Origin: Mucispirillum schaedleri ASF457
GTDB taxonomy: Bacteria; Chrysiogenota; Deferribacteres; Deferribacterales; Mucispirillaceae
NCBI RefSeq assembly: GCF_000487995.2
Contig: NZ_CP097562.1
Span: 62,001-126,000 of the forward strand
DNA length: 64,000 nt
Direction of reading: 5' to 3'
Of the stretch, positions 1 through 64,000 are shown piece after piece. The number at the start of each line of letters is the position of its first letter. Position 1 is the stretch's first letter. The notes beneath the pieces are model-generated. The model made no database searches, was not told where the DNA came from, and worked only from the letters and a program-made list of their open reading frames with translations. Both the position numbers and the translations under genes were made by a program.

Positions 1-69
1 GCTGTAAATTAAATTATTTTAAGTTATATATAATTCATATTTTTAATCAGTTTTGTAAAATAAACAGTC

Positions 70-447
70 TTACTTTTCAATAAATTTTAAATCACCTATT
101 CTTAATTCTTTATTACTTACACTTAATTTGTTAGAAGCCTGCAGGCTTTTAATATAATCTTCTTCTATTTTCATAATATTTGCAGGTCCGCCCATACGAG
201 TTCTACCAATATCTGTAATAACAATTTTGTTGTCATTTATTTCTATATTACCAAAATAATTATTAACTCCAGCAAATCCGCTGAATCTGTTTCCGGAGAA
301 AGTAATTGTTATTTCAGTATTTTTGTATGGTGCAGTTAAGTGATATATTTTGCCGTCAGTCTTTTTTAATTCATCTGTAACATCCATTCTGCTTTGGCAG
401 GCTGATACAGTAAACAGTATAAGTATTAATAAAATTATTTTTTTCAT
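70..447 (-). CDS. META-domain-like (HslJ-type) lipoprotein
   Basis: Small exported protein of 125 residues. The N-terminus is a lipoprotein signal: Met-Lys-Lys, a hydrophobic stretch and a lipobox TVSAC with the lipidated Cys at residue 17. The mature part contains GNRFSGFAGVNNYFG and ends with a short beta-rich tail, resembling the META/HslJ fold, in which a conserved 'G.aGCN.y.G' stretch occurs; here the Cys of that motif is Val. META proteins are outer-membrane or periplasmic lipoproteins tied to stress or novobiocin resistance in E. coli, but no reaction is known. It stands alone, divergent from dut. The lipoprotein nature is clear; the family assignment is by eye. Confidence 0.7.
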   Translation of the reverse strand: MKKIILLILILFTVSACQSRMDVTDELKKTDGKIYHLTAPYKNTEITITFSGNRFSGFAGVNNYFGNIEINDNKIVITDIGRTRMGGPANIMKIEEDYIKSLQASNKLSVSNKELRIGDLKFIEK

Positions 448-622
448 TTTTTTACCTCATTGTAATAATACTTAATTATAACCTATGTTTTTTTAAATAC
501 AATATTTTTATTGATAAATTTTATGACAATAAGAAATATATAATTGTTATATTAATTTACTTGATTTTTTTATAATTATACTAGATAATAATTTTGCATA
601 ATTTAAAAATAATGGTTAATTA
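448..622. promoter_or_regulatory. divergent intergenic region with candidate dut promoter
   Basis: Gap between the divergent lipoprotein and dut genes. A plausible sigma70 promoter for dut is TTGATT at 561-566, a 17-bp spacer, and GATAAT at 584-589. The rest is A+T-rich with nothing further that I can support. Confidence 0.45.
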
Positions 623-1057
623 ATGGATATTATAAATATCAATATAATTGCAGAAGAAGACTGTTTAATACCATCTTATGAAACTGCAGGAGCAAGTGGT
701 GCTGATTTAAAATCAAAAGAAGATGGTATATTAAAGTCTGGTGAAAGAAGGCTTGTAAAAACAGGTGTTTTTATAGAGCTGCCTGCAGGGTATGAAGCTC
801 AGGTTAGACCAAGAAGCGGTTTGGCTTTAAAACACGGTATAACTATGCTTAACAGTCCTGGCACAATTGACAGTGACTATCGCGGGGAAATTGGTGTTAT
901 AATGATAAATCATGGCAGTGAGCCTTTTGTATATAAGAAAGGGGATAGAATAGCTCAGCTTGTAATATCAAAATACAGCAGAGTAGAATTCAAAAACACT
1001 TTATCTTTGACAGAAACTGTCAGAGGTGCTGGTGGTTTTGGTCATACAGGTAAATAA
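623..1057 (+). CDS. dut: dUTP diphosphatase (dUTPase)
   Basis: Hydrolyses dUTP to dUMP and pyrophosphate in the cytoplasm, keeping uracil out of DNA and supplying dUMP for thymidylate synthesis. The 144 residues match the trimeric dUTPase family in length. The five motifs are present in order: ASGADLKS (about 24-31), PRSGLA (63-68), [12 protein letters not shown] (80-91, with the catalytic Asp), DRIAQLVI (108-115) and [10 protein letters not shown] near the C-terminus. Motif 5 normally reads GGFGSTG; here Ser is His, a mild deviation. It is followed 31 bp later by the glucan phosphorylase gene and may be co-transcribed with it. Confidence 0.95.
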
Positions 1058-1088
1058 AATAATATAAATTGCGAAATATGGAGGAATA

Positions 1089-3626
1089 ATGAATATTCGT
1101 GAGTATGAAGTGAAAGTGCAGCTCCCTGCAGAGCTGAAACCGTTGGAAACAATGGCTTATAATCTTTGGTTTGCATGGAACTCTCCTGCAACAGCTATTT
1201 ATAAAAATATTAATGAAAAACTTTGGGAAGAATCTGAACATAATCCACTTGCTGTTATTTCAGCACTTACTATGGACGACTGTAAACGCTTGATGGATGA
1301 TGATGTATTTATGGCAAGTTTAAATGATGTGTATGAAGATTTTCAGCAGTATATGTCTTTACCTCGCTGGTTTAATAAAGCTCATAAAAATGCTTCAGAT
1401 ATGCTTGTTGCTTATTTTTCTGCAGAGTATGGTATACATGAATCTGTTCAGCTTTACTCTGGCGGCTTAGGTATTTTATCTGGCGACCATTGTAAATCAA
1501 CTTCTGATATGGGTATACCACTTGTAGCAGTTGGTTTACTTTATAGAAACGGTTATTTTCACCAGTATATGAGCTCAGATGGCTGGCAGCAGGAACGCTA
1601 TCCATATAATGAATTTTATCTTATGCCTCTTAAAAGAGCAGAAGATAAAAATGGCAAAGAAATTACTCTTGAGATGAAAATAGGCGAAAGAAATATTAAA
1701 ATCAGAGTATGGAAATTAAAGGTAGGTTTAATGGAAATTGTTCTTTTAGATACAGATGTTCCTGAAAACCATCCAGATGATAGAATTATTACTGGTAAAC
1801 TTTATGATGGTGACAGTAATATGCGTATCCGTCAGGAAATTGTTCTTGGTGTTGCTGGTGTTAGAGCATTAGCTGCAATGGGTTTACATCCAACAGTTTA
1901 TCATTTAAATGAAGGTCATCCTGCATTTGTTTCTATTGAGCGTTTAAAACAGCTTATAGAGCAGGGTATAGATATGCGTCTTGCAACAGAAATTGTTCGT
2001 AAAAGCACTCTTTTTACTACTCACACACCTGTTCCAGCTGGGTTTGATGTTTTCAGTATGGACCAAATTAAACAATATTTAAGCGGAATTTATGAGCCTG
2101 TAGGTATAAACTTAAATATGCTTATGAGTTTTGGAAGAAAAGATAGAAGCAATACTGCTGAGCCATTTAATATGGCAGTATGTGGTATTAATCTTTCTAC
2201 ATATAGAAATGGTGTTGCTAAGCTTCATGGTAAAGTAAGCCGTGAAATGTTCCATTCTATGTGGTCTCAGGCTATTTTATCACAAGTGCCAATAGGTCAT
2301 GTAACAAATGGTGTGCATTTACCTACATTTATGTCAAGCGATATGAAAAATATTCTTTCCCGTTATGTATCAGAAGACTGGTCATCTAAACCTTATGATT
2401 TTGATATATGGGAAAAAGTCAACAATATTCCTGATAATGTTTTATTTGATATGAAACGCAACCAAAGGGAACGCCTTGTATCATTTATACGCAGAACTAC
2501 AAAAGAAACTATCCATAAAAATGGCGGCAGTGCAAGTGAATTATTAGCAGCAGAGGATATTTTAAATCCTGATGCTTTAACAATAGGTTTTGCAAGACGC
2601 TTTGCAACATATAAACGCGGTTATCTTTTATTTATGGATGAAGAAAGATTAAAAAGACTTTTCAGCAATCCAGAGAGACCTATTCAGTTTATTATTGCAG
2701 GTAAAGCTCACCCAAAAGATAATGAAGGTAAAGAAATTATTAAACAAATTATACATATAGCTAAAAAACCAGAATTCCGTAAACATATTGTATTTATTGA
2801 AGACTATGATATAGAAGTAGCACGCTATATGACTCGTGGTGTAGATATTTGGCTTAACAACCCTCGCAGACCTATGGAAGCTTCTGGAACATCTGGTATG
2901 AAAGCAAGTGCCAATGGTGCTTTAAACTTATCTATATTAGATGGCTGGTGGGATGAAGGCTTTAATGGCAAAAACGGATGGGCAATTGGTGCAGGCGAAG
3001 AATATCCAGACAACGGTTACCAAGACTATGTTGAAAGTATGGAAATTTATAATATTCTTGAAAAAGATATTATTCCAGTTTTCTATGCAAAAGATAAATC
3101 AGGTATGCCTAGAGAATGGCTGAAAATGGTTAAAGAAAATTTAAAAACAGTGCCAAGCTACTTTAATACATCAAGAATGTTAATTGATTATGCTAACCAG
3201 TATTATGTGCCACTTCATGAACTGCAGAAAGAATTTAATGCAAATAGTTATGAAGAAGCTAAAAAATACCTTAACTGGTATAACCAAATATTAGATAGAT
3301 GGGATGGTGTATCATTTATCAGTTCAGAAGTAGAAGTTGCAAATGGCTTTGTTCCCGGCGAAACAGTAAAATTTAAAGCTCAGATTAATACTAATGGAAC
3401 AGCTGCTGAACATTTAGGTGTATTTGCTGTTGTAGAATATGATGGTGAAAGCGGCAACTTAAAAAACCCTGAATTTATCCGCTTATATCAGGAAAAAAGC
3501 AGCGATATGTTTAGTGAATCATATACATTAACTCGTTCTGGTAAATTAAAAGTTGGATTTTTAGTAACACCATTTCACAGGTTCTTAAAAAATCCATTTG
3601 AATTAAATAAAGCCAAATGGGCATAA
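1089..3626 (+). CDS. glgP: alpha-glucan (glycogen/starch) phosphorylase
   Basis: Pyridoxal-phosphate enzyme that releases glucose-1-phosphate from alpha-1,4-glucans by phosphorolysis. The protein has 845 residues, within the range of the bacterial 'alpha-glucan family phosphorylase' type with a longer N-terminal region. It has the early SAEYGIHESVQLYSGGLGILSGDH block, the NEGHPAF block, a sugar-binding FARRFATYKR segment, and the cofactor site EASGTSGMKASANG, where Lys605 should bind PLP. The start is preceded by GGAGG at the right distance (ATATGGAGGAATAATG). A thioesterase gene follows after 1 bp. pfkA lies nearby, which fits use of stored glucan through glycolysis. Confidence 0.93.
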   Translation: MNIREYEVKVQLPAELKPLETMAYNLWFAWNSPATAIYKNINEKLWEESEHNPLAVISALTMDDCKRLMDDDVFMASLNDVYEDFQQYMSLPRWFNKAHKNASDMLVAYFSAEYGIHESVQLYSGGLGILSGDHCKSTSDMGIPLVAVGLLYRNGYFHQYMSSDGWQQERYPYNEFYLMPLKRAEDKNGKEITLEMKIGERNIKIRVWKLKVGLMEIVLLDTDVPENHPDDRIITGKLYDGDSNMRIRQEIVLGVAGVRALAAMGLHPTVYHLNEGHPAFVSIERLKQLIEQGIDMRLATEIVRKSTLFTTHTPVPAGFDVFSMDQIKQYLSGIYEPVGINLNMLMSFGRKDRSNTAEPFNMAVCGINLSTYRNGVAKLHGKVSREMFHSMWSQAILSQVPIGHVTNGVHLPTFMSSDMKNILSRYVSEDWSSKPYDFDIWEKVNNIPDNVLFDMKRNQRERLVSFIRRTTKETIHKNGGSASELLAAEDILNPDALTIGFARRFATYKRGYLLFMDEERLKRLFSNPERPIQFIIAGKAHPKDNEGKEIIKQIIHIAKKPEFRKHIVFIEDYDIEVARYMTRGVDIWLNNPRRPMEASGTSGMKASANGALNLSILDGWWDEGFNGKNGWAIGAGEEYPDNGYQDYVESMEIYNILEKDIIPVFYAKDKSGMPREWLKMVKENLKTVPSYFNTSRMLIDYANQYYVPLHELQKEFNANSYEEAKKYLNWYNQILDRWDGVSFISSEVEVANGFVPGETVKFKAQINTNGTAAEHLGVFAVVEYDGESGNLKNPEFIRLYQEKSSDMFSESYTLTRSGKLKVGFLVTPFHRFLKNPFELNKAKWA

Positions 3627-3627
3627 T

Positions 3628-4131
3628 ATGAGCGAAAAATTATATCTGCCATATTCTGATGGTTGTTTTGTTTGCGGCCATAATAATATTCATGGTTTGC
3701 AGGTGCAGTTTTATGTGCAGGATAGTAGTGTTAAAGTAGACTTAAATTTTGCACCACATTTTAATAGTTTTCCCCATATAACTCATGGTGGTGTATTGTC
3801 ATCAATACTTGATGAAGCTATGGGGTGGTCTGCTTTTATATTTTCTGATATAGAAACATTTCTTTTTACAAGAGAATTAAATGTTACCTATAAAAGAAAT
3901 GCTCCTATTGGTGAACCATTACTTTTAACAGCAGAATATGTTAGAGCAGAGCGTGGTGGTATGTTTTGTACCAAAGGAAAGATTACTGATAAGGATGACA
4001 AAATAATAACTGTTTCTAAAGGCTTATTCTTTCCTACATCTAAAGAAAAAATGATGGAAACTATACCACATCTTTCCTTTTTAGATGGGCTTGCATATCA
4101 CCCAAAGGCATTAAAATACTGTAAGTTGTAA
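3628..4131 (+). CDS. PaaI-type hotdog thioesterase
   Basis: A hotdog-fold acyl-CoA thioesterase-like protein of 167 residues. The signature HGGVLSSILDEAMGW (about 53-67) matches the PaaI/4HBT catalytic helix, with the HGG turn and an acidic residue on the helix. The N-terminal stretch SDGCFVCGHNNIHGLQ is typical of the subfamily that begins 'CF.CG..N..GL'. The natural substrate cannot be told from the sequence. The gene follows the glucan phosphorylase stop after one base, so it is surely translated from the same message, although no metabolic link is obvious. Confidence 0.85.
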   Translation: MSEKLYLPYSDGCFVCGHNNIHGLQVQFYVQDSSVKVDLNFAPHFNSFPHITHGGVLSSILDEAMGWSAFIFSDIETFLFTRELNVTYKRNAPIGEPLLLTAEYVRAERGGMFCTKGKITDKDDKIITVSKGLFFPTSKEKMMETIPHLSFLDGLAYHPKALKYCKL

Positions 4132-4155
4132 ATAACTAAATATGGTTTATAAATT

Positions 4156-4184
4156 CAGCCCGTTTAAGCGGGCTGATATTTTTA
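4156..4184 (+). terminator. rho-independent terminator after the thioesterase gene
   Basis: The inverted repeat CAGCCCG / CGGGCTG with a short TTTAAG loop is followed by ATATTTTTA. It closes the dut-glgP-thioesterase unit. Confidence 0.8.
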
Positions 4185-4290
4185 ATGCTGTGTATTATTT
4201 TATAATCATTATGTTTTTGATAAATTTATTTATATATTAAATTTTAATATATAAAAATATGTAAATTGTTTTTGTTTGGAGTAATAATAT

Positions 4291-5193
4291 ATGGTATATT
4301 ATACAGAAATTTTAGGAAGATTTGACTTTGTAGAATCAGATATGGAATATATCACATCTATTAAAGAAAATATGCTGCAATATGAAGAATCATTTATAAA
4401 TGATGTATTATCATATCTTCAAAATGATGTATTATTTATGTCAGAATATGGAAATATTATAGATAAATTAAATACAAATAAACTTTCCAGCTGGTATAAA
4501 TCTGTTATTTCTGGAAGACTTAGTGGCTATTTTAGTGAATTTGTAAGTGAATTTAATCTGCAGTATGTTCCAAAAGGTTCTTTTTCAGGAGAGCGAATTG
4601 CAGAGCTATTCAGTTTTATCCGTATATGGTTTCAAAATAAACTGGTAGAAATATGCGAATGTGAATGGGATTATAAAGGAATATTAAATGCATATACAAA
4701 AGTAATAAATGCTGCCATTTATGTTACTATGAACACCTATGTGCCAAGAGATAAATCTACAAGCCACACATCAAAAATGAAAAATACAATACTTGTATGG
4801 TCGGAAAAAGCATCTCTTGTTACTCATTCTATGCTGCTTGTATTTTTAATGATAATGACTTTAGCAGGTGTAGGATTTTTTGTTTGGAGCTTATGGGATT
4901 TAAAAGATGTTGCTCCAGATAAATTATTTGTTACTGCTTTAGGCTCACTGCTTGTTTTATGGGTATTAATAGAACTTATCAACTCAGAAATACAAATGCT
5001 GAAAGGGGATAGGTTTAAGATTAGTATATTTGTTGGTGTAGTATTGATTGCATTTATTCGTGAAGTATTGATTATGACATTAAAACATGATGCAAGTAAT
5101 ACAAACACTATGATACTTATGCTTGGCGGTATTCTTGTGTTAGGTGTTACATACTGGATGCTTGCAAAATCAGAAGAAAGAACAAAAAATTAA
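4291..5193 (+). CDS. globin-sensor-like domain fused to a PsiE-type membrane domain
   Basis: This 300-residue protein has two parts. Residues 1-155 are helical and resemble a globin-coupled-sensor/protoglobin domain; the stretch WYKSVISGRLSGYFSEFV (68-85) lines up with the family's 'HW..LFSGRFDE.Y...V' block. Residues 165-295 hold four hydrophobic segments (about 180-200, 213-231, 246-264, 275-291) with an acidic/arginine pattern (ELINSEIQMLKGDRF, AFIREVLIM) like the phosphate-starvation-inducible PsiE family. By this alignment the proximal heme histidine is replaced by Tyr92, so heme binding is uncertain. It stands alone between two terminators. A membrane sensor of a gas or redox signal is an inference; PsiE function is unknown. 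Confidence 0.65.
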   Translation: MVYYTEILGRFDFVESDMEYITSIKENMLQYEESFINDVLSYLQNDVLFMSEYGNIIDKLNTNKLSSWYKSVISGRLSGYFSEFVSEFNLQYVPKGSFSGERIAELFSFIRIWFQNKLVEICECEWDYKGILNAYTKVINAAIYVTMNTYVPRDKSTSHTSKMKNTILVWSEKASLVTHSMLLVFLMIMTLAGVGFFVWSLWDLKDVAPDKLFVTALGSLLVLWVLIELINSEIQMLKGDRFKISIFVGVVLIAFIREVLIMTLKHDASNTNTMILMLGGILVLGVTYWMLAKSEERTKN

Positions 5194-5200
5194 ATAAAAT

Positions 5201-5231
5201 AAAGGTGAAAATATCATTTTTCGCCTTTTTA
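5201..5231 (+). terminator. terminator after the globin-sensor/PsiE gene
   Basis: An imperfect stem, AAAGGTGAAAAT against TTTTTCGCCTTT, is followed by further T residues directly downstream of the stop codon. It contains one G-U pair. Confidence 0.65.
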
Positions 5232-5654
5232 AAACTTTCTAAACAATCATTTAAAATTTTACAGTTTAATAATATAGACTGAACTATCAAAAAATTTTGT
5301 CATGTAATTATTTTGAGCCTGATTTTTTACAGGCGAAAAATCTAAATTATACATATTGCAGCAGTGCATAATATCTTTCAATTATATATATACTTTGCTT
5401 ATAAAGCAAATTCTGTATGGCCTAATTTACTTTAAATTCTCTTGCTATATTCATTGTGGGTATATGTATAATTTAAACTTGCTTTGCCTGCCTGCTTATA
5501 TTTATTATATATTTCCATTTTATTATTAATAATGATTATAATTTTTATTAAAGTCAATAAAATTGAAATAATGAATAAAATAGCAATTTAAGTATTTAAA
5601 AAAATTTTTTTTTATTGTATATATAATAAAAAATGAAAAAGGATGTAACTGAAT
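5232..5654. other. long non-coding gap before pfkA with inverted-repeat structure
   Basis: About 420 bp without a credible gene. It holds a short stem GCCTG-N8-CAGGC (5317-5334), also found near 46290. It has a perfect 13-bp inverted repeat, AAATTATACATAT (5344-5356) against ATATGTATAATTT (5462-5474), enclosing about 105 bp. Inside lies a tight hairpin TTTGCTT-ATA-AAGCAAA near 5393-5409. A -10-like TATAAT at 5622-5627 lies close to pfkA, but no convincing -35 is visible. It could be a small structured RNA, a MITE-like remnant or a regulatory leader. Confidence 0.5.
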
Positions 5655-6614
5655 ATGAAAAAAATAGGTATTATGACAAGCGGTGGAGACAGTCCTGGTA
5701 TGAATGGAGCTATTAGAGCAGCAGTTAGAGCTGCTATAAACTATGGTATGACACCTTATGGTATATTATCAGGCTATAAAGGAATGATTGAAGGCAGTAT
5801 TTTTGAGCTAAAACATTCTGATGTTTCAAATATTATTAGCAGAGGCGGCACCATACTGCAGACTGCCAGAAGTCTTGAATTTAAAACAGAAGAGGGTCAG
5901 AAAAAAGCTGTTGCTAATTTAGAAAAATATGGCATTGAAGGTTTAGTTGTTATAGGTGGAGATGGTTCATTAAGTGGTGCAAAAGTCCTTGATGAAAAAT
6001 TTGGTATTAAATCTATAGGAATACCAGGCTCTATTGATAATGATATATATGGCACAGATGTATCTTTGGGAGTTGATACTGCACTGAATGTTATTATGGA
6101 TTCTATAGATATGATTAATAATACTGCAAGTTCCCATGGCAGAACTTTTGTTATAGAAGTAATGGGGAGACATTGTGGATATCTTGCTGTTATGGCTGGT
6201 ATAGCAACAGGTGCTGATGCAGTAATTATTCCAGAAGTTGAGCCTGATTTGGCAGGAATTGCAGAAAAATTTAAAAAAAGAGCAGCTGATTGTAAAACAA
6301 GAAATATTTTAATAGTTGCAGAAGGTGCAGGTTCTGCTTATGATTTTGGAAAAAAACTTCAGGAAGCAGGCACATTTGATGCAAGAATAACTGTTTTAGG
6401 TCATGTTCAGCGTGGTGGTTTTCCAACATATTTTGACAGAGTGCTTGGTTCTCGTATGGGTGCTGCAGCTGTAGAAGGGCTTATGAATGGAAAAACTGCT
6501 GTAATGACAGGTTTGCAGGGAAATCAAATAAAATTTGTTCCTTATGAAGAAGTATTTTCTAAAAGGCACGAATTAAATAATAACATAATTAAACTGCTTG
6601 ATGATTTAGCATAA
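5655..6614 (+). CDS. pfkA: ATP-dependent 6-phosphofructokinase
   Basis: Phosphorylates fructose-6-phosphate to fructose-1,6-bisphosphate, the committed step of glycolysis. The 319 residues match the classical bacterial tetrameric enzyme. Seen motifs: GGDSPGMNGAIR at the N-terminus, GGDGSLSGA (the Gly-Asp-Gly form typical of ATP rather than pyrophosphate use), PGSIDNDI with the catalytic Asp, the substrate loop MGRHCGYLA, and GHVQRGGFPT. The start follows a GGATG ribosome site at a normal distance. It is a single-gene unit closed by a strong hairpin that also faces the convergent rpoZ-gmk unit. Confidence 0.96.
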   Translation: MKKIGIMTSGGDSPGMNGAIRAAVRAAINYGMTPYGILSGYKGMIEGSIFELKHSDVSNIISRGGTILQTARSLEFKTEEGQKKAVANLEKYGIEGLVVIGGDGSLSGAKVLDEKFGIKSIGIPGSIDNDIYGTDVSLGVDTALNVIMDSIDMINNTASSHGRTFVIEVMGRHCGYLAVMAGIATGADAVIIPEVEPDLAGIAEKFKKRAADCKTRNILIVAEGAGSAYDFGKKLQEAGTFDARITVLGHVQRGGFPTYFDRVLGSRMGAAAVEGLMNGKTAVMTGLQGNQIKFVPYEEVFSKRHELNNNIIKLLDDLA

Positions 6615-6625
6615 TATAATAAATG

Positions 6626-6655
6626 CCCCTGTCATAAAGTATGGCAGGGGATAAA
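6626..6655. terminator. bidirectional terminator between pfkA and rpoZ
   Basis: A 10-bp stem, CCCCTGTCAT against ATGGCAGGGG with one G-U pair and loop AAAGT, lies between two convergent genes. It could serve both strands, though the U-tracts are poor. Confidence 0.65.
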
Positions 6656-6668
6656 AATAAAATTATGA

Positions 6669-6923
6669 TTAATTATTTTCAGTAGATTTTTCTTTTTCTG
6701 TTTCTTCTGAAATATCTTCTATTTCAACAAATTTTACTTTATTGCGAACAATATCAGTTAAAGCTTTTGATGTTACTTTTTCGCTTGATTTTAAATCAGC
6801 TAAAACAGTAGTTTCATCAGGATTGTTTAATTCTCTGGCACGAAGTGCTGCTAAATGAACAAGTTTAAATCTACTATCCACATTTTTTTGGTTAATTATT
6901 CTTTCAATGTCTAAAAATGCCAT
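6669..6923 (-). CDS. rpoZ: DNA-directed RNA polymerase omega subunit
   Basis: Small subunit that helps assemble RNA polymerase by holding beta-prime. The protein is about 84 residues from the chosen start, MAFLDIERII. The core shows the omega pattern: FKLVHLAALRARELN followed by an acidic C-terminal tail. An ATG two codons upstream (6929) abuts the GGAG ribosome site with no spacing, whereas the ATG at 6923 has 6 nt spacing, so 6923 is preferred. It lies 13 bp downstream of gmk, the common gmk-rpoZ arrangement. Confidence 0.88.
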   Translation of the reverse strand: MAFLDIERIINQKNVDSRFKLVHLAALRARELNNPDETTVLADLKSSEKVTSKALTDIVRNKVKFVEIEDISEETEKEKSTENN

Positions 6924-6936
6924 TGTCATCTCCTTA

Positions 6937-7542
6937 TTATATACTCATAAATTCATTTACATTATTATACTGATTAGTTCTAAGTTTTTCTGCAAGGTAT
7001 ATTCTTTCTAGCTGTTTAAAAGCTTCGTTACTTGCATCATTAATTATTAAATAATCATATTTTTTAAAATATTCAACTTCTTTTTTTGCATTTTCCAATC
7101 TTAATGCAATATTGTCTGCTTTATCAGTGCCTCTGTTTTCAAGTCTTGATTTAAGCTCAGCAAGGCTTGGGGCTGCTATAAAAATAAAAGTAGCAATATT
7201 ATCAAGTTTTTCTTTTAACTGCATTGCTCCCTGTGGGTCAATATCTAAAAAAATATCAATACCCTCATTTAATGCATTATTAATTTGCTGTTTAGATGTG
7301 CCATAATAATTATCATGAACTTCTGCCCATTCTAAAAAGTCGTTATTATCTATCATTTTTATAAAAGTATCTTTATCTATGAAAAAATATTCCTTTCCGT
7401 TTATTTCATTTCCTCTTGGTGCTCTTGTAGTATATGATATAGAATATCTTACAGCAGGATATTTATTTATAAGCATAGAGCATAATGTAGATTTGCCTGC
7501 ACCGCTTGGTGCTGAAATGATATATAACCTGCCTTTACTCAT
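6937..7542 (-). CDS. gmk: guanylate kinase
   Basis: Converts GMP and ATP to GDP and ADP, feeding GTP, dGTP and (p)ppGpp pools. At 201 residues it has the standard length. Seen: P-loop SAPSGAGKST (about 10-19), the GMP-binding YTTRAPRGNEINGKEYFF segment, IDPQGAMQLKEK, and the lid SRLENRGTDKADNIALRL. The start follows GGAGG. It is the first gene of a gmk-rpoZ unit convergent with pfkA. Confidence 0.96.
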   Translation of the reverse strand: MSKGRLYIISAPSGAGKSTLCSMLINKYPAVRYSISYTTRAPRGNEINGKEYFFIDKDTFIKMIDNNDFLEWAEVHDNYYGTSKQQINNALNEGIDIFLDIDPQGAMQLKEKLDNIATFIFIAAPSLAELKSRLENRGTDKADNIALRLENAKKEVEYFKKYDYLIINDASNEAFKQLERIYLAEKLRTNQYNNVNEFMSI

Positions 7543-7610
7543 AAGACCTCCAAATATGTAGGGGTATTTAATTATAAAATAATTAATTAGTCAATATTTA
7601 AATTAATAAT

Positions 7611-8372
7611 TTATAGAACAGGTTGTATAATTTTACTGTTATCATTATGCAGAATATTGTATTCAATGCCATATATTTCTTTTAAAAGACTGTTTGTTAT
7701 TACATCATCTGTTTTGCCGTTTGCTAATATTTCTCCATTTTTTATTACAAGTGTATTTTCTGCAAACCATAAAATATGGTTAGGGTCATGACTGCATGCA
7801 ATAATAAGCTTGCCAGTTTCTGCAAGTTTTTTTAATATTTTCCATATAGTTATTTGGTTATTAAAATCAAGAGCACTTGTAGGCTCATCAAGTATCATGA
7901 CAGGTGCATTTTGTGCAATAGAGCGTGCAATTAATGTAAGCTGTCTTTGTCCACCGCTTAATGCCGTAACAGGTTTATCAGAAATATCAGCTATATTTAC
8001 CATTTCTATTGCTTTTTCAGCTTCAATGTAATCTTCTTTTTTTAAGCCAAATATACCGCCCATATATGGGGACCTTCCCATTAATATCATTTCTCTAACA
8101 GTAAAAGGAAAGGGTGGTTTATGTTCTTGTGGAACATACGATATTAATTTTGCCAGTTTTGAAGTATTTAATTTTTCATAATCTAAATGATTGATTTTAA
8201 TCTGACTGCCTGTATGCTTTAAAAGACCTAATATACATTTAAAAAAAGTAGTTTTACCACTGCCATTTGGACCCATTAAGCCCCACAGGCTGCCACTTTC
8301 TGCATTAAATGATATATTCTTCAAAATATGGTTATTTCCGTAATAGAAATTTAAGTTTTTTATTTCAAGCAT
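7611..8372 (-). CDS. ABC transporter ATP-binding protein (FecE/BtuD family)
   Basis: Cytoplasmic ATPase of a metal-chelate or oxyanion importer. Walker A is GPNGSGKTTF, the Q-loop is in SYVPQEH, the signature is LSGGQRQL, Walker B is VMILDEPTSALD, and the switch His is in ACSHDPNH. From the ATG at 8372 it is 253 residues. That start is preferred over a GTG three codons earlier because AGGTGA lies 6 nt upstream. It directly follows the permease gene and is the last gene of the FmdE-binding protein-permease-ATPase operon. Confidence 0.92.
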   Translation of the reverse strand: MLEIKNLNFYYGNNHILKNISFNAESGSLWGLMGPNGSGKTTFFKCILGLLKHTGSQIKINHLDYEKLNTSKLAKLISYVPQEHKPPFPFTVREMILMGRSPYMGGIFGLKKEDYIEAEKAIEMVNIADISDKPVTALSGGQRQLTLIARSIAQNAPVMILDEPTSALDFNNQITIWKILKKLAETGKLIIACSHDPNHILWFAENTLVIKNGEILANGKTDDVITNSLLKEIYGIEYNILHNDNSKIIQPVL

Positions 8373-8381
8373 ATATATCAC

Positions 8382-9410
8382 CTAGTTAAACAGTCTGCCG
8401 CTTTTAGCACGAAGTATCCATATTAAAAATGGGGCACCTATTATAGAAGTAATAATACCTATAGGTATTTCTCCTACTGTTAATGTTCTTGCAATAGTAT
8501 CGCATATTAACAGATATACTGCACCACCAAGGCTTGCAATAGGTATAACATATCTGTTATCAGGTCCAGTTAGGAGCCTTGCTGCATGTGGCATCATTAA
8601 CCCAACCCATGCAATAATACCAACACTTGATACACATACTGCTGTCATTAATGTAGCTGTTATTATAAAAATAGTTTTATACTTATCTGGGTTTATGCCT
8701 AATGTTTTAGCATCTTCATCACCTATTGAAAGCAGATTTAGTTTCCATGCAAATACCCATGCTATAATAAAGCATATCAATATTAATATGGCATTTATAT
8801 ATATATCGCTCCATGATGCGTGATATAGTCCACCCATCATCCAAAAAGTAATTTCTCTAAGCTGTGTATCTTCTGATAAGTATTTCATAATGGATACAAG
8901 AGCTGAAAAAATAGAGCCTGTAATTACCCCTGAAAGCACAAGACCTACGGTATTTATTTCTCCTTTCTGTCTTGCAAGCATATATGATGAAAGCACAGCA
9001 ATTAAAGCGAATATAAATGCAGAGATTTGAATGGGTAGAAAAAGTGCTGGAAATATGATTGCAAAAGCTGCACCAAAGCTTGCTCCACTTGATGCGCCAA
9101 GTATAAAAGGCTCTACAAGTGGATTTCTGAAACAGCCTTGATATAATGCACCAGCTGTAGAAAGAGCAAATCCTGCAAGTATAGCCATAATAACACGGGG
9201 CATACGCATATTCCATACAATAGCCATGTCTCTTTTTGATATTTCTTCAAAACTAAAGCCAGTTAGTTTAAAAAGAATAATATTTAATACTGTTTTTGGG
9301 GAAAGTTCTGAATTTCCAGAAATAACAGCAAAAAGTATTGCACACAGCAGTATTATTATAAGCAGTAAAATAATGTTTTTTCTTTTATCTTCTAATATAT
9401 TAAAAATCAT
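8382..9410 (-). CDS. FecCD/BtuC-family ABC transporter permease
   Basis: Inner-membrane permease of 342 residues with about ten hydrophobic segments, the normal length for the FecCD family. Recognisable blocks are RMPRVIMAILAGFALSTAGALYQGCFRNPLVEPFILGASSGA near the N-terminus, and VGLMMPHAARLLTGPDNRYVIP followed by EIPIGIITSIIGAPFLIWIL at the C-terminus. The family imports iron-siderophores, heme, cobalamin and, in the Haemophilus MolBC system, molybdate. It overlaps the end of the binding-protein gene by 11 bp, which indicates coupled translation. Confidence 0.93.
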   Translation of the reverse strand: MIFNILEDKRKNIILLLIIILLCAILFAVISGNSELSPKTVLNIILFKLTGFSFEEISKRDMAIVWNMRMPRVIMAILAGFALSTAGALYQGCFRNPLVEPFILGASSGASFGAAFAIIFPALFLPIQISAFIFALIAVLSSYMLARQKGEINTVGLVLSGVITGSIFSALVSIMKYLSEDTQLREITFWMMGGLYHASWSDIYINAILILICFIIAWVFAWKLNLLSIGDEDAKTLGINPDKYKTIFIITATLMTAVCVSSVGIIAWVGLMMPHAARLLTGPDNRYVIPIASLGGAVYLLICDTIARTLTVGEIPIGIITSIIGAPFLIWILRAKSGRLFN

Positions 9411-10575
9411 TTTCTATTGTCCAGTCAAGCATCTGTTCGCTTAATAATGCTTTTGCTGTTTTATCATCAACATTATATACTTTTTTGTAAAACTTTAATG
9501 CAAACTGATGAATTTTTATATCCTTAAAGATTTCAGGATAGGCAGCTTTTGCAATAATTAATATATCAAGTGGATATTCTACCCTGCGTGAGCAGTTCAT
9601 AGGGGTCCATGGCAGAGCATATACTTGTTTATTTTTCACAGCTTTTAACTGGTTTAGATTTTGATAATATGGTGCTTTTAGTAATTCATTTGCAGGGTGG
9701 TATCCATTTTGTGTAGGTAAAAGTATTATATCTGGGTCTACTGCATAAACCTGCTCACTACTTAAAATGACACGATTACCTTTACCACGATATGCATTTT
9801 TTGCATTAACAATATTTTCTATAATATATGATTCTGGAGTATTTATTCCAGAAACCATACCTGAACCGCCTTGTTTTCTTGCAGCAGAATTTAAGCCAAA
9901 ATATAAAACAGTTGGTTTTTCTTTTATATTTTTAGTTCTATTTCTTACCATTGTTTCTGTTTCATTTAAATATTCATAAAGTTTTAATGCTTTATCTCTT
10001 TGTTTAAACACATCTCCTAAAATACGCATTTCTTCTTTCATAGATGAAAGTTCTGCCTTACCGTAATAAGTAGGTGAGAATAGGACGATTAAAGGAATAT
10101 CCAATGATTCTATCATAGATATTGTTTTTTCAAGCTGAGCAGGGTCACCTCCTCTAAAATAAGAGCCGCCAGACACGGTGCAATCACCAACTCTTAATAT
10201 GATTAACTGGGGGTCTGATTTTGCAAGTGTTTCATAATTTAATATGTCCCCCTGTGGTGAATTAAAGCATGGTATATCATTTAACCATGGGTGCAGATAT
10301 TTCATTGTGTTTACACCTTTTGCAGTGTATGTTTTGCCATCAATAGTTTCATAAGTATATTTATAATCTCTTTTCATACTCCATGAGCCTATGGCAGTTA
10401 CTTTATTTATAACTTCAAGATGTGTCATAACTCCTTCAATAAAGCCATCATCAATTGTTGCAACTCTTTCTAATTTTTCAGGTATTTCTATCTGTTTTCC
10501 ACGCATATCAGTTACGGAATACGCATAACTTTGCACTGCTGCAAAAATAAAGAGTATAATAAAAAATTTTTTCAT
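9400..10575 (-). CDS. ABC transporter periplasmic substrate-binding protein
   Basis: Solute-binding protein with a signal peptide (MKKFFIILFIFAAVQSYAYS, cleavage likely after SYA) and a TroA/FecB-like body: ERVATIDDGFIEGV, DPQLIILRVGDCT, VDPDIILLPTQNGY and a C-terminal YPLDILIIAKAAYPE segment. From this start it is 391 residues, longer than most siderophore-binding proteins. The ATG at 10575 was chosen because AAAGG lies just upstream; an earlier in-frame ATG at 10590 lies inside the FmdE gene. The ligand is unknown. The FmdE neighbour and the precedent of MolA make molybdate or tungstate one possibility; iron, nickel or corrinoids cannot be excluded. Confidence 0.85.
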   Translation of the reverse strand: MKKFFIILFIFAAVQSYAYSVTDMRGKQIEIPEKLERVATIDDGFIEGVMTHLEVINKVTAIGSWSMKRDYKYTYETIDGKTYTAKGVNTMKYLHPWLNDIPCFNSPQGDILNYETLAKSDPQLIILRVGDCTVSGGSYFRGGDPAQLEKTISMIESLDIPLIVLFSPTYYGKAELSSMKEEMRILGDVFKQRDKALKLYEYLNETETMVRNRTKNIKEKPTVLYFGLNSAARKQGGSGMVSGINTPESYIIENIVNAKNAYRGKGNRVILSSEQVYAVDPDIILLPTQNGYHPANELLKAPYYQNLNQLKAVKNKQVYALPWTPMNCSRRVEYPLDILIIAKAAYPEIFKDIKIHQFALKFYKKVYNVDDKTAKALLSEQMLDWTIENDF

Positions 10576-10577
10576 AA

Positions 10578-11087
10578 TTAACCTTTGCATGAATTACAAA
10601 TATATTTATTATTTATAATGGTCACTGCATTTTCAGCAGTTTTTTCTCCACATTCTGAGCAAATATATGAATTATATATTTGTGCTTTTTCAGGAAACAT
10701 GATTTTTACATCTTTAACTGTAAAAAGTTTTTCTTCATCAGTTGATAAAATATATTTCATTTTATCTTCTTTATTATTGAAGTCTTGTATATTATTTAAA
10801 ACAAACCTTGCTTTTTTGCCGTTTTTTCTATTAAAAATATTAAATGCCTGCTTTCCTGTGTATAAAATACGCATAGCACCTGTGCCAGTGGTGGCTTTTA
10901 GTATAACCTGCACTGCATCTACTCCACATGCATCTGTTTCCGCAATACATACTATATCTTCATCATTAATATCATCTTTTATATCAAGATGCTTTAAAGC
11001 AAGAAGACTTACTTTATATCCAATTGCAAGCCCTGGGCATTTATGCCCGTGAAAAACTGCCACTTGTTCCCATAATTTATCTTCCAT
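10578..11087 (-). CDS. FmdE-family protein with C-terminal zinc ribbon
   Basis: A 169-residue protein of the FmdE type, named after a gene next to formylmethanofuran dehydrogenase. The N-terminal domain has FHGHKCPGLAIGYK with the conserved His/Cys set, and ETDACGVDAVQVILKATTGTG. The C-terminus carries a zinc-ribbon-like pair of knuckles, CSECGEKTAEN and CNSCKG. No enzymatic role is established. Such genes often sit beside metal or molybdate importers. It is the first gene of the operon, ends 3 bp before the binding-protein ATG, and has a palindrome in its promoter region. Confidence 0.82.
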   Translation of the reverse strand: MEDKLWEQVAVFHGHKCPGLAIGYKVSLLALKHLDIKDDINDEDIVCIAETDACGVDAVQVILKATTGTGAMRILYTGKQAFNIFNRKNGKKARFVLNNIQDFNNKEDKMKYILSTDEEKLFTVKDVKIMFPEKAQIYNSYICSECGEKTAENAVTIINNKYICNSCKG

Positions 11088-11097
11088 AAATATCCCC

Positions 11098-11125
11098 GTA
11101 ACACAATATATATAATATGTGTTAC
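11098..11125. promoter_or_regulatory. palindromic operator candidate in front of the FmdE/ABC operon
   Basis: Perfect 8-bp inverted repeat GTAACACA-N12-TGTGTTAC about 10 bp upstream of the FmdE start codon, overlapping the expected transcription start. A TTGACA (minus strand, about 11146-11151) lies upstream as a possible -35; the matching -10 is weak. The position suits a repressor that blocks transcription when the metal is plentiful. Confidence 0.5.
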
Positions 11126-11283
11126 AGTATTGTATTTTTTGTTTATGTCAATGATAAATTATAAATATTTATAATAAATACTATCAAAAAGTTTTTCTAA
11201 ACCAGCTGACAAAAAATTTTATTGATTTATTTTCTGCATATTCATAAAAATATATAATATTATATGAATAATTTATTGATATA

Positions 11284-11309
11284 AAAAAAATTAAAAAATA
11301 TAAAAATTT
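11284..11309. repeat. left target duplication of IS copy 1
   Basis: A run of A/T (seven to eight A, then TTAAAAAATATAAAAATTT) directly left of the IS end. It is repeated exactly at 12404-12429, right of the element. It is 26 bp, or 27 if one A of the homopolymer is shared with the IS tip. Confidence 0.9.
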
Positions 11310-11351
11310 GTAAGATTATGAGACATATGTTACAAAAATAAGTATAAAAAA

Positions 11352-11409
11352 ATACCTCTTAGTATATAGTATAAAATTAAGCAAAAAACTAAACTAAACT
11401 AAGAGGTAT
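11352..11409 (+). promoter_or_regulatory. ribosome-site-masking inverted repeat in IS copy 1
   Basis: ATACCTCTTAGT (11352-11363) and ACTAAGAGGTAT (11398-11409) are a perfect 12-bp inverted repeat. The right arm contains the AGAGGT ribosome binding site of the transposase ATG at 11414. The loop holds -10-like TATAGT/TATAAA (11365-11375). A transcript that starts in the loop would lack the left arm and be translated, while read-through RNA from outside would fold and hide the site. Confidence 0.75.
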
Positions 11410-11413
11410 CACA

Positions 11414-12352
11414 ATGAATAAAGTGATAATAACAGAAGAAATGCGATTTCGTCAACGGTTATGTGAGTATGCATTAAAAAAAGGAGCAACGAAAGCAGCC
11501 CGCAAATATCAAGTGAACCGTATGTTTGTATACAGGCATTTAAAGAAATATGATGGAACAGTTCAGAGTTTATCTTTTAAAAGTCGTAGACCAAGAAACA
11601 GTCCAAATAAGCATAGTAAAGAAGAGCTTGATTTAATATTTAACACATATGCCGAGCATGGTTTGTATGGTAATGCGGAGGTATATGTCAGACTTCTAGA
11701 AATTGGTTATAATCGTAGTTTTGGCAGTATGTGTATGCAGATAAGGAAGAAAGGCTTAAAGTCATTAAACAAGTCAAAAAAGAGCTATACAAGATATGAA
11801 CCAATAACAGGTCAGTATATAGGCGACAAGGTTCAGATAGATATAAAATATGTTCCACAGGAATGTATAATGTTTTCCAGCTATGGTAAAAAATATTATC
11901 AGATAACAGCGATAGATGAATACAGCAGAATGAGAGTATTAGAAATAGTAGAAGAAAAAAGCACATTTGAAACAGGTAAGTTTTTAGACGAACTGGAAAG
12001 TAAATTTGGCTTTCCACTAAAAACAATTCAAGTGGATAATGGCTATGAGTTTGTAAATGATAAGGAAGTTACAAACAAGAAAAGCTATTTTGAAGAGACA
12101 GCTGAAAAGAAAGGATATACTATTAAACGAATAAGACCTTATTCACCTTGGCAGAATGGAAAGGTGGAAAGAAGTCATAGAGAGGATGGAAAAATTTTAT
12201 ATGCAAATAATAAATTCTATTCCAAAGATGAATTAATTAAGGCTCTTAAACAGCATGAAGATAGATATAATAATACTGCTAAAACATGCTTAAATTTTAA
12301 ATCTCCATATGAGATTGTTATTGAAAATAAATTATTGCTTGATTTATATTAA
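11414..12352 (+). CDS. DDE transposase (IS481/IS3-like), copy 1
   Basis: A 312-residue transposase. The N-terminal helix-turn-helix region (about 5-60) reads RQRLCEYALKKGATKAARKY, then RMFVYRHLKKYDG. The catalytic rve/integrase core has the three acids: Asp in QIDIKYVP, Asp in IQVDNGYEF, and Glu in SPWQNGKVERSHREDGK. There is no programmed frameshift, unlike most IS3 elements; this single-frame layout is the IS481 pattern. This copy reads PRNSPN where the other two read PRTSPN. Its start is preceded by AGAGGT inside a hairpin arm. The gene is intact and probably active. Confidence 0.93.
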   Translation: MNKVIITEEMRFRQRLCEYALKKGATKAARKYQVNRMFVYRHLKKYDGTVQSLSFKSRRPRNSPNKHSKEELDLIFNTYAEHGLYGNAEVYVRLLEIGYNRSFGSMCMQIRKKGLKSLNKSKKSYTRYEPITGQYIGDKVQIDIKYVPQECIMFSSYGKKYYQITAIDEYSRMRVLEIVEEKSTFETGKFLDELESKFGFPLKTIQVDNGYEFVNDKEVTNKKSYFEETAEKKGYTIKRIRPYSPWQNGKVERSHREDGKILYANNKFYSKDELIKALKQHEDRYNNTAKTCLNFKSPYEIVIENKLLLDLY

Positions 12353-12403
12353 TTTAAGATTTATTTTTTACTAAAAGTGTAACATTTGTCCTGTTAGTTA
12401 AGA

Positions 12404-12429
12404 AAAAAAATTAAAAAATATAAAAATTT
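12404..12429. repeat. right target duplication of IS copy 1
   Basis: Exact repeat of 11284-11309. It is followed by TTA and then TTGACA, the -35 of the tRNA promoter. Confidence 0.9.
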
Positions 12430-12432
12430 TTA

Positions 12433-12461
12433 TTGACATTGTATGGTAAATAATATATATA
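12433..12461 (+). promoter_or_regulatory. sigma70 promoter of the tRNA-Gly/tRNA-Cys unit
   Basis: Consensus -35 TTGACA (12433-12438), 17-bp spacer, -10 TATATA (12456-12461). The first tRNA base is 12 nt beyond. A-tracts directly upstream look like an UP element and are the duplicated IS target. Confidence 0.85.
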
Positions 12462-12472
12462 GTAATTCCCAT

Positions 12473-12545
12473 GCGGGTGTAGCTCAGTTGGTAGAGCGTG
12501 ACCTTGCCAAGGTTGAGGTCGCGAGTTCGAGTCTCGTCACCCGCT
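12473..12545 (+). tRNA. tRNA-Gly (anticodon GCC)
   Basis: A 73-nt cloverleaf. The acceptor GCGGGTG pairs with CACCCGC; the D-arm is in AGCTCAGTTGGTAGAGC; the anticodon loop TTGCCAA is closed by TGACC/GGTTG; the T-arm loop is GTTCGAGTC; the discriminator base is T. CCA is not encoded. Confidence 0.95.
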
Positions 12546-12554
12546 TTTTTATAC

Positions 12555-12625
12555 GGCGACGTGGCCGAGTGGTTAGGCAGAGGCCTGCAAAGCCTTGTAC
12601 TCCGGTTCAAATCCGGACGTCGCCT
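12555..12625 (+). tRNA. tRNA-Cys (anticodon GCA)
   Basis: A 71-nt cloverleaf. The acceptor GGCGACG pairs with CGTCGCC; the anticodon loop is CTGCAAA; the T-loop is GTTCAAATC; the discriminator is T, as expected for tRNA-Cys. It follows tRNA-Gly after nine bases in the same transcript. CCA is not encoded. Confidence 0.95.
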
Positions 12626-12690
12626 TTCATTATTTTTCTTTTCTTTTTTTCATATTGTAATAAACTATGCAAAGATTTATGGAGTAATAT

Positions 12691-13143
12691 ATGAAAGTTT
12701 TTTTTATTATAATTTCTTTTTTAATATTAAATATTTCTGTATATGCTGAAGAATATGTAAAAGCATGCCCAAATTGTGATTTTGTAATTGTGGAAAAATC
12801 TGTTAATACAAATAACTGCAAAGAATATTTTAAATATTTTTTTAAAGATAAAAGAATAGGTAAAGCTTATGAAGAATTTGGAGATTATTTTGTTCCAACT
12901 CATAAATATGCTGAGTTTTGGAAACGATATCTGCCAGATTCTAATGAAAAATATTTTGTAAATAAAGAACATGTAAATAATTCTACAGTTTCAATATTTT
13001 ATGAAATTTTACCTAAAAAAATACATATTAAAGAAGGCAAAAAAGCAAATATAGAAATGATTATTGATAATGAAAAATATTATTTTCAGTTAAAAGAGAT
13101 AGATGGAGGCACTGAAATTTCATCTTGTTACAGTATTATTTAA
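12691..13143 (+). CDS. secreted protein of unknown function
   Basis: I do not recognise this 150-residue protein. It has a clear Sec signal peptide (MKVFFIIISFLILNISVYA, cleavage likely before EEYVKACP). The mature part is rich in Phe, Tyr and Lys and has three cysteines likely to form periplasmic disulfides (CPNC near residue 26-29, one near 43, one in the final SSCYSII). It lies 65 bp after tRNA-Cys and may be read from the tRNA promoter. A DsbA-like lipoprotein follows about 100 bp later, which is compatible with a disulfide-containing partner but does not prove it. Confidence 0.65.
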   Translation: MKVFFIIISFLILNISVYAEEYVKACPNCDFVIVEKSVNTNNCKEYFKYFFKDKRIGKAYEEFGDYFVPTHKYAEFWKRYLPDSNEKYFVNKEHVNNSTVSIFYEILPKKIHIKEGKKANIEMIIDNEKYYFQLKEIDGGTEISSCYSII

Positions 13144-13242
13144 GTAAATTTGTATAAAATATGTATGGAGTATATTAGAATATTTGAATAATATGTTTAA
13201 GTGTGTTAAATACTTATACTATTTATATTATAGGAGATTAAT

Positions 13243-14145
13243 ATGAAACGCTTATTTATACTTGTTGTTTTACTTGCTGCACTTGTTACTGGCTGCAAAT
13301 CTGCTGATTTGAAAGTATTAGAAAAAAATTTACAGGCAGGTTTTGCTCAAACTGGACAGGATATTAAAGTTCAAGTTATTGAACTTAAAAATCTTAAAGA
13401 TATACTTCCGGGCTTTGCATTTGTAGAAATAAAAATTTATAATAATAATAATCTTGTTAATACTGAAAGATTTATTACAAATGGCAGGTATTTTGCAAAG
13501 GATATAATTGATTCTAAAACATTATCTTCTTTAAAAGATGAATTAGATTTTGAATTTGCAAAAGTGGAAACAATAGATACATCTAAACTTACACTTGCAT
13601 CTGGCAATAAAGATGCTAAAAATGTAATTGTTGAAATTACTGATTTTCAATGTCCATACTGCAAAAAAGCTAATGCTTTATTTAAAGAAAAATTAGCAGA
13701 TAAATCAGACTATGCATTGTATATAGTTCATTTACCATTAGATATGCACCCAAATGCACAAATTATGGCACAAATTTTTGAAGCTGGTATGCAAATGGGT
13801 TTTAATTTTAAAAATGAACTTTTTGAAGCAGATTATATTAAAGTCATAGAGTCAAAAATTGAAGATTTGCAAGAAGCAGGCACTCAACTTAATCAAGAAA
13901 CATTAGCTGTATTAATTGATGAAGTAAATAATCAAATTATAAATGATTTTGCAGCTAAAACAGATAATCCTGATAAATTTAAATCATTAGTTTTATCTGA
14001 TGAAATTAAAACAAAAGTTGATGAAACAAAAGAATTAGCAGAAAATTTAAACATTAGTGCTACACCAGCATTTTATATTAATGGAAAGGCCATTTCTGGT
14101 TATAATGAAAGATTAATTTTAAAAGCTTTAGATGATATTAAATAG
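13243..14145 (+). CDS. thioredoxin-fold (DsbA/DsbG-like) lipoprotein
   Basis: Probable periplasmic thiol-disulfide oxidoreductase of 300 residues. It begins with a lipoprotein signal whose lipobox is LVTGC (Cys18). Residues about 30-115 form an N-terminal domain without cysteines. The thioredoxin domain starts near 118 and has ITDFQCPYCKKAN with the CPYC active site (137-140). The cis-proline loop is ATPAFYINGKAISGY near the C-terminus. The shape matches bacterial 'DsbA family/thioredoxin domain' proteins that oxidise or isomerise exported proteins. It is a single gene with a strong terminator directly after it. Confidence 0.85.
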   Translation: MKRLFILVVLLAALVTGCKSADLKVLEKNLQAGFAQTGQDIKVQVIELKNLKDILPGFAFVEIKIYNNNNLVNTERFITNGRYFAKDIIDSKTLSSLKDELDFEFAKVETIDTSKLTLASGNKDAKNVIVEITDFQCPYCKKANALFKEKLADKSDYALYIVHLPLDMHPNAQIMAQIFEAGMQMGFNFKNELFEADYIKVIESKIEDLQEAGTQLNQETLAVLIDEVNNQIINDFAAKTDNPDKFKSLVLSDEIKTKVDETKELAENLNISATPAFYINGKAISGYNERLILKALDDIK

Positions 14146-14168
14146 AAAATCATAATTAATTTTTTTAG

Positions 14169-14200
14169 TTCCGCCAATATTATTTGGCGGAATTTTTTTT
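14169..14200 (+). terminator. strong rho-independent terminator
   Basis: The 9-bp stem TTCCGCCAA / TTGGCGGAA with a TATTAT loop is followed by eight T residues. Confidence 0.93.
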
Positions 14201-14263
14201 GCCCTATTGTAAAAAATGAAAAAATTTAGTAAAATACTATTAAAATAAATATAAGGATATAGT

Positions 14264-16156
14264 ATGTCTGTAATAAAAAGGCTGTCGCCAGAAGTTGCTT
14301 CTAAAATAGCAGCAGGTGAAGTTGTTGAAAAACCTTTTAATGTTGTAAAAGAATTAATTGAGAATTCATGTGATGCTGGTGCATCAAAAATTATAGTTGA
14401 AGTTAATGAGGGTGGATTAAATAAAATAAAAATTATAGATAATGGCAAAGGAATAGATAAAGATGACTTACCACTTGCCTTAGAGCGTTTTGCTACAAGT
14501 AAAGCTGCAACTGTTGAAGATGTTTATTCTGCTGCAACTTTTGGGTTTCGTGGGGAAGCATTAGCAGCAATTTCTTCTGTCAGTGATTTTAAAATTACAA
14601 GCGGTAAAGATGGCAAAGCATATACTATCGCATGTCAGTATGGCAAAATTTGTGATATTAAACCAACTGCTGCTGTTAAAGGCACGATTATAGAAGCTGA
14701 CAGGCTTTTTGAAAACCTGCCTGCAAGGCGTAAATTTTTAAAAAGCTCTAAAAGTCTGGAAGGTGAAATTATAAAACTGATTAAACATTTTTCTCTTATT
14801 AATCCAGAAATTGATATTATTTTAAAATGCAATGATAAAGAAGTATATCATGCATTATCTTCTGATGATACAGTAGTGAGAGCATCCAAAGTATTTAATG
14901 GGAAAGCATTCTGTAAAGGAGTGGCAGAATATGCTGGTAAAAAAGTAACAGCTTGTGCCACACTTCCAGCAGCTAGTGACAGATTAAAAAGAGATGCCAT
15001 AATTATTGGTGTAAATGGAAGGCTTATAAAAGATGCAAGTCTAGTGCAGGCAGTTATTAATGCTTATCACAGACTTATTCCTGATGGCAGATTTCCTGCT
15101 GCGGTTATAGATATTAGAATTAATCCAGATATTGTTGATGCAAATGTGCATCCTGCAAAATTGGAAGTAAGGTTTGTAAATGCAGGAGAAATATTTTCTC
15201 TTGTAAATGATGCTGTTGCAAACTCTTTTAAAGGTAAAGGTGTAAATACTGGTTATACTGGTAATTATATACAGCAGGGTTATACAATTAATGATATACA
15301 AGATAATAAAGAGCAGAGTAATATAGAATATGAAAAACATGTAAAAAATAAGCCTGTATTTAATCAGGCAGGAAGCTATCCACCTTTTTCCAAGCATACA
15401 AACAGCAGCTTAAATACATCATATAAAGATGAAAGTCCAAAAATAAATAGTGCAGAAGTTCCACAGCCTGCTTATACATTATCTCTTGATGAAACTCTTG
15501 AAAATATTCCTGCATATAATACAGATATTTATGATAATACAGCAGCTGTTTTAAATGATAACAGAGATACAGTTGATAACCGTATTGCAAGTGGAGAATT
15601 CAGAGTTATAGGGCAGGTTGATAAAACATATATTATTATAGAAACACTAAACAAAGAAATTTTATTTATTGACCAGCATGCAGCACATGAAAGGGTGCTT
15701 TTTGAGAAAATACAGTCAGACAATACTGCAAAACCAAAACCTTCAATAGTTTTGCATGATGAAGTTGAAGTTGTAATGACTGATGAAATTATAGAAAATA
15801 TTGACAGATTCAAATTAATTATTGAATCTTTTGGTTATGGTTATAAAATTACAGGTATAAATAAGCTTGAAATTTTAAGAGTGCCATATACTATTATAAG
15901 GAAAAATATTGCAAAAGAATTTACAAATATAGCGGTAGATTTATGTTTAACTGGTAAATCAAAACAAGAAGAAGCACCACGAGCTATGCTTTCATGTAAA
16001 TCAGCAATAAAAGCAGGTGATGAATTAACTTATGCAGAAATGGAATATCTTGTTACACTGCTTTTTAATACTAATAATTTTGGTACCTGTCCCCATGGCA
16101 GACCAATTATATACATGATGACTGTGCAGGAGATTGCAAGGAAATTTTACAGATGA
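14264..16156 (+). CDS. mutL: DNA mismatch repair protein MutL (endonuclease type)
   Basis: Links MutS mismatch recognition to strand incision. The GHKL ATPase domain shows ELIENSCDAGASKI, IDNGKGID and FGFRGEALAAI in the first 110 residues. A low-complexity linker runs from about 320 to 440. The C-terminal dimerisation domain carries DQHAAHERVLFE near residue 470, the DQHA-x2-E-x4-E metal site of nicking MutL proteins, and CPHGRP near the end. This MutL is therefore expected to nick DNA itself, as in bacteria without MutH. It starts an operon and overlaps miaA by 4 bp. Confidence 0.95.
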   Translation: MSVIKRLSPEVASKIAAGEVVEKPFNVVKELIENSCDAGASKIIVEVNEGGLNKIKIIDNGKGIDKDDLPLALERFATSKAATVEDVYSAATFGFRGEALAAISSVSDFKITSGKDGKAYTIACQYGKICDIKPTAAVKGTIIEADRLFENLPARRKFLKSSKSLEGEIIKLIKHFSLINPEIDIILKCNDKEVYHALSSDDTVVRASKVFNGKAFCKGVAEYAGKKVTACATLPAASDRLKRDAIIIGVNGRLIKDASLVQAVINAYHRLIPDGRFPAAVIDIRINPDIVDANVHPAKLEVRFVNAGEIFSLVNDAVANSFKGKGVNTGYTGNYIQQGYTINDIQDNKEQSNIEYEKHVKNKPVFNQAGSYPPFSKHTNSSLNTSYKDESPKINSAEVPQPAYTLSLDETLENIPAYNTDIYDNTAAVLNDNRDTVDNRIASGEFRVIGQVDKTYIIIETLNKEILFIDQHAAHERVLFEKIQSDNTAKPKPSIVLHDEVEVVMTDEIIENIDRFKLIIESFGYGYKITGINKLEILRVPYTIIRKNIAKEFTNIAVDLCLTGKSKQEEAPRAMLSCKSAIKAGDELTYAEMEYLVTLLFNTNNFGTCPHGRPIIYMMTVQEIARKFYR

Positions 16157-17073
16157 TAATACCTATTATTACAGGTCCTACATCTTCTGGTAAAAGTGGC
16201 ACAGCTTTTAATGCAGCATTAAAAACAGGTATTGTTGAAATTATTAGTGCAGATGCATTCCAAGTATATACAAATCTTGATATTGGCACAGCAAAAGTAA
16301 GCAGGCAGGAGCAGCAGCAGGTAAAACATCATCTTATAGATATTATGCAGCCAGATGAATGCTATTCTGCTGGTATGTTTGTTCAGCAGGCAGAAAAACT
16401 TATTGATGATATTATAAAACGGACAAAAGTGCCTGTTATAACAGGCGGCACAGGGCTTTATATTAAATCATTGACTGATGGTATATTTAACTGCCCTGAA
16501 ATAGAAAGCAGTGTTAGAGAAGAATTGCAGAAAAAAGCAGAAAAAGATGGATTAGCTGTATTATATAATAAATTAGTGCAGGTTGATAATGAATATGCTT
16601 CTAAAATCAGCAGTAATGATCCCACAAGGATTATTCGTGCATTAGAAATATATTACGGACTTGGTATATCTTTTACAGAAGCACATAAAAAATATAACAG
16701 AAAACCAAAGTATAAATATACATGTGCAGTTTTATGGCAGGATAGAAAAGTGCTTTATGAAAAAATAAATGAAAGAACTTTGCATATGTGGCAAAATGGC
16801 TGGAAACAGGAAGTAGAAAATCTTTTAAAAGCAGGATATTCTACAGAATGTCCTGCTTTTAGAGCCATAGGATATAAGTTAATAGCAGATTATATTATGA
16901 ATGGAGGAAGTGCTGATGATGTTATAAATCAGATAGCAAAAGAAACAAGACATTTTGCAAAACGCCAGTATACTTGGTTTAGAAATAAAGAAAATGTAGT
17001 TATGTATAATAATATTTCGTTACTTGAAAATAATTTAATAGATTTAATTAATGGAAAAAGGAGCTTGTTATGA
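16153..17073 (+). CDS. miaA: tRNA dimethylallyltransferase
   Basis: Transfers a dimethylallyl group to A37 of tRNAs reading UNN codons. The 306-residue length is normal. Seen: P-loop GPTSSGKSG at the N-terminus, SADAFQVYTNLDIGTAK (the usual 'DSMQVY' block with Ala-Phe in place of Ser-Met), HHLIDIMQPDE, and GGTGLYIKSLTDG. The C-terminal AKRQYTWFRN is also typical. The ATG overlaps the mutL stop (mutL-miaA pairing is common) and the gene overlaps the next by 4 bp. The substrate dimethylallyl diphosphate would come from the MEP pathway started by dxs in this window. Confidence 0.94.
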   Translation: MIIPIITGPTSSGKSGTAFNAALKTGIVEIISADAFQVYTNLDIGTAKVSRQEQQQVKHHLIDIMQPDECYSAGMFVQQAEKLIDDIIKRTKVPVITGGTGLYIKSLTDGIFNCPEIESSVREELQKKAEKDGLAVLYNKLVQVDNEYASKISSNDPTRIIRALEIYYGLGISFTEAHKKYNRKPKYKYTCAVLWQDRKVLYEKINERTLHMWQNGWKQEVENLLKAGYSTECPAFRAIGYKLIADYIMNGGSADDVINQIAKETRHFAKRQYTWFRNKENVVMYNNISLLENNLIDLINGKRSLL

Positions 17074-17360
17074 GATATGCAATAATATTTACAGTCATTA
17101 TTTGTGCTATTGTATTTTATATTATATTTGGACATAATGGTATGCTTAAATACAATGAGCTTGTAACAGTTCGCCAAAGTTATGAAGAAAGATTAAGAGA
17201 AATGGATAAGGAAATAGCAGAAAAAGAAAGAGAATTGGAGCTTGCTATTAAAAATCAGGAATATTTAGAAGGAATTATTAGACGGGAGCTTGGTCTTCAG
17301 AAAGTAGGTGAAGATGTATATATTATAGAAGATAATAAAACCACAGAAGAAAAGAAATAA
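17070..17360 (+). CDS. FtsB/DivIC-like septum formation initiator
   Basis: A 96-residue bitopic membrane protein. One hydrophobic segment (about 4-20) is followed by a coiled coil of charged heptads (about 30-68) and the family-like end RRELGLQKVGEDVYII. FtsB/DivIC proteins join FtsL and FtsQ in the divisome and help switch on septal peptidoglycan synthesis. The start overlaps miaA by 4 bp and xseA follows 11 bp later, so it belongs to the mutL-miaA-xseA transcript. Confidence 0.85.
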   Translation: MRYAIIFTVIICAIVFYIIFGHNGMLKYNELVTVRQSYEERLREMDKEIAEKERELELAIKNQEYLEGIIRRELGLQKVGEDVYIIEDNKTTEEKK

Positions 17361-17371
17361 TTGAGAATATT

Positions 17372-19021
17372 ATGCAGGAATTTAGTGTTAAAGAAATATC
17401 ACATATATTATCAAGTATATTAAAAAATGCTTTTCCAGAAATGGTTGCCGTTACTGGCGAAATATCACAGGTATCAAAGCAGAATTCAAGTGGTCATATA
17501 TATTTTACATTAAAAGAAGGCGATTCTGTTTTAAATGCAACATATTTTAAATATTACCATACTGCTAATAATTTTATGCCTAAACTAGGTGATAAAGTAA
17601 AAGTGTTTGGTGAAATAAAAAGTTATGATAAATCAAGCAGTTATCAGATAAATGTTAAAAAAATAGAGTATGATTCAGAAGGGCTTTTATGGAAGCAGTT
17701 TGAAGAAATGAAAAAGAAACTCTATGCAGAAGGTCTTTTTGATGAGTCAAGAAAAAGTCCTGTGCCAAAATATCCATATAGAGCTGCCATATTAACTGCA
17801 TTAACTGGTGCTGTTATTAAGGATTTTATTGTTACAACTAAAAATGAAAAAGGCAGATATTTAATAGATGTGTGGAATATTCCTGTCCAGAATATTGAAA
17901 ATGCACCTGTTATTGCAGATACCATATTAAAAGCAGGAAGTCATACTGAAAGATATGATGTAATAGTGGTTATGCGTGGCGGCGGCAGTGTGGAGGATTT
18001 AGCCGTTTTTAATCAGGAAGTTGTAGCTCGTGCTGCAGCTGCATCAAAAGTGCCGTTAATTAGTGCAGTAGGTCATGAAACAGATTTTACAATTATAGAT
18101 TATGTTGCAGATTACAGAGCAGCAACCCCAACAGCAGCAGCTGTATATTTATCATCTCACTATAAAGCTGCTCAACAGCTGCTTGAAAAATATATATTTG
18201 TATTAAATAAAAATACTGTAAATATGCTTGATAAAAAAAATCAGCAGCTTGATATGGTTTCATTAAAATTAGAGAGTAAATCACCATTACACAGGCTTAT
18301 TAAACTTAATCACAAAATATCTGACTTTAATAATGTGCTTGAAAATATGCTTAATAAAAAATTATATGGATTAAATAAAAAGCTTTCAAAGTATGAATAT
18401 GTAATTACTGCATCTAATCCTGCTAATTTAATAGAAGCATACAAAGTGAGAATAGCTAACAGCCATAAAACATTATCAACAAATATGTTTGCTAGAATTT
18501 CAGCTTATAATTATAAAGAAATAATATTTAGGAAAAACATAAAAATAGCAGTATTAAATAAACTAGAAAAGAAATCGTCTCGTTTAGACTTTTATTTTCA
18601 TAAACTTAGTTTATTTAATCCTGCTAAAAAATTAGATGGTTATAAATATAAGTTTGATATAATAGAAAAATCTCTTTTAAAAGCAGTAAAAGAAAAATAT
18701 GCAGTATCATACAGGCAGTTAAAAGATGGAAGCAGGTGTTTAGAGCAGTATATAGTTGATTATCTATTTAATAAAAATGCAGATATTTCGCTGCTTGAAA
18801 GTAAACTATATCTGCTTGACCCACAAAATGTCATAGAAAGAGGCTATGCTGTTGTTACACAAAAAGAGAAAATAATATCTTCAGTTGATAATGTGGAAAT
18901 GGAAACTGAACTTACTATAACATTAAAAGATGGTGTAATTAGTGCATATCCTGAAGAAAAGAATAAAAATAATACTAAAAACATTACAGAATTAGATAAC
19001 ATAGAAAAAATTTTAAAATAG
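17372..19021 (+). CDS. xseA: exodeoxyribonuclease VII large subunit
   Basis: Catalytic subunit of the single-strand exonuclease that trims DNA to oligonucleotides. At 549 residues it is somewhat longer than E. coli XseA (456). The N-terminal OB-fold contains VTGEISQVSKQNSSGHIYFTLKE. The catalytic block has VIVVMRGGGSVEDLAVFN, then SAVGHETDFTIIDYVADYRAATPTAAA. A long coiled-coil region follows, and the C-terminus has the usual RGYAVVTQ strand. The small subunit gene xseB is not adjacent; it lies at about 38 kb in front of ispA. Confidence 0.94.
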   Translation: MQEFSVKEISHILSSILKNAFPEMVAVTGEISQVSKQNSSGHIYFTLKEGDSVLNATYFKYYHTANNFMPKLGDKVKVFGEIKSYDKSSSYQINVKKIEYDSEGLLWKQFEEMKKKLYAEGLFDESRKSPVPKYPYRAAILTALTGAVIKDFIVTTKNEKGRYLIDVWNIPVQNIENAPVIADTILKAGSHTERYDVIVVMRGGGSVEDLAVFNQEVVARAAAASKVPLISAVGHETDFTIIDYVADYRAATPTAAAVYLSSHYKAAQQLLEKYIFVLNKNTVNMLDKKNQQLDMVSLKLESKSPLHRLIKLNHKISDFNNVLENMLNKKLYGLNKKLSKYEYVITASNPANLIEAYKVRIANSHKTLSTNMFARISAYNYKEIIFRKNIKIAVLNKLEKKSSRLDFYFHKLSLFNPAKKLDGYKYKFDIIEKSLLKAVKEKYAVSYRQLKDGSRCLEQYIVDYLFNKNADISLLESKLYLLDPQNVIERGYAVVTQKEKIISSVDNVEMETELTITLKDGVISAYPEEKNKNNTKNITELDNIEKILK

Positions 19022-19142
19022 TATTTTTTTTATACCGCTTTTTTAAAAAATATGGTATGATTTTAAGATATTTTAAAAATGCCAGTATATATGGTATAAA
19101 TAATAAGGAATATAAATAAAATATAGATATGAGGAGATGTAC

Positions 19143-19622
19143 ATGAGCAGAATACCTATAACACGCGGTGGTTATGAAAAATTAAAGGCAGAGCTTGATA
19201 AACTGCGTAATGTAGATAGGAATGAGGTAATACTTGCTATTCAGGAAGCAAGAGGACATGGGGATTTAAGTGAAAATGCTGAATATGATGCAGCAAAAGA
19301 AAGGCAGGGTATGATTGAAGCACGCATTAATGAACTTGAATATAAAATGAGCCTTTTTGAAATTATAGATATATCACAGATGTCTGGTGATAAAGTTGCT
19401 TTTGGTGCTACTGTCACTATTGAAAATATTGATACAGAAGAAAGAAAAACTTATACCATAGTAGGCAGTGATGAAGCAGATATTTTTAATGGAAAAATAT
19501 CTATTATGTCACCACTTGCAAGAGCTATGATGGGTAAAAAGGAAAGTGATGATTTCACTGTTCAGGCTCCAAAAGGTGAAACTGAATATGAAATTATTAA
19601 AATTGAATTTATAGAAGGATAA
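19143..19622 (+). CDS. greA: transcription elongation factor GreA
   Basis: Rescues backtracked RNA polymerase by stimulating transcript cleavage. From MSRIPI it is 159 residues, the family norm. The N-terminal coiled coil has GHGDLSENAEYDAAKERQ with the acidic tip residues, and the C-terminal FKBP-like domain ends with ISIMSPLARAMMGKKESDD and YEIIKIEF. An ATG two codons earlier (19137) directly abuts the GAGGAG ribosome site, so 19143 with about 6 nt spacing is chosen. The 115-bp gap after xseA holds only a weak A+T hairpin (TATACC...GGTATG). Confidence 0.95.
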   Translation: MSRIPITRGGYEKLKAELDKLRNVDRNEVILAIQEARGHGDLSENAEYDAAKERQGMIEARINELEYKMSLFEIIDISQMSGDKVAFGATVTIENIDTEERKTYTIVGSDEADIFNGKISIMSPLARAMMGKKESDDFTVQAPKGETEYEIIKIEFIEG

Positions 19623-19647
19623 TCTATTATTTTATCAGGAGGAAATT

Positions 19648-20208
19648 ATGAAATTAGAGCTGAATATTGCTAACCAGTTAACAATAGTAAGAGTTGTGGC
19701 AATACCTCTTTATCTTCTTGTGCTTTACATTAATAAAGATTGGAGTAATGTAGCTGCAACTATTATTTTTATATTTGCAGGCGTTTCAGATTTCCTTGAT
19801 GGTTATATTGCAAGAAAGTATAATATGGTTACTGATTTAGGTAAAATATTAGACCCTATTGCTGATAAAATACTTGTGGCAGCAGCATTGATTGCATTAA
19901 TTGATTTAGACAGGCTTTACTGGTGGATAGCAGTATTAATGCTTGCAAGAGATTTTGCAATGGAAGCTTTGCGTAATTTTGCTGCAAGTAAAGGTGTAAT
20001 TATTGCAGCAGGTATATGGGGCAAGTTAAAAACAACTTTCCAAATGGTAGCAATAGGTATGCTTTCATTTAAAATTACATGGCTTGGTATAAACTGGTTT
20101 TTAATGGGAACTATTCTTATGTATGCAGCATTAGTATTATCTATATATTCAGCATTTGTATATTATAGAGATTACTTTAAAAATGAAAATAAAGGGGAGC
20201 TTGTTTAG
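19648..20208 (+). CDS. pgsA: CDP-diacylglycerol-glycerol-3-phosphate 3-phosphatidyltransferase
   Basis: Makes phosphatidylglycerol phosphate from CDP-diacylglycerol and glycerol-3-phosphate at the inner membrane. The 186 residues hold the CDP-alcohol phosphotransferase motif DG-x2-AR-x8-G-x3-D-x3-D, read here as DGYIAR, then GKILDPIADK (about 51-75). About five hydrophobic segments are visible. AGGAGG precedes the ATG. plsY follows after 2 bp, joining two phospholipid steps that both use glycerol-3-phosphate. Confidence 0.94.
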   Translation: MKLELNIANQLTIVRVVAIPLYLLVLYINKDWSNVAATIIFIFAGVSDFLDGYIARKYNMVTDLGKILDPIADKILVAAALIALIDLDRLYWWIAVLMLARDFAMEALRNFAASKGVIIAAGIWGKLKTTFQMVAIGMLSFKITWLGINWFLMGTILMYAALVLSIYSAFVYYRDYFKNENKGELV

Positions 20209-20210
20209 TT

Positions 20211-20822
20211 ATGACAATACCACAAATATTATTAATTACAGCATCATATTTCATTGGTGCAATACCATTTGCATATATTATAGTGAAGCTTGTTAAGAAA
20301 ATAGATATAAGAACTGTTGGCAGTGGTAATGCTGGTGCTACAAATGCGGCAAGAGTTCTTGGAAAGTGGGGTTTTATAAGTGTATTTGTGCTTGATGCAC
20401 TAAAAGGCTTTATTCCTGTATTTATATCACTTCATTTTTATGGACAGACTATTATTACATTGATTACAGCAGCAGTCGTTGTGCTTGGTCATACATATAC
20501 AGTCTTTCTTGGTTTTAAAGGCGGTAAAGGTGTAGCAACAGGTGCTGGTGTATTTTTAGCACTTGCTCCAATTGAAATAGGCATAGGACTTGTTGTATTT
20601 ATAATAGTTTTTTTTGCTACAAAAATGGTATCTGCTGGCTCTATTTTAGGCTCTCTTACACTGCTTATTGCAGTGTGTGCCATAAGTGACTGGTTTGCAC
20701 TTAAAGTGCTTACTGCTGTTATAGTTTTTTTTGTTATATTTAAACACCGTTCAAATATTGTGCGTATTATTAAGGGTGAAGAAAACAAATTTGTCCGCAA
20801 AAAAGAAAAAGATGCAGAATAA
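20211..20822 (+). CDS. plsY: glycerol-3-phosphate acyltransferase PlsY
   Basis: Membrane acyltransferase that moves an acyl group from acyl-phosphate to glycerol-3-phosphate to give lysophosphatidic acid. The 203-residue length is typical. Seen: GSGNAGATNAARVLGKWGF (about 38-56) and the cytosolic loop FLGFKGGKGVATGAGVF, two of the three conserved motifs, with five or so transmembrane segments. It sits between pgsA and ribD, and its end overlaps the ribD start by 11 bp. Confidence 0.95.
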   Translation: MTIPQILLITASYFIGAIPFAYIIVKLVKKIDIRTVGSGNAGATNAARVLGKWGFISVFVLDALKGFIPVFISLHFYGQTIITLITAAVVVLGHTYTVFLGFKGGKGVATGAGVFLALAPIEIGIGLVVFIIVFFATKMVSAGSILGSLTLLIAVCAISDWFALKVLTAVIVFFVIFKHRSNIVRIIKGEENKFVRKKEKDAE

Positions 20823-21951
20823 AGAGCTTGTTATGGGTAAGTGTATTGAGCTTGCCCGAAATGTTAAAGGATTTACTTTAACTAACCCGTTAGTTGGGGC
20901 TGCTGTTATTAAAGGCGGTAATGCAGTTTATGGTATACATGAAAAATATGGCAGCTTTCATGCTGAAATAAATGCTATAAAAAATGCAGGTGAAGATGTT
21001 TCTGGCTGTGAGCTTTTTGTTACATTAGAGCCATGTTCTACTTATGGTAAAACACCACCTTGTGTGGAAAAAATTATTTCATCAGGTATAAAAAAAGTGT
21101 ATATTGGTGTGCTTGATGTAAACCCTAAACACAGAGGGCGTGGTGTTAATATTCTTAGAAATGCTGGAATAGAAGTAGAATATGGTGTTCTTGTAAAAGA
21201 ATGCAGCTTATTAATAGAAGATTTTATTAAATATCAGACATTAAAACTGCCTTATGTAACATTAAAAACTGCAAGCAGTATAGATGGTAAGATTGCATGT
21301 AAAACAGGACATTCTAAATGGATAACTGGCGATGATGCAAGAGAGCTTGTTCATAAAATGCGTGGTTTATCTGATGTTGTTTTAACAGGTATAGGAACAG
21401 TTGAAGCAGATAATCCTTTAATGACAGATAGAAGAAAAAATGCTGTGCGACAGCCTGTTAGAGCAGTGCTTGACAGCAGCTTAAAAATAGATATTAATGC
21501 AAATATAGTAAATAGTGCAGAATATGCCCCAGTGATTATTTATACTTCAGAAAATGCTGACAGCAGCAAAATTATGCAACTTAATGATAAAAATGTAAAA
21601 GTTATAAAAGTTCCTTGTGTAAATGGGATGTTAGATATAAAAGAGGTATTATATTCACTATATGAATTAGGATATATGAATGTATTTGTTGAAGCTGGCA
21701 GCAGAGTAAATGGCTCATTTTTTGATAACAGGCTTGTAGACAGGCTGGAAGCATTTATTGCACCAAAAGTAATTGGTGGAAAAGATGCAGTTTCATCAAT
21801 AGGCGGCTTAGGTATTAATAATATGAATGAGGCTTTAATATTTAAAGATTATGAAATAAATATCTGCGGTCAGGATATATTAATATCTGCAAGAATAAAT
21901 GATTATGCAATGCAGGCTGTTGAATTTACTAAAAATTATAATGTAGAATAA
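20812..21951 (+). CDS. ribD: bifunctional riboflavin deaminase/reductase
   Basis: Deaminates the diaminopyrimidine product of GTP cyclohydrolase II and then reduces its ribosyl chain. From ATG 20812 (MQNKELVMGKCIELA) it is 379 residues. The deaminase half has the zinc ligands in GSFHAEINAI and LEPCSTYGKTPPCVEKI. The reductase half starts near 145 (YVTLKTASSIDGKIA) and has TGIGTVEADNPLMTDR. The start was chosen because its first helix matches other RibD proteins; longer in-frame extensions lie inside plsY. It is first of ribD-ribE-ribBA-ribH; no FMN riboswitch is present in front. Confidence 0.94.
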   Translation: MQNKELVMGKCIELARNVKGFTLTNPLVGAAVIKGGNAVYGIHEKYGSFHAEINAIKNAGEDVSGCELFVTLEPCSTYGKTPPCVEKIISSGIKKVYIGVLDVNPKHRGRGVNILRNAGIEVEYGVLVKECSLLIEDFIKYQTLKLPYVTLKTASSIDGKIACKTGHSKWITGDDARELVHKMRGLSDVVLTGIGTVEADNPLMTDRRKNAVRQPVRAVLDSSLKIDINANIVNSAEYAPVIIYTSENADSSKIMQLNDKNVKVIKVPCVNGMLDIKEVLYSLYELGYMNVFVEAGSRVNGSFFDNRLVDRLEAFIAPKVIGGKDAVSSIGGLGINNMNEALIFKDYEINICGQDILISARINDYAMQAVEFTKNYNVE

Positions 21952-21952
21952 T

Positions 21953-22588
21953 ATGTTTACTGGGATAATAGAAGAACTTGGAAAAGTAAGTGCCTTGATA
22001 AAAGGCGATAAAAGTTTGAAACTAAAAGTAGAATGTAGTAAAGTAACTGATGGCTTACTTTTAGGTGATTCTATTGCTGTTAATGGTGTATGTTTGACTG
22101 CCGTTAGCTTTGGAAGCAGTTTTTTTGAAGCGGATATAAGTTATGAAACAATTGCAAAAACATCACTTAATAATATTAGAAGTGGCAGTGTTGTTAATTT
22201 AGAAAGAGCATTAACTTTATCATCAAGGCTTGGTGGTCATATTGTTCAAGGTCATGTTGATGGAACAGGCAGAATATTAAACATTACTAAATATGGAGAC
22301 TCTTATAGATTATTTATCAGCTATCCTGATTATCTAGATAAATATATCGTATCAAAATGCTCCATAGCAGTAGATGGTATTAGTTTAACAGCAGCAGATG
22401 TTAACAGTAACAGTTTTGAAGTGGCTGTTATTCCACATACTTTTGAAAATACAAACTTAAAATATAAAAAAAACGGTGATATAGTTAATTTAGAATCAGA
22501 TATTATTGCAAGATATGTAGAAAAAATGGTTTATGATGAAGAAAAAGATGATAAATTAAAATCGCTGATATTGGGTTTTAAAAGGTAG
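21953..22588 (+). CDS. ribE: riboflavin synthase (alpha chain)
   Basis: Dismutates two 6,7-dimethyl-8-ribityllumazine molecules to riboflavin. The 211 residues form two similar lumazine-binding halves: MFTGIIEELGKV with DSIAVNGVCLTAV, and HIVQGHVDGTG with CSIAVDGISLTA. The C-terminal helix is shorter in sequence complexity but present. It follows ribD by 1 bp and precedes ribBA by 6 bp. The lumazine substrate comes from ribH further along the same operon. Confidence 0.95.
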   Translation: MFTGIIEELGKVSALIKGDKSLKLKVECSKVTDGLLLGDSIAVNGVCLTAVSFGSSFFEADISYETIAKTSLNNIRSGSVVNLERALTLSSRLGGHIVQGHVDGTGRILNITKYGDSYRLFISYPDYLDKYIVSKCSIAVDGISLTAADVNSNSFEVAVIPHTFENTNLKYKKNGDIVNLESDIIARYVEKMVYDEEKDDKLKSLILGFKR

Positions 22589-22594
22589 TTAATA

Positions 22595-23803
22595 ATGGAT
22601 ATGAGTGTTCGTGCAGGCGTTGAAGAAGCAATAAATATAATAAAATCTGGCGGTATGATAATTTTGACTGATGATGAATCTCGTGAAAATGAAGGTGATT
22701 TAGTATTTGCTGCTGATTTTGTTACACCTGAAAAAGTTAATTTTATGGCAACTTATGGAAAAGGGCTTATATGTGTTGCTTTAAGTGCTGATAGATGTGA
22801 TACTCTTGGTTTAGAGCAAATGTCGTCTAATAATGCATGCAGATTTGGAACAGCTTTTACAGTATCAGTTGAAGCAAAACATGGTATTACAACAGGTATT
22901 TCTGCTTTTGACAGAGCAAAAACTATAAAAGTGCTTGCAGATCCACTTTCTAAAAAAAATGATTTAATAAAACCGGGTCATATATTTCCTTTAAGGGCAA
23001 GAGATGGTGGAGTATTAGTGCGTCCTGGTCAGACAGAGGGCTCTGTTGATTTATCACGCCTTGCAGGATTAAATCATGCTGGTGTAATCTGTGAAATAAT
23101 GAATGATAATGGCACAATGGCACGAATGAATGATTTAGAAAAATTTGCCCGCAGTCATTCATTAAAAATATTGACTATTGAAGACTTAATAGAATATAGA
23201 AAAATAAATGATAATTTAATAGAAAAAGTATCATCAGCTATTCTTCCAACAGAATTTGGAACATTTAGAATAGAAGGATATCAAAATAAAGCAGATGGTA
23301 AAGAAGCTGTTGCATTAATTAAAGGTGATATTGAAGGCGGCAACTCGCTGCTTGTAAGAGTTCATTCTCAGTGTTTAACTGGTGATGGATTTGCTTCTTT
23401 AAGGTGTGACTGTGGCAACCAGCTGCATACTGCTATGCAGATGATAGAGCAGGAAGGTAGAGGGGTTATTTTATATATGTTTCAAGAAGGCAGAGGCATA
23501 GGACTTTTAAATAAAATAAAGGCTTATAAACTGCAGGATAAAGGTTATGATACGGTAGAAGCTAATATTAAACTTGGTTTTTTAGATGATGAAAGAGATT
23601 ATTCTTTTGGAGCTCAGCTTTTAAGAAAACTGGGTGTAAATAAAATGCGATTTATGTCTAATAATCCACGAAAATTTTCAGGTCTTGAAAAATATGGTAT
23701 TGAAATTGTGGAAAGAGTTCCTATTCAGTGCGGTATAGGCGGAGAAAATATAAAATATATGCAGACAAAAAAACAAAAACTAGGTCATTTTTTAGATATA
23801 TAA
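22595..23803 (+). CDS. ribBA: DHBP synthase / GTP cyclohydrolase II fusion
   Basis: Supplies both precursors of riboflavin. The RibB half (1-205) makes 3,4-dihydroxy-2-butanone-4-phosphate from ribulose-5-phosphate and shows [16 protein letters not shown] and [20 protein letters not shown]. The RibA half (about 206-402) opens GTP; its zinc site is [14 protein letters not shown], and [16 protein letters not shown] and [10 protein letters not shown] follow. Both active sites look complete. The 402-residue length is that of other RibBA fusions. It lies between ribE and ribH. Confidence 0.96.
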
Positions 23804-23824
23804 GAAAATATTGAGAGGATAAAA

Positions 23825-24286
23825 ATGAAAGTGTTTGAAGGAAATTTTGACGGAAAAGGTATTAAAATAGCAATCGTTGCTTCAAGATTTAATGAATTTA
23901 TTACTAAAGAATTAATTGGCGGTGCAGAAGATACATTACTCCGCCATAATGTTAATACTGATGATATATATTTATACAGAGTTCCAGGAGCTTTTGAAAT
24001 CCCATCAGTATGTAATAAAATTGCTGAAAGCGGTAAATATGATGCTGTAATTACATTAGGTGCAGTAATAAGAGGCTCTACTCCACATTTTGATTATGTG
24101 GCTGCAGAAGTATCAAAAGGGGTTGCTTCTGTTTCCATGAAGTATAATATTCCTGTAATATTTGGTGTATTAACAACTGATACTATTGAGCAGGCTGTTG
24201 AAAGAGCAGGAACAAAAGCAGGTAACAAAGGCAGCGATGCTGCTATGGCTGCATTAGAAATGATAAACCTTTACAAAGGTATATAA
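23825..24286 (+). CDS. ribH: 6,7-dimethyl-8-ribityllumazine synthase
   Basis: Condenses the RibB and RibD products to lumazine, usually as a pentamer or 60-mer. The 153-residue protein has [24 protein letters not shown], and [22 protein letters not shown] with the catalytic His. GAGAGGAT precedes the ATG. It closes the riboflavin set and is followed at once by nusB, a pairing found in very many bacteria. Confidence 0.96.
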
Positions 24287-24290
24287 TATA

Positions 24291-24725
24291 ATGAAAAGAA
24301 AAAGAACACAAGGGCGTGATTACGCCATACAAATGCTTTATAGTGCTACTTTGGCAGACAACTCTGTTAGTGAAACAAAATCATCTTTCAGGCTTGAATA
24401 TGCAGATGTAACTGAAGAAATATTAGGCTTTGCAGATAAACTTTTTGAAACTGCATATAAAAATAAAGAAAAAGATGAAGCAATAATATCTGAGCTTATT
24501 AATAAAAACTGGACTATTGATAGAATAGGTGCAATAGAAAGATGTATTTTAAGGCTTGGTGTATCAGAACTTTTTGAGGGAGATGCTCCATATTATGCAG
24601 TTATTGATGATTATGTTACTTTAGCAAAAAGTTATGGAGATGAAAAATCTGCCTCTTTTGTAAATGGTATTTTAGAAAATGTAAAAAATAAATTTTCCAT
24701 AGAGTTTGATAATGGAAGAAAATAA
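24291..24725 (+). CDS. nusB: transcription antitermination factor NusB
   Basis: All-helical protein that works with NusE/S10 on rRNA boxA for antitermination. At 144 residues it has the normal length. RTQGRDYAIQMLYS at the start and NWTIDRIGAIERCILRLGVSEL followed by VIDDYVTLAKSYGDEKSASFVNGILENV are diagnostic. It follows ribH by 4 bp; its last codons overlap the next small gene by 14 bp. Confidence 0.95.
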   Translation: MKRKRTQGRDYAIQMLYSATLADNSVSETKSSFRLEYADVTEEILGFADKLFETAYKNKEKDEAIISELINKNWTIDRIGAIERCILRLGVSELFEGDAPYYAVIDDYVTLAKSYGDEKSASFVNGILENVKNKFSIEFDNGRK

Positions 24726-25101
24726 AGAAAAACTTATTATTGATTTTGGTAAGGTTGAATACAGTCCTGCAATTATTGATTATGATTTTATTAATAACCG
24801 TCCACGAGGCGGCTCCAGCAGAATAGATTTCTTTTCCCATGGTGCTGTATCTTCATCTTTAGAAGGATTAGAGTTTGATACAAAAATATATCTTAAAAAA
24901 GATAATATATTTTTTGAAAAAGGTGTATTTTTATTAGATTTTCAAGAAGTGCAAAGAAACCACCATATTTTTTTAGATATGGTAAATAATTTAAAACTTG
25001 AGAGAATATATCTTGAAAATTCAATACACTTTAATATAGCATCTATTGCTGCTAAACTTGAAAATGTTGATGTAATATTAATGAATTTTGGGTGTATATA
25101 A
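24712..25101 (+). CDS. conserved-context protein of unknown function
   Basis: I do not recognise this protein of about 129 residues (MEENKEKLIIDFGKVEYSPA). It has no signal peptide or membrane segment and looks like a cytoplasmic alpha/beta protein. The middle has RPRGGSSRIDFFSHGAVSSS and the end is LENVDVILMNFGCI. ATG 24712 overlaps the nusB stop and is preferred over a TTG two codons upstream. Its tight packing between nusB and a DUF4911-like gene indicates that it is expressed as part of the operon. Confidence 0.7.
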   Translation: MEENKEKLIIDFGKVEYSPAIIDYDFINNRPRGGSSRIDFFSHGAVSSSLEGLEFDTKIYLKKDNIFFEKGVFLLDFQEVQRNHHIFLDMVNNLKLERIYLENSIHFNIASIAAKLENVDVILMNFGCI

Positions 25102-25103
25102 CA

Positions 25104-25382
25104 GTGGATAATGAATTTTATACAATAAGAATATGTTTCTCCTGTAATAAAGAAGATATTATTATTGTAAATTCTATATTAGATTCTTATGGTGGATTAG
25201 GGCTGATACGCACTATTGATAAAGAAAAATGCAACTGTGCTGTATTTACAACAAACTCTGTGTATAATACTACATTAGAAGTAATGCAGGCATTGCAGCA
25301 GGAAGGTTTATCCATAACTGATATTATAGTTGATAAATCTGAGAATGTAGATGAATTTGCACTGCAGGGAAGGGAGATATAA
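25104..25382 (+). CDS. DUF4911-like small protein
   Basis: A protein of 92 residues if it starts at GTG 25104, where GGGTG lies about 9 nt upstream; a GTG at 25092, overlapping the preceding stop, is the alternative (96 residues). The pattern FYTIRICFSCNKEDIIIVNSILDSYGGLGLIRTID followed by a strand and a helix resembles the DUF4911 family, whose function is unknown. It lies directly before the YhaM-like gene, adjoining its ATG without a gap. Confidence 0.65.
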   Translation: MDNEFYTIRICFSCNKEDIIIVNSILDSYGGLGLIRTIDKEKCNCAVFTTNSVYNTTLEVMQALQQEGLSITDIIVDKSENVDEFALQGREI

Positions 25383-26318
25383 ATGGATTTAGGAATTACA
25401 AAAAAATATATGATTTTTAACCTTGTTACAAATACAACTAAGGATAACAGACCTTTTATTCGTATGACTCTTACAGATACAGATGGCGGTAGTATGAATG
25501 CTATAATGTTTGACAGTAACAAACTTTCTTTTGAACCTGCACGAGGTCAGGTGGTGAATGTTACAGGAGCTTTGCAGCAGTATAATGGTGTAACTCAGCT
25601 AAAAGTCAGTGATATGGTTTTACTTGAAGGGGAAGATGCTAATGAATTTCTTCCAAAATCTGATAAAGATGCAAAAGCTATGGAAGATGAATTAAAGGCT
25701 GTTTTGCAGAAGCATATTAAAAGTTCTTATTTTAAAAGCCTTTGCAATGCTTTTTATGCAGATAAGGCAGCATATACTCTTTTTAAAAAATCTTCTGCTG
25801 CTAAAAGTGTTCATCATGCTTATATTCATGGCTTATTAGAGCATACATTATCTATGGTAAAATTATCTGCATTAATATGTGATTTTTATGGAAAAGAAAA
25901 TGTTAATAAAGAGCTTACTGTTATGGGTGCATTGTTTCATGATATAGGTAAAATTCAAGAAATTGATATAGATAATTCATTTGAATATACAGATGAAGGC
26001 AAACTTTTAGGTCATTTACTGCTTGGTATAAATATGGTTGATAAATATATTGAAAGTATACCTGATTTTCCAAAAAAAGCACGAGATTTACTTATTCACT
26101 TAATAGCAAGCCACCATGGTTTATTAGAATATGGCTCTCCAAAACGGCCAAAAACAAAAGAAGCTTTTATTCTGCATTATGTTGATAATATAGATGCAAG
26201 AATAAATTCATTTAATATGGCATTTGAAAGAGAAAATGTTGAAGAAGGCGGCTGGAGCCAGTATGACAGAATATTAGAGCGTCAGTTTTATAATCATGGT
26301 TTAATACCTGAGGAATAA
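25383..26318 (+). CDS. YhaM-like OB-fold/HD-domain 3'-5' exoribonuclease
   Basis: Protein of 311 residues with two domains. Residues 1-90 form an OB-fold nucleic-acid-binding domain (FIRMTLTDTDGGSMNAIMFD, then VVNVTGALQQYNGVTQLKV). Residues 120-300 form an HD domain with HHAYIHGLLEHTLSM, GALFHDIGKIQEI and LIHLIASHHG as metal ligands. This order matches B. subtilis YhaM, a manganese-dependent 3'-5' exoribonuclease. The start ATG follows the preceding stop with GGGAGAT as ribosome site. A YmdB-type phosphoesterase gene follows, which suggests an RNA or nucleotide turnover unit. Confidence 0.88.
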   Translation: MDLGITKKYMIFNLVTNTTKDNRPFIRMTLTDTDGGSMNAIMFDSNKLSFEPARGQVVNVTGALQQYNGVTQLKVSDMVLLEGEDANEFLPKSDKDAKAMEDELKAVLQKHIKSSYFKSLCNAFYADKAAYTLFKKSSAAKSVHHAYIHGLLEHTLSMVKLSALICDFYGKENVNKELTVMGALFHDIGKIQEIDIDNSFEYTDEGKLLGHLLLGINMVDKYIESIPDFPKKARDLLIHLIASHHGLLEYGSPKRPKTKEAFILHYVDNIDARINSFNMAFERENVEEGGWSQYDRILERQFYNHGLIPEE

Positions 26319-26320
26319 AT

Positions 26321-27097
26321 ATGAAACTGCTTTTTATTGGTGATATTGTAGGCAGAAGTGGCAGGAAAGCTGTTAAAAATCATTTATCTCATAATCAGTA
26401 TGATTTTATTATTGGTAATGTGGAAAATTCTGCTGCAGGTTTTGGCATAACAGACAAAGTATATCATGAATTAAAAGATACTGGTATAAATGCTATGACA
26501 GCAGGCAATCATACATGGGATAAAAAAGAAACATTATCACTTATTAATAACTGGGATGTATTTATAAGACCTGCTAATTTATCAAATAAACTTCCAGGAG
26601 CAGGCTATAAAATTTTTGATGTTTTAAATAAAAAAATATGTGTAATAAATCTTATTGGCAGAGTATTTTTATACACAAGCAACTGTCCTTTTGAAACATT
26701 TAATAATATATATAAAGAAATACCTGATGATGCTTTTGTTTTAGTAGATTTTCATGGTGAAGCAACAAGCGAAAAACAAGCATTTGGATATTTTGCAAAG
26801 GGCAGGGCAAATGTTATCTGCGGCACACATACACATGTGCAGACAAATGATTTAAAGATGATTGATACTAATACACTTTATATAACTGATGCAGGAATGT
26901 GTGGAGCTGAATGTTCAGTTTTAGGTATGGAAGCAGGAAATATTATAGAAAGATTTATTACCCAAATACCTCACAGGTTTACTGTGGAAACTAAAGGGAA
27001 TATCATGTTTAATGGTTTTTCCTTTACAATAGATGATGATAATATTATAAGAGATTATAAACTGATTAGTGAAATATATCCAGAAGAAGAAATGTAG
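26321..27097 (+). CDS. YmdB-family metallophosphoesterase
   Basis: A 258-residue cytoplasmic phosphoesterase of the YmdB type (TIGR00282-like). The dinuclear metal site is spread over FIGDIVGRSGRKAV, NVENSAAGFGI, AGNHTWDKKE, DFHGEATSEK and GTHTHVQTND. In B. subtilis YmdB hydrolyses 2',3'-cyclic nucleotides and affects biofilm and motility decisions; the role here is inferred. It follows the HD-domain gene by 2 bp and precedes rpiB by 17 bp. Confidence 0.92.
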   Translation: MKLLFIGDIVGRSGRKAVKNHLSHNQYDFIIGNVENSAAGFGITDKVYHELKDTGINAMTAGNHTWDKKETLSLINNWDVFIRPANLSNKLPGAGYKIFDVLNKKICVINLIGRVFLYTSNCPFETFNNIYKEIPDDAFVLVDFHGEATSEKQAFGYFAKGRANVICGTHTHVQTNDLKMIDTNTLYITDAGMCGAECSVLGMEAGNIIERFITQIPHRFTVETKGNIMFNGFSFTIDDDNIIRDYKLISEIYPEEEM

Positions 27098-27114
27098 AAA
27101 ATATTGGGGTTAAT

Positions 27115-27546
27115 ATGAATATTGTTGTAGTATCAGACCATGCAGGGTTTACATTAAAAGAAGATATAAAAACATTTTTAGAATCAGAAAACCATAATGT
27201 AATTGACTGCGGTACTTATTCAAAAGAATCATGTGATTACCCAGACTATGCAAATGCTGCTGCACTTGCTATATTAGATGGCAAAGCAGAGCGTGGAATA
27301 TTTATATGCGGCACAGGTATAGGCATATCAATTGCAGCAAACAGACACAAAGGTATAAGAGCTGCTTTATGCTCAGATATATATAGTGTAAGGTTAAGTC
27401 GTCAACATAATAATGCTAATGTTTTAGCAATGGGAGCTAATATTGTAGCAATACCTTTAGCCAAAGAAATGATAAAAGAATGGTTAAAAGAAGAATTTGA
27501 AGGCGGCAGACATGAACGCCGTATATGCAAATTAGATATAGATTAG
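27115..27546 (+). CDS. rpiB: ribose-5-phosphate isomerase B
   Basis: Interconverts ribose-5-phosphate and ribulose-5-phosphate, the latter being a RibB substrate. The 143 residues contain [14 protein letters not shown], the active-site loop [24 protein letters not shown] with the catalytic Cys, and [16 protein letters not shown]-like [19 protein letters not shown]. It is directly upstream of glyA, an arrangement common in many bacteria. Confidence 0.95.
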
Positions 27547-27577
27547 TATAATTTTCCCTTTAAGGAGTTTGAAAACA

Positions 27578-28834
27578 ATGAGCCTTTACGAAAATGTAAA
27601 ACAATTTGACCCAGAAATTTATGATGCCTTAATGAAAGAGGCAAACCGTCAGGAAGAGCATATTGAGCTTATTGCAAGTGAAAACTTTGTAAGCCCTGCT
27701 GTATTAGAAGCAGTTGGCTCTGTTTTGACTAACAAATATGCAGAAGGTTATCCTGCAAAACGCTACTATGGCGGGTGTGAGTTTGTTGATGTTGCAGAGC
27801 AGCTTGCAATTGACAGAGCAAAAAAACTTTTTGGTGCAGAATATGTTAATGTGCAGCCACATTCTGGCAGTCAGGCAAACTTTGGTGCATATTTTTCTGT
27901 ATTACAAAGCGGTGATACTATTTTAGGTATGAATTTATCTCATGGCGGTCATTTAACTCATGGAAGCCCTGTAAACTTTTCTGGTAAATTTTTTAATGTT
28001 ATTCCTTATGGTGTAACTAAAGATACAGAAACTATTGATTATGATGAAGTTGAAAAATTAGCAGTTGAAAATAAACCAAAGTTAATAATTACTGGTGCTA
28101 GTGCATATCCTAGGGCTATTGATTTTGCTGAGTTTAGAAAAATTTCTGATAAAGTAGGTGCTTTATTAATGGTTGATATGGCTCATATTGCTGGTCTTGT
28201 AGCAGCAGGAGTTCATGAAAACCCAGTTCCTTATGCTGATATTGTTACAACTACTACGCATAAAACATTAAGAGGTCCAAGAGGCGGTATGATACTTGCA
28301 AAAGCTCAGTATGAAAAAGCTATTAATTCTCAAGTATTTCCGGGTATGCAGGGCGGTCCATTAATGCATGTAATTGCTGGTAAAGCTGTTGCTTTTAAAG
28401 AAGCTTTAAGCGATGAATTTAAAACATATCAAACTCAGATTGTTAAAAATGCTAAACAGCTTGCTGAAACAATTAAAAGCAGAGGTTTTCGTATAGTTTC
28501 AGGTGGCACAGATAACCACCTTGTTTTAATAGATGTTCAATCTAAAGGCTTAACAGGTAAAGACTGTCAGATAGCTCTTGATAAAGCAAATATTACAACT
28601 AATAAAAACACTATTCCTTTTGAAACATTATCTCCATTTGTAACAAGCGGTATTCGTATTGGTGCTCCAGCAGTTACTACAAGAGGTATGAAAGAAAAAG
28701 AAATGGAACTAATTGGTAACTATATTGTTGATGTATTTGAAAATATTAATAATGATAATAAAATAGCAGAAGTTAAAGGAAAAGTAAAAGAACTCTGTGC
28801 TGCATACCCTTTATATAAAGGAAGGTTATACTAA
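27578..28834 (+). CDS. glyA: serine hydroxymethyltransferase
   Basis: PLP enzyme that interconverts serine and glycine and charges tetrahydrofolate with a one-carbon unit. From ATG 27578 it is 418 residues, the normal length. Seen: [51 protein letters not shown], and [15 protein letters not shown] with the PLP lysine. AAGGAG is 10 nt upstream of this ATG; a TTG three codons earlier is too close to it. The dCMP deaminase gene follows 1 bp after the stop, a reasonable link through thymidylate and folate metabolism. Confidence 0.96.
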
Positions 28835-28835
28835 T

Positions 28836-29288
28836 ATGAATAGACCCAGCTGGGATGACTATTTTATGGACATGACAAAACTCACATCTACTCGTTCGTC
28901 ATGTTTACGCCGTCATGTTGGAGCAGTTTTGGTAAAAAACACTAGAGTTATTGCTACAGGTTATAATGGAGCACCAACTGGTGTTACTCACTGTGAAGTA
29001 ACGGGCTGTCTCAGGCAAAAACTTAATGTGCCTAGCGGAGAACGCCATGAATTATGCAGAGGACTTCATGCTGAGCAAAATGCAATTATTCAGGCAGCTC
29101 TTTATGGTATTTCAACAGAAGGGACAACTATTTACTGCACAACTAAACCTTGCTCAATATGTACAAAAATGATTATTAATGCAAAAATTGCAAAGATAGT
29201 CTATGAAGAATATTATGAAGACAGTTTGGCGGATGAATTATTAAGAGATACTGATATTCGTATTTTGCAGTATAAAAAAGAAAAATAA
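28836..29288 (+). CDS. dCMP deaminase (ComEB-like)
   Basis: Zinc deaminase converting dCMP to dUMP, another route to thymidylate besides dut in this window. From [16 protein letters not shown] it is 150 residues. The zinc-binding pair is [15 protein letters not shown] and [19 protein letters not shown] precedes the ATG. Extra cysteines in [10 protein letters not shown] and ELCRG resemble the accessory zinc site of bacterial ComEB-like enzymes. rnfC begins overlapping its last base. Confidence 0.9.
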
Positions 29289-30586
29289 TGACAGAATTTT
29301 ATTTAAAAGGCGGTATTCATCCAGATGCACATAAAACATCTGATATATCGTTTGTTAGAAATTTTACAATTATGGAAGGGGATGATTTTTTCATCCCCTT
29401 TGTTCAGCATATAGGTTCGCCTGCGTCTGCAATAGTAAATATTGGTGATGAAGTAGAAAGAGGTCAGCTTTTGGCAGAGTGTGGTGCAGGTTTATCTTCA
29501 AGAATACATAGTCCTGTAAATGGTAAAATAATTGATATATCAACAGTTTATCATCCTGCAATAGGTGAATTTAATGGTTGCACAATAAGTGCTTTAAATG
29601 ATGATGTGTCTAATTTTAAAAAATTAGATGGTGGAAGTGATTTATCTGATATAGCCCGCAAAGCAGGAATAGTAGGGCTTGGTGGTGCAGGATTTCCTTC
29701 ATATATAAAATTAAATCCTAATAAACCAATTGATACAGTTATAATTAATGGTGCAGAATGTGAGCCTTATTTAATGTGTGACCATGCTTTAATGCGTATT
29801 AAAAGTGAGAATATACTTGCTGGAGCTAAAATGATAAAAGAGCATGTTAAAGCAGGTTCATGTATTATTGCAATTGAAAATAATAAAAAAGACTGTATTA
29901 CTATATTAAAGCAGCAGTCACAAAAGTATAATATAGATATTGTTTCTCTGCCAACAAAATACCCGCAGGGTGGAGAAAAACAGTTAATTTATTCTGTGTT
30001 AGGTCGTATTGTTCCTTCTGGCAGACTGCCTGCAGATATAGGAGTATTAATACAGAATGTTGCAACAGTAAATGCATTATATGAAGCAGTTGTGTTTTCT
30101 AAGCCGCTTTTTGAAAGAATTGTAACAGTTGCTGGTGAAGTAGAAAATGCAGCAAACTATATTATGCCTGTTGGTGTGCCCGTTAAAAGATTTTTAGAAA
30201 GAACTGGCAATCAATATAAAAAAGGTCATAAAGTTATATTTGGCGGTCCTATGACTGGAGGCTCTGTTGCTTCTCTTGATATACCTGTAATTAAAACTAC
30301 CGGTGGAGTGCTGCTTTTAAAAAATCAGGAAAAACATAACATTCTGCCATGTATTAGGTGTGGTAAATGCAGTGAAGTATGTGTAATGGGTCTTATTCCT
30401 ATAGAATTAGAGCGGAATTTCTTACATAATATGGTTGAAAAAAATGTTGATGAAAAAATTATGAGTTGTATAGAGTGTGGCTGCTGTTCATATATTTGTC
30501 CATCAGGCAGACTTTTAGCAGAAACTATAAAAGCAGGTAAGAAAAAAGCCGCTGTATTTCTTGCTAAAAAAAAGGAAAATAAATAA
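29288..30586 (+). CDS. rnfC: Rnf complex subunit RnfC
   Basis: Peripheral subunit that binds NADH/FMN and passes electrons into the membrane complex. The protein has 432 residues. The N-terminal part has KGGIHPDAHK and an FMN/NADH-like region GIVGLGGAGFPSYIKL with INGAECEPYLMCDH. Two [4Fe-4S] motifs lie near the end: CIRCGKCSEVC (about 355) and CIECGCCSYIC (about 394). It is first of the order C-D-G-E-A-B, the order seen in Clostridium-type Rnf operons. Rnf couples ferredoxin:NAD+ electron transfer to Na+ or H+ pumping. Confidence 0.95.
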   Translation: MTEFYLKGGIHPDAHKTSDISFVRNFTIMEGDDFFIPFVQHIGSPASAIVNIGDEVERGQLLAECGAGLSSRIHSPVNGKIIDISTVYHPAIGEFNGCTISALNDDVSNFKKLDGGSDLSDIARKAGIVGLGGAGFPSYIKLNPNKPIDTVIINGAECEPYLMCDHALMRIKSENILAGAKMIKEHVKAGSCIIAIENNKKDCITILKQQSQKYNIDIVSLPTKYPQGGEKQLIYSVLGRIVPSGRLPADIGVLIQNVATVNALYEAVVFSKPLFERIVTVAGEVENAANYIMPVGVPVKRFLERTGNQYKKGHKVIFGGPMTGGSVASLDIPVIKTTGGVLLLKNQEKHNILPCIRCGKCSEVCVMGLIPIELERNFLHNMVEKNVDEKIMSCIECGCCSYICPSGRLLAETIKAGKKKAAVFLAKKKENK

Positions 30587-30587
30587 T

Positions 30588-31568
30588 ATGAAACAGTTAA
30601 TGAATGTTACTTTTGCTCCTCATATAAGAAGCAGTATGGATACATTTAAAATAATGCTTTTTGTTATTATTTCGCTTTTACCTGCTGTTATCATATCTAT
30701 TATAAATTATGGTTTATATGCTTTTACATTGTATGCAGCCTGCATAATTTCTGCTGTATTTTTAGAGCATATTTTTTGTAAAATTCAAGGCATAAAAACT
30801 ACAATAAATGATTTAAGTGCTGTATTGACAGGTCTTTTGTTTGCTCTTACTCTGCCCCCAAATTTACCTTTATGGACTGCTTTTATTGGTGTATTTTTTG
30901 CAATCATAGTTGCAAAAATGGTATTTGGTGGTATAGGTCAAAATCCATTTAACCCAGCATTAACAGGCAGAATAGTGCTTTTAGTATCATTTCCTGCACT
31001 TATGACTTCATTTCAAGCACCGCTTTATTCTAATATAGATGTATTAAGTGGTGCTACAATACTTGGAAATGCAAAAACAGATTTATCAGCTTATGGTATT
31101 ATTAATCATATAAATATAGATTATCACCAGCTTTTAATTTCAGCAGGAGGCTCTTTAGGGGAGATTTCTCCACTTGCTTTAATCATTGGTGGTTTGTTTT
31201 TAATGTATAAAAGAATAATATCATGGCATATACCTGTATCTTTTATAGGCACAGTGTTTGTATTTACTTTTGTTTTATCAAGTATAAATTCTAATATTAC
31301 TATTTCGTCATACAGTCATATATTAAATGGTGGTTTACTGCTGGGTGCTTTTTTTATGGCAACAGATTATGCAACAAGCCCAATGTTTAGGGCAGGTAAA
31401 ATTCTTTTTGGTATAGGATGCGGCATATTAACTGTATGTATCAGGGTTTATGGCGGCTATCCTGAAGGTGTTGGGTTTGCAATATTAATTATGAATGCTT
31501 TTACACCTATTCTTGATAAATTTTTTAGACCAAAAGTGTTTGGAGATAGGGATGAACAGCTTTTTTAA
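30588..31568 (+). CDS. rnfD: Rnf complex subunit RnfD
   Basis: Membrane subunit with covalently bound FMN. From MKQLMNVTFAPHI it is 326 residues with eight or so hydrophobic segments. The flavin attachment motif is LSGAT, with Thr157. FGGIGQNPFNPALTGR and ATDYATSPM are further family blocks. The ATG follows the rnfC stop by 1 bp and the end overlaps rnfG by 17 bp, so translation is likely coupled. Confidence 0.94.
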   Translation: MKQLMNVTFAPHIRSSMDTFKIMLFVIISLLPAVIISIINYGLYAFTLYAACIISAVFLEHIFCKIQGIKTTINDLSAVLTGLLFALTLPPNLPLWTAFIGVFFAIIVAKMVFGGIGQNPFNPALTGRIVLLVSFPALMTSFQAPLYSNIDVLSGATILGNAKTDLSAYGIINHINIDYHQLLISAGGSLGEISPLALIIGGLFLMYKRIISWHIPVSFIGTVFVFTFVLSSINSNITISSYSHILNGGLLLGAFFMATDYATSPMFRAGKILFGIGCGILTVCIRVYGGYPEGVGFAILIMNAFTPILDKFFRPKVFGDRDEQLF

Positions 31569-32097
31569 ATCTGTATTTACCATAACAATAATTACGGTAT
31601 CAGCAGGTATTATGCTTGCATTATCATATTCTTTTACAAAAGATAAGATAGCTTATCAGGAAAGGCAGGAAATTTTAAATGCTTTTAAATCTATACTGCC
31701 TTATCATAATAATGAGCCAGATAAGGATTATGAAATTATAAATAATCAAAAAGTATTTGTTGCAAAAGATAACGGAACAATTACAGGTTATGCAGTAAAT
31801 ATTATTAATACACAAGGTTATGGTGGTGCAATATCTATTTTAACAGGCACAGACAGTAAAGGTGCAGTATATGGCATAGCCATAATTTATCATTCAGAAA
31901 CACCTGGTCTTGGAGATAAAATAACAAATAAGTCATTTTTAGACTTATTTCAAGGATTTACAGTAAATGATAAGATAGCTGTAAAAAAAGATGGTGGCAC
32001 AATTGAGCAGTTTAGTGGTGCAACAATCAGCCCAAGGGCAGTAGCTGCAGGTGTTAAGGATAGTTTAACAGTTATAAATGGTATGATAGGTAAATGA
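31552..32097 (+). CDS. rnfG: Rnf complex subunit RnfG
   Basis: FMN-carrying subunit on the outer face of the membrane. From MNSFFKSVFTITII it is 181 residues with one N-terminal membrane anchor. The flavinylation motif is FSGATISPRAV, with Thr158 expected to be linked to FMN. GAISILTGTDSKGAVYGIAII and HSETPGLGDKI are typical. It starts inside the end of rnfD. A separate flavin transferase (ApbE) would be needed; none is in this window. Confidence 0.93.
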   Translation: MNSFFKSVFTITIITVSAGIMLALSYSFTKDKIAYQERQEILNAFKSILPYHNNEPDKDYEIINNQKVFVAKDNGTITGYAVNIINTQGYGGAISILTGTDSKGAVYGIAIIYHSETPGLGDKITNKSFLDLFQGFTVNDKIAVKKDGGTIEQFSGATISPRAVAAGVKDSLTVINGMIGK

Positions 32098-32098
32098 T

Positions 32099-32698
32099 AT
32101 GGTAAAAAACATTATAAAAGATGGTTTATACAGTAACAATGCTATTTTTAAACAGATGCTTGGTCTCTGTCCTACTTTGGCAGTTACAACAAGTGCAGTA
32201 AATGCTCTTGGTATGGGGCTTGCAACTACTGCTGTTTTAACAGGCTCTAATCTGGTTATATCATTAATTGCAAGATATATTCCTAAAAATGTAAGAATTC
32301 CAGCATATATTGTAATTATTGCATGCTTTGTTACAATTATTGACCAGATGATGAAAGCAAACTTTTATTCACTGCATAAAGTTTTAGGAATATTTATACC
32401 ATTAATTGTTGTAAACTGTATTGTATTAGGCAGAGCAGAAGCCTTTGCATCAAAAAATACACCACTATATTCTTTAATTGATGGTTTAAGTGTAGGTATA
32501 GGATTTACAATAGCATTATTCATACTTGGCTCTTTCAGGGAAATTATAGGTGCAGGCACATTTTTTAATATATCTGTAATGCTTTCTTCTTATAATCCGC
32601 TTTTAATAGCTGTTATGCCGCCAGGTGCATTTTTATTTTTAGGCTTTTTGTTTGCAGGCAAGCAGTTTATTGACAGCAGAATAAAAGGTGAAAAATAA
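32099..32698 (+). CDS. rnfE: Rnf complex subunit RnfE
   Basis: Integral membrane subunit of 199 residues with about six transmembrane segments. LGLCPTLAVTTSAVNALGMG at the start, GIFIPLIVVNCIVLGRAEAFAS in the middle, and FREIIGAGTF are diagnostic. RnfE and RnfA are related and form the central membrane pair, where buried Cys residues (here in GLCPT and VVNCIV) may hold an iron-sulfur centre. The start is 1 bp after rnfG; it shares a base with rnfA. Confidence 0.94.
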   Translation: MVKNIIKDGLYSNNAIFKQMLGLCPTLAVTTSAVNALGMGLATTAVLTGSNLVISLIARYIPKNVRIPAYIVIIACFVTIIDQMMKANFYSLHKVLGIFIPLIVVNCIVLGRAEAFASKNTPLYSLIDGLSVGIGFTIALFILGSFREIIGAGTFFNISVMLSSYNPLLIAVMPPGAFLFLGFLFAGKQFIDSRIKGEK

Positions 32699-33276
32699 TG
32701 GAACATTTATTTCTTCTTTTTGTTGGTGCTGCATTAGTGAATAATATAGTTTTAAGCAGATTTTTAGGAATATGCCCATTTATGGGAGTATCAAAAAGCA
32801 CAGAAACTGCTGTGGGTATGAGTTTATCTGTTGCTTTTGTAATGACTATTTCTTCTATTATTTCTTTTTTAATAGATAAATATGTATTAGTGCCATTATC
32901 TATTGAATATTTGAGAACAATAGTTTTTATATTAATAATAGCATCACTTGTGCAGTTTGTAGAAATGGTAATAGAAAAAACTCTTCCTGAACTCTATTCT
33001 GGTTTAGGTATATATTTACCATTAATTACAACTAACTGTGCAGTTTTAGGCATAGCATTATTAAATGTGCAGTTTAAATATTCATTTATAGAAATGCTTA
33101 TTTTCAGCTTTGGAACAGCTGCTGGTTTTGGACTTGCTCTAATTTTATTTGCAGGTTTAAGAGAAAGAATATATTATTCTACTGTGCCTAAATATTTTCA
33201 GGGCATGCCAATAGTCTTTATTATGGCAGGTATACTTTCTCTTGCTTTTATGGGTTTTGCAGGTATGGTTAAATAA
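32698..33276 (+). CDS. rnfA: Rnf complex subunit RnfA
   Basis: Partner of RnfE, 192 residues and about six transmembrane segments. Family blocks are LFVGAALVNNIVLSRFLGICPFMGVSKS, GIYLPLITTNCAVLGIAL and GFGLALILFAGLRERI. The two conserved Cys sites (GICPF and TTNCAV) mirror those in RnfE. It lies between rnfE and rnfB, each separated by at most 1 bp. Confidence 0.95.
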   Translation: MEHLFLLFVGAALVNNIVLSRFLGICPFMGVSKSTETAVGMSLSVAFVMTISSIISFLIDKYVLVPLSIEYLRTIVFILIIASLVQFVEMVIEKTLPELYSGLGIYLPLITTNCAVLGIALLNVQFKYSFIEMLIFSFGTAAGFGLALILFAGLRERIYYSTVPKYFQGMPIVFIMAGILSLAFMGFAGMVK

Positions 33277-33277
33277 T

Positions 33278-34051
33278 ATGATATATGCTGTATTAGTATT
33301 AGGAATTATAGGTTTCATTGCAGGCAGTAGTCTTGCATTTGCTTCTAAATATTTTCATGTTTCAAAGGATGAAAGGATAGAAGTAATAAAAGATATGTTA
33401 TCTGGTGCAAACTGTGGTGCCTGTGGATATGCAGGCTGTGCAGCTTTGGCAAAAGCAATTTGTGAAGGCAGTGCTCCAGTAAGCCTTTGTGCTGCTTTAA
33501 AGGATAATGAAATAAAAAATATATCAAATATATTAGGTCTTGAAAGCACTGAAAACATAAAGAAAAAAGCGTATATTAGGTGTTCTGGTGGTATAAACTG
33601 TCAAAACAGGTATGAATATTTTGGACCTAATGACTGCCTTTTAATGAGTCAGTATGATGGTGGAATAAAAGCATGTAAATATGGATGTGTTGGTGGTGGA
33701 ACATGTGAAAAAGTATGTCCTTTTGATGCTGTGCATATTGGCAAAAATGGCTTTGCAGAAGTTGATTATGAAAAATGTACAGGCTGTGGATTATGTGTTG
33801 CAGAATGTCCTAAACATTTAATTTTTTTAGAAAGTGAGCATAAGTTAAATGTTGCATGTCTTTCAATAGAAAAAGGTGGTTTTCAGAAAAAGTTTTGCAA
33901 TACAGGCTGCATTGGCTGTAAATTATGTGAAAAAGCTTGTGAATATAATGCTGTTCATGTAAATAATTTTCTTGCTTCAATAGATTATAATAAATGTGTA
34001 AACTGTGGTAAATGTATAGAAGTATGTCCAAGTGATACAATAAAAATATAA
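33278..34051 (+). CDS. rnfB: Rnf complex subunit RnfB (multi-cluster ferredoxin)
   Basis: Electron-entry subunit with one N-terminal membrane anchor (MIYAVLVLGIIGFIAG) and several iron-sulfur clusters, 257 residues from this start. The N-terminal cluster domain is GANCGACGYAGCAALAKAI (about 42). Then come ferredoxin-type motifs near 137 (CEKVCP), 167 (CTGCGLCVAECP), 207 (CNTGCIGCKLCEKAC) and 240 (CVNCGKCIEVCP), consistent with the long RnfB type rather than the short proteobacterial one. It is the last gene of the operon; a candidate pyrF promoter lies directly after it. Confidence 0.94.
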   Translation: MIYAVLVLGIIGFIAGSSLAFASKYFHVSKDERIEVIKDMLSGANCGACGYAGCAALAKAICEGSAPVSLCAALKDNEIKNISNILGLESTENIKKKAYIRCSGGINCQNRYEYFGPNDCLLMSQYDGGIKACKYGCVGGGTCEKVCPFDAVHIGKNGFAEVDYEKCTGCGLCVAECPKHLIFLESEHKLNVACLSIEKGGFQKKFCNTGCIGCKLCEKACEYNAVHVNNFLASIDYNKCVNCGKCIEVCPSDTIKI

Positions 34052-34052
34052 A

Positions 34053-34081
34053 TTGAAGTTTTTAAAATAATGTGATAATGT
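34053..34081 (+). promoter_or_regulatory. candidate promoter of pyrF-pyrE
   Basis: TTGAAG (34053-34058), 17-bp spacer, TAATGT (34076-34081), in the 57-bp gap between rnfB and pyrF. Both boxes deviate from consensus. Confidence 0.45.
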
Positions 34082-34108
34082 GATACAAAATAGTAAACAG
34101 GGTTTAAT

Positions 34109-34813
34109 ATGGAAATAATTGCTGCACTTGATTTTGATGATATTAATAAAGCTAAAGAGCTTGTTAAAAAAGTAGGCTCAAATATTTTTTATTATAAAGT
34201 AGGTTTAGAGCTTTTTGTTTCAAGTGGTCCTTCTATTATAGACTGGCTTAAATCAGAAAATAAAAAAGTATTTCTTGATTTAAAATTTCATGATATACCA
34301 AATACTGCTTCTCGTGCTGTTTCTGCAGCTGCTAATTATGGTGCAGATATTATTAATATTCACACTCAGGGTGGAAAGCAGATGATGCAGAAATGTGTGG
34401 AAGAGCTGCAAAATGAATGCAGCAGGAAAAACCTTGCAAAGCCGTTATTAATAGGTGTTACTGTGCTTACAAGTCTGGATGACAATCATTTAATTGAATA
34501 CAGCATAAATGATTTTTCGGCTGCAGGTTATGTATTAAAACTTGCAGGTTTTGCAAAGGAATGCGGTCTTGATGGTGTTGTTTCTAGTGCAAAAGAAACA
34601 AAAATCATTAAAGAAAATTTAGGAAGTGATTTTATTACTGTAACACCAGGTATCAGACCTGCAGGAGCAGATATTACTGACCAAAAAAGAGTTGTTACAC
34701 CAAAAGATGCTCTACATCTTGGCTCTGATTATATAGTTATAGGCAGACCTATTACAGCAGCTAAAGACCCTGCTTATGCAGCAGAATTAATTTTAAAGGA
34801 GATTAATGAATAA
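34109..34813 (+). CDS. pyrF: orotidine-5'-phosphate decarboxylase
   Basis: Last step of UMP synthesis. The 234-residue protein shows AALDFDDINKAKEL, the catalytic FLDLKFHDIPNTASRAV (Asp-Lys-Asp triad), GVTVLTSLDD, and TPGIRPAG with VIGRPITAA at the phosphate site. It overlaps pyrE by 8 bp, so orotate is formed into OMP and decarboxylated by co-translated enzymes. carAB, the pathway entry, lies at the far end of this window. Confidence 0.95.
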   Translation: MEIIAALDFDDINKAKELVKKVGSNIFYYKVGLELFVSSGPSIIDWLKSENKKVFLDLKFHDIPNTASRAVSAAANYGADIINIHTQGGKQMMQKCVEELQNECSRKNLAKPLLIGVTVLTSLDDNHLIEYSINDFSAAGYVLKLAGFAKECGLDGVVSSAKETKIIKENLGSDFITVTPGIRPAGADITDQKRVVTPKDALHLGSDYIVIGRPITAAKDPAYAAELILKEINE

Positions 34814-35393
34814 TATGAATAGTGATACAGTTATTAAAAATTATGAAGAACATGGAGCTTTATTGAGAGGACATTTTCTTCTTTCATCAGGTCTTCATTC
34901 TGATGCTTATCTTCAATCTGAATGTATCATGCAGGACCCTGCTAATGCAAAAAAAGTTGTCAGTGGTTTAGTTGATATGTTAAAAGATTTAGATTTTACA
35001 ACAATTGTTAGTCCTGCAATAGGTGGTATCAGGTTTGGATATGAACTTGCATCTCAAATGAATAAAAGAACTCTTTTTACTGAAAGAGTTGATGGAATTA
35101 TGACTTTTCGCCGTGGGTTTACATTAAAAAAAGGTGAAAAAGTATTAGTTGCAGAAGATGTTGTTACTACTGGCAAATCTACAAAAGAATGTATAAAAGC
35201 AGTAGAAGAAGCTGGTGGTATTGTTACTGGTATTGCATCTATTATTGATAGAAGCTCTGGAACAGCTGGCTTTACAGTTCCTTTTTATCCGCTTGCAGCT
35301 GTTGATGTAAAAAGCTACAATGTAGAAGAATGTCCAATGTGTAAAGAAGGTATTCCTTGTGTAAAACCTGGAAGCCGTGTTTTTGCAAAATGA
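34806..35393 (+). CDS. pyrE: orotate phosphoribosyltransferase
   Basis: Joins orotate and PRPP to give orotidine-5'-phosphate. The 195 residues contain the flexible-loop region TFRRGFTLKKGEKV and the PRPP motif VLVAEDVVTTGKSTKE. The C-terminus has CPMCKEGIPCVKPGS, a Cys-containing tail typical of the PyrE type seen in many anaerobes. ATG 34806 overlaps pyrF and has AAGGAG upstream; an ATG three codons on is also possible. Confidence 0.95.
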   Translation: MNNMNSDTVIKNYEEHGALLRGHFLLSSGLHSDAYLQSECIMQDPANAKKVVSGLVDMLKDLDFTTIVSPAIGGIRFGYELASQMNKRTLFTERVDGIMTFRRGFTLKKGEKVLVAEDVVTTGKSTKECIKAVEEAGGIVTGIASIIDRSSGTAGFTVPFYPLAAVDVKSYNVEECPMCKEGIPCVKPGSRVFAK

Positions 35394-35400
35394 AACAGCT

Positions 35401-36096
35401 ATGGAAATAATTACTGCTGTCAAAAAACTTATTAAAGCAGAACTGAAGCTTTGGGTGGCAGTAAGTGGTACAAAAAGACTGTTTGTTACAAAAGTAAATA
35501 ATGTTTATGATACATCATTTACAATACTTCCTCCAACAGACAATGGTAAAAATCTTATTGTAACAAAAAAAACTGAATTAGAGTTTATGTTTACAATAGA
35601 AAATGGCAAGTATTTCTTTACAACTAAACCAATAGGTATTATAAAAGAGAATATTACTCTTTTAGCTATTGAGTTGCCTGCAAGTATTCAAAGAAATGAA
35701 ATGCGGGCATTTTACAGAGTAGAAATGCTTAGGCGAATACCTGTAAAACTGATAAATGTGGCAAATGGACTTAATGATAGTAATTATAAAGAAAATGATG
35801 TTGTAACAATGACATGTACTGACCTTTCAGGCGGTGGAATGAAATTAATCAGCCCAGTATTTTTAGACAAAGATGATGTATTAGAGATAGATTTAAGCGG
35901 TCTTGTAGATGATATTGAAAAGGTTTGTGCTAAAGTAATAAGATATATAGGTGTGGAAGAAGAAGGACATGCTGTTGGAATAATGTTTACATCTTTAACA
36001 GAATCTGTTAGAGACAAAATAATAAGGTGTGTTTTTCAGCGTCAACATGATAAAGAAAGATTAACAGATAATTTTAGGAGGAAAAATGTCTTTTAA
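35401..36096 (+). CDS. PilZ-domain (YcgR-like) c-di-GMP-binding protein
   Basis: A protein of about 231 residues. The N-terminal half is a YcgR-N/PilZN-like beta domain (LKLWVAVSGTKRLFVTKV ... FMFTIENGKYFFTTKPIGI). The C-terminal PilZ domain has the binding arginines in QRNEMRAFYRVEM and the second motif DLSGGGMKL (D-x-S-x-x-G). Such proteins bind cyclic di-GMP and act on flagella, surface polysaccharide or type IV pili. It starts 7 bp after pyrE and overlaps a STAS-domain gene. No diguanylate cyclase is in the window. Confidence 0.85.
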   Translation: MEIITAVKKLIKAELKLWVAVSGTKRLFVTKVNNVYDTSFTILPPTDNGKNLIVTKKTELEFMFTIENGKYFFTTKPIGIIKENITLLAIELPASIQRNEMRAFYRVEMLRRIPVKLINVANGLNDSNYKENDVVTMTCTDLSGGGMKLISPVFLDKDDVLEIDLSGLVDDIEKVCAKVIRYIGVEEEGHAVGIMFTSLTESVRDKIIRCVFQRQHDKERLTDNFRRKNVF

Positions 36097-36436
36097 TAGT
36101 CAGCGTGAAACAGTGGAGGGAAATCTTAAAGTAGAATTTATATTCCCAGTTCATGAGATTGATTCTTTTAATGGTGAAGAGTTAAAAGTTTATATTGAGG
36201 GTATATCTGGTGAAGTTGATAGCGTTGTTATTAACTTTTCTGATATAACATATTTAAACTCAAGTGGTTTAAGGGAGTTAATACAATTATTTAAAGTATT
36301 AAAAGAAAAAGACAAAAGTCTGATTTTTTCTAATGTTAGTGATGATATTTATAAAATATTTGTTCATACTAACTTAAACAGGCTTTTTACTATTGTCGGT
36401 GATGATGAAGAAGCTAAAGCTAAACTTTTAAAATAA
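36086..36436 (+). CDS. STAS-domain anti-sigma-factor-antagonist-like protein
   Basis: A single STAS domain of 116 residues. VVINFSDITYLNSSGLRELIQL carries the conserved Ser that anti-sigma kinases phosphorylate in SpoIIAA/RsbV proteins. AGGAGG precedes the ATG, which overlaps the PilZ gene by 11 bp. No cognate kinase or phosphatase is nearby, so the partner must be elsewhere. The pairing with a PilZ protein suggests a link to surface behaviour or stress signalling, but this is inference. Confidence 0.88.
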   Translation: MSFNSQRETVEGNLKVEFIFPVHEIDSFNGEELKVYIEGISGEVDSVVINFSDITYLNSSGLRELIQLFKVLKEKDKSLIFSNVSDDIYKIFVHTNLNRLFTIVGDDEEAKAKLLK

Positions 36437-36454
36437 AAAAGTTTTGGTAAATAT

Positions 36455-37495
36455 ATGAAAAAAATAGATTGTTTATCTGCAGAAGAAATAAAAGAAATTG
36501 TTATAAACTTTTCTGAGCAGTCTTTTCGCGGTAGACAGATATATAACTGGCTTTATCACAATAATGTTACATCATTTGATATGATGACTAATATTCCTGT
36601 GTCTCTGCGGGAAAAATTATCATCAGAATATGAATTTACCTATTTTGTGGAAGTTAAAAGACTTACTTCTAGTGACGGCTCTATTAAATTTCTTTTTAGA
36701 TTAGAAGATGGTGAAAGTATAGAGTCAGTTTTATTAAGTGATGGCAGCAGAATTTCTGGCTGTATTTCTACTCAGGTAGGCTGCCGTATGGGTTGTAAAT
36801 TTTGTGCTACAGCTGGTGCTGTTGGGTTTAAACGCAGCTTAACTGTTGGTGAAATATTAGCTCAGGTTGCAGCTTTAAGAAAAAGTGCAGAAGAGCTTTT
36901 TGACGAAAGTCTTTTAAATCTAGTATTTATGGGTATGGGTGAACCACTTGATAATATTGATAATTTAAAGAAAGCTCTTACTATATTATTAGATGATGAA
37001 GCTTTTGGATTTTCTCACAGGAAAATCACAGTATCTACATCAGGTTTAATTAGCGGTATTAAAAAGTTTTTTCAAATGGAATCCCCTGTTAATCTTGCTG
37101 TTTCAATTAATGCTCCAAATGAAAAAATAAGAGCTTCTATTATGCCTGTAACAAATAAAAACCATTTAAATGATTTAATTCAGACACTAAAAAATGTAGA
37201 TTTAGATAAAAGAAAACGCATTACACTTGAATATGTCTTGCTTGGTGGTGTAAATGATTCATTAGCTCATGCTAAGGAATTTGTGCAGCTTATTAAAGGA
37301 ATAAAGGCAAAAATTAATCTTATATCATATAATGGCTCACCTTATTCAAAATTTAAAACACCAAGTGAAAACAATGTATTACAGTTTCAAGAATATTTAA
37401 TAAATAATAACCTTACTGCATTTATCAGAAAAAAATTAGGACAGGATATTGCAGGTGCCTGCGGTCAGCTTGCAGCAGACTATAAAGGTGTATAA
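36455..37495 (+). CDS. rlmN: dual-specificity 23S rRNA/tRNA methyltransferase RlmN
   Basis: Radical-SAM enzyme that methylates C2 of A2503 in 23S rRNA and A37 in some tRNAs. At 346 residues it has the expected length. The cluster motif is CRMGCKFC (Cys110, 114, 117), GMGEPLDN is the SAM-binding block, and the second catalytic cysteine is in the C-terminal GACGQLA. The N-terminal FRGRQIYNWLYH is typical. It sits 18 bp after the STAS gene. Confidence 0.95.
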   Translation: MKKIDCLSAEEIKEIVINFSEQSFRGRQIYNWLYHNNVTSFDMMTNIPVSLREKLSSEYEFTYFVEVKRLTSSDGSIKFLFRLEDGESIESVLLSDGSRISGCISTQVGCRMGCKFCATAGAVGFKRSLTVGEILAQVAALRKSAEELFDESLLNLVFMGMGEPLDNIDNLKKALTILLDDEAFGFSHRKITVSTSGLISGIKKFFQMESPVNLAVSINAPNEKIRASIMPVTNKNHLNDLIQTLKNVDLDKRKRITLEYVLLGGVNDSLAHAKEFVQLIKGIKAKINLISYNGSPYSKFKTPSENNVLQFQEYLINNNLTAFIRKKLGQDIAGACGQLAADYKGV

Positions 37496-37520
37496 AATTT
37501 GTAACTAAAAGGAGAATATT

Positions 37521-37976
37521 ATGTTAAAAAAAGGAGATAAAGCACCATCTTTTGAACTTGAAAGTAGCAGCGGGGGTATAGTATCAAATGAAAGTTTAAA
37601 AGGCTCTAAATATGTTTTATATTTTTATCCAAAAGATAACACATCAGGCTGCACAAAAGAAGCAGTAGAATTCAGCCAGTTAATAAATGATTTTAAAAAT
37701 AAAAATATCCAAATCTTTGGTGTAAGCCCAGATAGTATTCAAAAACACCATAAATTTATTAATGACCATGATTTAAAAGTGACTTTATTATCCGACCCAG
37801 AAAATACTGTTTCATCAGCATATTTTGCTTATGGTGATAAAACTATGTATGGCAAAGTTTATAAAGGTATAATCCGCTCTACATTTATAATTAATGAAGA
37901 AGGCATAATAGAAGAAGCATTTTATAAAGTAAAAGCAAGTGGTCATGCAAAAAAAGTATTAGGATGTGCTTTATAA
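37521..37976 (+). CDS. bcp: peroxiredoxin of the BCP/PrxQ type
   Basis: Thiol peroxidase of 151 residues. The active-site strand is YVLYFYPKDNTSGCTKEAVEF, with Cys44 as the peroxidatic residue. Many BCP proteins have a resolving Cys five residues on (C-x4-C); here that position is Val, so the enzyme probably works as a 1-Cys type or uses the C-terminal Cys in KVLGCAL. GGAG precedes the ATG. The stop shares a base with the xseB start. Confidence 0.92.
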   Translation: MLKKGDKAPSFELESSSGGIVSNESLKGSKYVLYFYPKDNTSGCTKEAVEFSQLINDFKNKNIQIFGVSPDSIQKHHKFINDHDLKVTLLSDPENTVSSAYFAYGDKTMYGKVYKGIIRSTFIINEEGIIEEAFYKVKASGHAKKVLGCAL

Positions 37977-38209
37977 TGAAAGCTGTTGTAGATTTTGAAA
38001 ATAATTTAAAAAGATTAGAAGATATTGTTACAGCATTAGAAAAAGAAGAACATTCATTAGAAGAAACTGTTAAACTTTTTCAGGAAGGAATGAACCTTTC
38101 AAAAGAATGCCGTAAAGCTTTAAAAGAAGTTGAAAACTCTGTAAAAGTAGTTATGGAAGAAGATGATAACGGCAACATAATTACAAGTGATTTGAAAACA
38201 AATGAATAA
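37976..38209 (+). CDS. xseB: exodeoxyribonuclease VII small subunit
   Basis: Helical partner of XseA. From the ATG overlapping the bcp stop (TAATG) it is 77 residues, the normal size. The FENNLKRLEDIVTALEKEEHSLEETVKLFQEGM core is diagnostic. An in-frame ATG four codons upstream lies inside bcp and is less likely. It overlaps ispA by 8 bp; xseB-ispA-dxs is a very common order. Confidence 0.94.
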   Translation: MKAVVDFENNLKRLEDIVTALEKEEHSLEETVKLFQEGMNLSKECRKALKEVENSVKVVMEEDDNGNIITSDLKTNE

Positions 38210-39095
38210 TATATTGTCTTTTTTTCAAGAAAGCTCTGAAAGGGTGGAGCATTTTTTAGATAAGAAGTTTGTAAATTCTTCAATTTATACTGTAAAATTA
38301 ACAGAAGGTATGCGATACAGCTTATTTGCAGGTGGTAAAAGACTGCGTCCAGCATTGGTATATGCTTCTTATGGTATATTTTCAGATGATTATGATTATG
38401 TTACACCATTTGCAGCAGCTATTGAGGTGATTCATACTTATTCATTAATTCATGATGATTTGCCAGCTATGGATAATGATGATATGAGACGAGGAAAACC
38501 ATCTAATCATATTGCCTTTGGTGAAGCAGAAGCAATTTTAGCAGGTGATGCACTTCTTACAAAAGCATTTGAAATTATGTCAGACTATACAGTATCTCCA
38601 AATATTCCAGATAATATTCGTGTTAATGCAGTGTATAAACTGGCTCTTGCAGCTGGTGATTTAGGTATGGTTGGCGGTCAATATGCAGATATAGCAGCAG
38701 AAGGCAGGAAAGCAACATCTGAACTTGTGGAATTTATACATAAAAATAAAACTGCTGCTTTAATAGAATGTGCTGTATATTTAGGTGGTATAGCAGGCGG
38801 AGCAGATGATAAACAAATTGAGCAGCTTATTTCATTTGGCAGATATGCAGGACTTGCTTTTCAAGTAATAGATGATATTTTAGATATTACTTCATCATCA
38901 GAAACACTTGGTAAAAATATTCAAAAAGATATAAACAGTCATAAAGCTACATATCCTGCTGTTTATTCTCTTGAAGGTGCAAAAAATAAAGCAGAGCAGT
39001 ATATAGATAAAGCATGTAAAAGTTTAGAAAGTTTTGGTGATAAAGCTGATACACTGCTTTCTATTGCTGAATTTATTATGGAGCGTAAATCATAG
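38202..39095 (+). CDS. ispA: polyprenyl (farnesyl) diphosphate synthase
   Basis: Condenses isopentenyl with allylic diphosphates. The 297 residues show GGKRLRPALVYA, the first aspartate-rich motif DDLPAMDNDDMRRG (from about 85), the chain-length region before it, and the second motif DDILDIT (from about 224). Product length (farnesyl or geranylgeranyl) cannot be read with certainty. Its stop codon overlaps the probable start of dxs. Confidence 0.94.
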   Translation: MNNILSFFQESSERVEHFLDKKFVNSSIYTVKLTEGMRYSLFAGGKRLRPALVYASYGIFSDDYDYVTPFAAAIEVIHTYSLIHDDLPAMDNDDMRRGKPSNHIAFGEAEAILAGDALLTKAFEIMSDYTVSPNIPDNIRVNAVYKLALAAGDLGMVGGQYADIAAEGRKATSELVEFIHKNKTAALIECAVYLGGIAGGADDKQIEQLISFGRYAGLAFQVIDDILDITSSSETLGKNIQKDINSHKATYPAVYSLEGAKNKAEQYIDKACKSLESFGDKADTLLSIAEFIMERKS

Positions 39096-40972
39096 AAAAT
39101 AGTAATGCAGAGTTTCTGCAATCATTAAATCTGCCTTATGATATTAAACATTTATCTTATAATGATTTAGAAAAAGTTGCAAAAGAAACCAGAGAATTAA
39201 TTATTGATGTAACATCTAAAAATGGCGGTCATATTGCACCAAGCCTTGGAGTTGTAGAACTTACTATTGCATTACTGCGTGTTTTTGATTTGCCAAAAGA
39301 TAAAATCATATGGGATGTTAGCCATCAGTCCTATGCTTATAAAATATTAACTGACAGACTTAATTCTTTTCATACACTTAGGCAGTATAAAGGGATAAGC
39401 GGTTTTTCAAGACCTGAAGAAAGCATATATGATACATGTATATCAGGTCATGCAAGCACATCTATATCTTCGGCAATAGGTATTACTCTTGCAAACTCAA
39501 TATTAAATCAAGAAGGGCAGGCAGTAGCTGTTATTGGTGATGGTGCTTTAACTGGTGGCTTAGCTTTAGAAGCTTTAAATAACATTGGAGTATTTAAAAA
39601 GAATATTATTATAGTTCTTAATGATAATGAAATGTCTATTAGTGCAAATGTTGGCGGCTTTTCGTCTTATCTTTCTAAATCATTAACAGGTGTTCTGGCA
39701 ACAAAAATGCGGTATGATTTTAAAAATGCAGCAGAAAAAGCTCCATTTGGTGATGCGGTATTAAAAATATCTAAAAAAATGGAAAATGTTATGATAGGTA
39801 TGTTATCTCCTGGAGCATTTTTTGAAAATTTAGGTATAAGATATATAGGTCCAATAGATGGGCATAATGTAAAAGATATAGAAAAAGCTCTATCCAATGC
39901 AAAATTGCAAAAAAGGCCTGTTTTAGTTCATATTGCAACAAAAAAAGGCAAAGGTTATGTGCCTGCCGAAAAAAGTCCTGATGTTTTCCATGGTGTTTCA
40001 GCTTTTGATAAAGAAACTGGTGCTGCAAAGAATAAATGTGATGCTTTATCATGGACAGATGTTTTTGGCAGAAAAATATTATCTATGGCAGAAAAATATA
40101 ATAATATTGCAGCAATAACAGCAGCAATGGGTGATGGCACTGGGCTTAGAAGCTTTGCAGAAAAATTCCCTGATAGATTTTTTGATGTTGGTATTGCAGA
40201 ACAGTATGCTGTTACATTTTCAGCAGGACTTGCCATTGCTGGTATGAAACCATATTGTGCCATTTATTCTACTTTTTTACAGCGTGCTTATGACCAGATT
40301 ATTCATGATATAGCAATAGCAGAACTTCCTGTTACGATATGTGTAGACAGAGGTGGTTTTGTAGGTGCAGATGGTTCAACTCATCATGGTATATATGATA
40401 TTGCATATTTAAAGACTGTTCCAAATTTAAATATAATGCTGCCAAAAGATAGGCATGAGCTGGAAGCAATGCTTGATTTAAGTTATGAATTAAATAAACC
40501 TGTTGCTATACGATATGCAAGGGGCAGTGTATATGATAATCAAGAGCTGATATATAATAAACTGGAGCTTGGAAAGCCAGAAGTTATTTCTGATAAAGGA
40601 AAAACAGCAGTTATTTCTGTTGGGCATATATTCAGTGAAGTTTATACTGCATATAAAAAACTGCTTGATGAAAGTCTTGATATTACACTTATTAACCTTA
40701 GGTTTATAAAACCACTTAATACAGAATATTTATTAAATATTTTAAAAGATAAATCTTTTGTTGTAATAATAGAAGAAGGTTCACTAATAGGTGGTGCTGG
40801 TGAGATGATTGTTTCTTTATTAAATAACAGTGGCATATATATACCATGCAGGACTATTGGCATAAGTGATGAATTTTTTGAACATGGCACAGTTTCTGAT
40901 TTACGAAAAGATGCAGGTCTTGATTGGAAAAGCCTTTATAATACTATAAAAGACTGCATTCATCAGGCTTAA
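39092..40972 (+). CDS. dxs: 1-deoxy-D-xylulose-5-phosphate synthase with probable AUA start
   Basis: Thiamine-diphosphate enzyme joining pyruvate and glyceraldehyde-3-phosphate, first step of the MEP isoprenoid pathway. Homology begins well before the first ATG, GTG or TTG: in frame upstream of TTG 39290 I read LSYNDLEKVAKETRELIIDV, then GGHIAPSLGVVELTIALLRVF, the usual N-terminal DXS region. The frame is closed at 39086 (TAA). The best start is ATA 39092, which overlaps the ispA stop (tcATAG) with GGAG 8 nt upstream; ATC 39089 or CTG 39116 are alternatives. This gives 626 residues, the family norm. Other motifs: GDGALTGGLALEALNN, DRGGFVGADGSTHHG, and a complete C-terminal transketolase part. 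Confidence 0.88.
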   Translation: MENSNAEFLQSLNLPYDIKHLSYNDLEKVAKETRELIIDVTSKNGGHIAPSLGVVELTIALLRVFDLPKDKIIWDVSHQSYAYKILTDRLNSFHTLRQYKGISGFSRPEESIYDTCISGHASTSISSAIGITLANSILNQEGQAVAVIGDGALTGGLALEALNNIGVFKKNIIIVLNDNEMSISANVGGFSSYLSKSLTGVLATKMRYDFKNAAEKAPFGDAVLKISKKMENVMIGMLSPGAFFENLGIRYIGPIDGHNVKDIEKALSNAKLQKRPVLVHIATKKGKGYVPAEKSPDVFHGVSAFDKETGAAKNKCDALSWTDVFGRKILSMAEKYNNIAAITAAMGDGTGLRSFAEKFPDRFFDVGIAEQYAVTFSAGLAIAGMKPYCAIYSTFLQRAYDQIIHDIAIAELPVTICVDRGGFVGADGSTHHGIYDIAYLKTVPNLNIMLPKDRHELEAMLDLSYELNKPVAIRYARGSVYDNQELIYNKLELGKPEVISDKGKTAVISVGHIFSEVYTAYKKLLDESLDITLINLRFIKPLNTEYLLNILKDKSFVVIIEEGSLIGGAGEMIVSLLNNSGIYIPCRTIGISDEFFEHGTVSDLRKDAGLDWKSLYNTIKDCIHQA

Positions 40973-40987
40973 TAATTTTCATATAAT

Positions 40988-41770
40988 ATGAAGAAAAAAC
41001 GGATAGATGAGCTGCTGGTAGAAAAAGGACTTGCAGTAAATATAGATGAAGCAAGAAGGTTTATAATGGCAGGTTTAGCTGTAGCTAATGATAAGCGTAT
41101 AGATAAAGCTGGTGATTTAGTGCCTTTTGATTCAGTAGTAAGGCTTAAAGACAGGCTGCCTTATGTCAGCCGTGGCGGCTTAAAATTAAAACATGCAGTA
41201 GATACATTTAACTTAAATATGCAGAATGCTTTTGTTATGGATATAGGCTCATCAACTGGTGGGTTTACTGATGTGTGTCTGCAGGAAGGTGCAGAATGTG
41301 TTGTTGCAGTAGATTCTGGCACTGCTCAGCTGCATAATAAACTTATCCATAATGAAAAAGTTATTTCTTTTGAAAATACTAATTTTAAATATTTTGAATT
41401 TGAAAAAGTAAACAGATATTGTGATTTTATAGTTACTGATGTGTCATTTATTTCACTATGCTCTATTATTCCTAATGCAGTTAATTTTTGCAGGCAGGGC
41501 ACTATATTTATAGCACTTATAAAGCCTCAGTTTGAAGCAGAGCGTTATGAAGTAGAAGAAGGTGGCATAGTTTGTGATAAAAATATCCATAAAAGAGTAA
41601 TCAAAAAAGTTATAGAGTTTGCAAAAGAATATAATTTTTCCTTTATAGATATAACAAAATCATGTATAACTGGTGCAAAAGGTAATATTGAATATTTGTC
41701 TTATTTTGTGTATAAAGGTATATATGAAAATAATGATATAGAAAATATAATTGAAAAGGTTACAGTGTAA
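40988..41770 (+). CDS. tlyA: TlyA-family rRNA (cytidine-2'-O)-methyltransferase
   Basis: A 260-residue protein with an S4 RNA-binding domain (RIDELLVEKGLAVNIDEARRFI, residues 5-65) and an FtsJ/RrmJ-like methyltransferase domain (MDIGSSTGGFTDVCLQEGA as SAM site; VTDVSFISL as motif IV; LIKPQFEAER). TlyA methylates 16S and/or 23S rRNA and sets capreomycin sensitivity in mycobacteria; some members are also called hemolysins, which is misleading. It lies between dxs and nadK, a common order. Confidence 0.93.
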   Translation: MKKKRIDELLVEKGLAVNIDEARRFIMAGLAVANDKRIDKAGDLVPFDSVVRLKDRLPYVSRGGLKLKHAVDTFNLNMQNAFVMDIGSSTGGFTDVCLQEGAECVVAVDSGTAQLHNKLIHNEKVISFENTNFKYFEFEKVNRYCDFIVTDVSFISLCSIIPNAVNFCRQGTIFIALIKPQFEAERYEVEEGGIVCDKNIHKRVIKKVIEFAKEYNFSFIDITKSCITGAKGNIEYLSYFVYKGIYENNDIENIIEKVTV

Positions 41771-42628
41771 GTGAAAGCAGCATTAATTGTAAAACCAAAA
41801 GGCGAAGTAAAAAATACAGTAGAAAAAGTTATTCAAATATTAGAAGCAAAGGGTATAACGCCACTGCTTGAAAAAGAAACTGTTGAAAGGCTTGTTATTA
41901 ATAAAGAAAGCTATTCTATCAGTTATATGCGTTCTCAGGCAGATTTAGTAATAGTTTTAGGTGGAGATGGCACTTTGCTTTATGCTTCAAGAATGTTTAG
42001 ATTTTTAAGTGTTCCTGTGCTTGGCTTTAATCTTGGCAGGTTAGGGTTTATTATGGAATATAATATTGATAATTTTGAAAAAATTATTAATAGTTTTATA
42101 GAAAAGAAATTAATTGTTAAACGCCGTATGAAAGTTGCAGGAATAATATTAGAAAATGGGGAAAATATTTTTGAAGAAGAAGCGTTAAATGAAATCGTTA
42201 TAAATAAGGGTGCCCCATCAAGAATGATAGAATTAAGTATTTTTATTGATAATAGTTTTGTAACACGCTATCGTTCAGATGGTGCAATAATTTCTACCCC
42301 TACAGGCTCTACAGGCTATACAATTTCAGCAGGTGGTCCTATTGTTCACTCTGATTTAGATTCAATAATACTTTCTCCAATATGTCCGCATGCTTTAAAT
42401 ATTCGCCCTATTGTTCTGTCAAAAACAAGTATAATAGATATTCGTATAGAAACAAGTAATGTGGAATGTTATGCAACTTATGATGGACAGATTGTCCGTC
42501 CGTTTAACAGCGGAAGTATTCTGCGAGTTTCCCGCTCATCATGTGATTTGCATTTAGCTGTATCGCAGGATAGAAATTATTACAGTATACTACGAGATAA
42601 ACTTGGCTGGGGAGGCATACCGTGTTAA
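41771..42628 (+). CDS. nadK: NAD kinase
   Basis: Phosphorylates NAD to NADP. The 285-residue protein starts with GTG directly after the tlyA stop. Seen: VLGGDGTLLYA (about 63-73), FNLGRLGFI, the ALNEIVINKG segment, YRSDGAIISTPTGSTGYTISAGGPI, and the ICPHALNIRPIVL region. It overlaps recN by 7 bp. Confidence 0.95.
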   Translation: MKAALIVKPKGEVKNTVEKVIQILEAKGITPLLEKETVERLVINKESYSISYMRSQADLVIVLGGDGTLLYASRMFRFLSVPVLGFNLGRLGFIMEYNIDNFEKIINSFIEKKLIVKRRMKVAGIILENGENIFEEEALNEIVINKGAPSRMIELSIFIDNSFVTRYRSDGAIISTPTGSTGYTISAGGPIVHSDLDSIILSPICPHALNIRPIVLSKTSIIDIRIETSNVECYATYDGQIVRPFNSGSILRVSRSSCDLHLAVSQDRNYYSILRDKLGWGGIPC

Positions 42629-44277
42629 CATATCTAGCCGTAAAAAATATAGCAGTTATAGAAAAAGTTAGTTTAGAGTTTGAAAAAGGATTAAATATTA
42701 TTACTGGTGAAACTGGTGCTGGTAAATCTGTGCTTGTAGGGGCCTTAAAATATCTAACAGGAGACAGGCTTGGCAGAGTAACGCCTAGAAACCAGCAGGA
42801 AAAGTTTTCTGCAGAAAGTATTTTTTGTGATGATTTAAATATTGCACCAGAATTAATAGAGCAGTATGAAATTGAAGATGAGCTTATAATATCAAGAGAA
42901 ACTGATGAAAATGGTAAAAATAAAGCATTTATTAATGGAAAGGCTGCACCAGTAAACAGGCTTAAAGATATTTCTGAATCTTTAATAGATATTCACGGTC
43001 AGCATGAAAACCAGTTTTTATTTAACCCTGCAAAACACTTATCCTTTGTAGATTTTTTTGTGGATAATAATTTAAAAGATGATTTCAGCAGTAAATATAG
43101 AGCATATAAAGATAAACTTGATAAACTGGAAGATTTAAAAAAGAATAGAGAAAATATTATAAAGATGCAGGAAATGTATAAAATGCAGTATAATGAAATC
43201 CTGTCTTATAATATTGATTTAGAAAAAGATGCAGTAATAGAAGAAAAGATAAAATTTTTATCAAGCATAGAAAAAGTAAGAGAGGCTGTTACTTCATCAA
43301 TAGATGCTTTAAGCGATGGAGAAATCACAGCATCGGAATTAATTGAAAAATCAATCAGGACTATTAACAGTATAAGTAATATGTCGCAGGATGCTCAAAA
43401 GGCAGAAGAATTCCTGCAGGCTGCATTAACAAGTATTAATGAAGCATCATCATTAATTACAAGTCTTTTAAGTGAAGAAGAGCAGGAAACAACACCAGAA
43501 GAATTAAATAGTTTAATAGACAGGAAATATAAGCTGCAGGATTTATCAAAAAGATATGGCGGTTCATTGGAAAATGTAATTGAATATAAAAATAAATTAG
43601 AAGAAGATTTAGCAGAAATTAATGGAGAAGAAGATATTACTTCTAAACTTGAAAGAGATGTTATGCTTTTAAAAGAAGAAGCGTTAAAAAGCAGTAAAAT
43701 ATTAAATGATGCAAGAAAAAAAGCTGCTGCTGAACTAAGTAAAAAAACAGAAAATATATTACATGAATTAGAATTAAATTCTGCTAAATTTGAAGTTGTA
43801 TTTAAAGAAAATGGTGATTTAGATTATTCTGGTGGTATTAGTGCAGAATTTTTTATATTAACTAATGCTGGCTTTAAACCTGCACCACTTGCTACAGTTG
43901 CTTCAGGTGGTGAAGTATCCCGCGTTATGCTTGCTTTAAAAGAAGTATTTGCAGATTTTGATAATGTAGGCACAATGCTGTTTGATGAAATAGATACTGG
44001 TATCAGTGGTAAGGCAGCACAAAGTGTTGCAAAAAAATTAAAACAATTAAGCAAAAAAAAACAGATAATTGTTATTACTCATTTGCCAGTTGTTGCAGCA
44101 ATGGGTGACAGCCATTTTCATATTTCAAAATCAGAAAAAGATGGAATATCCTCTACAAACATATTAAAACTTGACAAAGCAGCAAAAATAAATATTATAG
44201 CAACAATGATTTCTGGTGAAGCAACACCAACAGCAATGCAGCAGGCTGAAGATATGATAAACAGAGGCAGTATTTAG
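42622..44277 (+). CDS. recN: DNA repair protein RecN
   Basis: SMC-like ATPase acting in double-strand break repair. The 551-residue protein starts with GTG. The N-terminal half holds Walker A GETGAGKSVLVGAL (about 30) and HGQHENQFLF; a long coiled coil fills the middle; the C-terminal head has VASGGEVSRVMLALK (signature) and TMLFDEIDTGISG (Walker B), then ITHLPVVAAMGD. nadK-recN neighbours are widespread. Its last base is shared with the GTG of dedA. Confidence 0.95.
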   Translation: MLTYLAVKNIAVIEKVSLEFEKGLNIITGETGAGKSVLVGALKYLTGDRLGRVTPRNQQEKFSAESIFCDDLNIAPELIEQYEIEDELIISRETDENGKNKAFINGKAAPVNRLKDISESLIDIHGQHENQFLFNPAKHLSFVDFFVDNNLKDDFSSKYRAYKDKLDKLEDLKKNRENIIKMQEMYKMQYNEILSYNIDLEKDAVIEEKIKFLSSIEKVREAVTSSIDALSDGEITASELIEKSIRTINSISNMSQDAQKAEEFLQAALTSINEASSLITSLLSEEEQETTPEELNSLIDRKYKLQDLSKRYGGSLENVIEYKNKLEEDLAEINGEEDITSKLERDVMLLKEEALKSSKILNDARKKAAAELSKKTENILHELELNSAKFEVVFKENGDLDYSGGISAEFFILTNAGFKPAPLATVASGGEVSRVMLALKEVFADFDNVGTMLFDEIDTGISGKAAQSVAKKLKQLSKKKQIIVITHLPVVAAMGDSHFHISKSEKDGISSTNILKLDKAAKINIIATMISGEATPTAMQQAEDMINRGSI

Positions 44278-44933
44278 TGGAAGCAATAAAAAGTTTATTT
44301 CATGATATATTAGGTATTGGTGCAGTTGTAGTTACTTTTTTAGTGCATACTGTTGGCAGGCTTGGTTATGCAGGTGTAATATTATTAATGGCTCTTGAAA
44401 GTTCTTTTGTTCCATTTCCAAGTGAAGTTGTTGTTCCTCCTGCAGGTTATTTAGCATCTCTTGGGCAAATGAATATATTTTTAGTAATATTATCAGGTAT
44501 AGTGGGTTCAATACTAGGCTCATTATTAAACTACTGGATTGCCTCTCGTTTTGGAAGAGATTTTCTACTTAAATATTCAAAGTATTTTTTCATAAATACA
44601 GAAAAATTTGCTAGATTTGAAGTGTTTTTTAATACTCATGGCGAAATAACCACTTTTGTAGGCAGGCTTATTCCTGTTATCAGGCAGTATATATCATTTC
44701 CTGCAGGGCTTGTTCGTATGAATTTAAAAAAATTTATATTTTATACAGGTTTAGGTGCAGCTATCTGGTGTACAGTGCTTGCTTATGTTGGATATTTTGT
44801 AGGAAATAATATAGATATTATTAAAGAAAATATTGACTATATTATGTATTTTATATTTCCGGCATTAATTTTGCTTGTAATTATTTATATGATAATATAT
44901 AAATATCATAAAAAAAGAGAAACAATCTCATAG
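44277..44933 (+). CDS. DedA-family membrane protein
   Basis: A polytopic membrane protein of 218 residues starting with GTG. The DedA/SNARE-associated blocks are ALESSFVPFPSEVVVPPAGYLA, GSILGSLLNYWIASRFGRDFLLKY and FVGRLIPVIRQYISFPAGLVRMN. DedA proteins are linked to lipid flipping (undecaprenyl phosphate or phospholipid scrambling) and proton-motive-force upkeep; the exact substrate here is unknown. It is coupled to recN by one shared base. Confidence 0.9.
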   Translation: MEAIKSLFHDILGIGAVVVTFLVHTVGRLGYAGVILLMALESSFVPFPSEVVVPPAGYLASLGQMNIFLVILSGIVGSILGSLLNYWIASRFGRDFLLKYSKYFFINTEKFARFEVFFNTHGEITTFVGRLIPVIRQYISFPAGLVRMNLKKFIFYTGLGAAIWCTVLAYVGYFVGNNIDIIKENIDYIMYFIFPALILLVIIYMIIYKYHKKRETIS

Positions 44934-44945
44934 TCAGGTGTATAG

Positions 44946-46118
44946 ATGTATAAATTATTAACTGTATTATTATTTTTATTTTCAGCTTTTTTTGTTTATG
45001 CTGAAACTTATGAAGTAAAATCAGGAGATACTCTTTATGGTATTTTATCAGACAGATTTACTCCGCAGGAAATGGCAGAAATAAATGCACAGATAAAAAA
45101 AGATTATAAAAGATTTATCCTGAAACCTGGTATGAAATTAACATTAGAACCTAACAAAGTTACTTTGAATGCTGCTCTTGATAAAGAGATTATAATAGAG
45201 CATATGCCTGATGGCTCAACAAAAGTAAATATAAAGGAATATCAGTATGATATGATGAATGTTCTTGTAAGGGGAACTATAGAAACAAACTTATTTGATG
45301 CAATGTATAAAGCTGGTGAAGATGCAGAGCTTGCTGCAAATCTGGCAAGTATTTTTGAATGGGAAATAGATTTTTTTAAAGATTTACGACCAGGAGATAA
45401 ATTTATTGTATTAGTTGAGAAAAAATTTATCAAAAATAAATATGCAGGTTATGGTAAAATTGTTGCTGCTGATTTTTATAATCAAGGCAAATTAAAAAGA
45501 GCAGTGTATTATAATGATGGCAATAAAAATAAAGGTTACTATAATGAAAAAGGGGAGGGACTGGAGCGTGGTTTTCTTCGTGTTCCATTAAATTATTCCC
45601 GTATTTCTTCAAGATATACTACATCAAGACTGCATCCAGTGTTAGGATATCACAGACCTCATTATGGTGTTGATTATGCTGCACCAACAGGGACACCAGT
45701 AAAAGCAACAGCAAGTGGTATTGTAAAAATCAAATCCCGTTCAAAAGGCAATGGTAATTATATTGCACTTCGCCATCCAAATGGTTATGAAACATTTTAT
45801 CTTCATTTAAATGGTTTTAATAGAGCTATAAAACAGGGAAGTCATGTGGAGCAGGGTCAGATTATTGGTTATGTTGGTTCAACAGGTTATTCAACTGGTC
45901 CACACCTTGATTATCGCATAAGAAAAAATGGCACATGGTTAAATCCGTTAAAATTTGTAGCAACACCTAAAACATTAAAAAAAGATGATGTTTCTGCATT
46001 TTTAGAATTTGCTGCATCATATTTTGATAAACTTGATATGTCTCATATTATGTATGCACAAAACAGCCCGCTTTATACAGTGCCGCCTGTAAGCTCAATG
46101 GCTGTAATGCAGTTTTAA
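44946..46118 (+). CDS. LysM/M23 peptidoglycan endopeptidase
   Basis: Exported murein hydrolase of 390 residues. A signal peptide (cut likely after VYA, near residue 19) is followed by a LysM-like module (TYEVKSGDTLYGILSDRFT). A middle region resembles the domain found before the peptidase in YebA/MepM-type proteins (IETNLFDAMYKAGEDAELAANLASIFEWEIDF). The LytM/M23 zinc site is HYGVDYAAPTGTPVKA, with YLHLNGF and GPHLDYRI. It probably cleaves cell-wall cross-links during growth or division. It ends the long plus-strand block and is followed by a hairpin terminator. Confidence 0.92.
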   Translation: MYKLLTVLLFLFSAFFVYAETYEVKSGDTLYGILSDRFTPQEMAEINAQIKKDYKRFILKPGMKLTLEPNKVTLNAALDKEIIIEHMPDGSTKVNIKEYQYDMMNVLVRGTIETNLFDAMYKAGEDAELAANLASIFEWEIDFFKDLRPGDKFIVLVEKKFIKNKYAGYGKIVAADFYNQGKLKRAVYYNDGNKNKGYYNEKGEGLERGFLRVPLNYSRISSRYTTSRLHPVLGYHRPHYGVDYAAPTGTPVKATASGIVKIKSRSKGNGNYIALRHPNGYETFYLHLNGFNRAIKQGSHVEQGQIIGYVGSTGYSTGPHLDYRIRKNGTWLNPLKFVATPKTLKKDDVSAFLEFAASYFDKLDMSHIMYAQNSPLYTVPPVSSMAVMQF

Positions 46119-46150
46119 GTTTAGATTATGATTAAAATATAATTAAATAC

Positions 46151-46172
46151 AAGCCCATATTAATGGGCTTTT
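46151..46172 (+). terminator. terminator after the M23 peptidase gene
   Basis: The 8-bp stem AAGCCCAT / ATGGGCTT with a 4-nt loop is followed by TTTATAAT. Confidence 0.8.
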
Positions 46173-46261
46173 ATAATATTTAAAATTATTTATATGTAAT
46201 TATTAGGTTTATTATAGAAACAGTTAATAACTACTAATTTAAATATATTATCCAATAATGT

Positions 46262-46299
46262 AATATATAATTTATATTTTTTGCCTGTAAAATCAGGCT
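46262..46299 (-). repeat. dispersed repeat, copy B (partner of 5316-5356)
   Basis: Read on the minus strand this gives AGCCTGATTTTACAGGC, then AAAAATATAAATTATA. It matches the plus strand at 5316-5356 (AGCCTG-N8-CAGGC, then AAAAATCTAAATTATA) apart from a 2-base gap and a few changes. The core GCCTG/CAGGC can form a small hairpin. Confidence 0.55.
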
Positions 46300-46305
46300 A
46301 AAAAT

Positions 46306-46345
46306 AAGTGTAATACAAAATTTTTGAATAAGTCCAATTACACTT
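46306..46345 (-). terminator. possible terminator of the NifA-like gene
   Basis: On the minus strand, AAGTGTAAT (overlapping the stop codon) pairs with ATTACACTT after a loop of about 22 nt, followed by ATTTTT. The loop is long, so this is only a candidate. Confidence 0.4.
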
Positions 46346-47900
46346 TATCTTGATACCATTCTGGTGTTATACCTAACTTTCTTATTTTATAATGTATTAC
46401 TCTTGGGGATAAGTCTAAATCTCTTGCAGCTGCAGACATATTTCCATGGTTTCTTTTTAATGATTCTACAATTAGTTCTCTTTCATAAGAATCTACAAGA
46501 GTATTGAATGATACTGCACCATCAGGAAGAAGCGAAGAATTAGATGTTTTACCAGTCTGCAAAGAAGCTGGCAGGTTATATCCATGTATACAGTCATCTG
46601 TTGCTGTAATAACTGCTCTTTCAATACAGTTTTCAAGCTCTCTTACATTGCCTGGCCAGTGATAACTCATAAGCATATTGATAGCTGGAGTAGAAAGCCT
46701 TTTAATATTTTTTTTATATTTTATATTATGTTTTTCAATAAAATGTTCTGCTAAAAGAATAATATCACTTCTTCTAGAATTTAAATCAGGCATAGTAATA
46801 GGGAAAATATTAAGCCTGTAATATAAATCTTCTCTAAACTGTCCATTTGCAATCATTTCTTCAAGATTTCTACTTGTAGCAGCAATTAACCGCACATCAG
46901 ATTTTAATGTTTGGCTGCTGCCTAGCCTTGTAAATGTTCTTTCTTGGATAAATCTTAGTAATTTCACTTGTGAAGCAAGGGATAAATCACCAACTTCATC
47001 AAGAAACAATGTTCCAGTGTTTGCTTTGTCTACATGTCCTATTCGCCTTGCAACTGCACCAGTAAATGCACCTTTTTCATGTCCAAATAGCTCACTTTCT
47101 ACAAGATTTTCAGGAATAGCGGCACAGTTTAAAGTGATAAATGGTTTATTATTTCTATCACTTAATGAAACTATTGCCCTTGCAACCATTTCTTTACCCG
47201 TGCCAGAAGCTCCGCGAAGAAGCACTGTTGCATCACTTGCTGCTACCTGCTTAATTAATGCGTATATATCCCGCATGCTTTTGCAGTTGCCTATTAATGC
47301 AGGTGGATTGCTGTCATCAAGCATATCTCTTAACTGTTTGTTTTCGTGTATCAGCTGTTCTTTTTCATTATGCTCTGCAATAACAGCCATTAGTGCTTCA
47401 CCAACAATATTTCCAACAATTTCTAAAAATTTTAAATCTTTTTGCAAGTCGGCATTTTCATCCATTACTCTATCAACACTTAAAGTGCCTATAACTCTTT
47501 CCATATTAATTATAGGCACACATATAAATGCAATTTTCTCATCTTTATCTCTTGCACCAAGCCTGTTTAAAAATCTTGGGTCTTGAACAATATCTTCAAT
47601 TAAATGTGGTCTGCCGCATTCTGCTACATGTCCAGTTATCCCTTCACCTATATTATATGAAATATGTTTTTTTTCTGCATCCTGCAAATCATGAGTTGCT
47701 TCAATATATAATTTATTATGTTTTACAATGGTTAATGTGCCGCGTATCATATTAAGGCGTGAACTTAATATTTCTAATATTTGGTGTAAAAGTTCACTAA
47801 TATTTTTTTTATGAACAATAGCATAGCTTATTTCCTGTAATACTGTAATTTTTGAATTTAATGAATGTTCTTCTTGTTGAATAGATTTTCTGCCTGCCAT
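46338..47900 (-). CDS. NifA-like sigma54-dependent transcriptional activator
   Basis: Enhancer-binding protein of 520 residues. Residues about 20-180 form a GAF sensory domain ([22 protein letters not shown] ... [20 protein letters not shown]). The AAA+ domain has Walker [17 protein letters not shown], the sigma54 contact loop [15 protein letters not shown], and [10 protein letters not shown] Fis-type helix-turn-helix ends the protein ([25 protein letters not shown]). There is no receiver domain, so it is of the NifA rather than the NtrC type. A sigma54 promoter sits upstream of glnA 9 kb away; control of the local nitrogen genes is an inference. IS copy 2 lies just upstream of its own promoter. 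Confidence 0.9.
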
Positions 47901-47928
47901 TTATAATCCTTATTGATTTGAATAATAG

Positions 47929-47957
47929 GTTATAATTAAATTTTACAAAATTGTAAA
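47929..47957 (-). promoter_or_regulatory. sigma70 promoter of the NifA-like gene
   Basis: On the minus strand: TTTACA (-35, 47952-47957), 17-bp spacer, TATAAC (-10, 47929-47934). The -35 is one arm of a palindrome TTTACA-N4-TGTAAA (47942-47957), a possible autoregulatory site. The IS target duplication begins 3 bp upstream. Confidence 0.7.
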
Positions 47958-47960
47958 GAG

Positions 47961-47987
47961 AAAATATAAAATAGAATATTGAAAGTA
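47961..47987. repeat. promoter-proximal target duplication of IS copy 2
   Basis: 27 bp (AAAATATAAA...GAAAGTA) that recur exactly at 49082-49108 on the other side of the IS. The sequence is unrelated to the duplications at the other two copies, so it derives from the target. Confidence 0.93.
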
Positions 47988-49081
47988 TCTTAACTAACAG
48001 GACAAATGTTACACTTTTAGTAAAAAATAAATCTTAACTTAATATAAATCAAGCAATAATTTATTTTCAATAACAATCTCATATGGAGATTTAAAATTTA
48101 AGCATGTTTTAGCAGTATTATTATATCTATCTTCATGCTGTTTAAGAGCCTTAATTAATTCATCTTTGGAATAGAATTTATTATTTGCATATAAAATTTT
48201 TCCATCCTCTCTATGACTTCTTTCCACCTTTCCATTCTGCCAAGGTGAATAAGGTCTTATTCGTTTAATAGTATATCCTTTCTTTTCAGCTGTCTCTTCA
48301 AAATAGCTTTTCTTGTTTGTAACTTCCTTATCATTTACAAACTCATAGCCATTATCCACTTGAATTGTTTTTAGTGGAAAGCCAAATTTACTTTCCAGTT
48401 CGTCTAAAAACTTACCTGTTTCAAATGTGCTTTTTTCTTCTACTATTTCTAATACTCTCATTCTGCTGTATTCATCTATCGCTGTTATCTGATAATATTT
48501 TTTACCATAGCTGGAAAACATTATACATTCCTGTGGAACATATTTTATATCTATCTGAACCTTGTCGCCTATATACTGACCTGTTATTGGTTCATATCTT
48601 GTATAGCTCTTTTTTGACTTGTTTAATGACTTTAAGCCTTTCTTCCTTATCTGCATACACATACTGCCAAAACTACGATTATAACCAATTTCTAGAAGTC
48701 TGACATATACCTCCGCATTACCATACAAACCATGCTCGGCATATGTGTTAAATATTAAATCAAGCTCTTCTTTACTATGCTTATTTGGACTGGTTCTTGG
48801 TCTACGACTTTTAAAAGATAAACTCTGAACTGTTCCATCATATTTCTTTAAATGCCTGTATACAAACATACGGTTCACTTGATATTTGCGGGCTGCTTTC
48901 GTTGCTCCTTTTTTTAATGCATACTCACATAACCGTTGACGAAATCGCATTTCTTCTGTTATTATCACTTTATTCATTGTGATACCTCTTAGTTTAGTTT
49001 AGTTTTTTGCTTAATTTTATACTATATACTAAGAGGTATTTTTTTATACTTATTTTTGTAACATATGTCTCATAATCTTAC
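47988..49081 (-). mobile_element. insertion sequence copy 2 (1094 bp)
   Basis: Same element as at 11310 and 58783, in minus orientation. The right end (TCTTAACTAACAGGAC in plus reading) faces the promoter of the NifA-like gene, and the left end faces the dapL-gltDB unit. The RBS-masking inverted repeat is present near 48982-49039. In the diagnostic positions I checked (the Thr codon in PRTSPN and AAGTTAAG after the stop) it matches copy 3, not copy 1. Confidence 0.95.
48039..48977 (-). CDS. DDE transposase (IS481/IS3-like), copy 2
   Basis: Intact 312-residue transposase with the same protein sequence as copy 3 and one residue different from copy 1 (Thr instead of Asn in PRTSPN). The helix-turn-helix N-terminus and the D, D, E acids (QIDIKYVP, IQVDNGYEF, NGKVERSHRED) are present. 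It is transcribed in the same direction as the downstream NifA-like gene, so read-through from the IS could add to that gene's expression. Confidence 0.93.
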   Translation of the reverse strand: MNKVIITEEMRFRQRLCEYALKKGATKAARKYQVNRMFVYRHLKKYDGTVQSLSFKSRRPRTSPNKHSKEELDLIFNTYAEHGLYGNAEVYVRLLEIGYNRSFGSMCMQIRKKGLKSLNKSKKSYTRYEPITGQYIGDKVQIDIKYVPQECIMFSSYGKKYYQITAIDEYSRMRVLEIVEEKSTFETGKFLDELESKFGFPLKTIQVDNGYEFVNDKEVTNKKSYFEETAEKKGYTIKRIRPYSPWQNGKVERSHREDGKILYANNKFYSKDELIKALKQHEDRYNNTAKTCLNFKSPYEIVIENKLLLDLY

Positions 49082-49108
49082 AAAATATAAAATAGAATAT
49101 TGAAAGTA
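49082..49108. repeat. distal target duplication of IS copy 2
   Basis: Exact 27-bp repeat of 47961-47987, directly after the IS left end. Confidence 0.93.
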
Positions 49109-49126
49109 GAAAAACAGAATTGTAAT

Positions 49127-49155
49127 CCCCACCCATGAAATCTTTAAGGGTGGGG
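49127..49155 (-). terminator. terminator of the gltB-gltD-dapL unit
   Basis: The 8-bp G+C stem CCCCACCC / GGGTGGGG with a 13-nt loop lies 13 bp after the dapL stop. The downstream T-tract on the minus strand is weak (ATTACAATTCTGTTTTT). Confidence 0.7.
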
Positions 49156-49167
49156 TGAAGGAATAAA

Positions 49168-50403
49168 CTAATTAGAAGCTGCCTTGTATATTTTCTGCAT
49201 TGCTTCCTTAGTTTTTTCTTGGCTGTTGAATGCTGTTAATCTAAAATAACCTTCGCCGCACGGTCCAAAGCCTGACCCTGGAGTGCCGACTATCTGATAT
49301 TTTTCAAGTAAAATGTCAAGGAAATCAAATGATTTAATTCCATCAGGTATTTTCCACCATATATATGGAGCATTAACACCGCCATAGGCTTCAAATCCAG
49401 CTTGTTTTAATCCACATAAGATTATGGCAGCATTATTCATATAGTATTTAATGACTTCTTTTGTTTCTTTCATACCTTGTTCAGAATAAACTGCTTCGGC
49501 TGCTCTTTGAGTAATATATGATACACCGTTAAATTTAGTTGTTTGTCTTCTATTCCATAGTTTATTAAGTGCCACTTTATTACCCATATCATCAAAAGCA
49601 TATAATTCTTTTGGCACAACAGTAAAAGCACATCTTATGCCTGTAAATCCTGCTGTTTTTGAAAATGATTTAAATTCTACTGCCACTTTTTTTGCATCAG
49701 GTATTTCATATATGGAGCCGCATACATCTTCTTCCTGAATATATGCACTATATGCACTGTCATATAAAATAATAGATTTATTTTCAAGTGCATATTCTAC
49801 CCATGATTTAAGCTCTGCTTTTGTTAATGCTGCACCTGTTGGGTTATTAGGCGAGCAGATATAGATTAAATCCGCATGTTTTGCTGGAAATGATGGCTTA
49901 AAGTTATTTTCTTTTGTAGATGACATATAAATAATTTTTTCAAAATATCCTTTATCATTTAATCTGCCGCTTCTGCCAGCCATAATATTACTGTCAAGAT
50001 ATACAGGATAAACTGGGTCAGTAATTGCAACAGTTGAGTTAATATCAAATATTTCCTGAATATTAGCTATATCACATTTTGAGCCATCGCTTATAAATAT
50101 TTCATCTGGGGCTATATCAATATTTCTTGATTTATATTCTCCATTAATTACTGCATTAACTAAAAAATCATATCCCTGTTCAGGTCCATATCCCCTGAAA
50201 GTAGAGCTTTCAGCCATTTCTTTTGCTGCTTTTTCCATCGCTGTTACTATTGAATTAGTAAGGGGGTGTGTAACATCTCCAATACCCATTTTAATAATAT
50301 CTGCTTTTGGATTAGCTTTCTGATATGCTTTTATTTTCTTTGCTATTTCTGCAAAAAGATAGCTGTTAGGAAGCAGTAAATAATTAGAGTTAATTTTTGC
50401 CAT
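49168..50403 (-). CDS. dapL: LL-diaminopimelate aminotransferase
   Basis: PLP aminotransferase that converts tetrahydrodipicolinate straight to LL-diaminopimelate with glutamate as amino donor, shortening the lysine/peptidoglycan route. The 411 residues match the family. Seen: MGIGDVTHPL near the N-terminus, RGYGPEQGYDFL, YICSPNNPTGAALTK, and the PLP-lysine block FKSFSKTAGFTGIRCAF. It lies 2 bp after gltD, so the enzyme that spends glutamate is made with the one that forms it. Confidence 0.94.
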   Translation of the reverse strand: MAKINSNYLLLPNSYLFAEIAKKIKAYQKANPKADIIKMGIGDVTHPLTNSIVTAMEKAAKEMAESSTFRGYGPEQGYDFLVNAVINGEYKSRNIDIAPDEIFISDGSKCDIANIQEIFDINSTVAITDPVYPVYLDSNIMAGRSGRLNDKGYFEKIIYMSSTKENNFKPSFPAKHADLIYICSPNNPTGAALTKAELKSWVEYALENKSIILYDSAYSAYIQEEDVCGSIYEIPDAKKVAVEFKSFSKTAGFTGIRCAFTVVPKELYAFDDMGNKVALNKLWNRRQTTKFNGVSYITQRAAEAVYSEQGMKETKEVIKYYMNNAAIILCGLKQAGFEAYGGVNAPYIWWKIPDGIKSFDFLDILLEKYQIVGTPGSGFGPCGEGYFRLTAFNSQEKTKEAMQKIYKAASN

Positions 50404-50405
50404 TT

Positions 50406-51797
50406 TTAAACTCCTTTTAAATAATCATCAACATCTTTTGCCGTTTCTTTAGCATTTGCCATAGCTCTTACAACAAGTGACTGACCAGTTTTCATATCTC
50501 CACATGTGAAAATACCTTGTGACGGATTACCTTCAACTCTGCCTCTTTTATCAGCTTCTAAATATAAATCTTTAATAAATGAGTTATTATCAACACCTAA
50601 AAAGCCCATAGCAATAAAAACATAATCTGCTTTGATATTTGTAAGAGTGCCTTCCACTTCTTTAAAAGATAAAGGTTTGCCATCTGGAGAAAAATCCCAT
50701 GCAGCATCAACTAGATCAATGCTTGTAACAGCTCCATTTGTGCCATGAAATTCTTTTACAACTTTTGCCCAGAGCCTTGTGCCGCCTTCTTTATGGCTTG
50801 ATGATGTTTTAAGCTCATACGGCCAGTCTGGCCAAGGAGTTGAAGCAGAGCGTTCTTTTGGCGGTTCTGGCATAATTTCAATTTGAGTAATATTTGCTGC
50901 TTTTTGTCTAATAGATGTTCCTAAACAGTCACTTCCTGTATCGCCACCACCAATAATTACAACATCTTTTCCTTTTACATTAATAGGCAGTTTATTTATT
51001 TCTTTACCTATAAACATATTCTGTCCAGATAAGAAGTCTAATGCAAAATAAATATTTTTTAATTTTCTGCCTTTAATTTGTAAATCTCTAGGCTCAGGTG
51101 TTCCTATTGCAAGAACTGTTGCATCATATTTTTTATTTAAATATTCAGCAGCAATATCTTTGCCTATTTCTGTATTGAATTGGAAATCTATTCCTGATGC
51201 TTTTAAAATATCAATGCGTCTTTCAATAATATTTTTTTCAAGTTTAAAATCAGGTATTCCATATCTTAAAAGTCCGCCTGCATATTTCCTTTTTTCATAT
51301 ACAGTAACATTATGTCCTTTTTTATAAAGTTCAAAAGCCATATAAAGACCTGAAGGTCCTGCACCTACTACTGCAACATTTTTACCGCTTTTATTTTCAG
51401 GTATAATCTGCTTTACATATCCATTTTCAAAAGCATTTTCAATAACTGATTTTTCAAGCTGTCTAATCATTACTGGTATATTTTCAATATTTTTAGTGCA
51501 GGCATTTTCACAAATGGCAGGGCATACTCTGCTTGTAAATTCTGGCATATTGCTAGTTTTGCTTAATATTTCATAAGCTCTTTTCCAGTTTAGAGTTCTT
51601 ACTGCTTCATTCATTTCTGGTATCACATTGCCTAATGGGCAGCCAAGACCATGGCAGAATGGTATACCGCAGTCCATACATCTTGAAGCCTGCATAGTTA
51701 ATTCTTCTGCATTAAATTTTCTTTCTACTTCATTATAGTCTTCTACACGAGTAGCTTCTGGTCTGTATATATTTTCTATTCTTGGTATAGTTTTCAT
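50406..51797 (-). CDS. gltD: glutamate synthase small subunit
   Basis: NAD(P)H-oxidising subunit of GOGAT. The 463-residue protein has the N-terminal cysteine clusters CMDCGIPFCHG, GCPLGN and CPAICENACT for [4Fe-4S] centres. An FAD-binding GAGPSGLYMAFELYKKGH (from about 141) is followed by the NAD(P)H site VVIIGGGDTGSDCLG and the end motif GIFTCGDMKTGQSLVVRAM. It lies between gltB (19 bp upstream) and dapL (2 bp downstream). Confidence 0.96.
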   Translation of the reverse strand: MKTIPRIENIYRPEATRVEDYNEVERKFNAEELTMQASRCMDCGIPFCHGLGCPLGNVIPEMNEAVRTLNWKRAYEILSKTSNMPEFTSRVCPAICENACTKNIENIPVMIRQLEKSVIENAFENGYVKQIIPENKSGKNVAVVGAGPSGLYMAFELYKKGHNVTVYEKRKYAGGLLRYGIPDFKLEKNIIERRIDILKASGIDFQFNTEIGKDIAAEYLNKKYDATVLAIGTPEPRDLQIKGRKLKNIYFALDFLSGQNMFIGKEINKLPINVKGKDVVIIGGGDTGSDCLGTSIRQKAANITQIEIMPEPPKERSASTPWPDWPYELKTSSSHKEGGTRLWAKVVKEFHGTNGAVTSIDLVDAAWDFSPDGKPLSFKEVEGTLTNIKADYVFIAMGFLGVDNNSFIKDLYLEADKRGRVEGNPSQGIFTCGDMKTGQSLVVRAMANAKETAKDVDDYLKGV

Positions 51798-51816
51798 AAT
51801 CTTTTATCCTCAAAAA

Positions 51817-54800
51817 TTAGTTGCTGCTGTTTTCTTTCATTGACTGTAATGCTTTTTTATAATCAACAGGAAATACTTTTACAAACATATCTCTATAATT
51901 TTCCCAGTCTGCAGTTATTTCTTTTGCTTTTGGGCTGTCTGTATATTTAATATGTTCATTCAGCAGTGATAAAAGCTCTTTTTCATCATCACTGTTTGGC
52001 TCAATATTTTCTAAATCAACAGAGTTTGTGTTGCAGCGTAAGTCAAAGTCATTACTCATATCAAGAACATAAGCAATACCGCCAGTCATACCTGCTGCAA
52101 AGTTTACACCAGTATTGCCAAGTATTACAACTCTGCCACCTGTCATATATTCGCATCCATGGTCGCCAATACCTTCTACAACTGATATAAAGCCACTGTT
52201 TCTAATAGCAAACCTTTCACCAGCCTGACCATTTAAGAATATTTTACCACTTGTGCCACCATATCCAATAACATTACCAGCTATAACATTTTCTGATGCT
52301 TTAAATGTTGCATTTTTTGCTGGTTTTACAATGATTTTGCCGCCAGAAATACCTTTACCAACAAAGTCATTTGCTTCCCCTTCTAAATTAAATGTGATAC
52401 CGTGTGATAAAAATGCACCAAAGCTCTGTCCAGCACAGCCTCTAAAGTTTACATTGATAGTATCATTTTCTAAACCTTTTAAGCCGTATTTTTTAGCCAC
52501 ATTATGAGAAAGCTCTGTTCCAACAGTTCTGTTAATATTTTTTATTTCTAAATCAATAGTTTTAGTTTTACCTGTTTCAATACTTTCTTTAAATGGAGCA
52601 AGTAAAAATTCTCTATCATAGTTTTCAAGCACATAAGATGATGTTCCGCTGTATTTTATTTCTTTACCGCTTACAGTATGCAGAATTTTTGAAAAATCAA
52701 AATTTTTAGCTTTATAAAATTCTATTGCTTTATTCATATGCAATAAATCACTTCTGCCAACAGCTTCATCAAGAGTTCTAAATCCAAGAGCAGCTAAATA
52801 TTCTCTTACTTCTTCTGCAACAAACATAAGGAAATTTTCAATATATTCTACTTTACCTGTAAATTTTTTCCTTAACTCTTTATCTTGAGTAGCAATACCA
52901 ACAGGGCATGTATTTGAATGGCACTGCCTCATCATAACACAACCTAAACTTGCAAGAACTGTTGTAGCAAATCCAAACTCTTCTGCACCTAAAAGGGCAG
53001 CAATAATAACATCTCTGCCTGTTTTTAACTGTCCGTCAGTCTGCAGTCTTACTCTGCCGCGAAGTTTATTTAAAACAAGTGTCTGCTGAGCTTCTGCAAG
53101 CCCTAATTCCCAAGGCAGACCAGCATGTTTAATGCTTGTTAATGGAGAAGCACCAGTGCCACCATCATGACCACTTATTAATATTACATCTGAATGAGCT
53201 TTTGCAACACCTGCAGCAATTGTGCCAACACCTGCTTCTGAAACAAGTTTTACAGATATTCTTGCTTCTGGGTTAGAGTTACGCAAATCATATATAAGCT
53301 GAGCTAAATCTTCAATAGAGTATATATCATGGTGTGGTGGAGGAGAAATTAAGCTTACATTTGGCATAGAATGTCTTAATTTTGCAATAAAAGTATCTAC
53401 TTTATGACCTGGAAGCTGACCACCTTCACCGGGTTTTGCACCTTGTGCCATTTTAATTTGCAGTTCTTTTGCATTAGTCAAATATTCTATTGTTACCCCA
53501 AACCTGCCACTTGCTATTTGTTTTACAGCACTGTTTCTAATTTCACCTTTTGCATTAGGTTTATATCTTTCTGGGTCTTCACCACCTTCACCACAGTTAC
53601 TCATTCCACCTAATTTATTCATAGCAATAGCTATTGTTTCATGAGCTTCTGGACTGATAGAGCCAAGTGACATAGCACCAGTCACGAATCTTTTAACAAT
53701 AGATGATGCACTTTCAACTTCTTCTAAAGGCACAGGCACTGCTGTTGCAAATTCAAAAAGTCCCCTTAATGTGCATAAATGTTTTGACTGCTCATTAATA
53801 AGTTTTGCATAAGATTTATATTTTTCTTTATTATTGCCTTGAACAGCTTGTCTAAATAATGTTATGCTCTCAGGTGTCCATAAATGATTTTCTCCATCTT
53901 TTCTGTAATGATACAGTCCGCCAGAAGAAAGCATATTGTCATTATTTTCATCAGCTGCTTTTCTTCTAATTAATGCTTCATACTCTATTTCTTTTAAACC
54001 TATACCATTAATACGGCTTGCAGTGCCTGTAAAGTATTCTTTTATAATATCACTGTTTAAGCCAACTGCTTCAAAAAGCTGACCGCTTCTATAACTTCTT
54101 AATGTGGAAATTCCCATTTTACTCATTACTTTTAAAAGCCCTTTATCAACGGCTTTAACATAGTTTTCAGCAGCTTTAACTCTATCTGCTTTTATTTCAT
54201 TATCATCAACAAGGGCAGATATGCTTTCAAGTGCGAGGTAAGGGCATACAGCTGTTGCACCATACCCTAAAAGCAGTGCAAAGTGCATAACTTCTCTAGC
54301 TTCACCTGTTTCTAAAATAATTGCTGATTCTGAGCGTATTCCTGCTTTTGATAATGCTTTGTTTACAGCAGTAGCAGCAAGTAGAGACGGGGTTGGTGTA
54401 TATCCGTCTTCAATATTTTTATCACTGAGTATTAAAATAGGACAGCCTTCTTTTACTTTTGCAACAGCTTTTTCTGCAATATTTTTTAAAGACTGCTCTA
54501 AATCGTTTTTAAATGATATATTAATAACAGCAGATTTAAAGCCTTCTTCACTAATATTTCTAAGTCTTTTAAGCTCATCATTTGTAATAATTGGTCTTGG
54601 AAGCTCAATTACTCTTGCATGGTGTTCACCATCTTCTAATATATTGCCTTTATTGCCAATAAATGTAATAAGGCTCATTACCAAATCTTCTCTTATAGAA
54701 TCTATTGGCGGGTTAGTAACCTGAGCAAAAAGCTGTTTAAAATAGTTAAATAAAAGCTGTGGCTTTTCACTTAATACTGCCAAAGCAGCATCATTTCCCA

Positions 54801-56229
54801 TTGAGCCAACAGCTTCTGCTCCTTTTTCTGCCATTGGTTTAATAATAAAATCAAAATCTTCTTTAGTATATCCAAAAAGTTTTTGCTTTTTTATAATATT
54901 TTTTGATGGTTCAGCAGGGGAAAGTGATTCAAAAAGTCCATGAACATATATTCTATTTTCATTAATCCATCTTCTATATGGCAGGTTTCTAGCAGCAGTT
55001 TTTTTAACGGCTGCATCATATATAATTCTATGGTTTTCTAAATCACAGTATATAATTTCTCCAGGACGAAGTCTGCCTTTTTTTAACACTTTATCTTCAG
55101 GAATATCAAGAACACCTGTTTCAGAAGCAAGCACTAAGACATTATCAGTAGTAACAGTGTATCTTGCTGGACGAAGTCCGTTTCTATCAAGTATTGCTCC
55201 AGCATTAATGCCATCTGAAAAAGCAACAGCAGCAGGACCGTCCCATGGTTCAATTAATGCTGAATTATATTCAAAAAATGCTCTTACATCTTTACCCATG
55301 TGGTATTTTGAGCCCCATGCCTGTGGTATAAGCATAAGCATTGCATGGCATAAATCTCTGCCGCTTGCAACAAGCAGTTCAAACATATTATCAAGAGATG
55401 CAGAGTCGCTTTGGCCATCTTTAATTAGAGGCAGAATTTCTTTTAAATCTTCTCCTAAAAGCTCTGATGAAAACTGCAATTCTCTGCATGCAAGATTATT
55501 TAAATTACCTTTTAATGTGTTTATTTCACCATTATGAGCAATATACCTGAATGGGTGAGCAAGCTCCCATGTAGGAAATGTATTTGTGCTGTATCTTTGG
55601 TGAACTAATGCAATAGGTGATTTAAAAGAATCATCTTTTAAATCCAGATAAAAGTTTTCTACCTGAGTTGCCATAAAAAGCCCTTTATATACTATACTTT
55701 TTGATGACATACTAGATATATATACATTTTTAAATTTAATTTCTATCAACCTTCTTGCTGTAAAAAGTTTTCTTTCAAATTGTGCATTATTATCATATTT
55801 ACTTTTTATAAATATTTGCCTTATTTTAGGACATGTAACTCTTGCAGCTTTACCTACTGCATTAATATCAATAGGCACATCCCGCCAGCAGATAATTTCG
55901 CCACATTTTTCTGTTAAAATTTTTTCAATATCATCTTCAATATTTTCTCCGCCAAAAATAACAGCAACACCATACTTGCCATATTCTGGCAGTTTTTCTT
56001 TTACTGCTTTTCTAAAAAATTCATCTGGCAGAGAAGTAAGGATACCAGCACCGTCACCAGTTTCAGGGTCTCCGCCTGTTGCTCCTCTGTGCATTAAATT
56101 TTTTAAAATTGTAATACCATTTTTTACAGTTTGATGTGTTGGTATATTTTCTAAATCAGCAATAAGCCCCACACCACAGGCATCTTTTTCATATTGGCTG
56201 TTATAAAGCCCTGTATTTTCAGGATACAT
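51817..56229 (-). CDS. gltB: glutamate synthase large subunit
   Basis: Forms two glutamates from 2-oxoglutarate and glutamine. The 1470-residue protein has a short propeptide ending before Cys in KDACGVGLIAD, the N-terminal nucleophile of the class II amidotransferase domain. The FMN-binding synthase domain includes MSNCGEGGEDPERY, LPGHKVDTFIAKLRHSMP and GHDGGTGASPLTSIKHAG. The [3Fe-4S] ligands are in CVMMRQCHSNTC. The C-terminal beta-helix (GXGXG) domain begins near 1215. GGAG precedes the ATG. It is divergent from glnA across a 308-bp regulatory gap. Confidence 0.97.
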   Translation of the reverse strand: MYPENTGLYNSQYEKDACGVGLIADLENIPTHQTVKNGITILKNLMHRGATGGDPETGDGAGILTSLPDEFFRKAVKEKLPEYGKYGVAVIFGGENIEDDIEKILTEKCGEIICWRDVPIDINAVGKAARVTCPKIRQIFIKSKYDNNAQFERKLFTARRLIEIKFKNVYISSMSSKSIVYKGLFMATQVENFYLDLKDDSFKSPIALVHQRYSTNTFPTWELAHPFRYIAHNGEINTLKGNLNNLACRELQFSSELLGEDLKEILPLIKDGQSDSASLDNMFELLVASGRDLCHAMLMLIPQAWGSKYHMGKDVRAFFEYNSALIEPWDGPAAVAFSDGINAGAILDRNGLRPARYTVTTDNVLVLASETGVLDIPEDKVLKKGRLRPGEIIYCDLENHRIIYDAAVKKTAARNLPYRRWINENRIYVHGLFESLSPAEPSKNIIKKQKLFGYTKEDFDFIIKPMAEKGAEAVGSMGNDAALAVLSEKPQLLFNYFKQLFAQVTNPPIDSIREDLVMSLITFIGNKGNILEDGEHHARVIELPRPIITNDELKRLRNISEEGFKSAVINISFKNDLEQSLKNIAEKAVAKVKEGCPILILSDKNIEDGYTPTPSLLAATAVNKALSKAGIRSESAIILETGEAREVMHFALLLGYGATAVCPYLALESISALVDDNEIKADRVKAAENYVKAVDKGLLKVMSKMGISTLRSYRSGQLFEAVGLNSDIIKEYFTGTASRINGIGLKEIEYEALIRRKAADENNDNMLSSGGLYHYRKDGENHLWTPESITLFRQAVQGNNKEKYKSYAKLINEQSKHLCTLRGLFEFATAVPVPLEEVESASSIVKRFVTGAMSLGSISPEAHETIAIAMNKLGGMSNCGEGGEDPERYKPNAKGEIRNSAVKQIASGRFGVTIEYLTNAKELQIKMAQGAKPGEGGQLPGHKVDTFIAKLRHSMPNVSLISPPPHHDIYSIEDLAQLIYDLRNSNPEARISVKLVSEAGVGTIAAGVAKAHSDVILISGHDGGTGASPLTSIKHAGLPWELGLAEAQQTLVLNKLRGRVRLQTDGQLKTGRDVIIAALLGAEEFGFATTVLASLGCVMMRQCHSNTCPVGIATQDKELRKKFTGKVEYIENFLMFVAEEVREYLAALGFRTLDEAVGRSDLLHMNKAIEFYKAKNFDFSKILHTVSGKEIKYSGTSSYVLENYDREFLLAPFKESIETGKTKTIDLEIKNINRTVGTELSHNVAKKYGLKGLENDTINVNFRGCAGQSFGAFLSHGITFNLEGEANDFVGKGISGGKIIVKPAKNATFKASENVIAGNVIGYGGTSGKIFLNGQAGERFAIRNSGFISVVEGIGDHGCEYMTGGRVVILGNTGVNFAAGMTGGIAYVLDMSNDFDLRCNTNSVDLENIEPNSDDEKELLSLLNEHIKYTDSPKAKEITADWENYRDMFVKVFPVDYKKALQSMKENSSN

Positions 56230-56269
56230 TTAAATACTCCTAACTATTTATTCCTTAATATTTATTATA

Positions 56270-56285
56270 ATCAAAAACTATGCCA
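56270..56285 (-). promoter_or_regulatory. possible degenerate sigma54 promoter of gltB
   Basis: On the minus strand TGGCATAGTTTTTGAT gives GG and GA ten bases apart. The -24 box is good, but the -12 box has GA in place of the usual GC. It lies about 40 nt from the gltB start. Confidence 0.3.
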
Positions 56286-56336
56286 TAATTTTTTTATGTA
56301 AAAATAAGATTTTTTATAAAATTTTTTGGAAAAAAT

Positions 56337-56376
56337 TGTAAAACTAATATTTTTGTTTTACAGTTTTGTAAAAAAT
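56337..56376. promoter_or_regulatory. candidate activator-binding site between gltB and glnA
   Basis: A perfect inverted repeat TGTAAAAC (56337-56344) - N10 - GTTTTACA (56355-56362), followed by another TGTAAAA (56367-56373). It lies about 100 bp upstream of the glnA -24 element and also upstream of gltB, where an enhancer for a sigma54 activator would be expected. Confidence 0.5.
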
Positions 56377-56458
56377 AATTATAGAGAAATATTTAAAATT
56401 TATTATTTTTTCTTTTAAAATAAAGAAGTTTTATGTATTATCTGAAATGTAAAAATTT

Positions 56459-56475
56459 TTGGCACTTAGATTGCA
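56459..56475 (+). promoter_or_regulatory. sigma54 (-24/-12) promoter of glnA
   Basis: TTGGCACTTAGATTGCA has GG (56461-56462) and GC (56473-56474) exactly ten bases apart and matches TGGCAC-N5-TTGCA fully. The start codon is about 60 nt downstream. Confidence 0.85.
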
Positions 56476-56537
56476 TTAATTATGCAGTGAAATAAAAAAG
56501 ATAAAAATTAATATATAATGAAATTTAAGGAGGCAGT

Positions 56538-58676
56538 ATGAGTTTTTCAAAACGATACTTGACTATTAATGCTATTGCAGAAAATAAAGCAAAGGAATAT
56601 GCAAAAGCAGAAAAAGCAACATTAGAACATTATGGTGAAGATGTTTTTAATGCAAAAGCTATTAGAGAATATTTACCAAAAAAATCAGCAGAAAAGCTAT
56701 TAAATACTATTAATAATAGAGCACTGCTTGACCCAGAAATAGCAGCTGATGTTGCTCATGGTATGAAACAGTGGGCGATAGAAAGAGGTGCAACTCATTT
56801 TACACACTGGTTTCAGCCTTTAACTGGCTCAACTGCTGAAAAGCATGATTCTTTTTTAGACATAGAAGGTGAAAATGCTATATTTGCATTTTCTGCTAAA
56901 AATTTAATTGTTGGTGAGCCTGATGCTTCATCTTTCCCATCAGGTGGTTTACGCAGAACATTTGAAGCAAGAGGATACACTGCATGGGACCCTACAAGCC
57001 CAGCATTTATTAAACGCCATACAAATGGTGCTACTTTATGTATCCCAACAGCTTTTTGTTCATATACTGGGGAAGCTCTTGATAAAAAAACACCACTTTT
57101 ACGCTCTATTCAGTGTCTTTCATTATCTACTCAAAGGCTTATGAAATGTTTTGGTTTAAAAGAAGAAAAAGTTACAATAACTCTTGGTGCTGAACAGGAA
57201 TATTTTTTAATAGATAAAAGATTTTATTTACACAGATCAGACCTTTTGCAGACTGGCAGAACATTGTTTGGTGCAACACCGCCAAAACATCAACAATTAG
57301 AAGACCATTATTTTGGCTCAATACATCAAAGAGTGCTTTATTTTATGAATGAAGTTGAACATGAATTATGGAGATTAGGAGTTCCTGCAAAAACCCGTCA
57401 TAATGAAGTTGCTCCTGGACAGTTTGAACTTGCACCAATGTTTGAAGATTTAAATTTAGCAGTTGACCATAATATGCTTATTATGGATACACTTCGTCTT
57501 ATAGCAGACAGGCATGGATTTGTTTGTCTTTTACATGAAAAACCATTTGCAGGAGTAAATGGCAGTGGTAAACATAATAATTGGTCTATAAATTATGGGG
57601 ATATTAATCTTTTAAATCCTGGTAATAACCCTCAGCAGAATGCTGTATTTTTAACTGTATTATCTGGTATTATTAGAGCTGTTGATTCTCATGCTGATAT
57701 GCTGAGAGCTACAGTTGCCCATGCAGGAAATGACCACAGACTTGGAGCAAATGAAGCACCACCTGCTATTATTTCTATTTATCTTGGAGACCAGCTTAAT
57801 GAAGTAATTGAGAATATAGAAAAGGGAGAAAATAATTCTAAACATAAAGCAGGAGTTATGCAGATAGGTGTAGATACTCTTCCAAATTTACCAAAAGATG
57901 CAACTGACAGGAATAGAACAAGTCCTTTTGCATTTACTGGCAATAAATTTGAATTTAGGGCACCAGGCTCAAGCCAGTCATGTTCTGGTCTAATGACAGT
58001 ATTAAATACTATTGTGGCAGATTCTTTTGATTATATTTCTGAACAGCTTGAAAGCCATATAGGTAATGAAGAAGCATTTAATAATGCACTTCAAAAAGTG
58101 TTAAAAGATATTATTAAAACACATAAAAGAGTTATCTTTAACGGCGATGGATATACAGATGAATGGAAAGATGAAGCAGCACGCAGGGGACTTCCAAATG
58201 CTGTTAATACAATGGATGCACTTCGCAGTTTAGTAAATGATAAAAATATTAATCTTTTTGGTAAGTATGGAGTTTATTCAAAAAAAGAACTTCAATCAAG
58301 GTTTGAAGTATTTTTGGAAGAATATCACCGTAAAATACGAATTGAAGGCGAAGTAGCATTGAATATAGTTCGTAATAATATTTTACCTGCTGTAATAGAA
58401 GAATTTAAAACAGAGCTTTCTGCTGTAAAATCTGCAACTGATGCAGGAATTACTGTTGGTGTTGATGCATTAAAAAGAAATGTAGAGCTTTTAGGTAAAG
58501 GTCTTGAAGATTTAACAGAAAAAACTGAAAAAATGGAAAAAGCTGTTACAGGACTTCATGAAGAAATACTTGAAGCAATGGCAGAATTAAGAGAAGTTGT
58601 TGATAGATTAGAAAAAATAGTATCAGATACTTTATGGCCGCTTCCTAAATACAGAGAAATGCTTTTTATAAAATAA
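56538..58676 (+). CDS. glnA: glutamine synthetase, type III
   Basis: Makes glutamine from glutamate, ammonia and ATP. At 712 residues it belongs to the long GSIII (GlnN) group, not the 450-residue GSI. Seen: ATHFTHWFQPLTG (about 80-92), DASSFPSGGLRRTFEARGYTAWDP, GAEQEYFLID, RHNEVAPGQFELAP, and FAGVNGSGKHNNWSINYG with ATP/glutamate ligands. The C-terminus is a helical extension with coiled-coil heptads. AAGGAGG precedes the ATG. GSIII lacks the adenylylation tyrosine segment of GSI, so control is probably transcriptional, through the sigma54 promoter in front. Confidence 0.96.
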   Translation: MSFSKRYLTINAIAENKAKEYAKAEKATLEHYGEDVFNAKAIREYLPKKSAEKLLNTINNRALLDPEIAADVAHGMKQWAIERGATHFTHWFQPLTGSTAEKHDSFLDIEGENAIFAFSAKNLIVGEPDASSFPSGGLRRTFEARGYTAWDPTSPAFIKRHTNGATLCIPTAFCSYTGEALDKKTPLLRSIQCLSLSTQRLMKCFGLKEEKVTITLGAEQEYFLIDKRFYLHRSDLLQTGRTLFGATPPKHQQLEDHYFGSIHQRVLYFMNEVEHELWRLGVPAKTRHNEVAPGQFELAPMFEDLNLAVDHNMLIMDTLRLIADRHGFVCLLHEKPFAGVNGSGKHNNWSINYGDINLLNPGNNPQQNAVFLTVLSGIIRAVDSHADMLRATVAHAGNDHRLGANEAPPAIISIYLGDQLNEVIENIEKGENNSKHKAGVMQIGVDTLPNLPKDATDRNRTSPFAFTGNKFEFRAPGSSQSCSGLMTVLNTIVADSFDYISEQLESHIGNEEAFNNALQKVLKDIIKTHKRVIFNGDGYTDEWKDEAARRGLPNAVNTMDALRSLVNDKNINLFGKYGVYSKKELQSRFEVFLEEYHRKIRIEGEVALNIVRNNILPAVIEEFKTELSAVKSATDAGITVGVDALKRNVELLGKGLEDLTEKTEKMEKAVTGLHEEILEAMAELREVVDRLEKIVSDTLWPLPKYREMLFIK

Positions 58677-58711
58677 ATTAAGTCATTTATCTTTTAGTAG
58701 ATTATAATTTT

Positions 58712-58749
58712 CCTTATCCTTAAATATTTAAGGATAAGGGAAGTTTTTA
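58712..58749 (+). terminator. terminator after glnA
   Basis: A 12-bp stem, CCTTATCCTTAA against TTAAGGATAAGG with a 4-nt loop, is followed by GAAGTTTTTA. Confidence 0.88.
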
Positions 58750-58755
58750 TAATTA

Positions 58756-58782
58756 ATCCATTTTAGAAATAATAAAAATTAT
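58756..58782. repeat. distal target duplication of IS copy 3
   Basis: 27 bp (ATCCATTTTAG...AAAAATTAT) left of the IS, repeated exactly at 59877-59903. Confidence 0.93.
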
Positions 58783-59876
58783 GTAAGATTATGAGACATA
58801 TGTTACAAAAATAAGTATAAAAAAATACCTCTTAGTATATAGTATAAAATTAAGCAAAAAACTAAACTAAACTAAGAGGTATCACAATGAATAAAGTGAT
58901 AATAACAGAAGAAATGCGATTTCGTCAACGGTTATGTGAGTATGCATTAAAAAAAGGAGCAACGAAAGCAGCCCGCAAATATCAAGTGAACCGTATGTTT
59001 GTATACAGGCATTTAAAGAAATATGATGGAACAGTTCAGAGTTTATCTTTTAAAAGTCGTAGACCAAGAACCAGTCCAAATAAGCATAGTAAAGAAGAGC
59101 TTGATTTAATATTTAACACATATGCCGAGCATGGTTTGTATGGTAATGCGGAGGTATATGTCAGACTTCTAGAAATTGGTTATAATCGTAGTTTTGGCAG
59201 TATGTGTATGCAGATAAGGAAGAAAGGCTTAAAGTCATTAAACAAGTCAAAAAAGAGCTATACAAGATATGAACCAATAACAGGTCAGTATATAGGCGAC
59301 AAGGTTCAGATAGATATAAAATATGTTCCACAGGAATGTATAATGTTTTCCAGCTATGGTAAAAAATATTATCAGATAACAGCGATAGATGAATACAGCA
59401 GAATGAGAGTATTAGAAATAGTAGAAGAAAAAAGCACATTTGAAACAGGTAAGTTTTTAGACGAACTGGAAAGTAAATTTGGCTTTCCACTAAAAACAAT
59501 TCAAGTGGATAATGGCTATGAGTTTGTAAATGATAAGGAAGTTACAAACAAGAAAAGCTATTTTGAAGAGACAGCTGAAAAGAAAGGATATACTATTAAA
59601 CGAATAAGACCTTATTCACCTTGGCAGAATGGAAAGGTGGAAAGAAGTCATAGAGAGGATGGAAAAATTTTATATGCAAATAATAAATTCTATTCCAAAG
59701 ATGAATTAATTAAGGCTCTTAAACAGCATGAAGATAGATATAATAATACTGCTAAAACATGCTTAAATTTTAAATCTCCATATGAGATTGTTATTGAAAA
59801 TAAATTATTGCTTGATTTATATTAAGTTAAGATTTATTTTTTACTAAAAGTGTAACATTTGTCCTGTTAGTTAAGA
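58783..59876 (+). mobile_element. insertion sequence copy 3 (1094 bp)
   Basis: Same element as at 11310 and 47988. The left end starts GTAAGATTATGAG and the right end finishes GTTAGTTAAGA. It lies between the glnA terminator and the carA promoter, with the transposase pointing towards carA. The RBS-masking inverted repeat is at 58825-58836 and 58871-58882. No damage is visible, and it matches copy 2 at the positions where copy 1 differs. Confidence 0.95.
58887..59825 (+). CDS. DDE transposase (IS481/IS3-like), copy 3
   Basis: Intact 312-residue transposase, identical in protein sequence to copy 2. It has a single reading frame with an N-terminal helix-turn-helix part, then the integrase core with Asp in QIDIKYVP, Asp in IQVDNGYEF and Glu in NGKVERSHRED. 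It is co-directional with carA downstream. Confidence 0.93.
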   Translation: MNKVIITEEMRFRQRLCEYALKKGATKAARKYQVNRMFVYRHLKKYDGTVQSLSFKSRRPRTSPNKHSKEELDLIFNTYAEHGLYGNAEVYVRLLEIGYNRSFGSMCMQIRKKGLKSLNKSKKSYTRYEPITGQYIGDKVQIDIKYVPQECIMFSSYGKKYYQITAIDEYSRMRVLEIVEEKSTFETGKFLDELESKFGFPLKTIQVDNGYEFVNDKEVTNKKSYFEETAEKKGYTIKRIRPYSPWQNGKVERSHREDGKILYANNKFYSKDELIKALKQHEDRYNNTAKTCLNFKSPYEIVIENKLLLDLY

Positions 59877-59903
59877 ATCCATTTTAGAAATAATAAAAAT
59901 TAT
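59877..59903. repeat. promoter-proximal target duplication of IS copy 3
   Basis: Exact 27-bp repeat of 58756-58782. It is followed by TTA and then TTGACA of the carA promoter. Confidence 0.93.
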
Positions 59904-59906
59904 TTA

Positions 59907-59935
59907 TTGACAGTAAATATGTATATCTATAATAT
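59907..59935 (+). promoter_or_regulatory. sigma70 promoter of carAB
   Basis: Consensus TTGACA (59907-59912), 17-bp spacer, TAATAT (59930-59935). It leaves a leader of about 50 nt before the carA ATG. No pyrimidine attenuator or PyrR-type hairpin is visible in it. Confidence 0.88.
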
Positions 59936-59992
59936 ATTCAAGTTTTGCCTGTTTTTAGATAAAACTATAAAATAAATATGGGGTAATATTAT

Positions 59993-61096
59993 ATGAGTTT
60001 TAATTGGAAAGAGAAACGCTTAAAAAAAGCTTTTCTTGCCCTTGAAAATGGAGAAGTATTTAAGGGTTGTTCTTTTGGTGCCTGTGTTGATAAACTTGGG
60101 GAGACAGTTTTTAATACAGGAATGAGTGGGTATGAAGGTATCATAAGTGACCCATCTTATGCAGGTCAGTTTGTTTCGCTTACTGCTCCAGAAATAGGTA
60201 ATTATGGTATTGATTTAAAGTTTTTAGAATCACGCAGTCTTTTTTTAAACGGGCTTATAGTTTGTAATATAAATGAACCATCTAACTATTCATCTCAAAT
60301 AAGTTTACAGGATATGTTAAAACAACATAATATTCCAGCTATTACAGGAATAGATGTAAGAAGACTTACATTAATGCTTAGGGAGCAGGGCTCTTTAAAA
60401 GGTTTTTTACATTGCAGTGATGAAAATATTTCAATTGAAGAAGCAGTTGCAAAAGCTAAAGCATGGGAAGGGCTTGATAATCAGGATTATGCAAATCGTG
60501 TTACAGCTGGTGAAGTGTTTAAATGGAATAACGAAGGCACATATAAAGTTGTGGCTTATGATTTTGGTATAAAATATAATATATTAAGAAGTCTTGCAGC
60601 TCATGATATGCAGATTACTTGTGTGCCAGCTGGATATGACCCTGTAAAAGTTATGGAAATGAAACCAGATGGTGTGTTTTTATCAAACGGACCAGCTGAT
60701 CCATCATCTCTTTATTATGCAATAAATGCAGCAAAATATTTTACAGGAAAAGTGCCTTTAATGGGTATATGTTTAGGGCATCAGATTATGGGAATTTCTG
60801 CAGGATGCTCATGTTACAGGTTAAAATTTGGGCACCATGGTCTTAACCATCCTGTAAAAAATTTAATAACTAATCAGGTAGAAATAACATCACAAAACCA
60901 TAACTTTGCCCTTGATATTAAAAATATACCATCATGCTTAGAAATAACTCATATAAATATGAACGATAATACATTAGAAGGTATCAGACATAAAACAGAG
61001 CCATTTTTCAGTGTCCAGTATCATCCTGAAGCTGCACCTGGACCAAACGATTCACTTTATCTTTTTGAAACTTTTAGAAAAATGATGGAGTGTTAA
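59993..61096 (+). CDS. carA: carbamoyl-phosphate synthase small (glutaminase) subunit
   Basis: Class I glutamine amidotransferase that passes ammonia to CarB. The 367 residues hold the N-terminal CarA domain ([43 protein letters not shown]) and the glutaminase domain with [10 protein letters not shown], the nucleophile in [11 protein letters not shown], and the catalytic His/Glu in [14 protein letters not shown] lies upstream of the ATG. carB begins 1 bp after its stop. The glutamine comes from the nearby type III GS. Confidence 0.96.
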
Positions 61097-61097
61097 G

Positions 61098-64000
61098 ATG
61101 CCTAAAAGAAATGATATTAAAAAAATAATGATTATAGGTGCAGGACCTATTGTAATAGGGCAGGGCTGTGAGTTTGACTATTCTGGAGTGCAGGCATGTA
61201 AGGCTTTAAAAAATGAAGGTTATGAAATAGTGCTTGTAAATTCAAATCCTGCTACTATTATGACAGACCCTGAATTTGCAGATAGAACATATATTGAGCC
61301 ATTATCAGCAGATATTTTGCATGAAATAATAAGAAGAGAAAGACCAGATGCTATTCTTCCTACTCTTGGAGGACAGACTGCATTAAATTTAGCTGTAGAG
61401 CTTTATGATAAAGGTATATTAAAAAGATATGGCGTAGAAATGATTGGAGCTTCTGTTAAAAGTATTAATAAAGCAGAGGACAGGCAGCTTTTTAAAAAGA
61501 CTATGAGAGAAATTGGGCTTGATTTACCACGATCAGGCTCAGCACATACTATGCAGGAAGCTGCTGCGGTTGCTGAAGTTATTGGTACATGGCCTTTAAT
61601 TATACGCCCGGGCTTTACTCTTGGAGGAACAGGCGGCGGTATTGCTCATAATAAAGAAGAATTTCAGCAAATAGTAACCCGTGGTCTTTTTGAAAGCCGA
61701 AACAGTGAAGTTTTAATTGAAGAATCACTTCTTGGCTGGAAAGAATATGAAATGGAAGTGATGAGAGATAAAAAAAATAATTCAGTCATAGTATGCTCTA
61801 TTGAAAACTTTGACCCAATGGGAGTGCATACTGGAGACTCTATTACTGTTGCACCTATCCAAACATTAACTGATAGAGAATATCAGGCAATGCGTGATGA
61901 CAGTTTGCGAGTTATGCAGGCAATAGGTGTGGAAACTGGCGGAGCAAATGTTCAATGGGCAGTAAATCCAAAAGATGGCAGAAGAATTATTATTGAAATG
62001 AACCCTAGGGTATCACGCTCTTCTGCACTTGCTTCAAAAGCAACAGGTTTTCCTATTGCAAAAATTGCAGCATTACTGGCAGTTGGCTATACTCTTGATG
62101 AATTAATTAATGATATAACAGGTGAAACACCAGCTTGTTTTGAGCCTGCTCTTGACTATATAGTTACAAAAATCCCACGATTTACCTTTGAAAAATTTCA
62201 AAATGCAGATTCCACTCTTGGCACTCAAATGAAATCAGTTGGGGAGGCAATGGCTATTGGGAAGACTTTTAAACAGTCATTCCAAAAAGCACTTCGTTCA
62301 CTTGAAATAGGCAGAAGTGGTTTTGGTGCAGATGGCAAAGATGATGTTTATGAAAATATGACAGATGAAGAATTAAATATTGCACTGCAAGTGCCTAAAG
62401 CAGACAGAGTATTTGCAGTAAGGGCAGCATTTAAAAAAGGTTATTCTGTTGATACTGTATATGAATATTCTAAAATAGATAAATATTTTTTAAGGCATTT
62501 ACAGGAAATAACAGCTTTTGAAGATGAAATAAAATCAGCTGGTAGTTTAGATGGTTTATCAAAAGATAAAGAGCTTTTTATTCAAACTAAAGAGTTTGGA
62601 TTTTCTGATAAACAAATTGCATTTTTATTAAATGTAACAGAAAAGGCTGTTAGAGATAAAAGAAAAGAAATAAATATTGCACCAGGTTATGCAGCAGTTG
62701 ATACATGTGCTGGTGAATTTTATGCAAAAACTCCATATTATTATTCATCTTACAGTGAATATTCTGAGCCTGCACGGCTTGAAAATAGTAGAGAATCTAT
62801 TATGGTATTAGGGGGCGGTCCAAACAGGATTGGTCAGGGTATAGAATTTGATTACTGCTGTGTTCATGCTTCATTTGCTTTAAAAGCCTCAGGGTATGAT
62901 TGTATTATGGTAAACTCTAACCCAGAAACAGTTTCAACAGATTATGATATTAGTGATAAACTTTATTTTGAGCCTTTAACTATTGAAGATGTTCTGCATA
63001 TTTATGAAAGAGAAAAATGTGCTGGTGTTATAGTGCAGTTTGGTGGTCAAACACCTTTAAACCTTGCAAGAGAGCTTGAAAACTGTGGTGTAAATATTAT
63101 TGGAACTAATCCAGACAGTATAGAATTTGCAGAAGACAGGGACAGATTTCAAAAACTTATTAATAAGCTTAATATAAAACAGCCGGAAAATGGTATTGCT
63201 TATAAAGAGCAGGAAGCATTAGATATTGCTGAAAGAATAGGTTATCCAGTTCTTGTGCGTCCATCATTTGTTTTAGGTGGCAGAGGTATGGTTATAGCTT
63301 ATACTCGTGAAACCCTTGAAAAATATATAAAATATGCAGTGCAGCTTTCTAATGATAATCCTATATTGATAGATAAATTCTTAAATGATGCAGTGGAAGT
63401 TGATGTAGACTGTATATCAGACGGAAAAACTACTGTTATTGGTAGTATTATGGAACATGTGGAGCCAGCTGGTATTCATTCAGGAGATTCTGCTGCTGTT
63501 ATTCCTACAATGACATTAAGCAAAGAAATACTTGATACTATCAGAAGCCATACATTTGCATTAGCAAAAGAATTAAATGTATGCGGTCTAATGAATATAC
63601 AATATGCAGTGCATAATAATCATGTATATATTATTGAGGCAAACCCTAGAGCATCAAGAACTGCACCTTTTGTAAGCAAATCTATTGGTGAACCCTTAGT
63701 TAAATATGCAGTTAGATGTATGCTTGGAGAAACATTGTCACAAATTGGCTTTACTGAAGAAATTATCCCACCATATACAACAGTGAAAGAAGCAGTATTT
63801 CCATTTTCTAAATTTATAGGGGCAGATATTTTTTTAAGCCCAGAAATGCACTCTACTGGTGAAGTTATGGGTATGGATACAAGCAAAGGGCTTGCATATC
63901 TTAAATCTCAAATAGCTGCAGGTGGCAAACTTCCAGAAAGTGGCAATATTTTTGTATCCCTTAATAATAAAGATAAAGAAAGGGCTGTGCCTTATTTAAA
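61098..64000 (+). CDS. carB: carbamoyl-phosphate synthase large subunit (partial, runs off window)
   Basis: Starts at ATG 61098 ([17 protein letters not shown]) and stays open to the window end, giving about 967 of the roughly 1070 residues expected. It combines bicarbonate, ammonia and two ATP into carbamoyl phosphate. The two ATP-grasp halves are both visible: [34 protein letters not shown] and [15 protein letters not shown] in the first; [30 protein letters not shown] and [15 protein letters not shown] in the second. The helical oligomerisation region lies between them. The missing end is the MGS-like allosteric domain, which has only begun. Confidence 0.95.

Follow-up and report, generated by a model that had tools for sequence, protein, structure and literature searches.

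A globin-sensor/PsiE fusion protein of Mucispirillum schaedleri with tyrosine in place of the proximal histidine

Globin-coupled sensors, among them GsGCS of G. sulfurreducens, and the membrane protein PsiE are all known already. In GsGCS, whose sensor domain has been solved as 2W31, the axial histidine at position E11 is His66 (PMC4476040), and our alignment places His93 at the proximal position F8. Non-heme globin sensors have been described as well, namely the N-terminal domain of B. subtilis RsbR, the B. anthracis proteins pXO1-118/pXO2-61 and M. tuberculosis MabR (PMC11617747), and psiE of E. coli is under the control of PhoB and cAMP-CRP (PMC4415409). In the part of the literature covered, we found no paper that joins PsiE with bacterial globins, the one match being unrelated, and none that identifies the membrane domain of the GsGCS type as PsiE, although architecture lists in databases may contain this identification.

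Here we describe a gene in a window of M. schaedleri DNA (the whole analysed stretch of 64,000 nucleotides) that combines features of these systems. The sensor domain of its product resembles that of GsGCS by profile and fold, and relatives of 2W31 share the globin-PsiE layout and length; however, where GsGCS has His66 and His93, the M. schaedleri protein has Leu65 and Tyr92, and its domain contains no histidine at all. In this respect it is akin to RsbR, pXO1-118/pXO2-61 and MabR, which likewise use a globin fold without heme-binding histidine in signalling. While those proteins are soluble or joined to other outputs, the output here would be PsiE, and close homologues of heme type occur in the same protein family. 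With E. coli PsiE the protein has the C-terminal domain (PF06146) in common, but the classical PsiE lacks a globin domain.

Domain architecture and locus

The open reading frame at 4291..5193 (+ strand), which the earlier note had described from the sequence as a globin-sensor domain fused to PsiE, is a genuine gene: It starts with ATG, encodes a fusion protein of 300 residues and has full-length orthologues in most related genomes, so that the observation is confirmed. In the M. schaedleri genome (G000; 2.35 Mb, one contig) it carries the only PsiE domain. Upstream of it lie dut and the genes for an alpha-glucan phosphorylase and a 4HBT thioesterase, and the phosphofructokinase gene lies downstream. 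A terminator-like hairpin at 4155..4176 (+ strand), 3′ of the thioesterase gene (one found against 0.4 expected in shuffles), suggests that transcription of the fusion gene starts from a promoter of its own and covers this gene alone.

The C-terminal half is PsiE. PF06146 matches residues 178–295 (4822..5175, + strand) with an E-value of 1.6e-23 and a score of 83.7 bits, the cut-off being 23.9, covering profile positions 2–121 of 122 and thereby clearing the gathering cut-off over the full domain. Hydropathy predicts four membrane segments, and the positive charges of the loops fit an N-in/C-in topology in a weak positive-inside pattern. In this domain, Trp224, Glu228 and Arg257 do not vary across the 86 homologues compared, which are 48 full-length fusions from other phyla and 38 orthologues from Deferribacterota. 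Matches of the protein to Vma12 (0.054) and PgsC (0.091) lie under their cut-offs and were rejected.

The N-terminal half (residues 1–155; 4291..4755, + strand) is separated from PsiE by a linker (residues 156–177; 4756..4821, + strand), at whose start model confidence is low. The HMM comparison proposed in the earlier note, successful at once for PsiE, gave a divided answer for this half: The Protoglobin profile PF11563 matches neither the M. schaedleri sequence by itself nor anything else in the M. schaedleri genome, but it recognizes 26 of the 38 orthologues (best E 3.5e-17). A profile built from the orthologues matches 2W31 at E 3.7e-18 over positions 1–157; its matches to Lsm2 and VRK1, with E above 0.02, were taken as chance. 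Moreover, hhalign aligned the globin halves of Mucispirillum's family, taken by themselves, with the His-bearing globin-sensor domains of other phyla at a probability of 91.7 and E 7.6e-7, and this alignment runs end to end over 150 columns without PsiE to steer it. Because the profile of Mucispirillum's family alone has no significant match in the PDB and a phmmer search there with the single sequence returned nothing useful, homology rests on intermediates, on hhalign and on the fold. As to the latter, two AlphaFold2 models find 2W31 as their best solved-structure match (Foldseek probability 1.00, target-normalised TM 0.73, E 0.007–0.012), followed almost exclusively by globin sensors and protoglobins; the weaker matches include 9FB1 (MabR) and 3PMC (pXO2-61). 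Confidence in these models is moderate, with a mean pLDDT of 73.5–74.7 and values below 50 at residues 90–96. Sequence comparison and structure prediction together confirm the predicted globin-sensor domain at residues ~1–155, and with it the proposed fusion. Measured against the definition of a globin-coupled sensor, the protein thus has the N-terminal protoglobin-type fold, recognized through the family although its own sequence fails PF11563, and at its C-terminus a PsiE membrane domain as putative transmitter.

The neighbourhood of the fusion genes is mostly housekeeping, depends on the group (secA; hypF-hypD; dapA/dapB) and indicates no single function. In two close GsGCS relatives (L148, L149), hypF and hypD precede the fusion gene and a gene for a HAD-type hydrolase follows it (domains scanned in L148). 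Genes for a response regulator-GGDEF protein and a histidine kinase stand directly upstream in L071 (2497–5110) and L152 (2028–5764), and members of this gene cluster occupy the same place in L073. In L080 and L081 the fusion has an insertion of ~45–50 residues after the helix G region, and its gene is located between those for dihydrodipicolinate synthase and reductase (neighbours scanned in L080). Elsewhere in the window, consecutive genes for an FmdE-domain protein, a periplasmic binding protein, a FecCD permease and an ABC ATPase (7611–11087, − strand) form a predicted iron/heme/metal-type importer with an FmdE partner, and an integrase-core (rve) transposase-like gene encodes 312 residues at 11414–12352 (+ strand).

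Loss of the proximal histidine

To place F8 we counted from Trp68 (4492..4494, + strand), a residue of helix E that is invariant or near-invariant in the alignments. In L148, which is closely related to 2W31, 24 residues lead from Trp68 to the proximal His92, and the same ungapped distance in M. schaedleri ends at Tyr92 (TAT, 4564..4566, + strand), the residue that also aligns with His93 of 2W31. The assignment of tyrosine to the proximal-histidine position in the earlier note therefore holds. Counting back from Arg111 puts Val93 at F8 instead, owing to one extra residue after the F8 region in Mucispirillum's family. The earlier note had allowed that a histidine might yet be found at the true proximal site, but neither register yields one: Residues 1–156 contain no histidine codon, and three congeners likewise have a globin domain without any histidine. 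Consequently, the protein lacks both the HisF8 of globin-coupled sensors and the bis-His pair E11/F8 of GsGCS, having Leu65 and Tyr92 there, and shares with the non-heme globin sensors a globin fold that lacks a heme-ligating histidine.

The tyrosine itself is young. All eight congeners have a glutamine codon (CAG/CAA) where M. schaedleri has TAT, and the four sister-genus proteins also carry Gln at F8; by this comparison, Tyr92 is a late change in one species, private to M. schaedleri among Mucispirillum's family. A second Deferribacterota member (L046) acquired Tyr at F8 by a separate change.

The loss of the histidine, on the other hand, is common in the phylum: HisF8 is retained in 46 of 48 homologues from other phyla, that is, in nearly all of them, versus 7 of 38 from Deferribacterota. 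By sequence, the globin-PsiE fusion is not unique to the latter but is a widespread GsGCS-type architecture in several other phyla, its ancestral histidine mostly intact. In the phylum of genome G220, for example, 34 of 247 genomes gave a full-length match, and standalone PsiE-like proteins (open frames of ~153–189 aa) occur there too. Three homologues (L114, L117, L118) are ~56% identical to 2W31 (87–89 of 158 positions) and possess both His(E11) and His(F8); two of them, reread as L148 and L149, lie above the cut-offs for Protoglobin and PsiE, and it is from these ~56%-identical relatives, not from the full-length GsGCS gene, that we infer the GsGCS-PsiE layout. Other globin-sensor proteins of one phylum (L082, L083, L084) retain HisF8 and have C-terminal parts that look EAL-like by eye.

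In a tree from which the alignment columns around F8 were omitted, and which an earlier tree from all columns matches in outline, the Deferribacterota form one clade and the position changes between His and non-His seven times, two of these changes being single rows outside the clade. HisF8 would accordingly have been lost about five times in Deferribacterota, a count in which parsimony cannot separate losses from regains and the deep forks inside the phylum are weakly supported. In keeping with repeated loss, the residue that replaced it depends on the lineage (Gln, Asn, Leu/Val/Ile, Phe or Tyr). To our knowledge, neither this repeated loss nor the histidine pair described below has been reported before.

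Input and output of the sensor

The reading we consider probable is that of a membrane-anchored, GsGCS-type globin-coupled sensor which has lost HisF8, most likely works without heme and regulates PsiE in response to a non-heme ligand or partner. Beyond the absence of histidine, we infer the steps as follows: The globin-fold sensor domain would reside in the cytosol, as the weak positive-inside pattern suggests, connected by the short linker to the four-helix PsiE membrane domain, and would probably dimerize via helices G and H. A non-heme ligand or partner would alter the state of the globin fold, and this change would be transmitted to the PsiE domain as effector. A hydrophobic ligand is a possible input. 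Of the two alternatives in the earlier note, Tyr ligation of heme or its loss, the second is thereby favoured. The sequence would still allow heme binding by other means, be it through Tyr, Cys or Met or by the pocket only, and the heme-free reading has to be weighed with the low model confidence around F8 and the Foldseek E-values of just 0.007–0.012. We rejected the idea that the ligand is missing because heme synthesis was lost: The genome encodes COX1 (heme-copper oxidase) and URO-D (uroporphyrinogen decarboxylase), so the lost HisF8 does not reflect a general loss of heme use. A cbb3 oxidase and a catalase have been reported for M. schaedleri (PMC5285517).

The main rival to a ligand-responsive, heme-free sensor is a globin half that persists as a passive remnant, a structural or dimerization domain for PsiE without input of its own, to which we assign a minor share of the probability. 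It would agree with the repeated loss of the key histidine, with the failure of the Pfam Protoglobin profile to recognize the M. schaedleri domain and with the faster evolution of the globin half (median dN/dS within the genus 0.125 versus 0.053 for the PsiE half). Yet both halves are under purifying selection, the globin half still clearly so, and Arg111 and Lys137 are kept in 38 of 38 Deferribacterota rows, even though structure alone could explain both residues.

Another proposal concerns the ancestry of the domain. Histidine occupies both positions 115 and 136 in each of the 25 Deferribacterota fusions that lie outside Mucispirillum's family, whatever the residue at F8, whereas of the 48 homologues in other phyla none has His136 and 9 have His115. 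In the 13 members of Mucispirillum's family both are absent, M. schaedleri having Gln at 115 (4633..4635, + strand) and Thr at 136 (4696..4698, + strand). In this family the fusion gene has also been relocated to the dut-glgP-4HBT locus from the secA locus, secA lying directly downstream in nine sampled representatives outside the family. It is conceivable, though doubtful, that the sensing site of Deferribacterota shifted to this pair on helices G/H, as a metal site, a heme-at-interface site or a dimer site, making HisF8 dispensable, and that the pair was later lost in Mucispirillum's family. The independence of the pair from F8 and its rarity elsewhere speak for such a shift, as does PDB entry 4UIQ, itself among the fold matches, whose title names heme at a dimer interface. 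Against it, the conserved histidines of this putative site could be plain interface contacts; moreover, because the pair is missing from the M. schaedleri protein, the proposal covers its ancestor more than the protein itself. As a tentative sequence of events, a heme gas sensor may have gained the 115/136 pair, which freed HisF8 for its approximately five losses, before Mucispirillum's family lost the pair and changed its input. If true, one gene family would show a stepwise change of the sensed signal with the PsiE output fixed.

Ligation of heme by Tyr92, which would make the protein a Tyr-ligated globin sensor, is very unlikely: Tyr92 does occupy F8 and L046 independently has Tyr there, but Gln stands at this position in the eight congeners and in the four proteins of the sister genus, most other HisF8-less Deferribacterota lineages show Gln, Asn, Leu, Val, Ile or Phe, none of which is a usual heme ligand, and pLDDT around Tyr92 stays under 50.

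For PsiE, an orphan membrane family, the regular fusion to globin sensors in several phyla provides a tie to gas or redox sensing. The functional hint that the earlier note had drawn from the fusion is sound insofar as the fusion is real, but it applies first to the heme-bearing relatives, since the architecture is widespread with its histidine. The Deferribacterota in turn offer a natural series, in which HisF8 is present, HisF8 is lost with the second histidine pair kept, or both are lost, with PsiE conserved, and this series can be used for testing the input of the sensor and the role of PsiE.

Follow-up and report, generated by a model that had tools for sequence, protein, structure and literature searches.

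Three copies of one insertion sequence (IS) lie in the window, the 64,000-nucleotide stretch analyzed here (positions 62001-126000 of the 2.347-Mb single-contig Mucispirillum schaedleri ASF457 genome; NZ_CP097562.1, GCF_000487995.2), and each stands immediately upstream of a promoter. DDE transposases usually choose their targets loosely or with the help of dedicated proteins, and the locus raises the question of whether a one-gene element aims at promoters and, if so, what it recognizes there. The copies and -35 hexamers described in the original prediction proved real, each hexamer being separated by a 17-bp spacer from its -10 element (Table 1), while the gap between duplication and -35, given there as 3 bp, was corrected to 4 bp. 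An ambiguous terminal T was assigned to the IS because at sites such as L002, L014, L015, L017 and L020 the T of the left end is absent from the right-hand duplication; with this assignment the duplication measures 25 to 27 bp and stops 4 bp short of the -35.

Table 1. Features of the three IS copies and their target promoters, in window coordinates
Feature	Position	Strand	Remarks
IS copy 1	11309..12403	+	1095 bp; bounded by duplications and 25-copy comparison
Leader hairpin, copy 1 transposase mRNA	11352..11409	+	3' arm holds RBS AAGAGGT; ATG at 11414
Transposase, copy 1, 312 aa	11414..12352	+	
Target duplication, copy 1, left	11284..11308	+	25 bp
Target duplication, copy 1, right	12404..12428	+	25 bp; then 4-bp gap TTTA, 12429-12432
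Promoter TTGACA-17-TATATA, tRNA-Gly/tRNA-Cys	12433..12461	+	-35 at 12433-12438; kept in congeners
tRNA-Gly, tRNA-Cys genes	12473-12545, 12555-12625		
IS copy 2	47988..49082	-	1095 bp; transposase 48039-48977, minus strand
Target duplication, copy 2, left-end side	49083..49108	-	26 bp
Target duplication, copy 2, promoter side	47962..47987	-	26 bp; 4-bp gap 47958-47961
Promoter TTTACA-17-TATAAC, NifA-like regulator gene	47929..47957	-	-35 at 47952-47957
IS copy 3	58782..59876	+	1095 bp; transposase 58887-59825
Target duplication, copy 3, left	58756..58781	+	26 bp
Target duplication, copy 3, right	59877..59902	+	26 bp; 4-bp gap TTTA, 59903-59906
Promoter TTGACA-17-TAATAT, carA (ATG 59993)	59907..59935	+	-35 at 59907-59912; kept in congeners

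The element carries a single gene between the ends TGTAAG...TTAAGA (termini TGTAAGATTATGAGACATATGTTACA...TGTAACATTTGTCCTGTTAGTTAAGA), the boundaries being set by the duplications and by comparison of 25 copies. Its 312-aa product is an IS481-like DDE (rve) transposase with matches to rve and rve_3 above the Pfam cut-offs, and among solved structures the closest are those of IstA from an IS21-type element and of retroviral integrases; an AlphaFold model of the protein was set aside at a mean pLDDT of 53. The leader of the transposase mRNA folds into a hairpin covering the ribosome-binding site (MFE -17.1 kcal/mol; z = -4.2 versus shuffles), the usual safeguard of an IS against read-through transcripts. 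The nearest named relatives with the element are Mucispirillum assemblies.

Distance and orientation of the copies

Across the 2.35-Mb genome, 25 full copies were found, representing 24 independent sites since L018 and L019 are the two ends of one composite insertion and have one outer duplication in common. Both duplications were present at 21 of the 24 sites, measuring 25 to 27 bp and imperfect at L016; L007 and L022 had none. Promoter likeness was scored against E. coli consensus hexamers, and 20 stretches of 20 kb served as background. At offset +4 from the end of the duplication, TTG was present at 14 and TT at 18 of the 21 sites (binomial P = 2.4e-20 for TTG against its genomic frequency of 0.0174), and at each other offset from -6 to +14 TTG occurred at no more than two sites. 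The mean -35 match at +4 was 4.29/6, compared to 1.78 ± 0.30 at other offsets, and all 18 TT sites had a -10-like hexamer 16 to 18 bp further on, the match peaking at a spacer of exactly 17. The promoter motif always lay on the side of the IS right end; as a mirror test, the left flanks were at background, with TTG at 29 to 31 bp in 2/24 versus 14/24 right flanks. The original prediction had named a single spacing across many copies as its confirmation, and across the genome the copies concentrate at one offset, +4, with a spacer peak at 17.

The rule is not absolute, as some 4 to 7 of the 24 sites are off-target or uninterpretable. The motif is absent and the rule broken at L016, at L023, which interrupts a 791-aa ORF, and at L024, which overlaps the transposase gene of a resident IS3-like element; L013 lies within an ORF next to a weak motif, and L008 in a hairpin resembling a terminator, where no gene promoter is evident. 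Copies inside genes had been put forward as grounds for refutation; a few indeed exist (L023, L013 and L024, all without a good motif), and most sites obey the offset. In another copy without duplication, L003 (C1:805350-806443), the right end nonetheless lies precisely 4 bp away from TTGACA-17-TATATA; the duplicated segment may have been lost, or may never have formed.

Random insertion, with survival only of those insertions that spare genes and promoters, agrees with the intergenic position of most copies upstream of intact genes. Such selection would permit many distances and both orientations, whereas one of each was observed, and the promoters at the targets are native, not supplied by an IS end. 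As a control, the resident IS3-like element, subject to the same selection in the same genome, was examined at its 12 complete copies; on neither side did it favor any offset to promoter-like sequence. In view of the single offset, the single orientation and this control, we reject selection alone and leave it a very small probability. The control element (L192-L208) is about 1.45 kb long and often adjoins dispersed GTCATACTGAGC / ACTTCGCC-type repeats.

Larger structures were also encountered. A 7.3-kb IS-flanked segment occurs twice (C1:2107059-2115496 and C1:1520699-1529129; L018, L019, L020, L025, L209), the segment bounded by L018 and L019 being a copy of the L020-L025 interval. An outer 25-bp duplication of its own flanks this second copy and ends 4 bp short of TTGATA-17-TAAAAT, which suggests a composite transposon that transposed as a whole, or else one that recombined into a resident copy. 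The cargo ORFs appear, by reading, to be Hpt-, HD-, thioredoxin-, pyrophosphatase- and Fic-like and resemble ordinary chromosomal genes. Inverted copies of a roughly 21-bp sequence (CGTTTTTAGATTTTAC-like) flank L016 and are present also beside L018.

Relatives in other species and lineages

In the decayed copies L026 and L027 and the right ends of other Mucispirillum species, TTG was found 29 to 31 bp from the IS end in 8 of 11 cases (P 2e-10). Five relatives with transposases roughly 40 to 50% identical, in Firmicute-type sequences, likewise have a -35 at 29 to 31 bp from the IS end, these being 5 of 13 testable Firmicute-type ends (P 0.001), several of which fall at contig ends. At L075, a 26-bp duplication is followed by CCAC and TTGACG-18-TAGAAT; tRNA genes are preceded by TTGAAT-17-TATAAT at L111 (a Monoglobus plasmid), TTGCCA-17-TATACT at L125 and TTGACA-17-TATACT at L128; and L073 has TTGACA. 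L127, on a contig shared with L121, is followed by a tRNA promoter 72 bp downstream. The flanks of these relatives are GC-rich and unrelated, their 4-bp gaps vary (CCAC, CCGC, AATG, GGTA), and gaps and duplications are unrelated in sequence, so that only the promoter is common. Among the five that obey the rule, L075 alone has kept both duplications, and tRNA neighbors are over-represented in phage-derived contigs, which makes this set weaker than the Mucispirillum set. The core of the original prediction, namely one orientation and one distance to sigma70-type promoters with a duplication over the UP-element/alpha-CTD region, holds in the genome, in the genus and in distant relatives.

Further traces of the element came from the same comparisons. 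At L166 (G006:C17), an IS right end, 25 bp and a second IS left end follow one another, and two copies appear to be stacked at one target. L137 (G009, upstream of carA) has a sequence resembling a decayed IS right end (GTAATATATGTCTTATTAGTTAAAA) just upstream of the segment equivalent to the duplication, as if the carA promoter had been hit likewise in another species. L134 (IMGVR_UViG_2895758547_000005) is a MITE-like derivative of ~113 bp with both Firmicute-type IS ends and no transposase. The Firmicute-type right ends of L073, L111, L125 and L128 carry TTGACA and the left ends TACAAT; joined in a circle, such ends would form a promoter for the transposase. A first scan of viral contigs with the window transposase gave no match. 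L076-L088, also on viral contigs, each consist of an IS481-like transposase gene that stands alone downstream of its own promoter. Neither IS ends nor duplications were detected there; the gene possibly encodes a domesticated or phage transposase, and these loci were left out of the evidence for the rule.

What marks the target

The tRNA-Gly/Cys promoter retains TTGACA/T and TATATA in seven congeners that have no IS there, and the carA promoter retains TTGACA in 9/9 compared Mucispirillum genomes, with an exact -10 in all but one; both are thus kept in congeners mostly lacking the IS at those sites. Most motif matches are then followed by a start codon or tRNA at an ordinary leader distance. 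At equal 10-bp motif score, the -10 match was 4.65/6 at insertions versus 3.46 ± 0.24 at intergenic sites (0/20,000 draws), and the strengths of -35 and -10 were inversely related (Spearman -0.61, p = 0.007), both again by E. coli consensus hexamers. About 87% of motif-like sites fall in ORFs, and if the word alone were the target, insertions in ORFs should carry it; the copies that interrupt ORFs have no good match. These data favor a functional promoter, not merely a TTGACA-like word, as the target, and on that basis we take the targeting to be promoter-directed. Within Mucispirillum, YTA is preferred directly before the -35, which suggests that the transposase also reads some DNA itself. 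We also considered whether the target resembles the IS end, which is suggestive in L075 (TTGACG in both) and in the TTGACA-bearing Firmicute-type ends, and rejected it; Mucispirillum ends have no TTGACA.

We propose, with a probability of about 0.6, that the transposition complex of this IS481-like element is directed to sigma70 promoters by promoter-bound RNA polymerase holoenzyme as the address, together with a local DNA preference. The transposase would dock on the upstream face of the holoenzyme, contacting sigma region 4 and/or alpha-CTD, where class II activators also bind, and in Mucispirillum the YTA preference would assist this address. With the IS right end facing the promoter, two strand transfers would occur with ~25 bp between them, one next to the promoter, 4 bp upstream of the -35 (about -40/-41), and the other near -65, since the 17-bp spacer puts the -35 at about -36 to -31. 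Gap repair would then duplicate the segment from -41 to -65, which is the alpha-CTD/UP-element region, so the original upstream sequence of the promoter would be preserved and expression of the gene should continue. The element would probably gain an accessible landing site whose use is harmless to the host.

Contact with promoter-bound RNA polymerase is, we infer from sequence comparison, the best account, and its main rival is direct reading of the -35 region. By this rival, RNA polymerase would play no part, and the transposase itself would recognize the word that surrounds the -35 (about TYTATTGACA) or the shape of that DNA. The A at the last position before the -35 (16/21 sites versus 30% of predicted promoters) and the Y-T before it exceed what predicted promoters contain, the L008 hairpin carries TCTATT, and off-target L016 keeps TCTA. 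The excess -10 signal at equal motif score, the compensation between -35 and -10 strength, the ORF insertions lacking a word found mainly in ORFs, and the persistence of the promoter in relatives whose four gap bases vary all speak against it, and we hold direct reading to be unlikely, though well ahead of the next candidate. That candidate is another DNA-bound protein or feature marking the site, such as a class II activator at -41.5, a nucleoid protein or AT-rich bent upstream DNA. Mucispirillum duplications are AT-rich, and H-NS-bound regions capture transposons in gammaproteobacteria (PMC11335895), but the duplications of L075 and L125 are not AT-rich, and a distance to the -35 that is exact to the base across many unrelated genes and phyla points to a general factor rather than a gene-specific activator or a broad AT-rich zone, making such a mark improbable.

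A one-gene IS with single-base promoter precision would tie transposition to the transcription machinery; it would flag promoters in genomes lacking transcription maps, and would point to a compact system placing DNA upstream of genes while leaving the genes unbroken.

Comparison with known systems

In being a single-ORF DDE (rve) transposase of ~300 aa, the 312-aa protein agrees with the IS481 family, and IS481 (NF033577) is the best model for it as for every clade member tested, yet it scores 166.8 bits against the equivalog cut-off of 224; relatives score 214, 156.8, 181.8 and 158.8 bits, so that all clade members tested (157-214) fall below it. IS481 duplications in ISfinder are 2 to 15 bp, mostly 6, and promoter targeting is not reported for that family (PMC10045372), whereas this promoter-aimed element duplicates 25 to 27 bp. 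Duplications of IS481, IS481EU and IS1202 elements fall into size classes of about 5, 15 and 25 bp, a step close to one helical turn (PMC10045372).

The long duplication agrees with the IS1202 subgroup (16-28 bp) and is close to the 27 to 28 bp of IS1202 and ISSeq2 (PMC10132070), elements compared here by description only. The IS1202 transposase, also compared by description, has 465 aa and its family 394 to 507 aa, versus 308 to 312 aa in this clade; the residue seven after the catalytic E, Q in the IS1202 family, is G in the window transposase (P0001), N in P0002 and Q in P0003 and L075, as read from the alignment. The long-duplication IS1202 group has no known target (PMC10132070), and promoter aiming, if true, would explain why some IS groups make 25-bp duplications.

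The closest parallel is the ISAjo2 subgroup of the IS1202 family (ISAjo2, ISAba32, ISAba71; PMC10132070), which has in common with this IS a one-gene DDE organization, a fixed orientation and a fixed distance to an address site, terminal repeats of about 25 bp and a TGT outer left end. ISAjo2-type elements duplicate 5 bp, insert 5 bp away from a XerC site and encode 441 to 457 aa; targeting is presumed to lie in their transposase, which has been proposed to touch XerC (PMC10132070). This IS instead stands 4 bp from the -35 of a promoter, with 25 to 27 bp duplicated and 312 aa encoded.

Our literature search, limited to open-licence papers and not proof of absence, returned no paper describing an IS that targets sigma70 promoters, and as far as could be found, single-base promoter aiming has not been described for a bacterial IS. 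Ty1 and Ty3 retrotransposons integrate upstream of Pol III genes via the transcription machinery and spare the gene. Their integrase has the same broad fold as this transposase, and both take a set place upstream of genes, but Ty1/Ty3 are eukaryotic retrotransposons that use Pol III factors, so this IS would work alike without being a member, through the polymerase contact we infer. We give even odds to the broader picture of a widespread gut-bacterial IS481-like clade that is guided by promoter-bound polymerase holoenzyme and duplicates the alpha-CTD segment, making it a bacterial analog of Pol III-directed retrotransposons, and in which the long-duplication IS1202 elements may do likewise.
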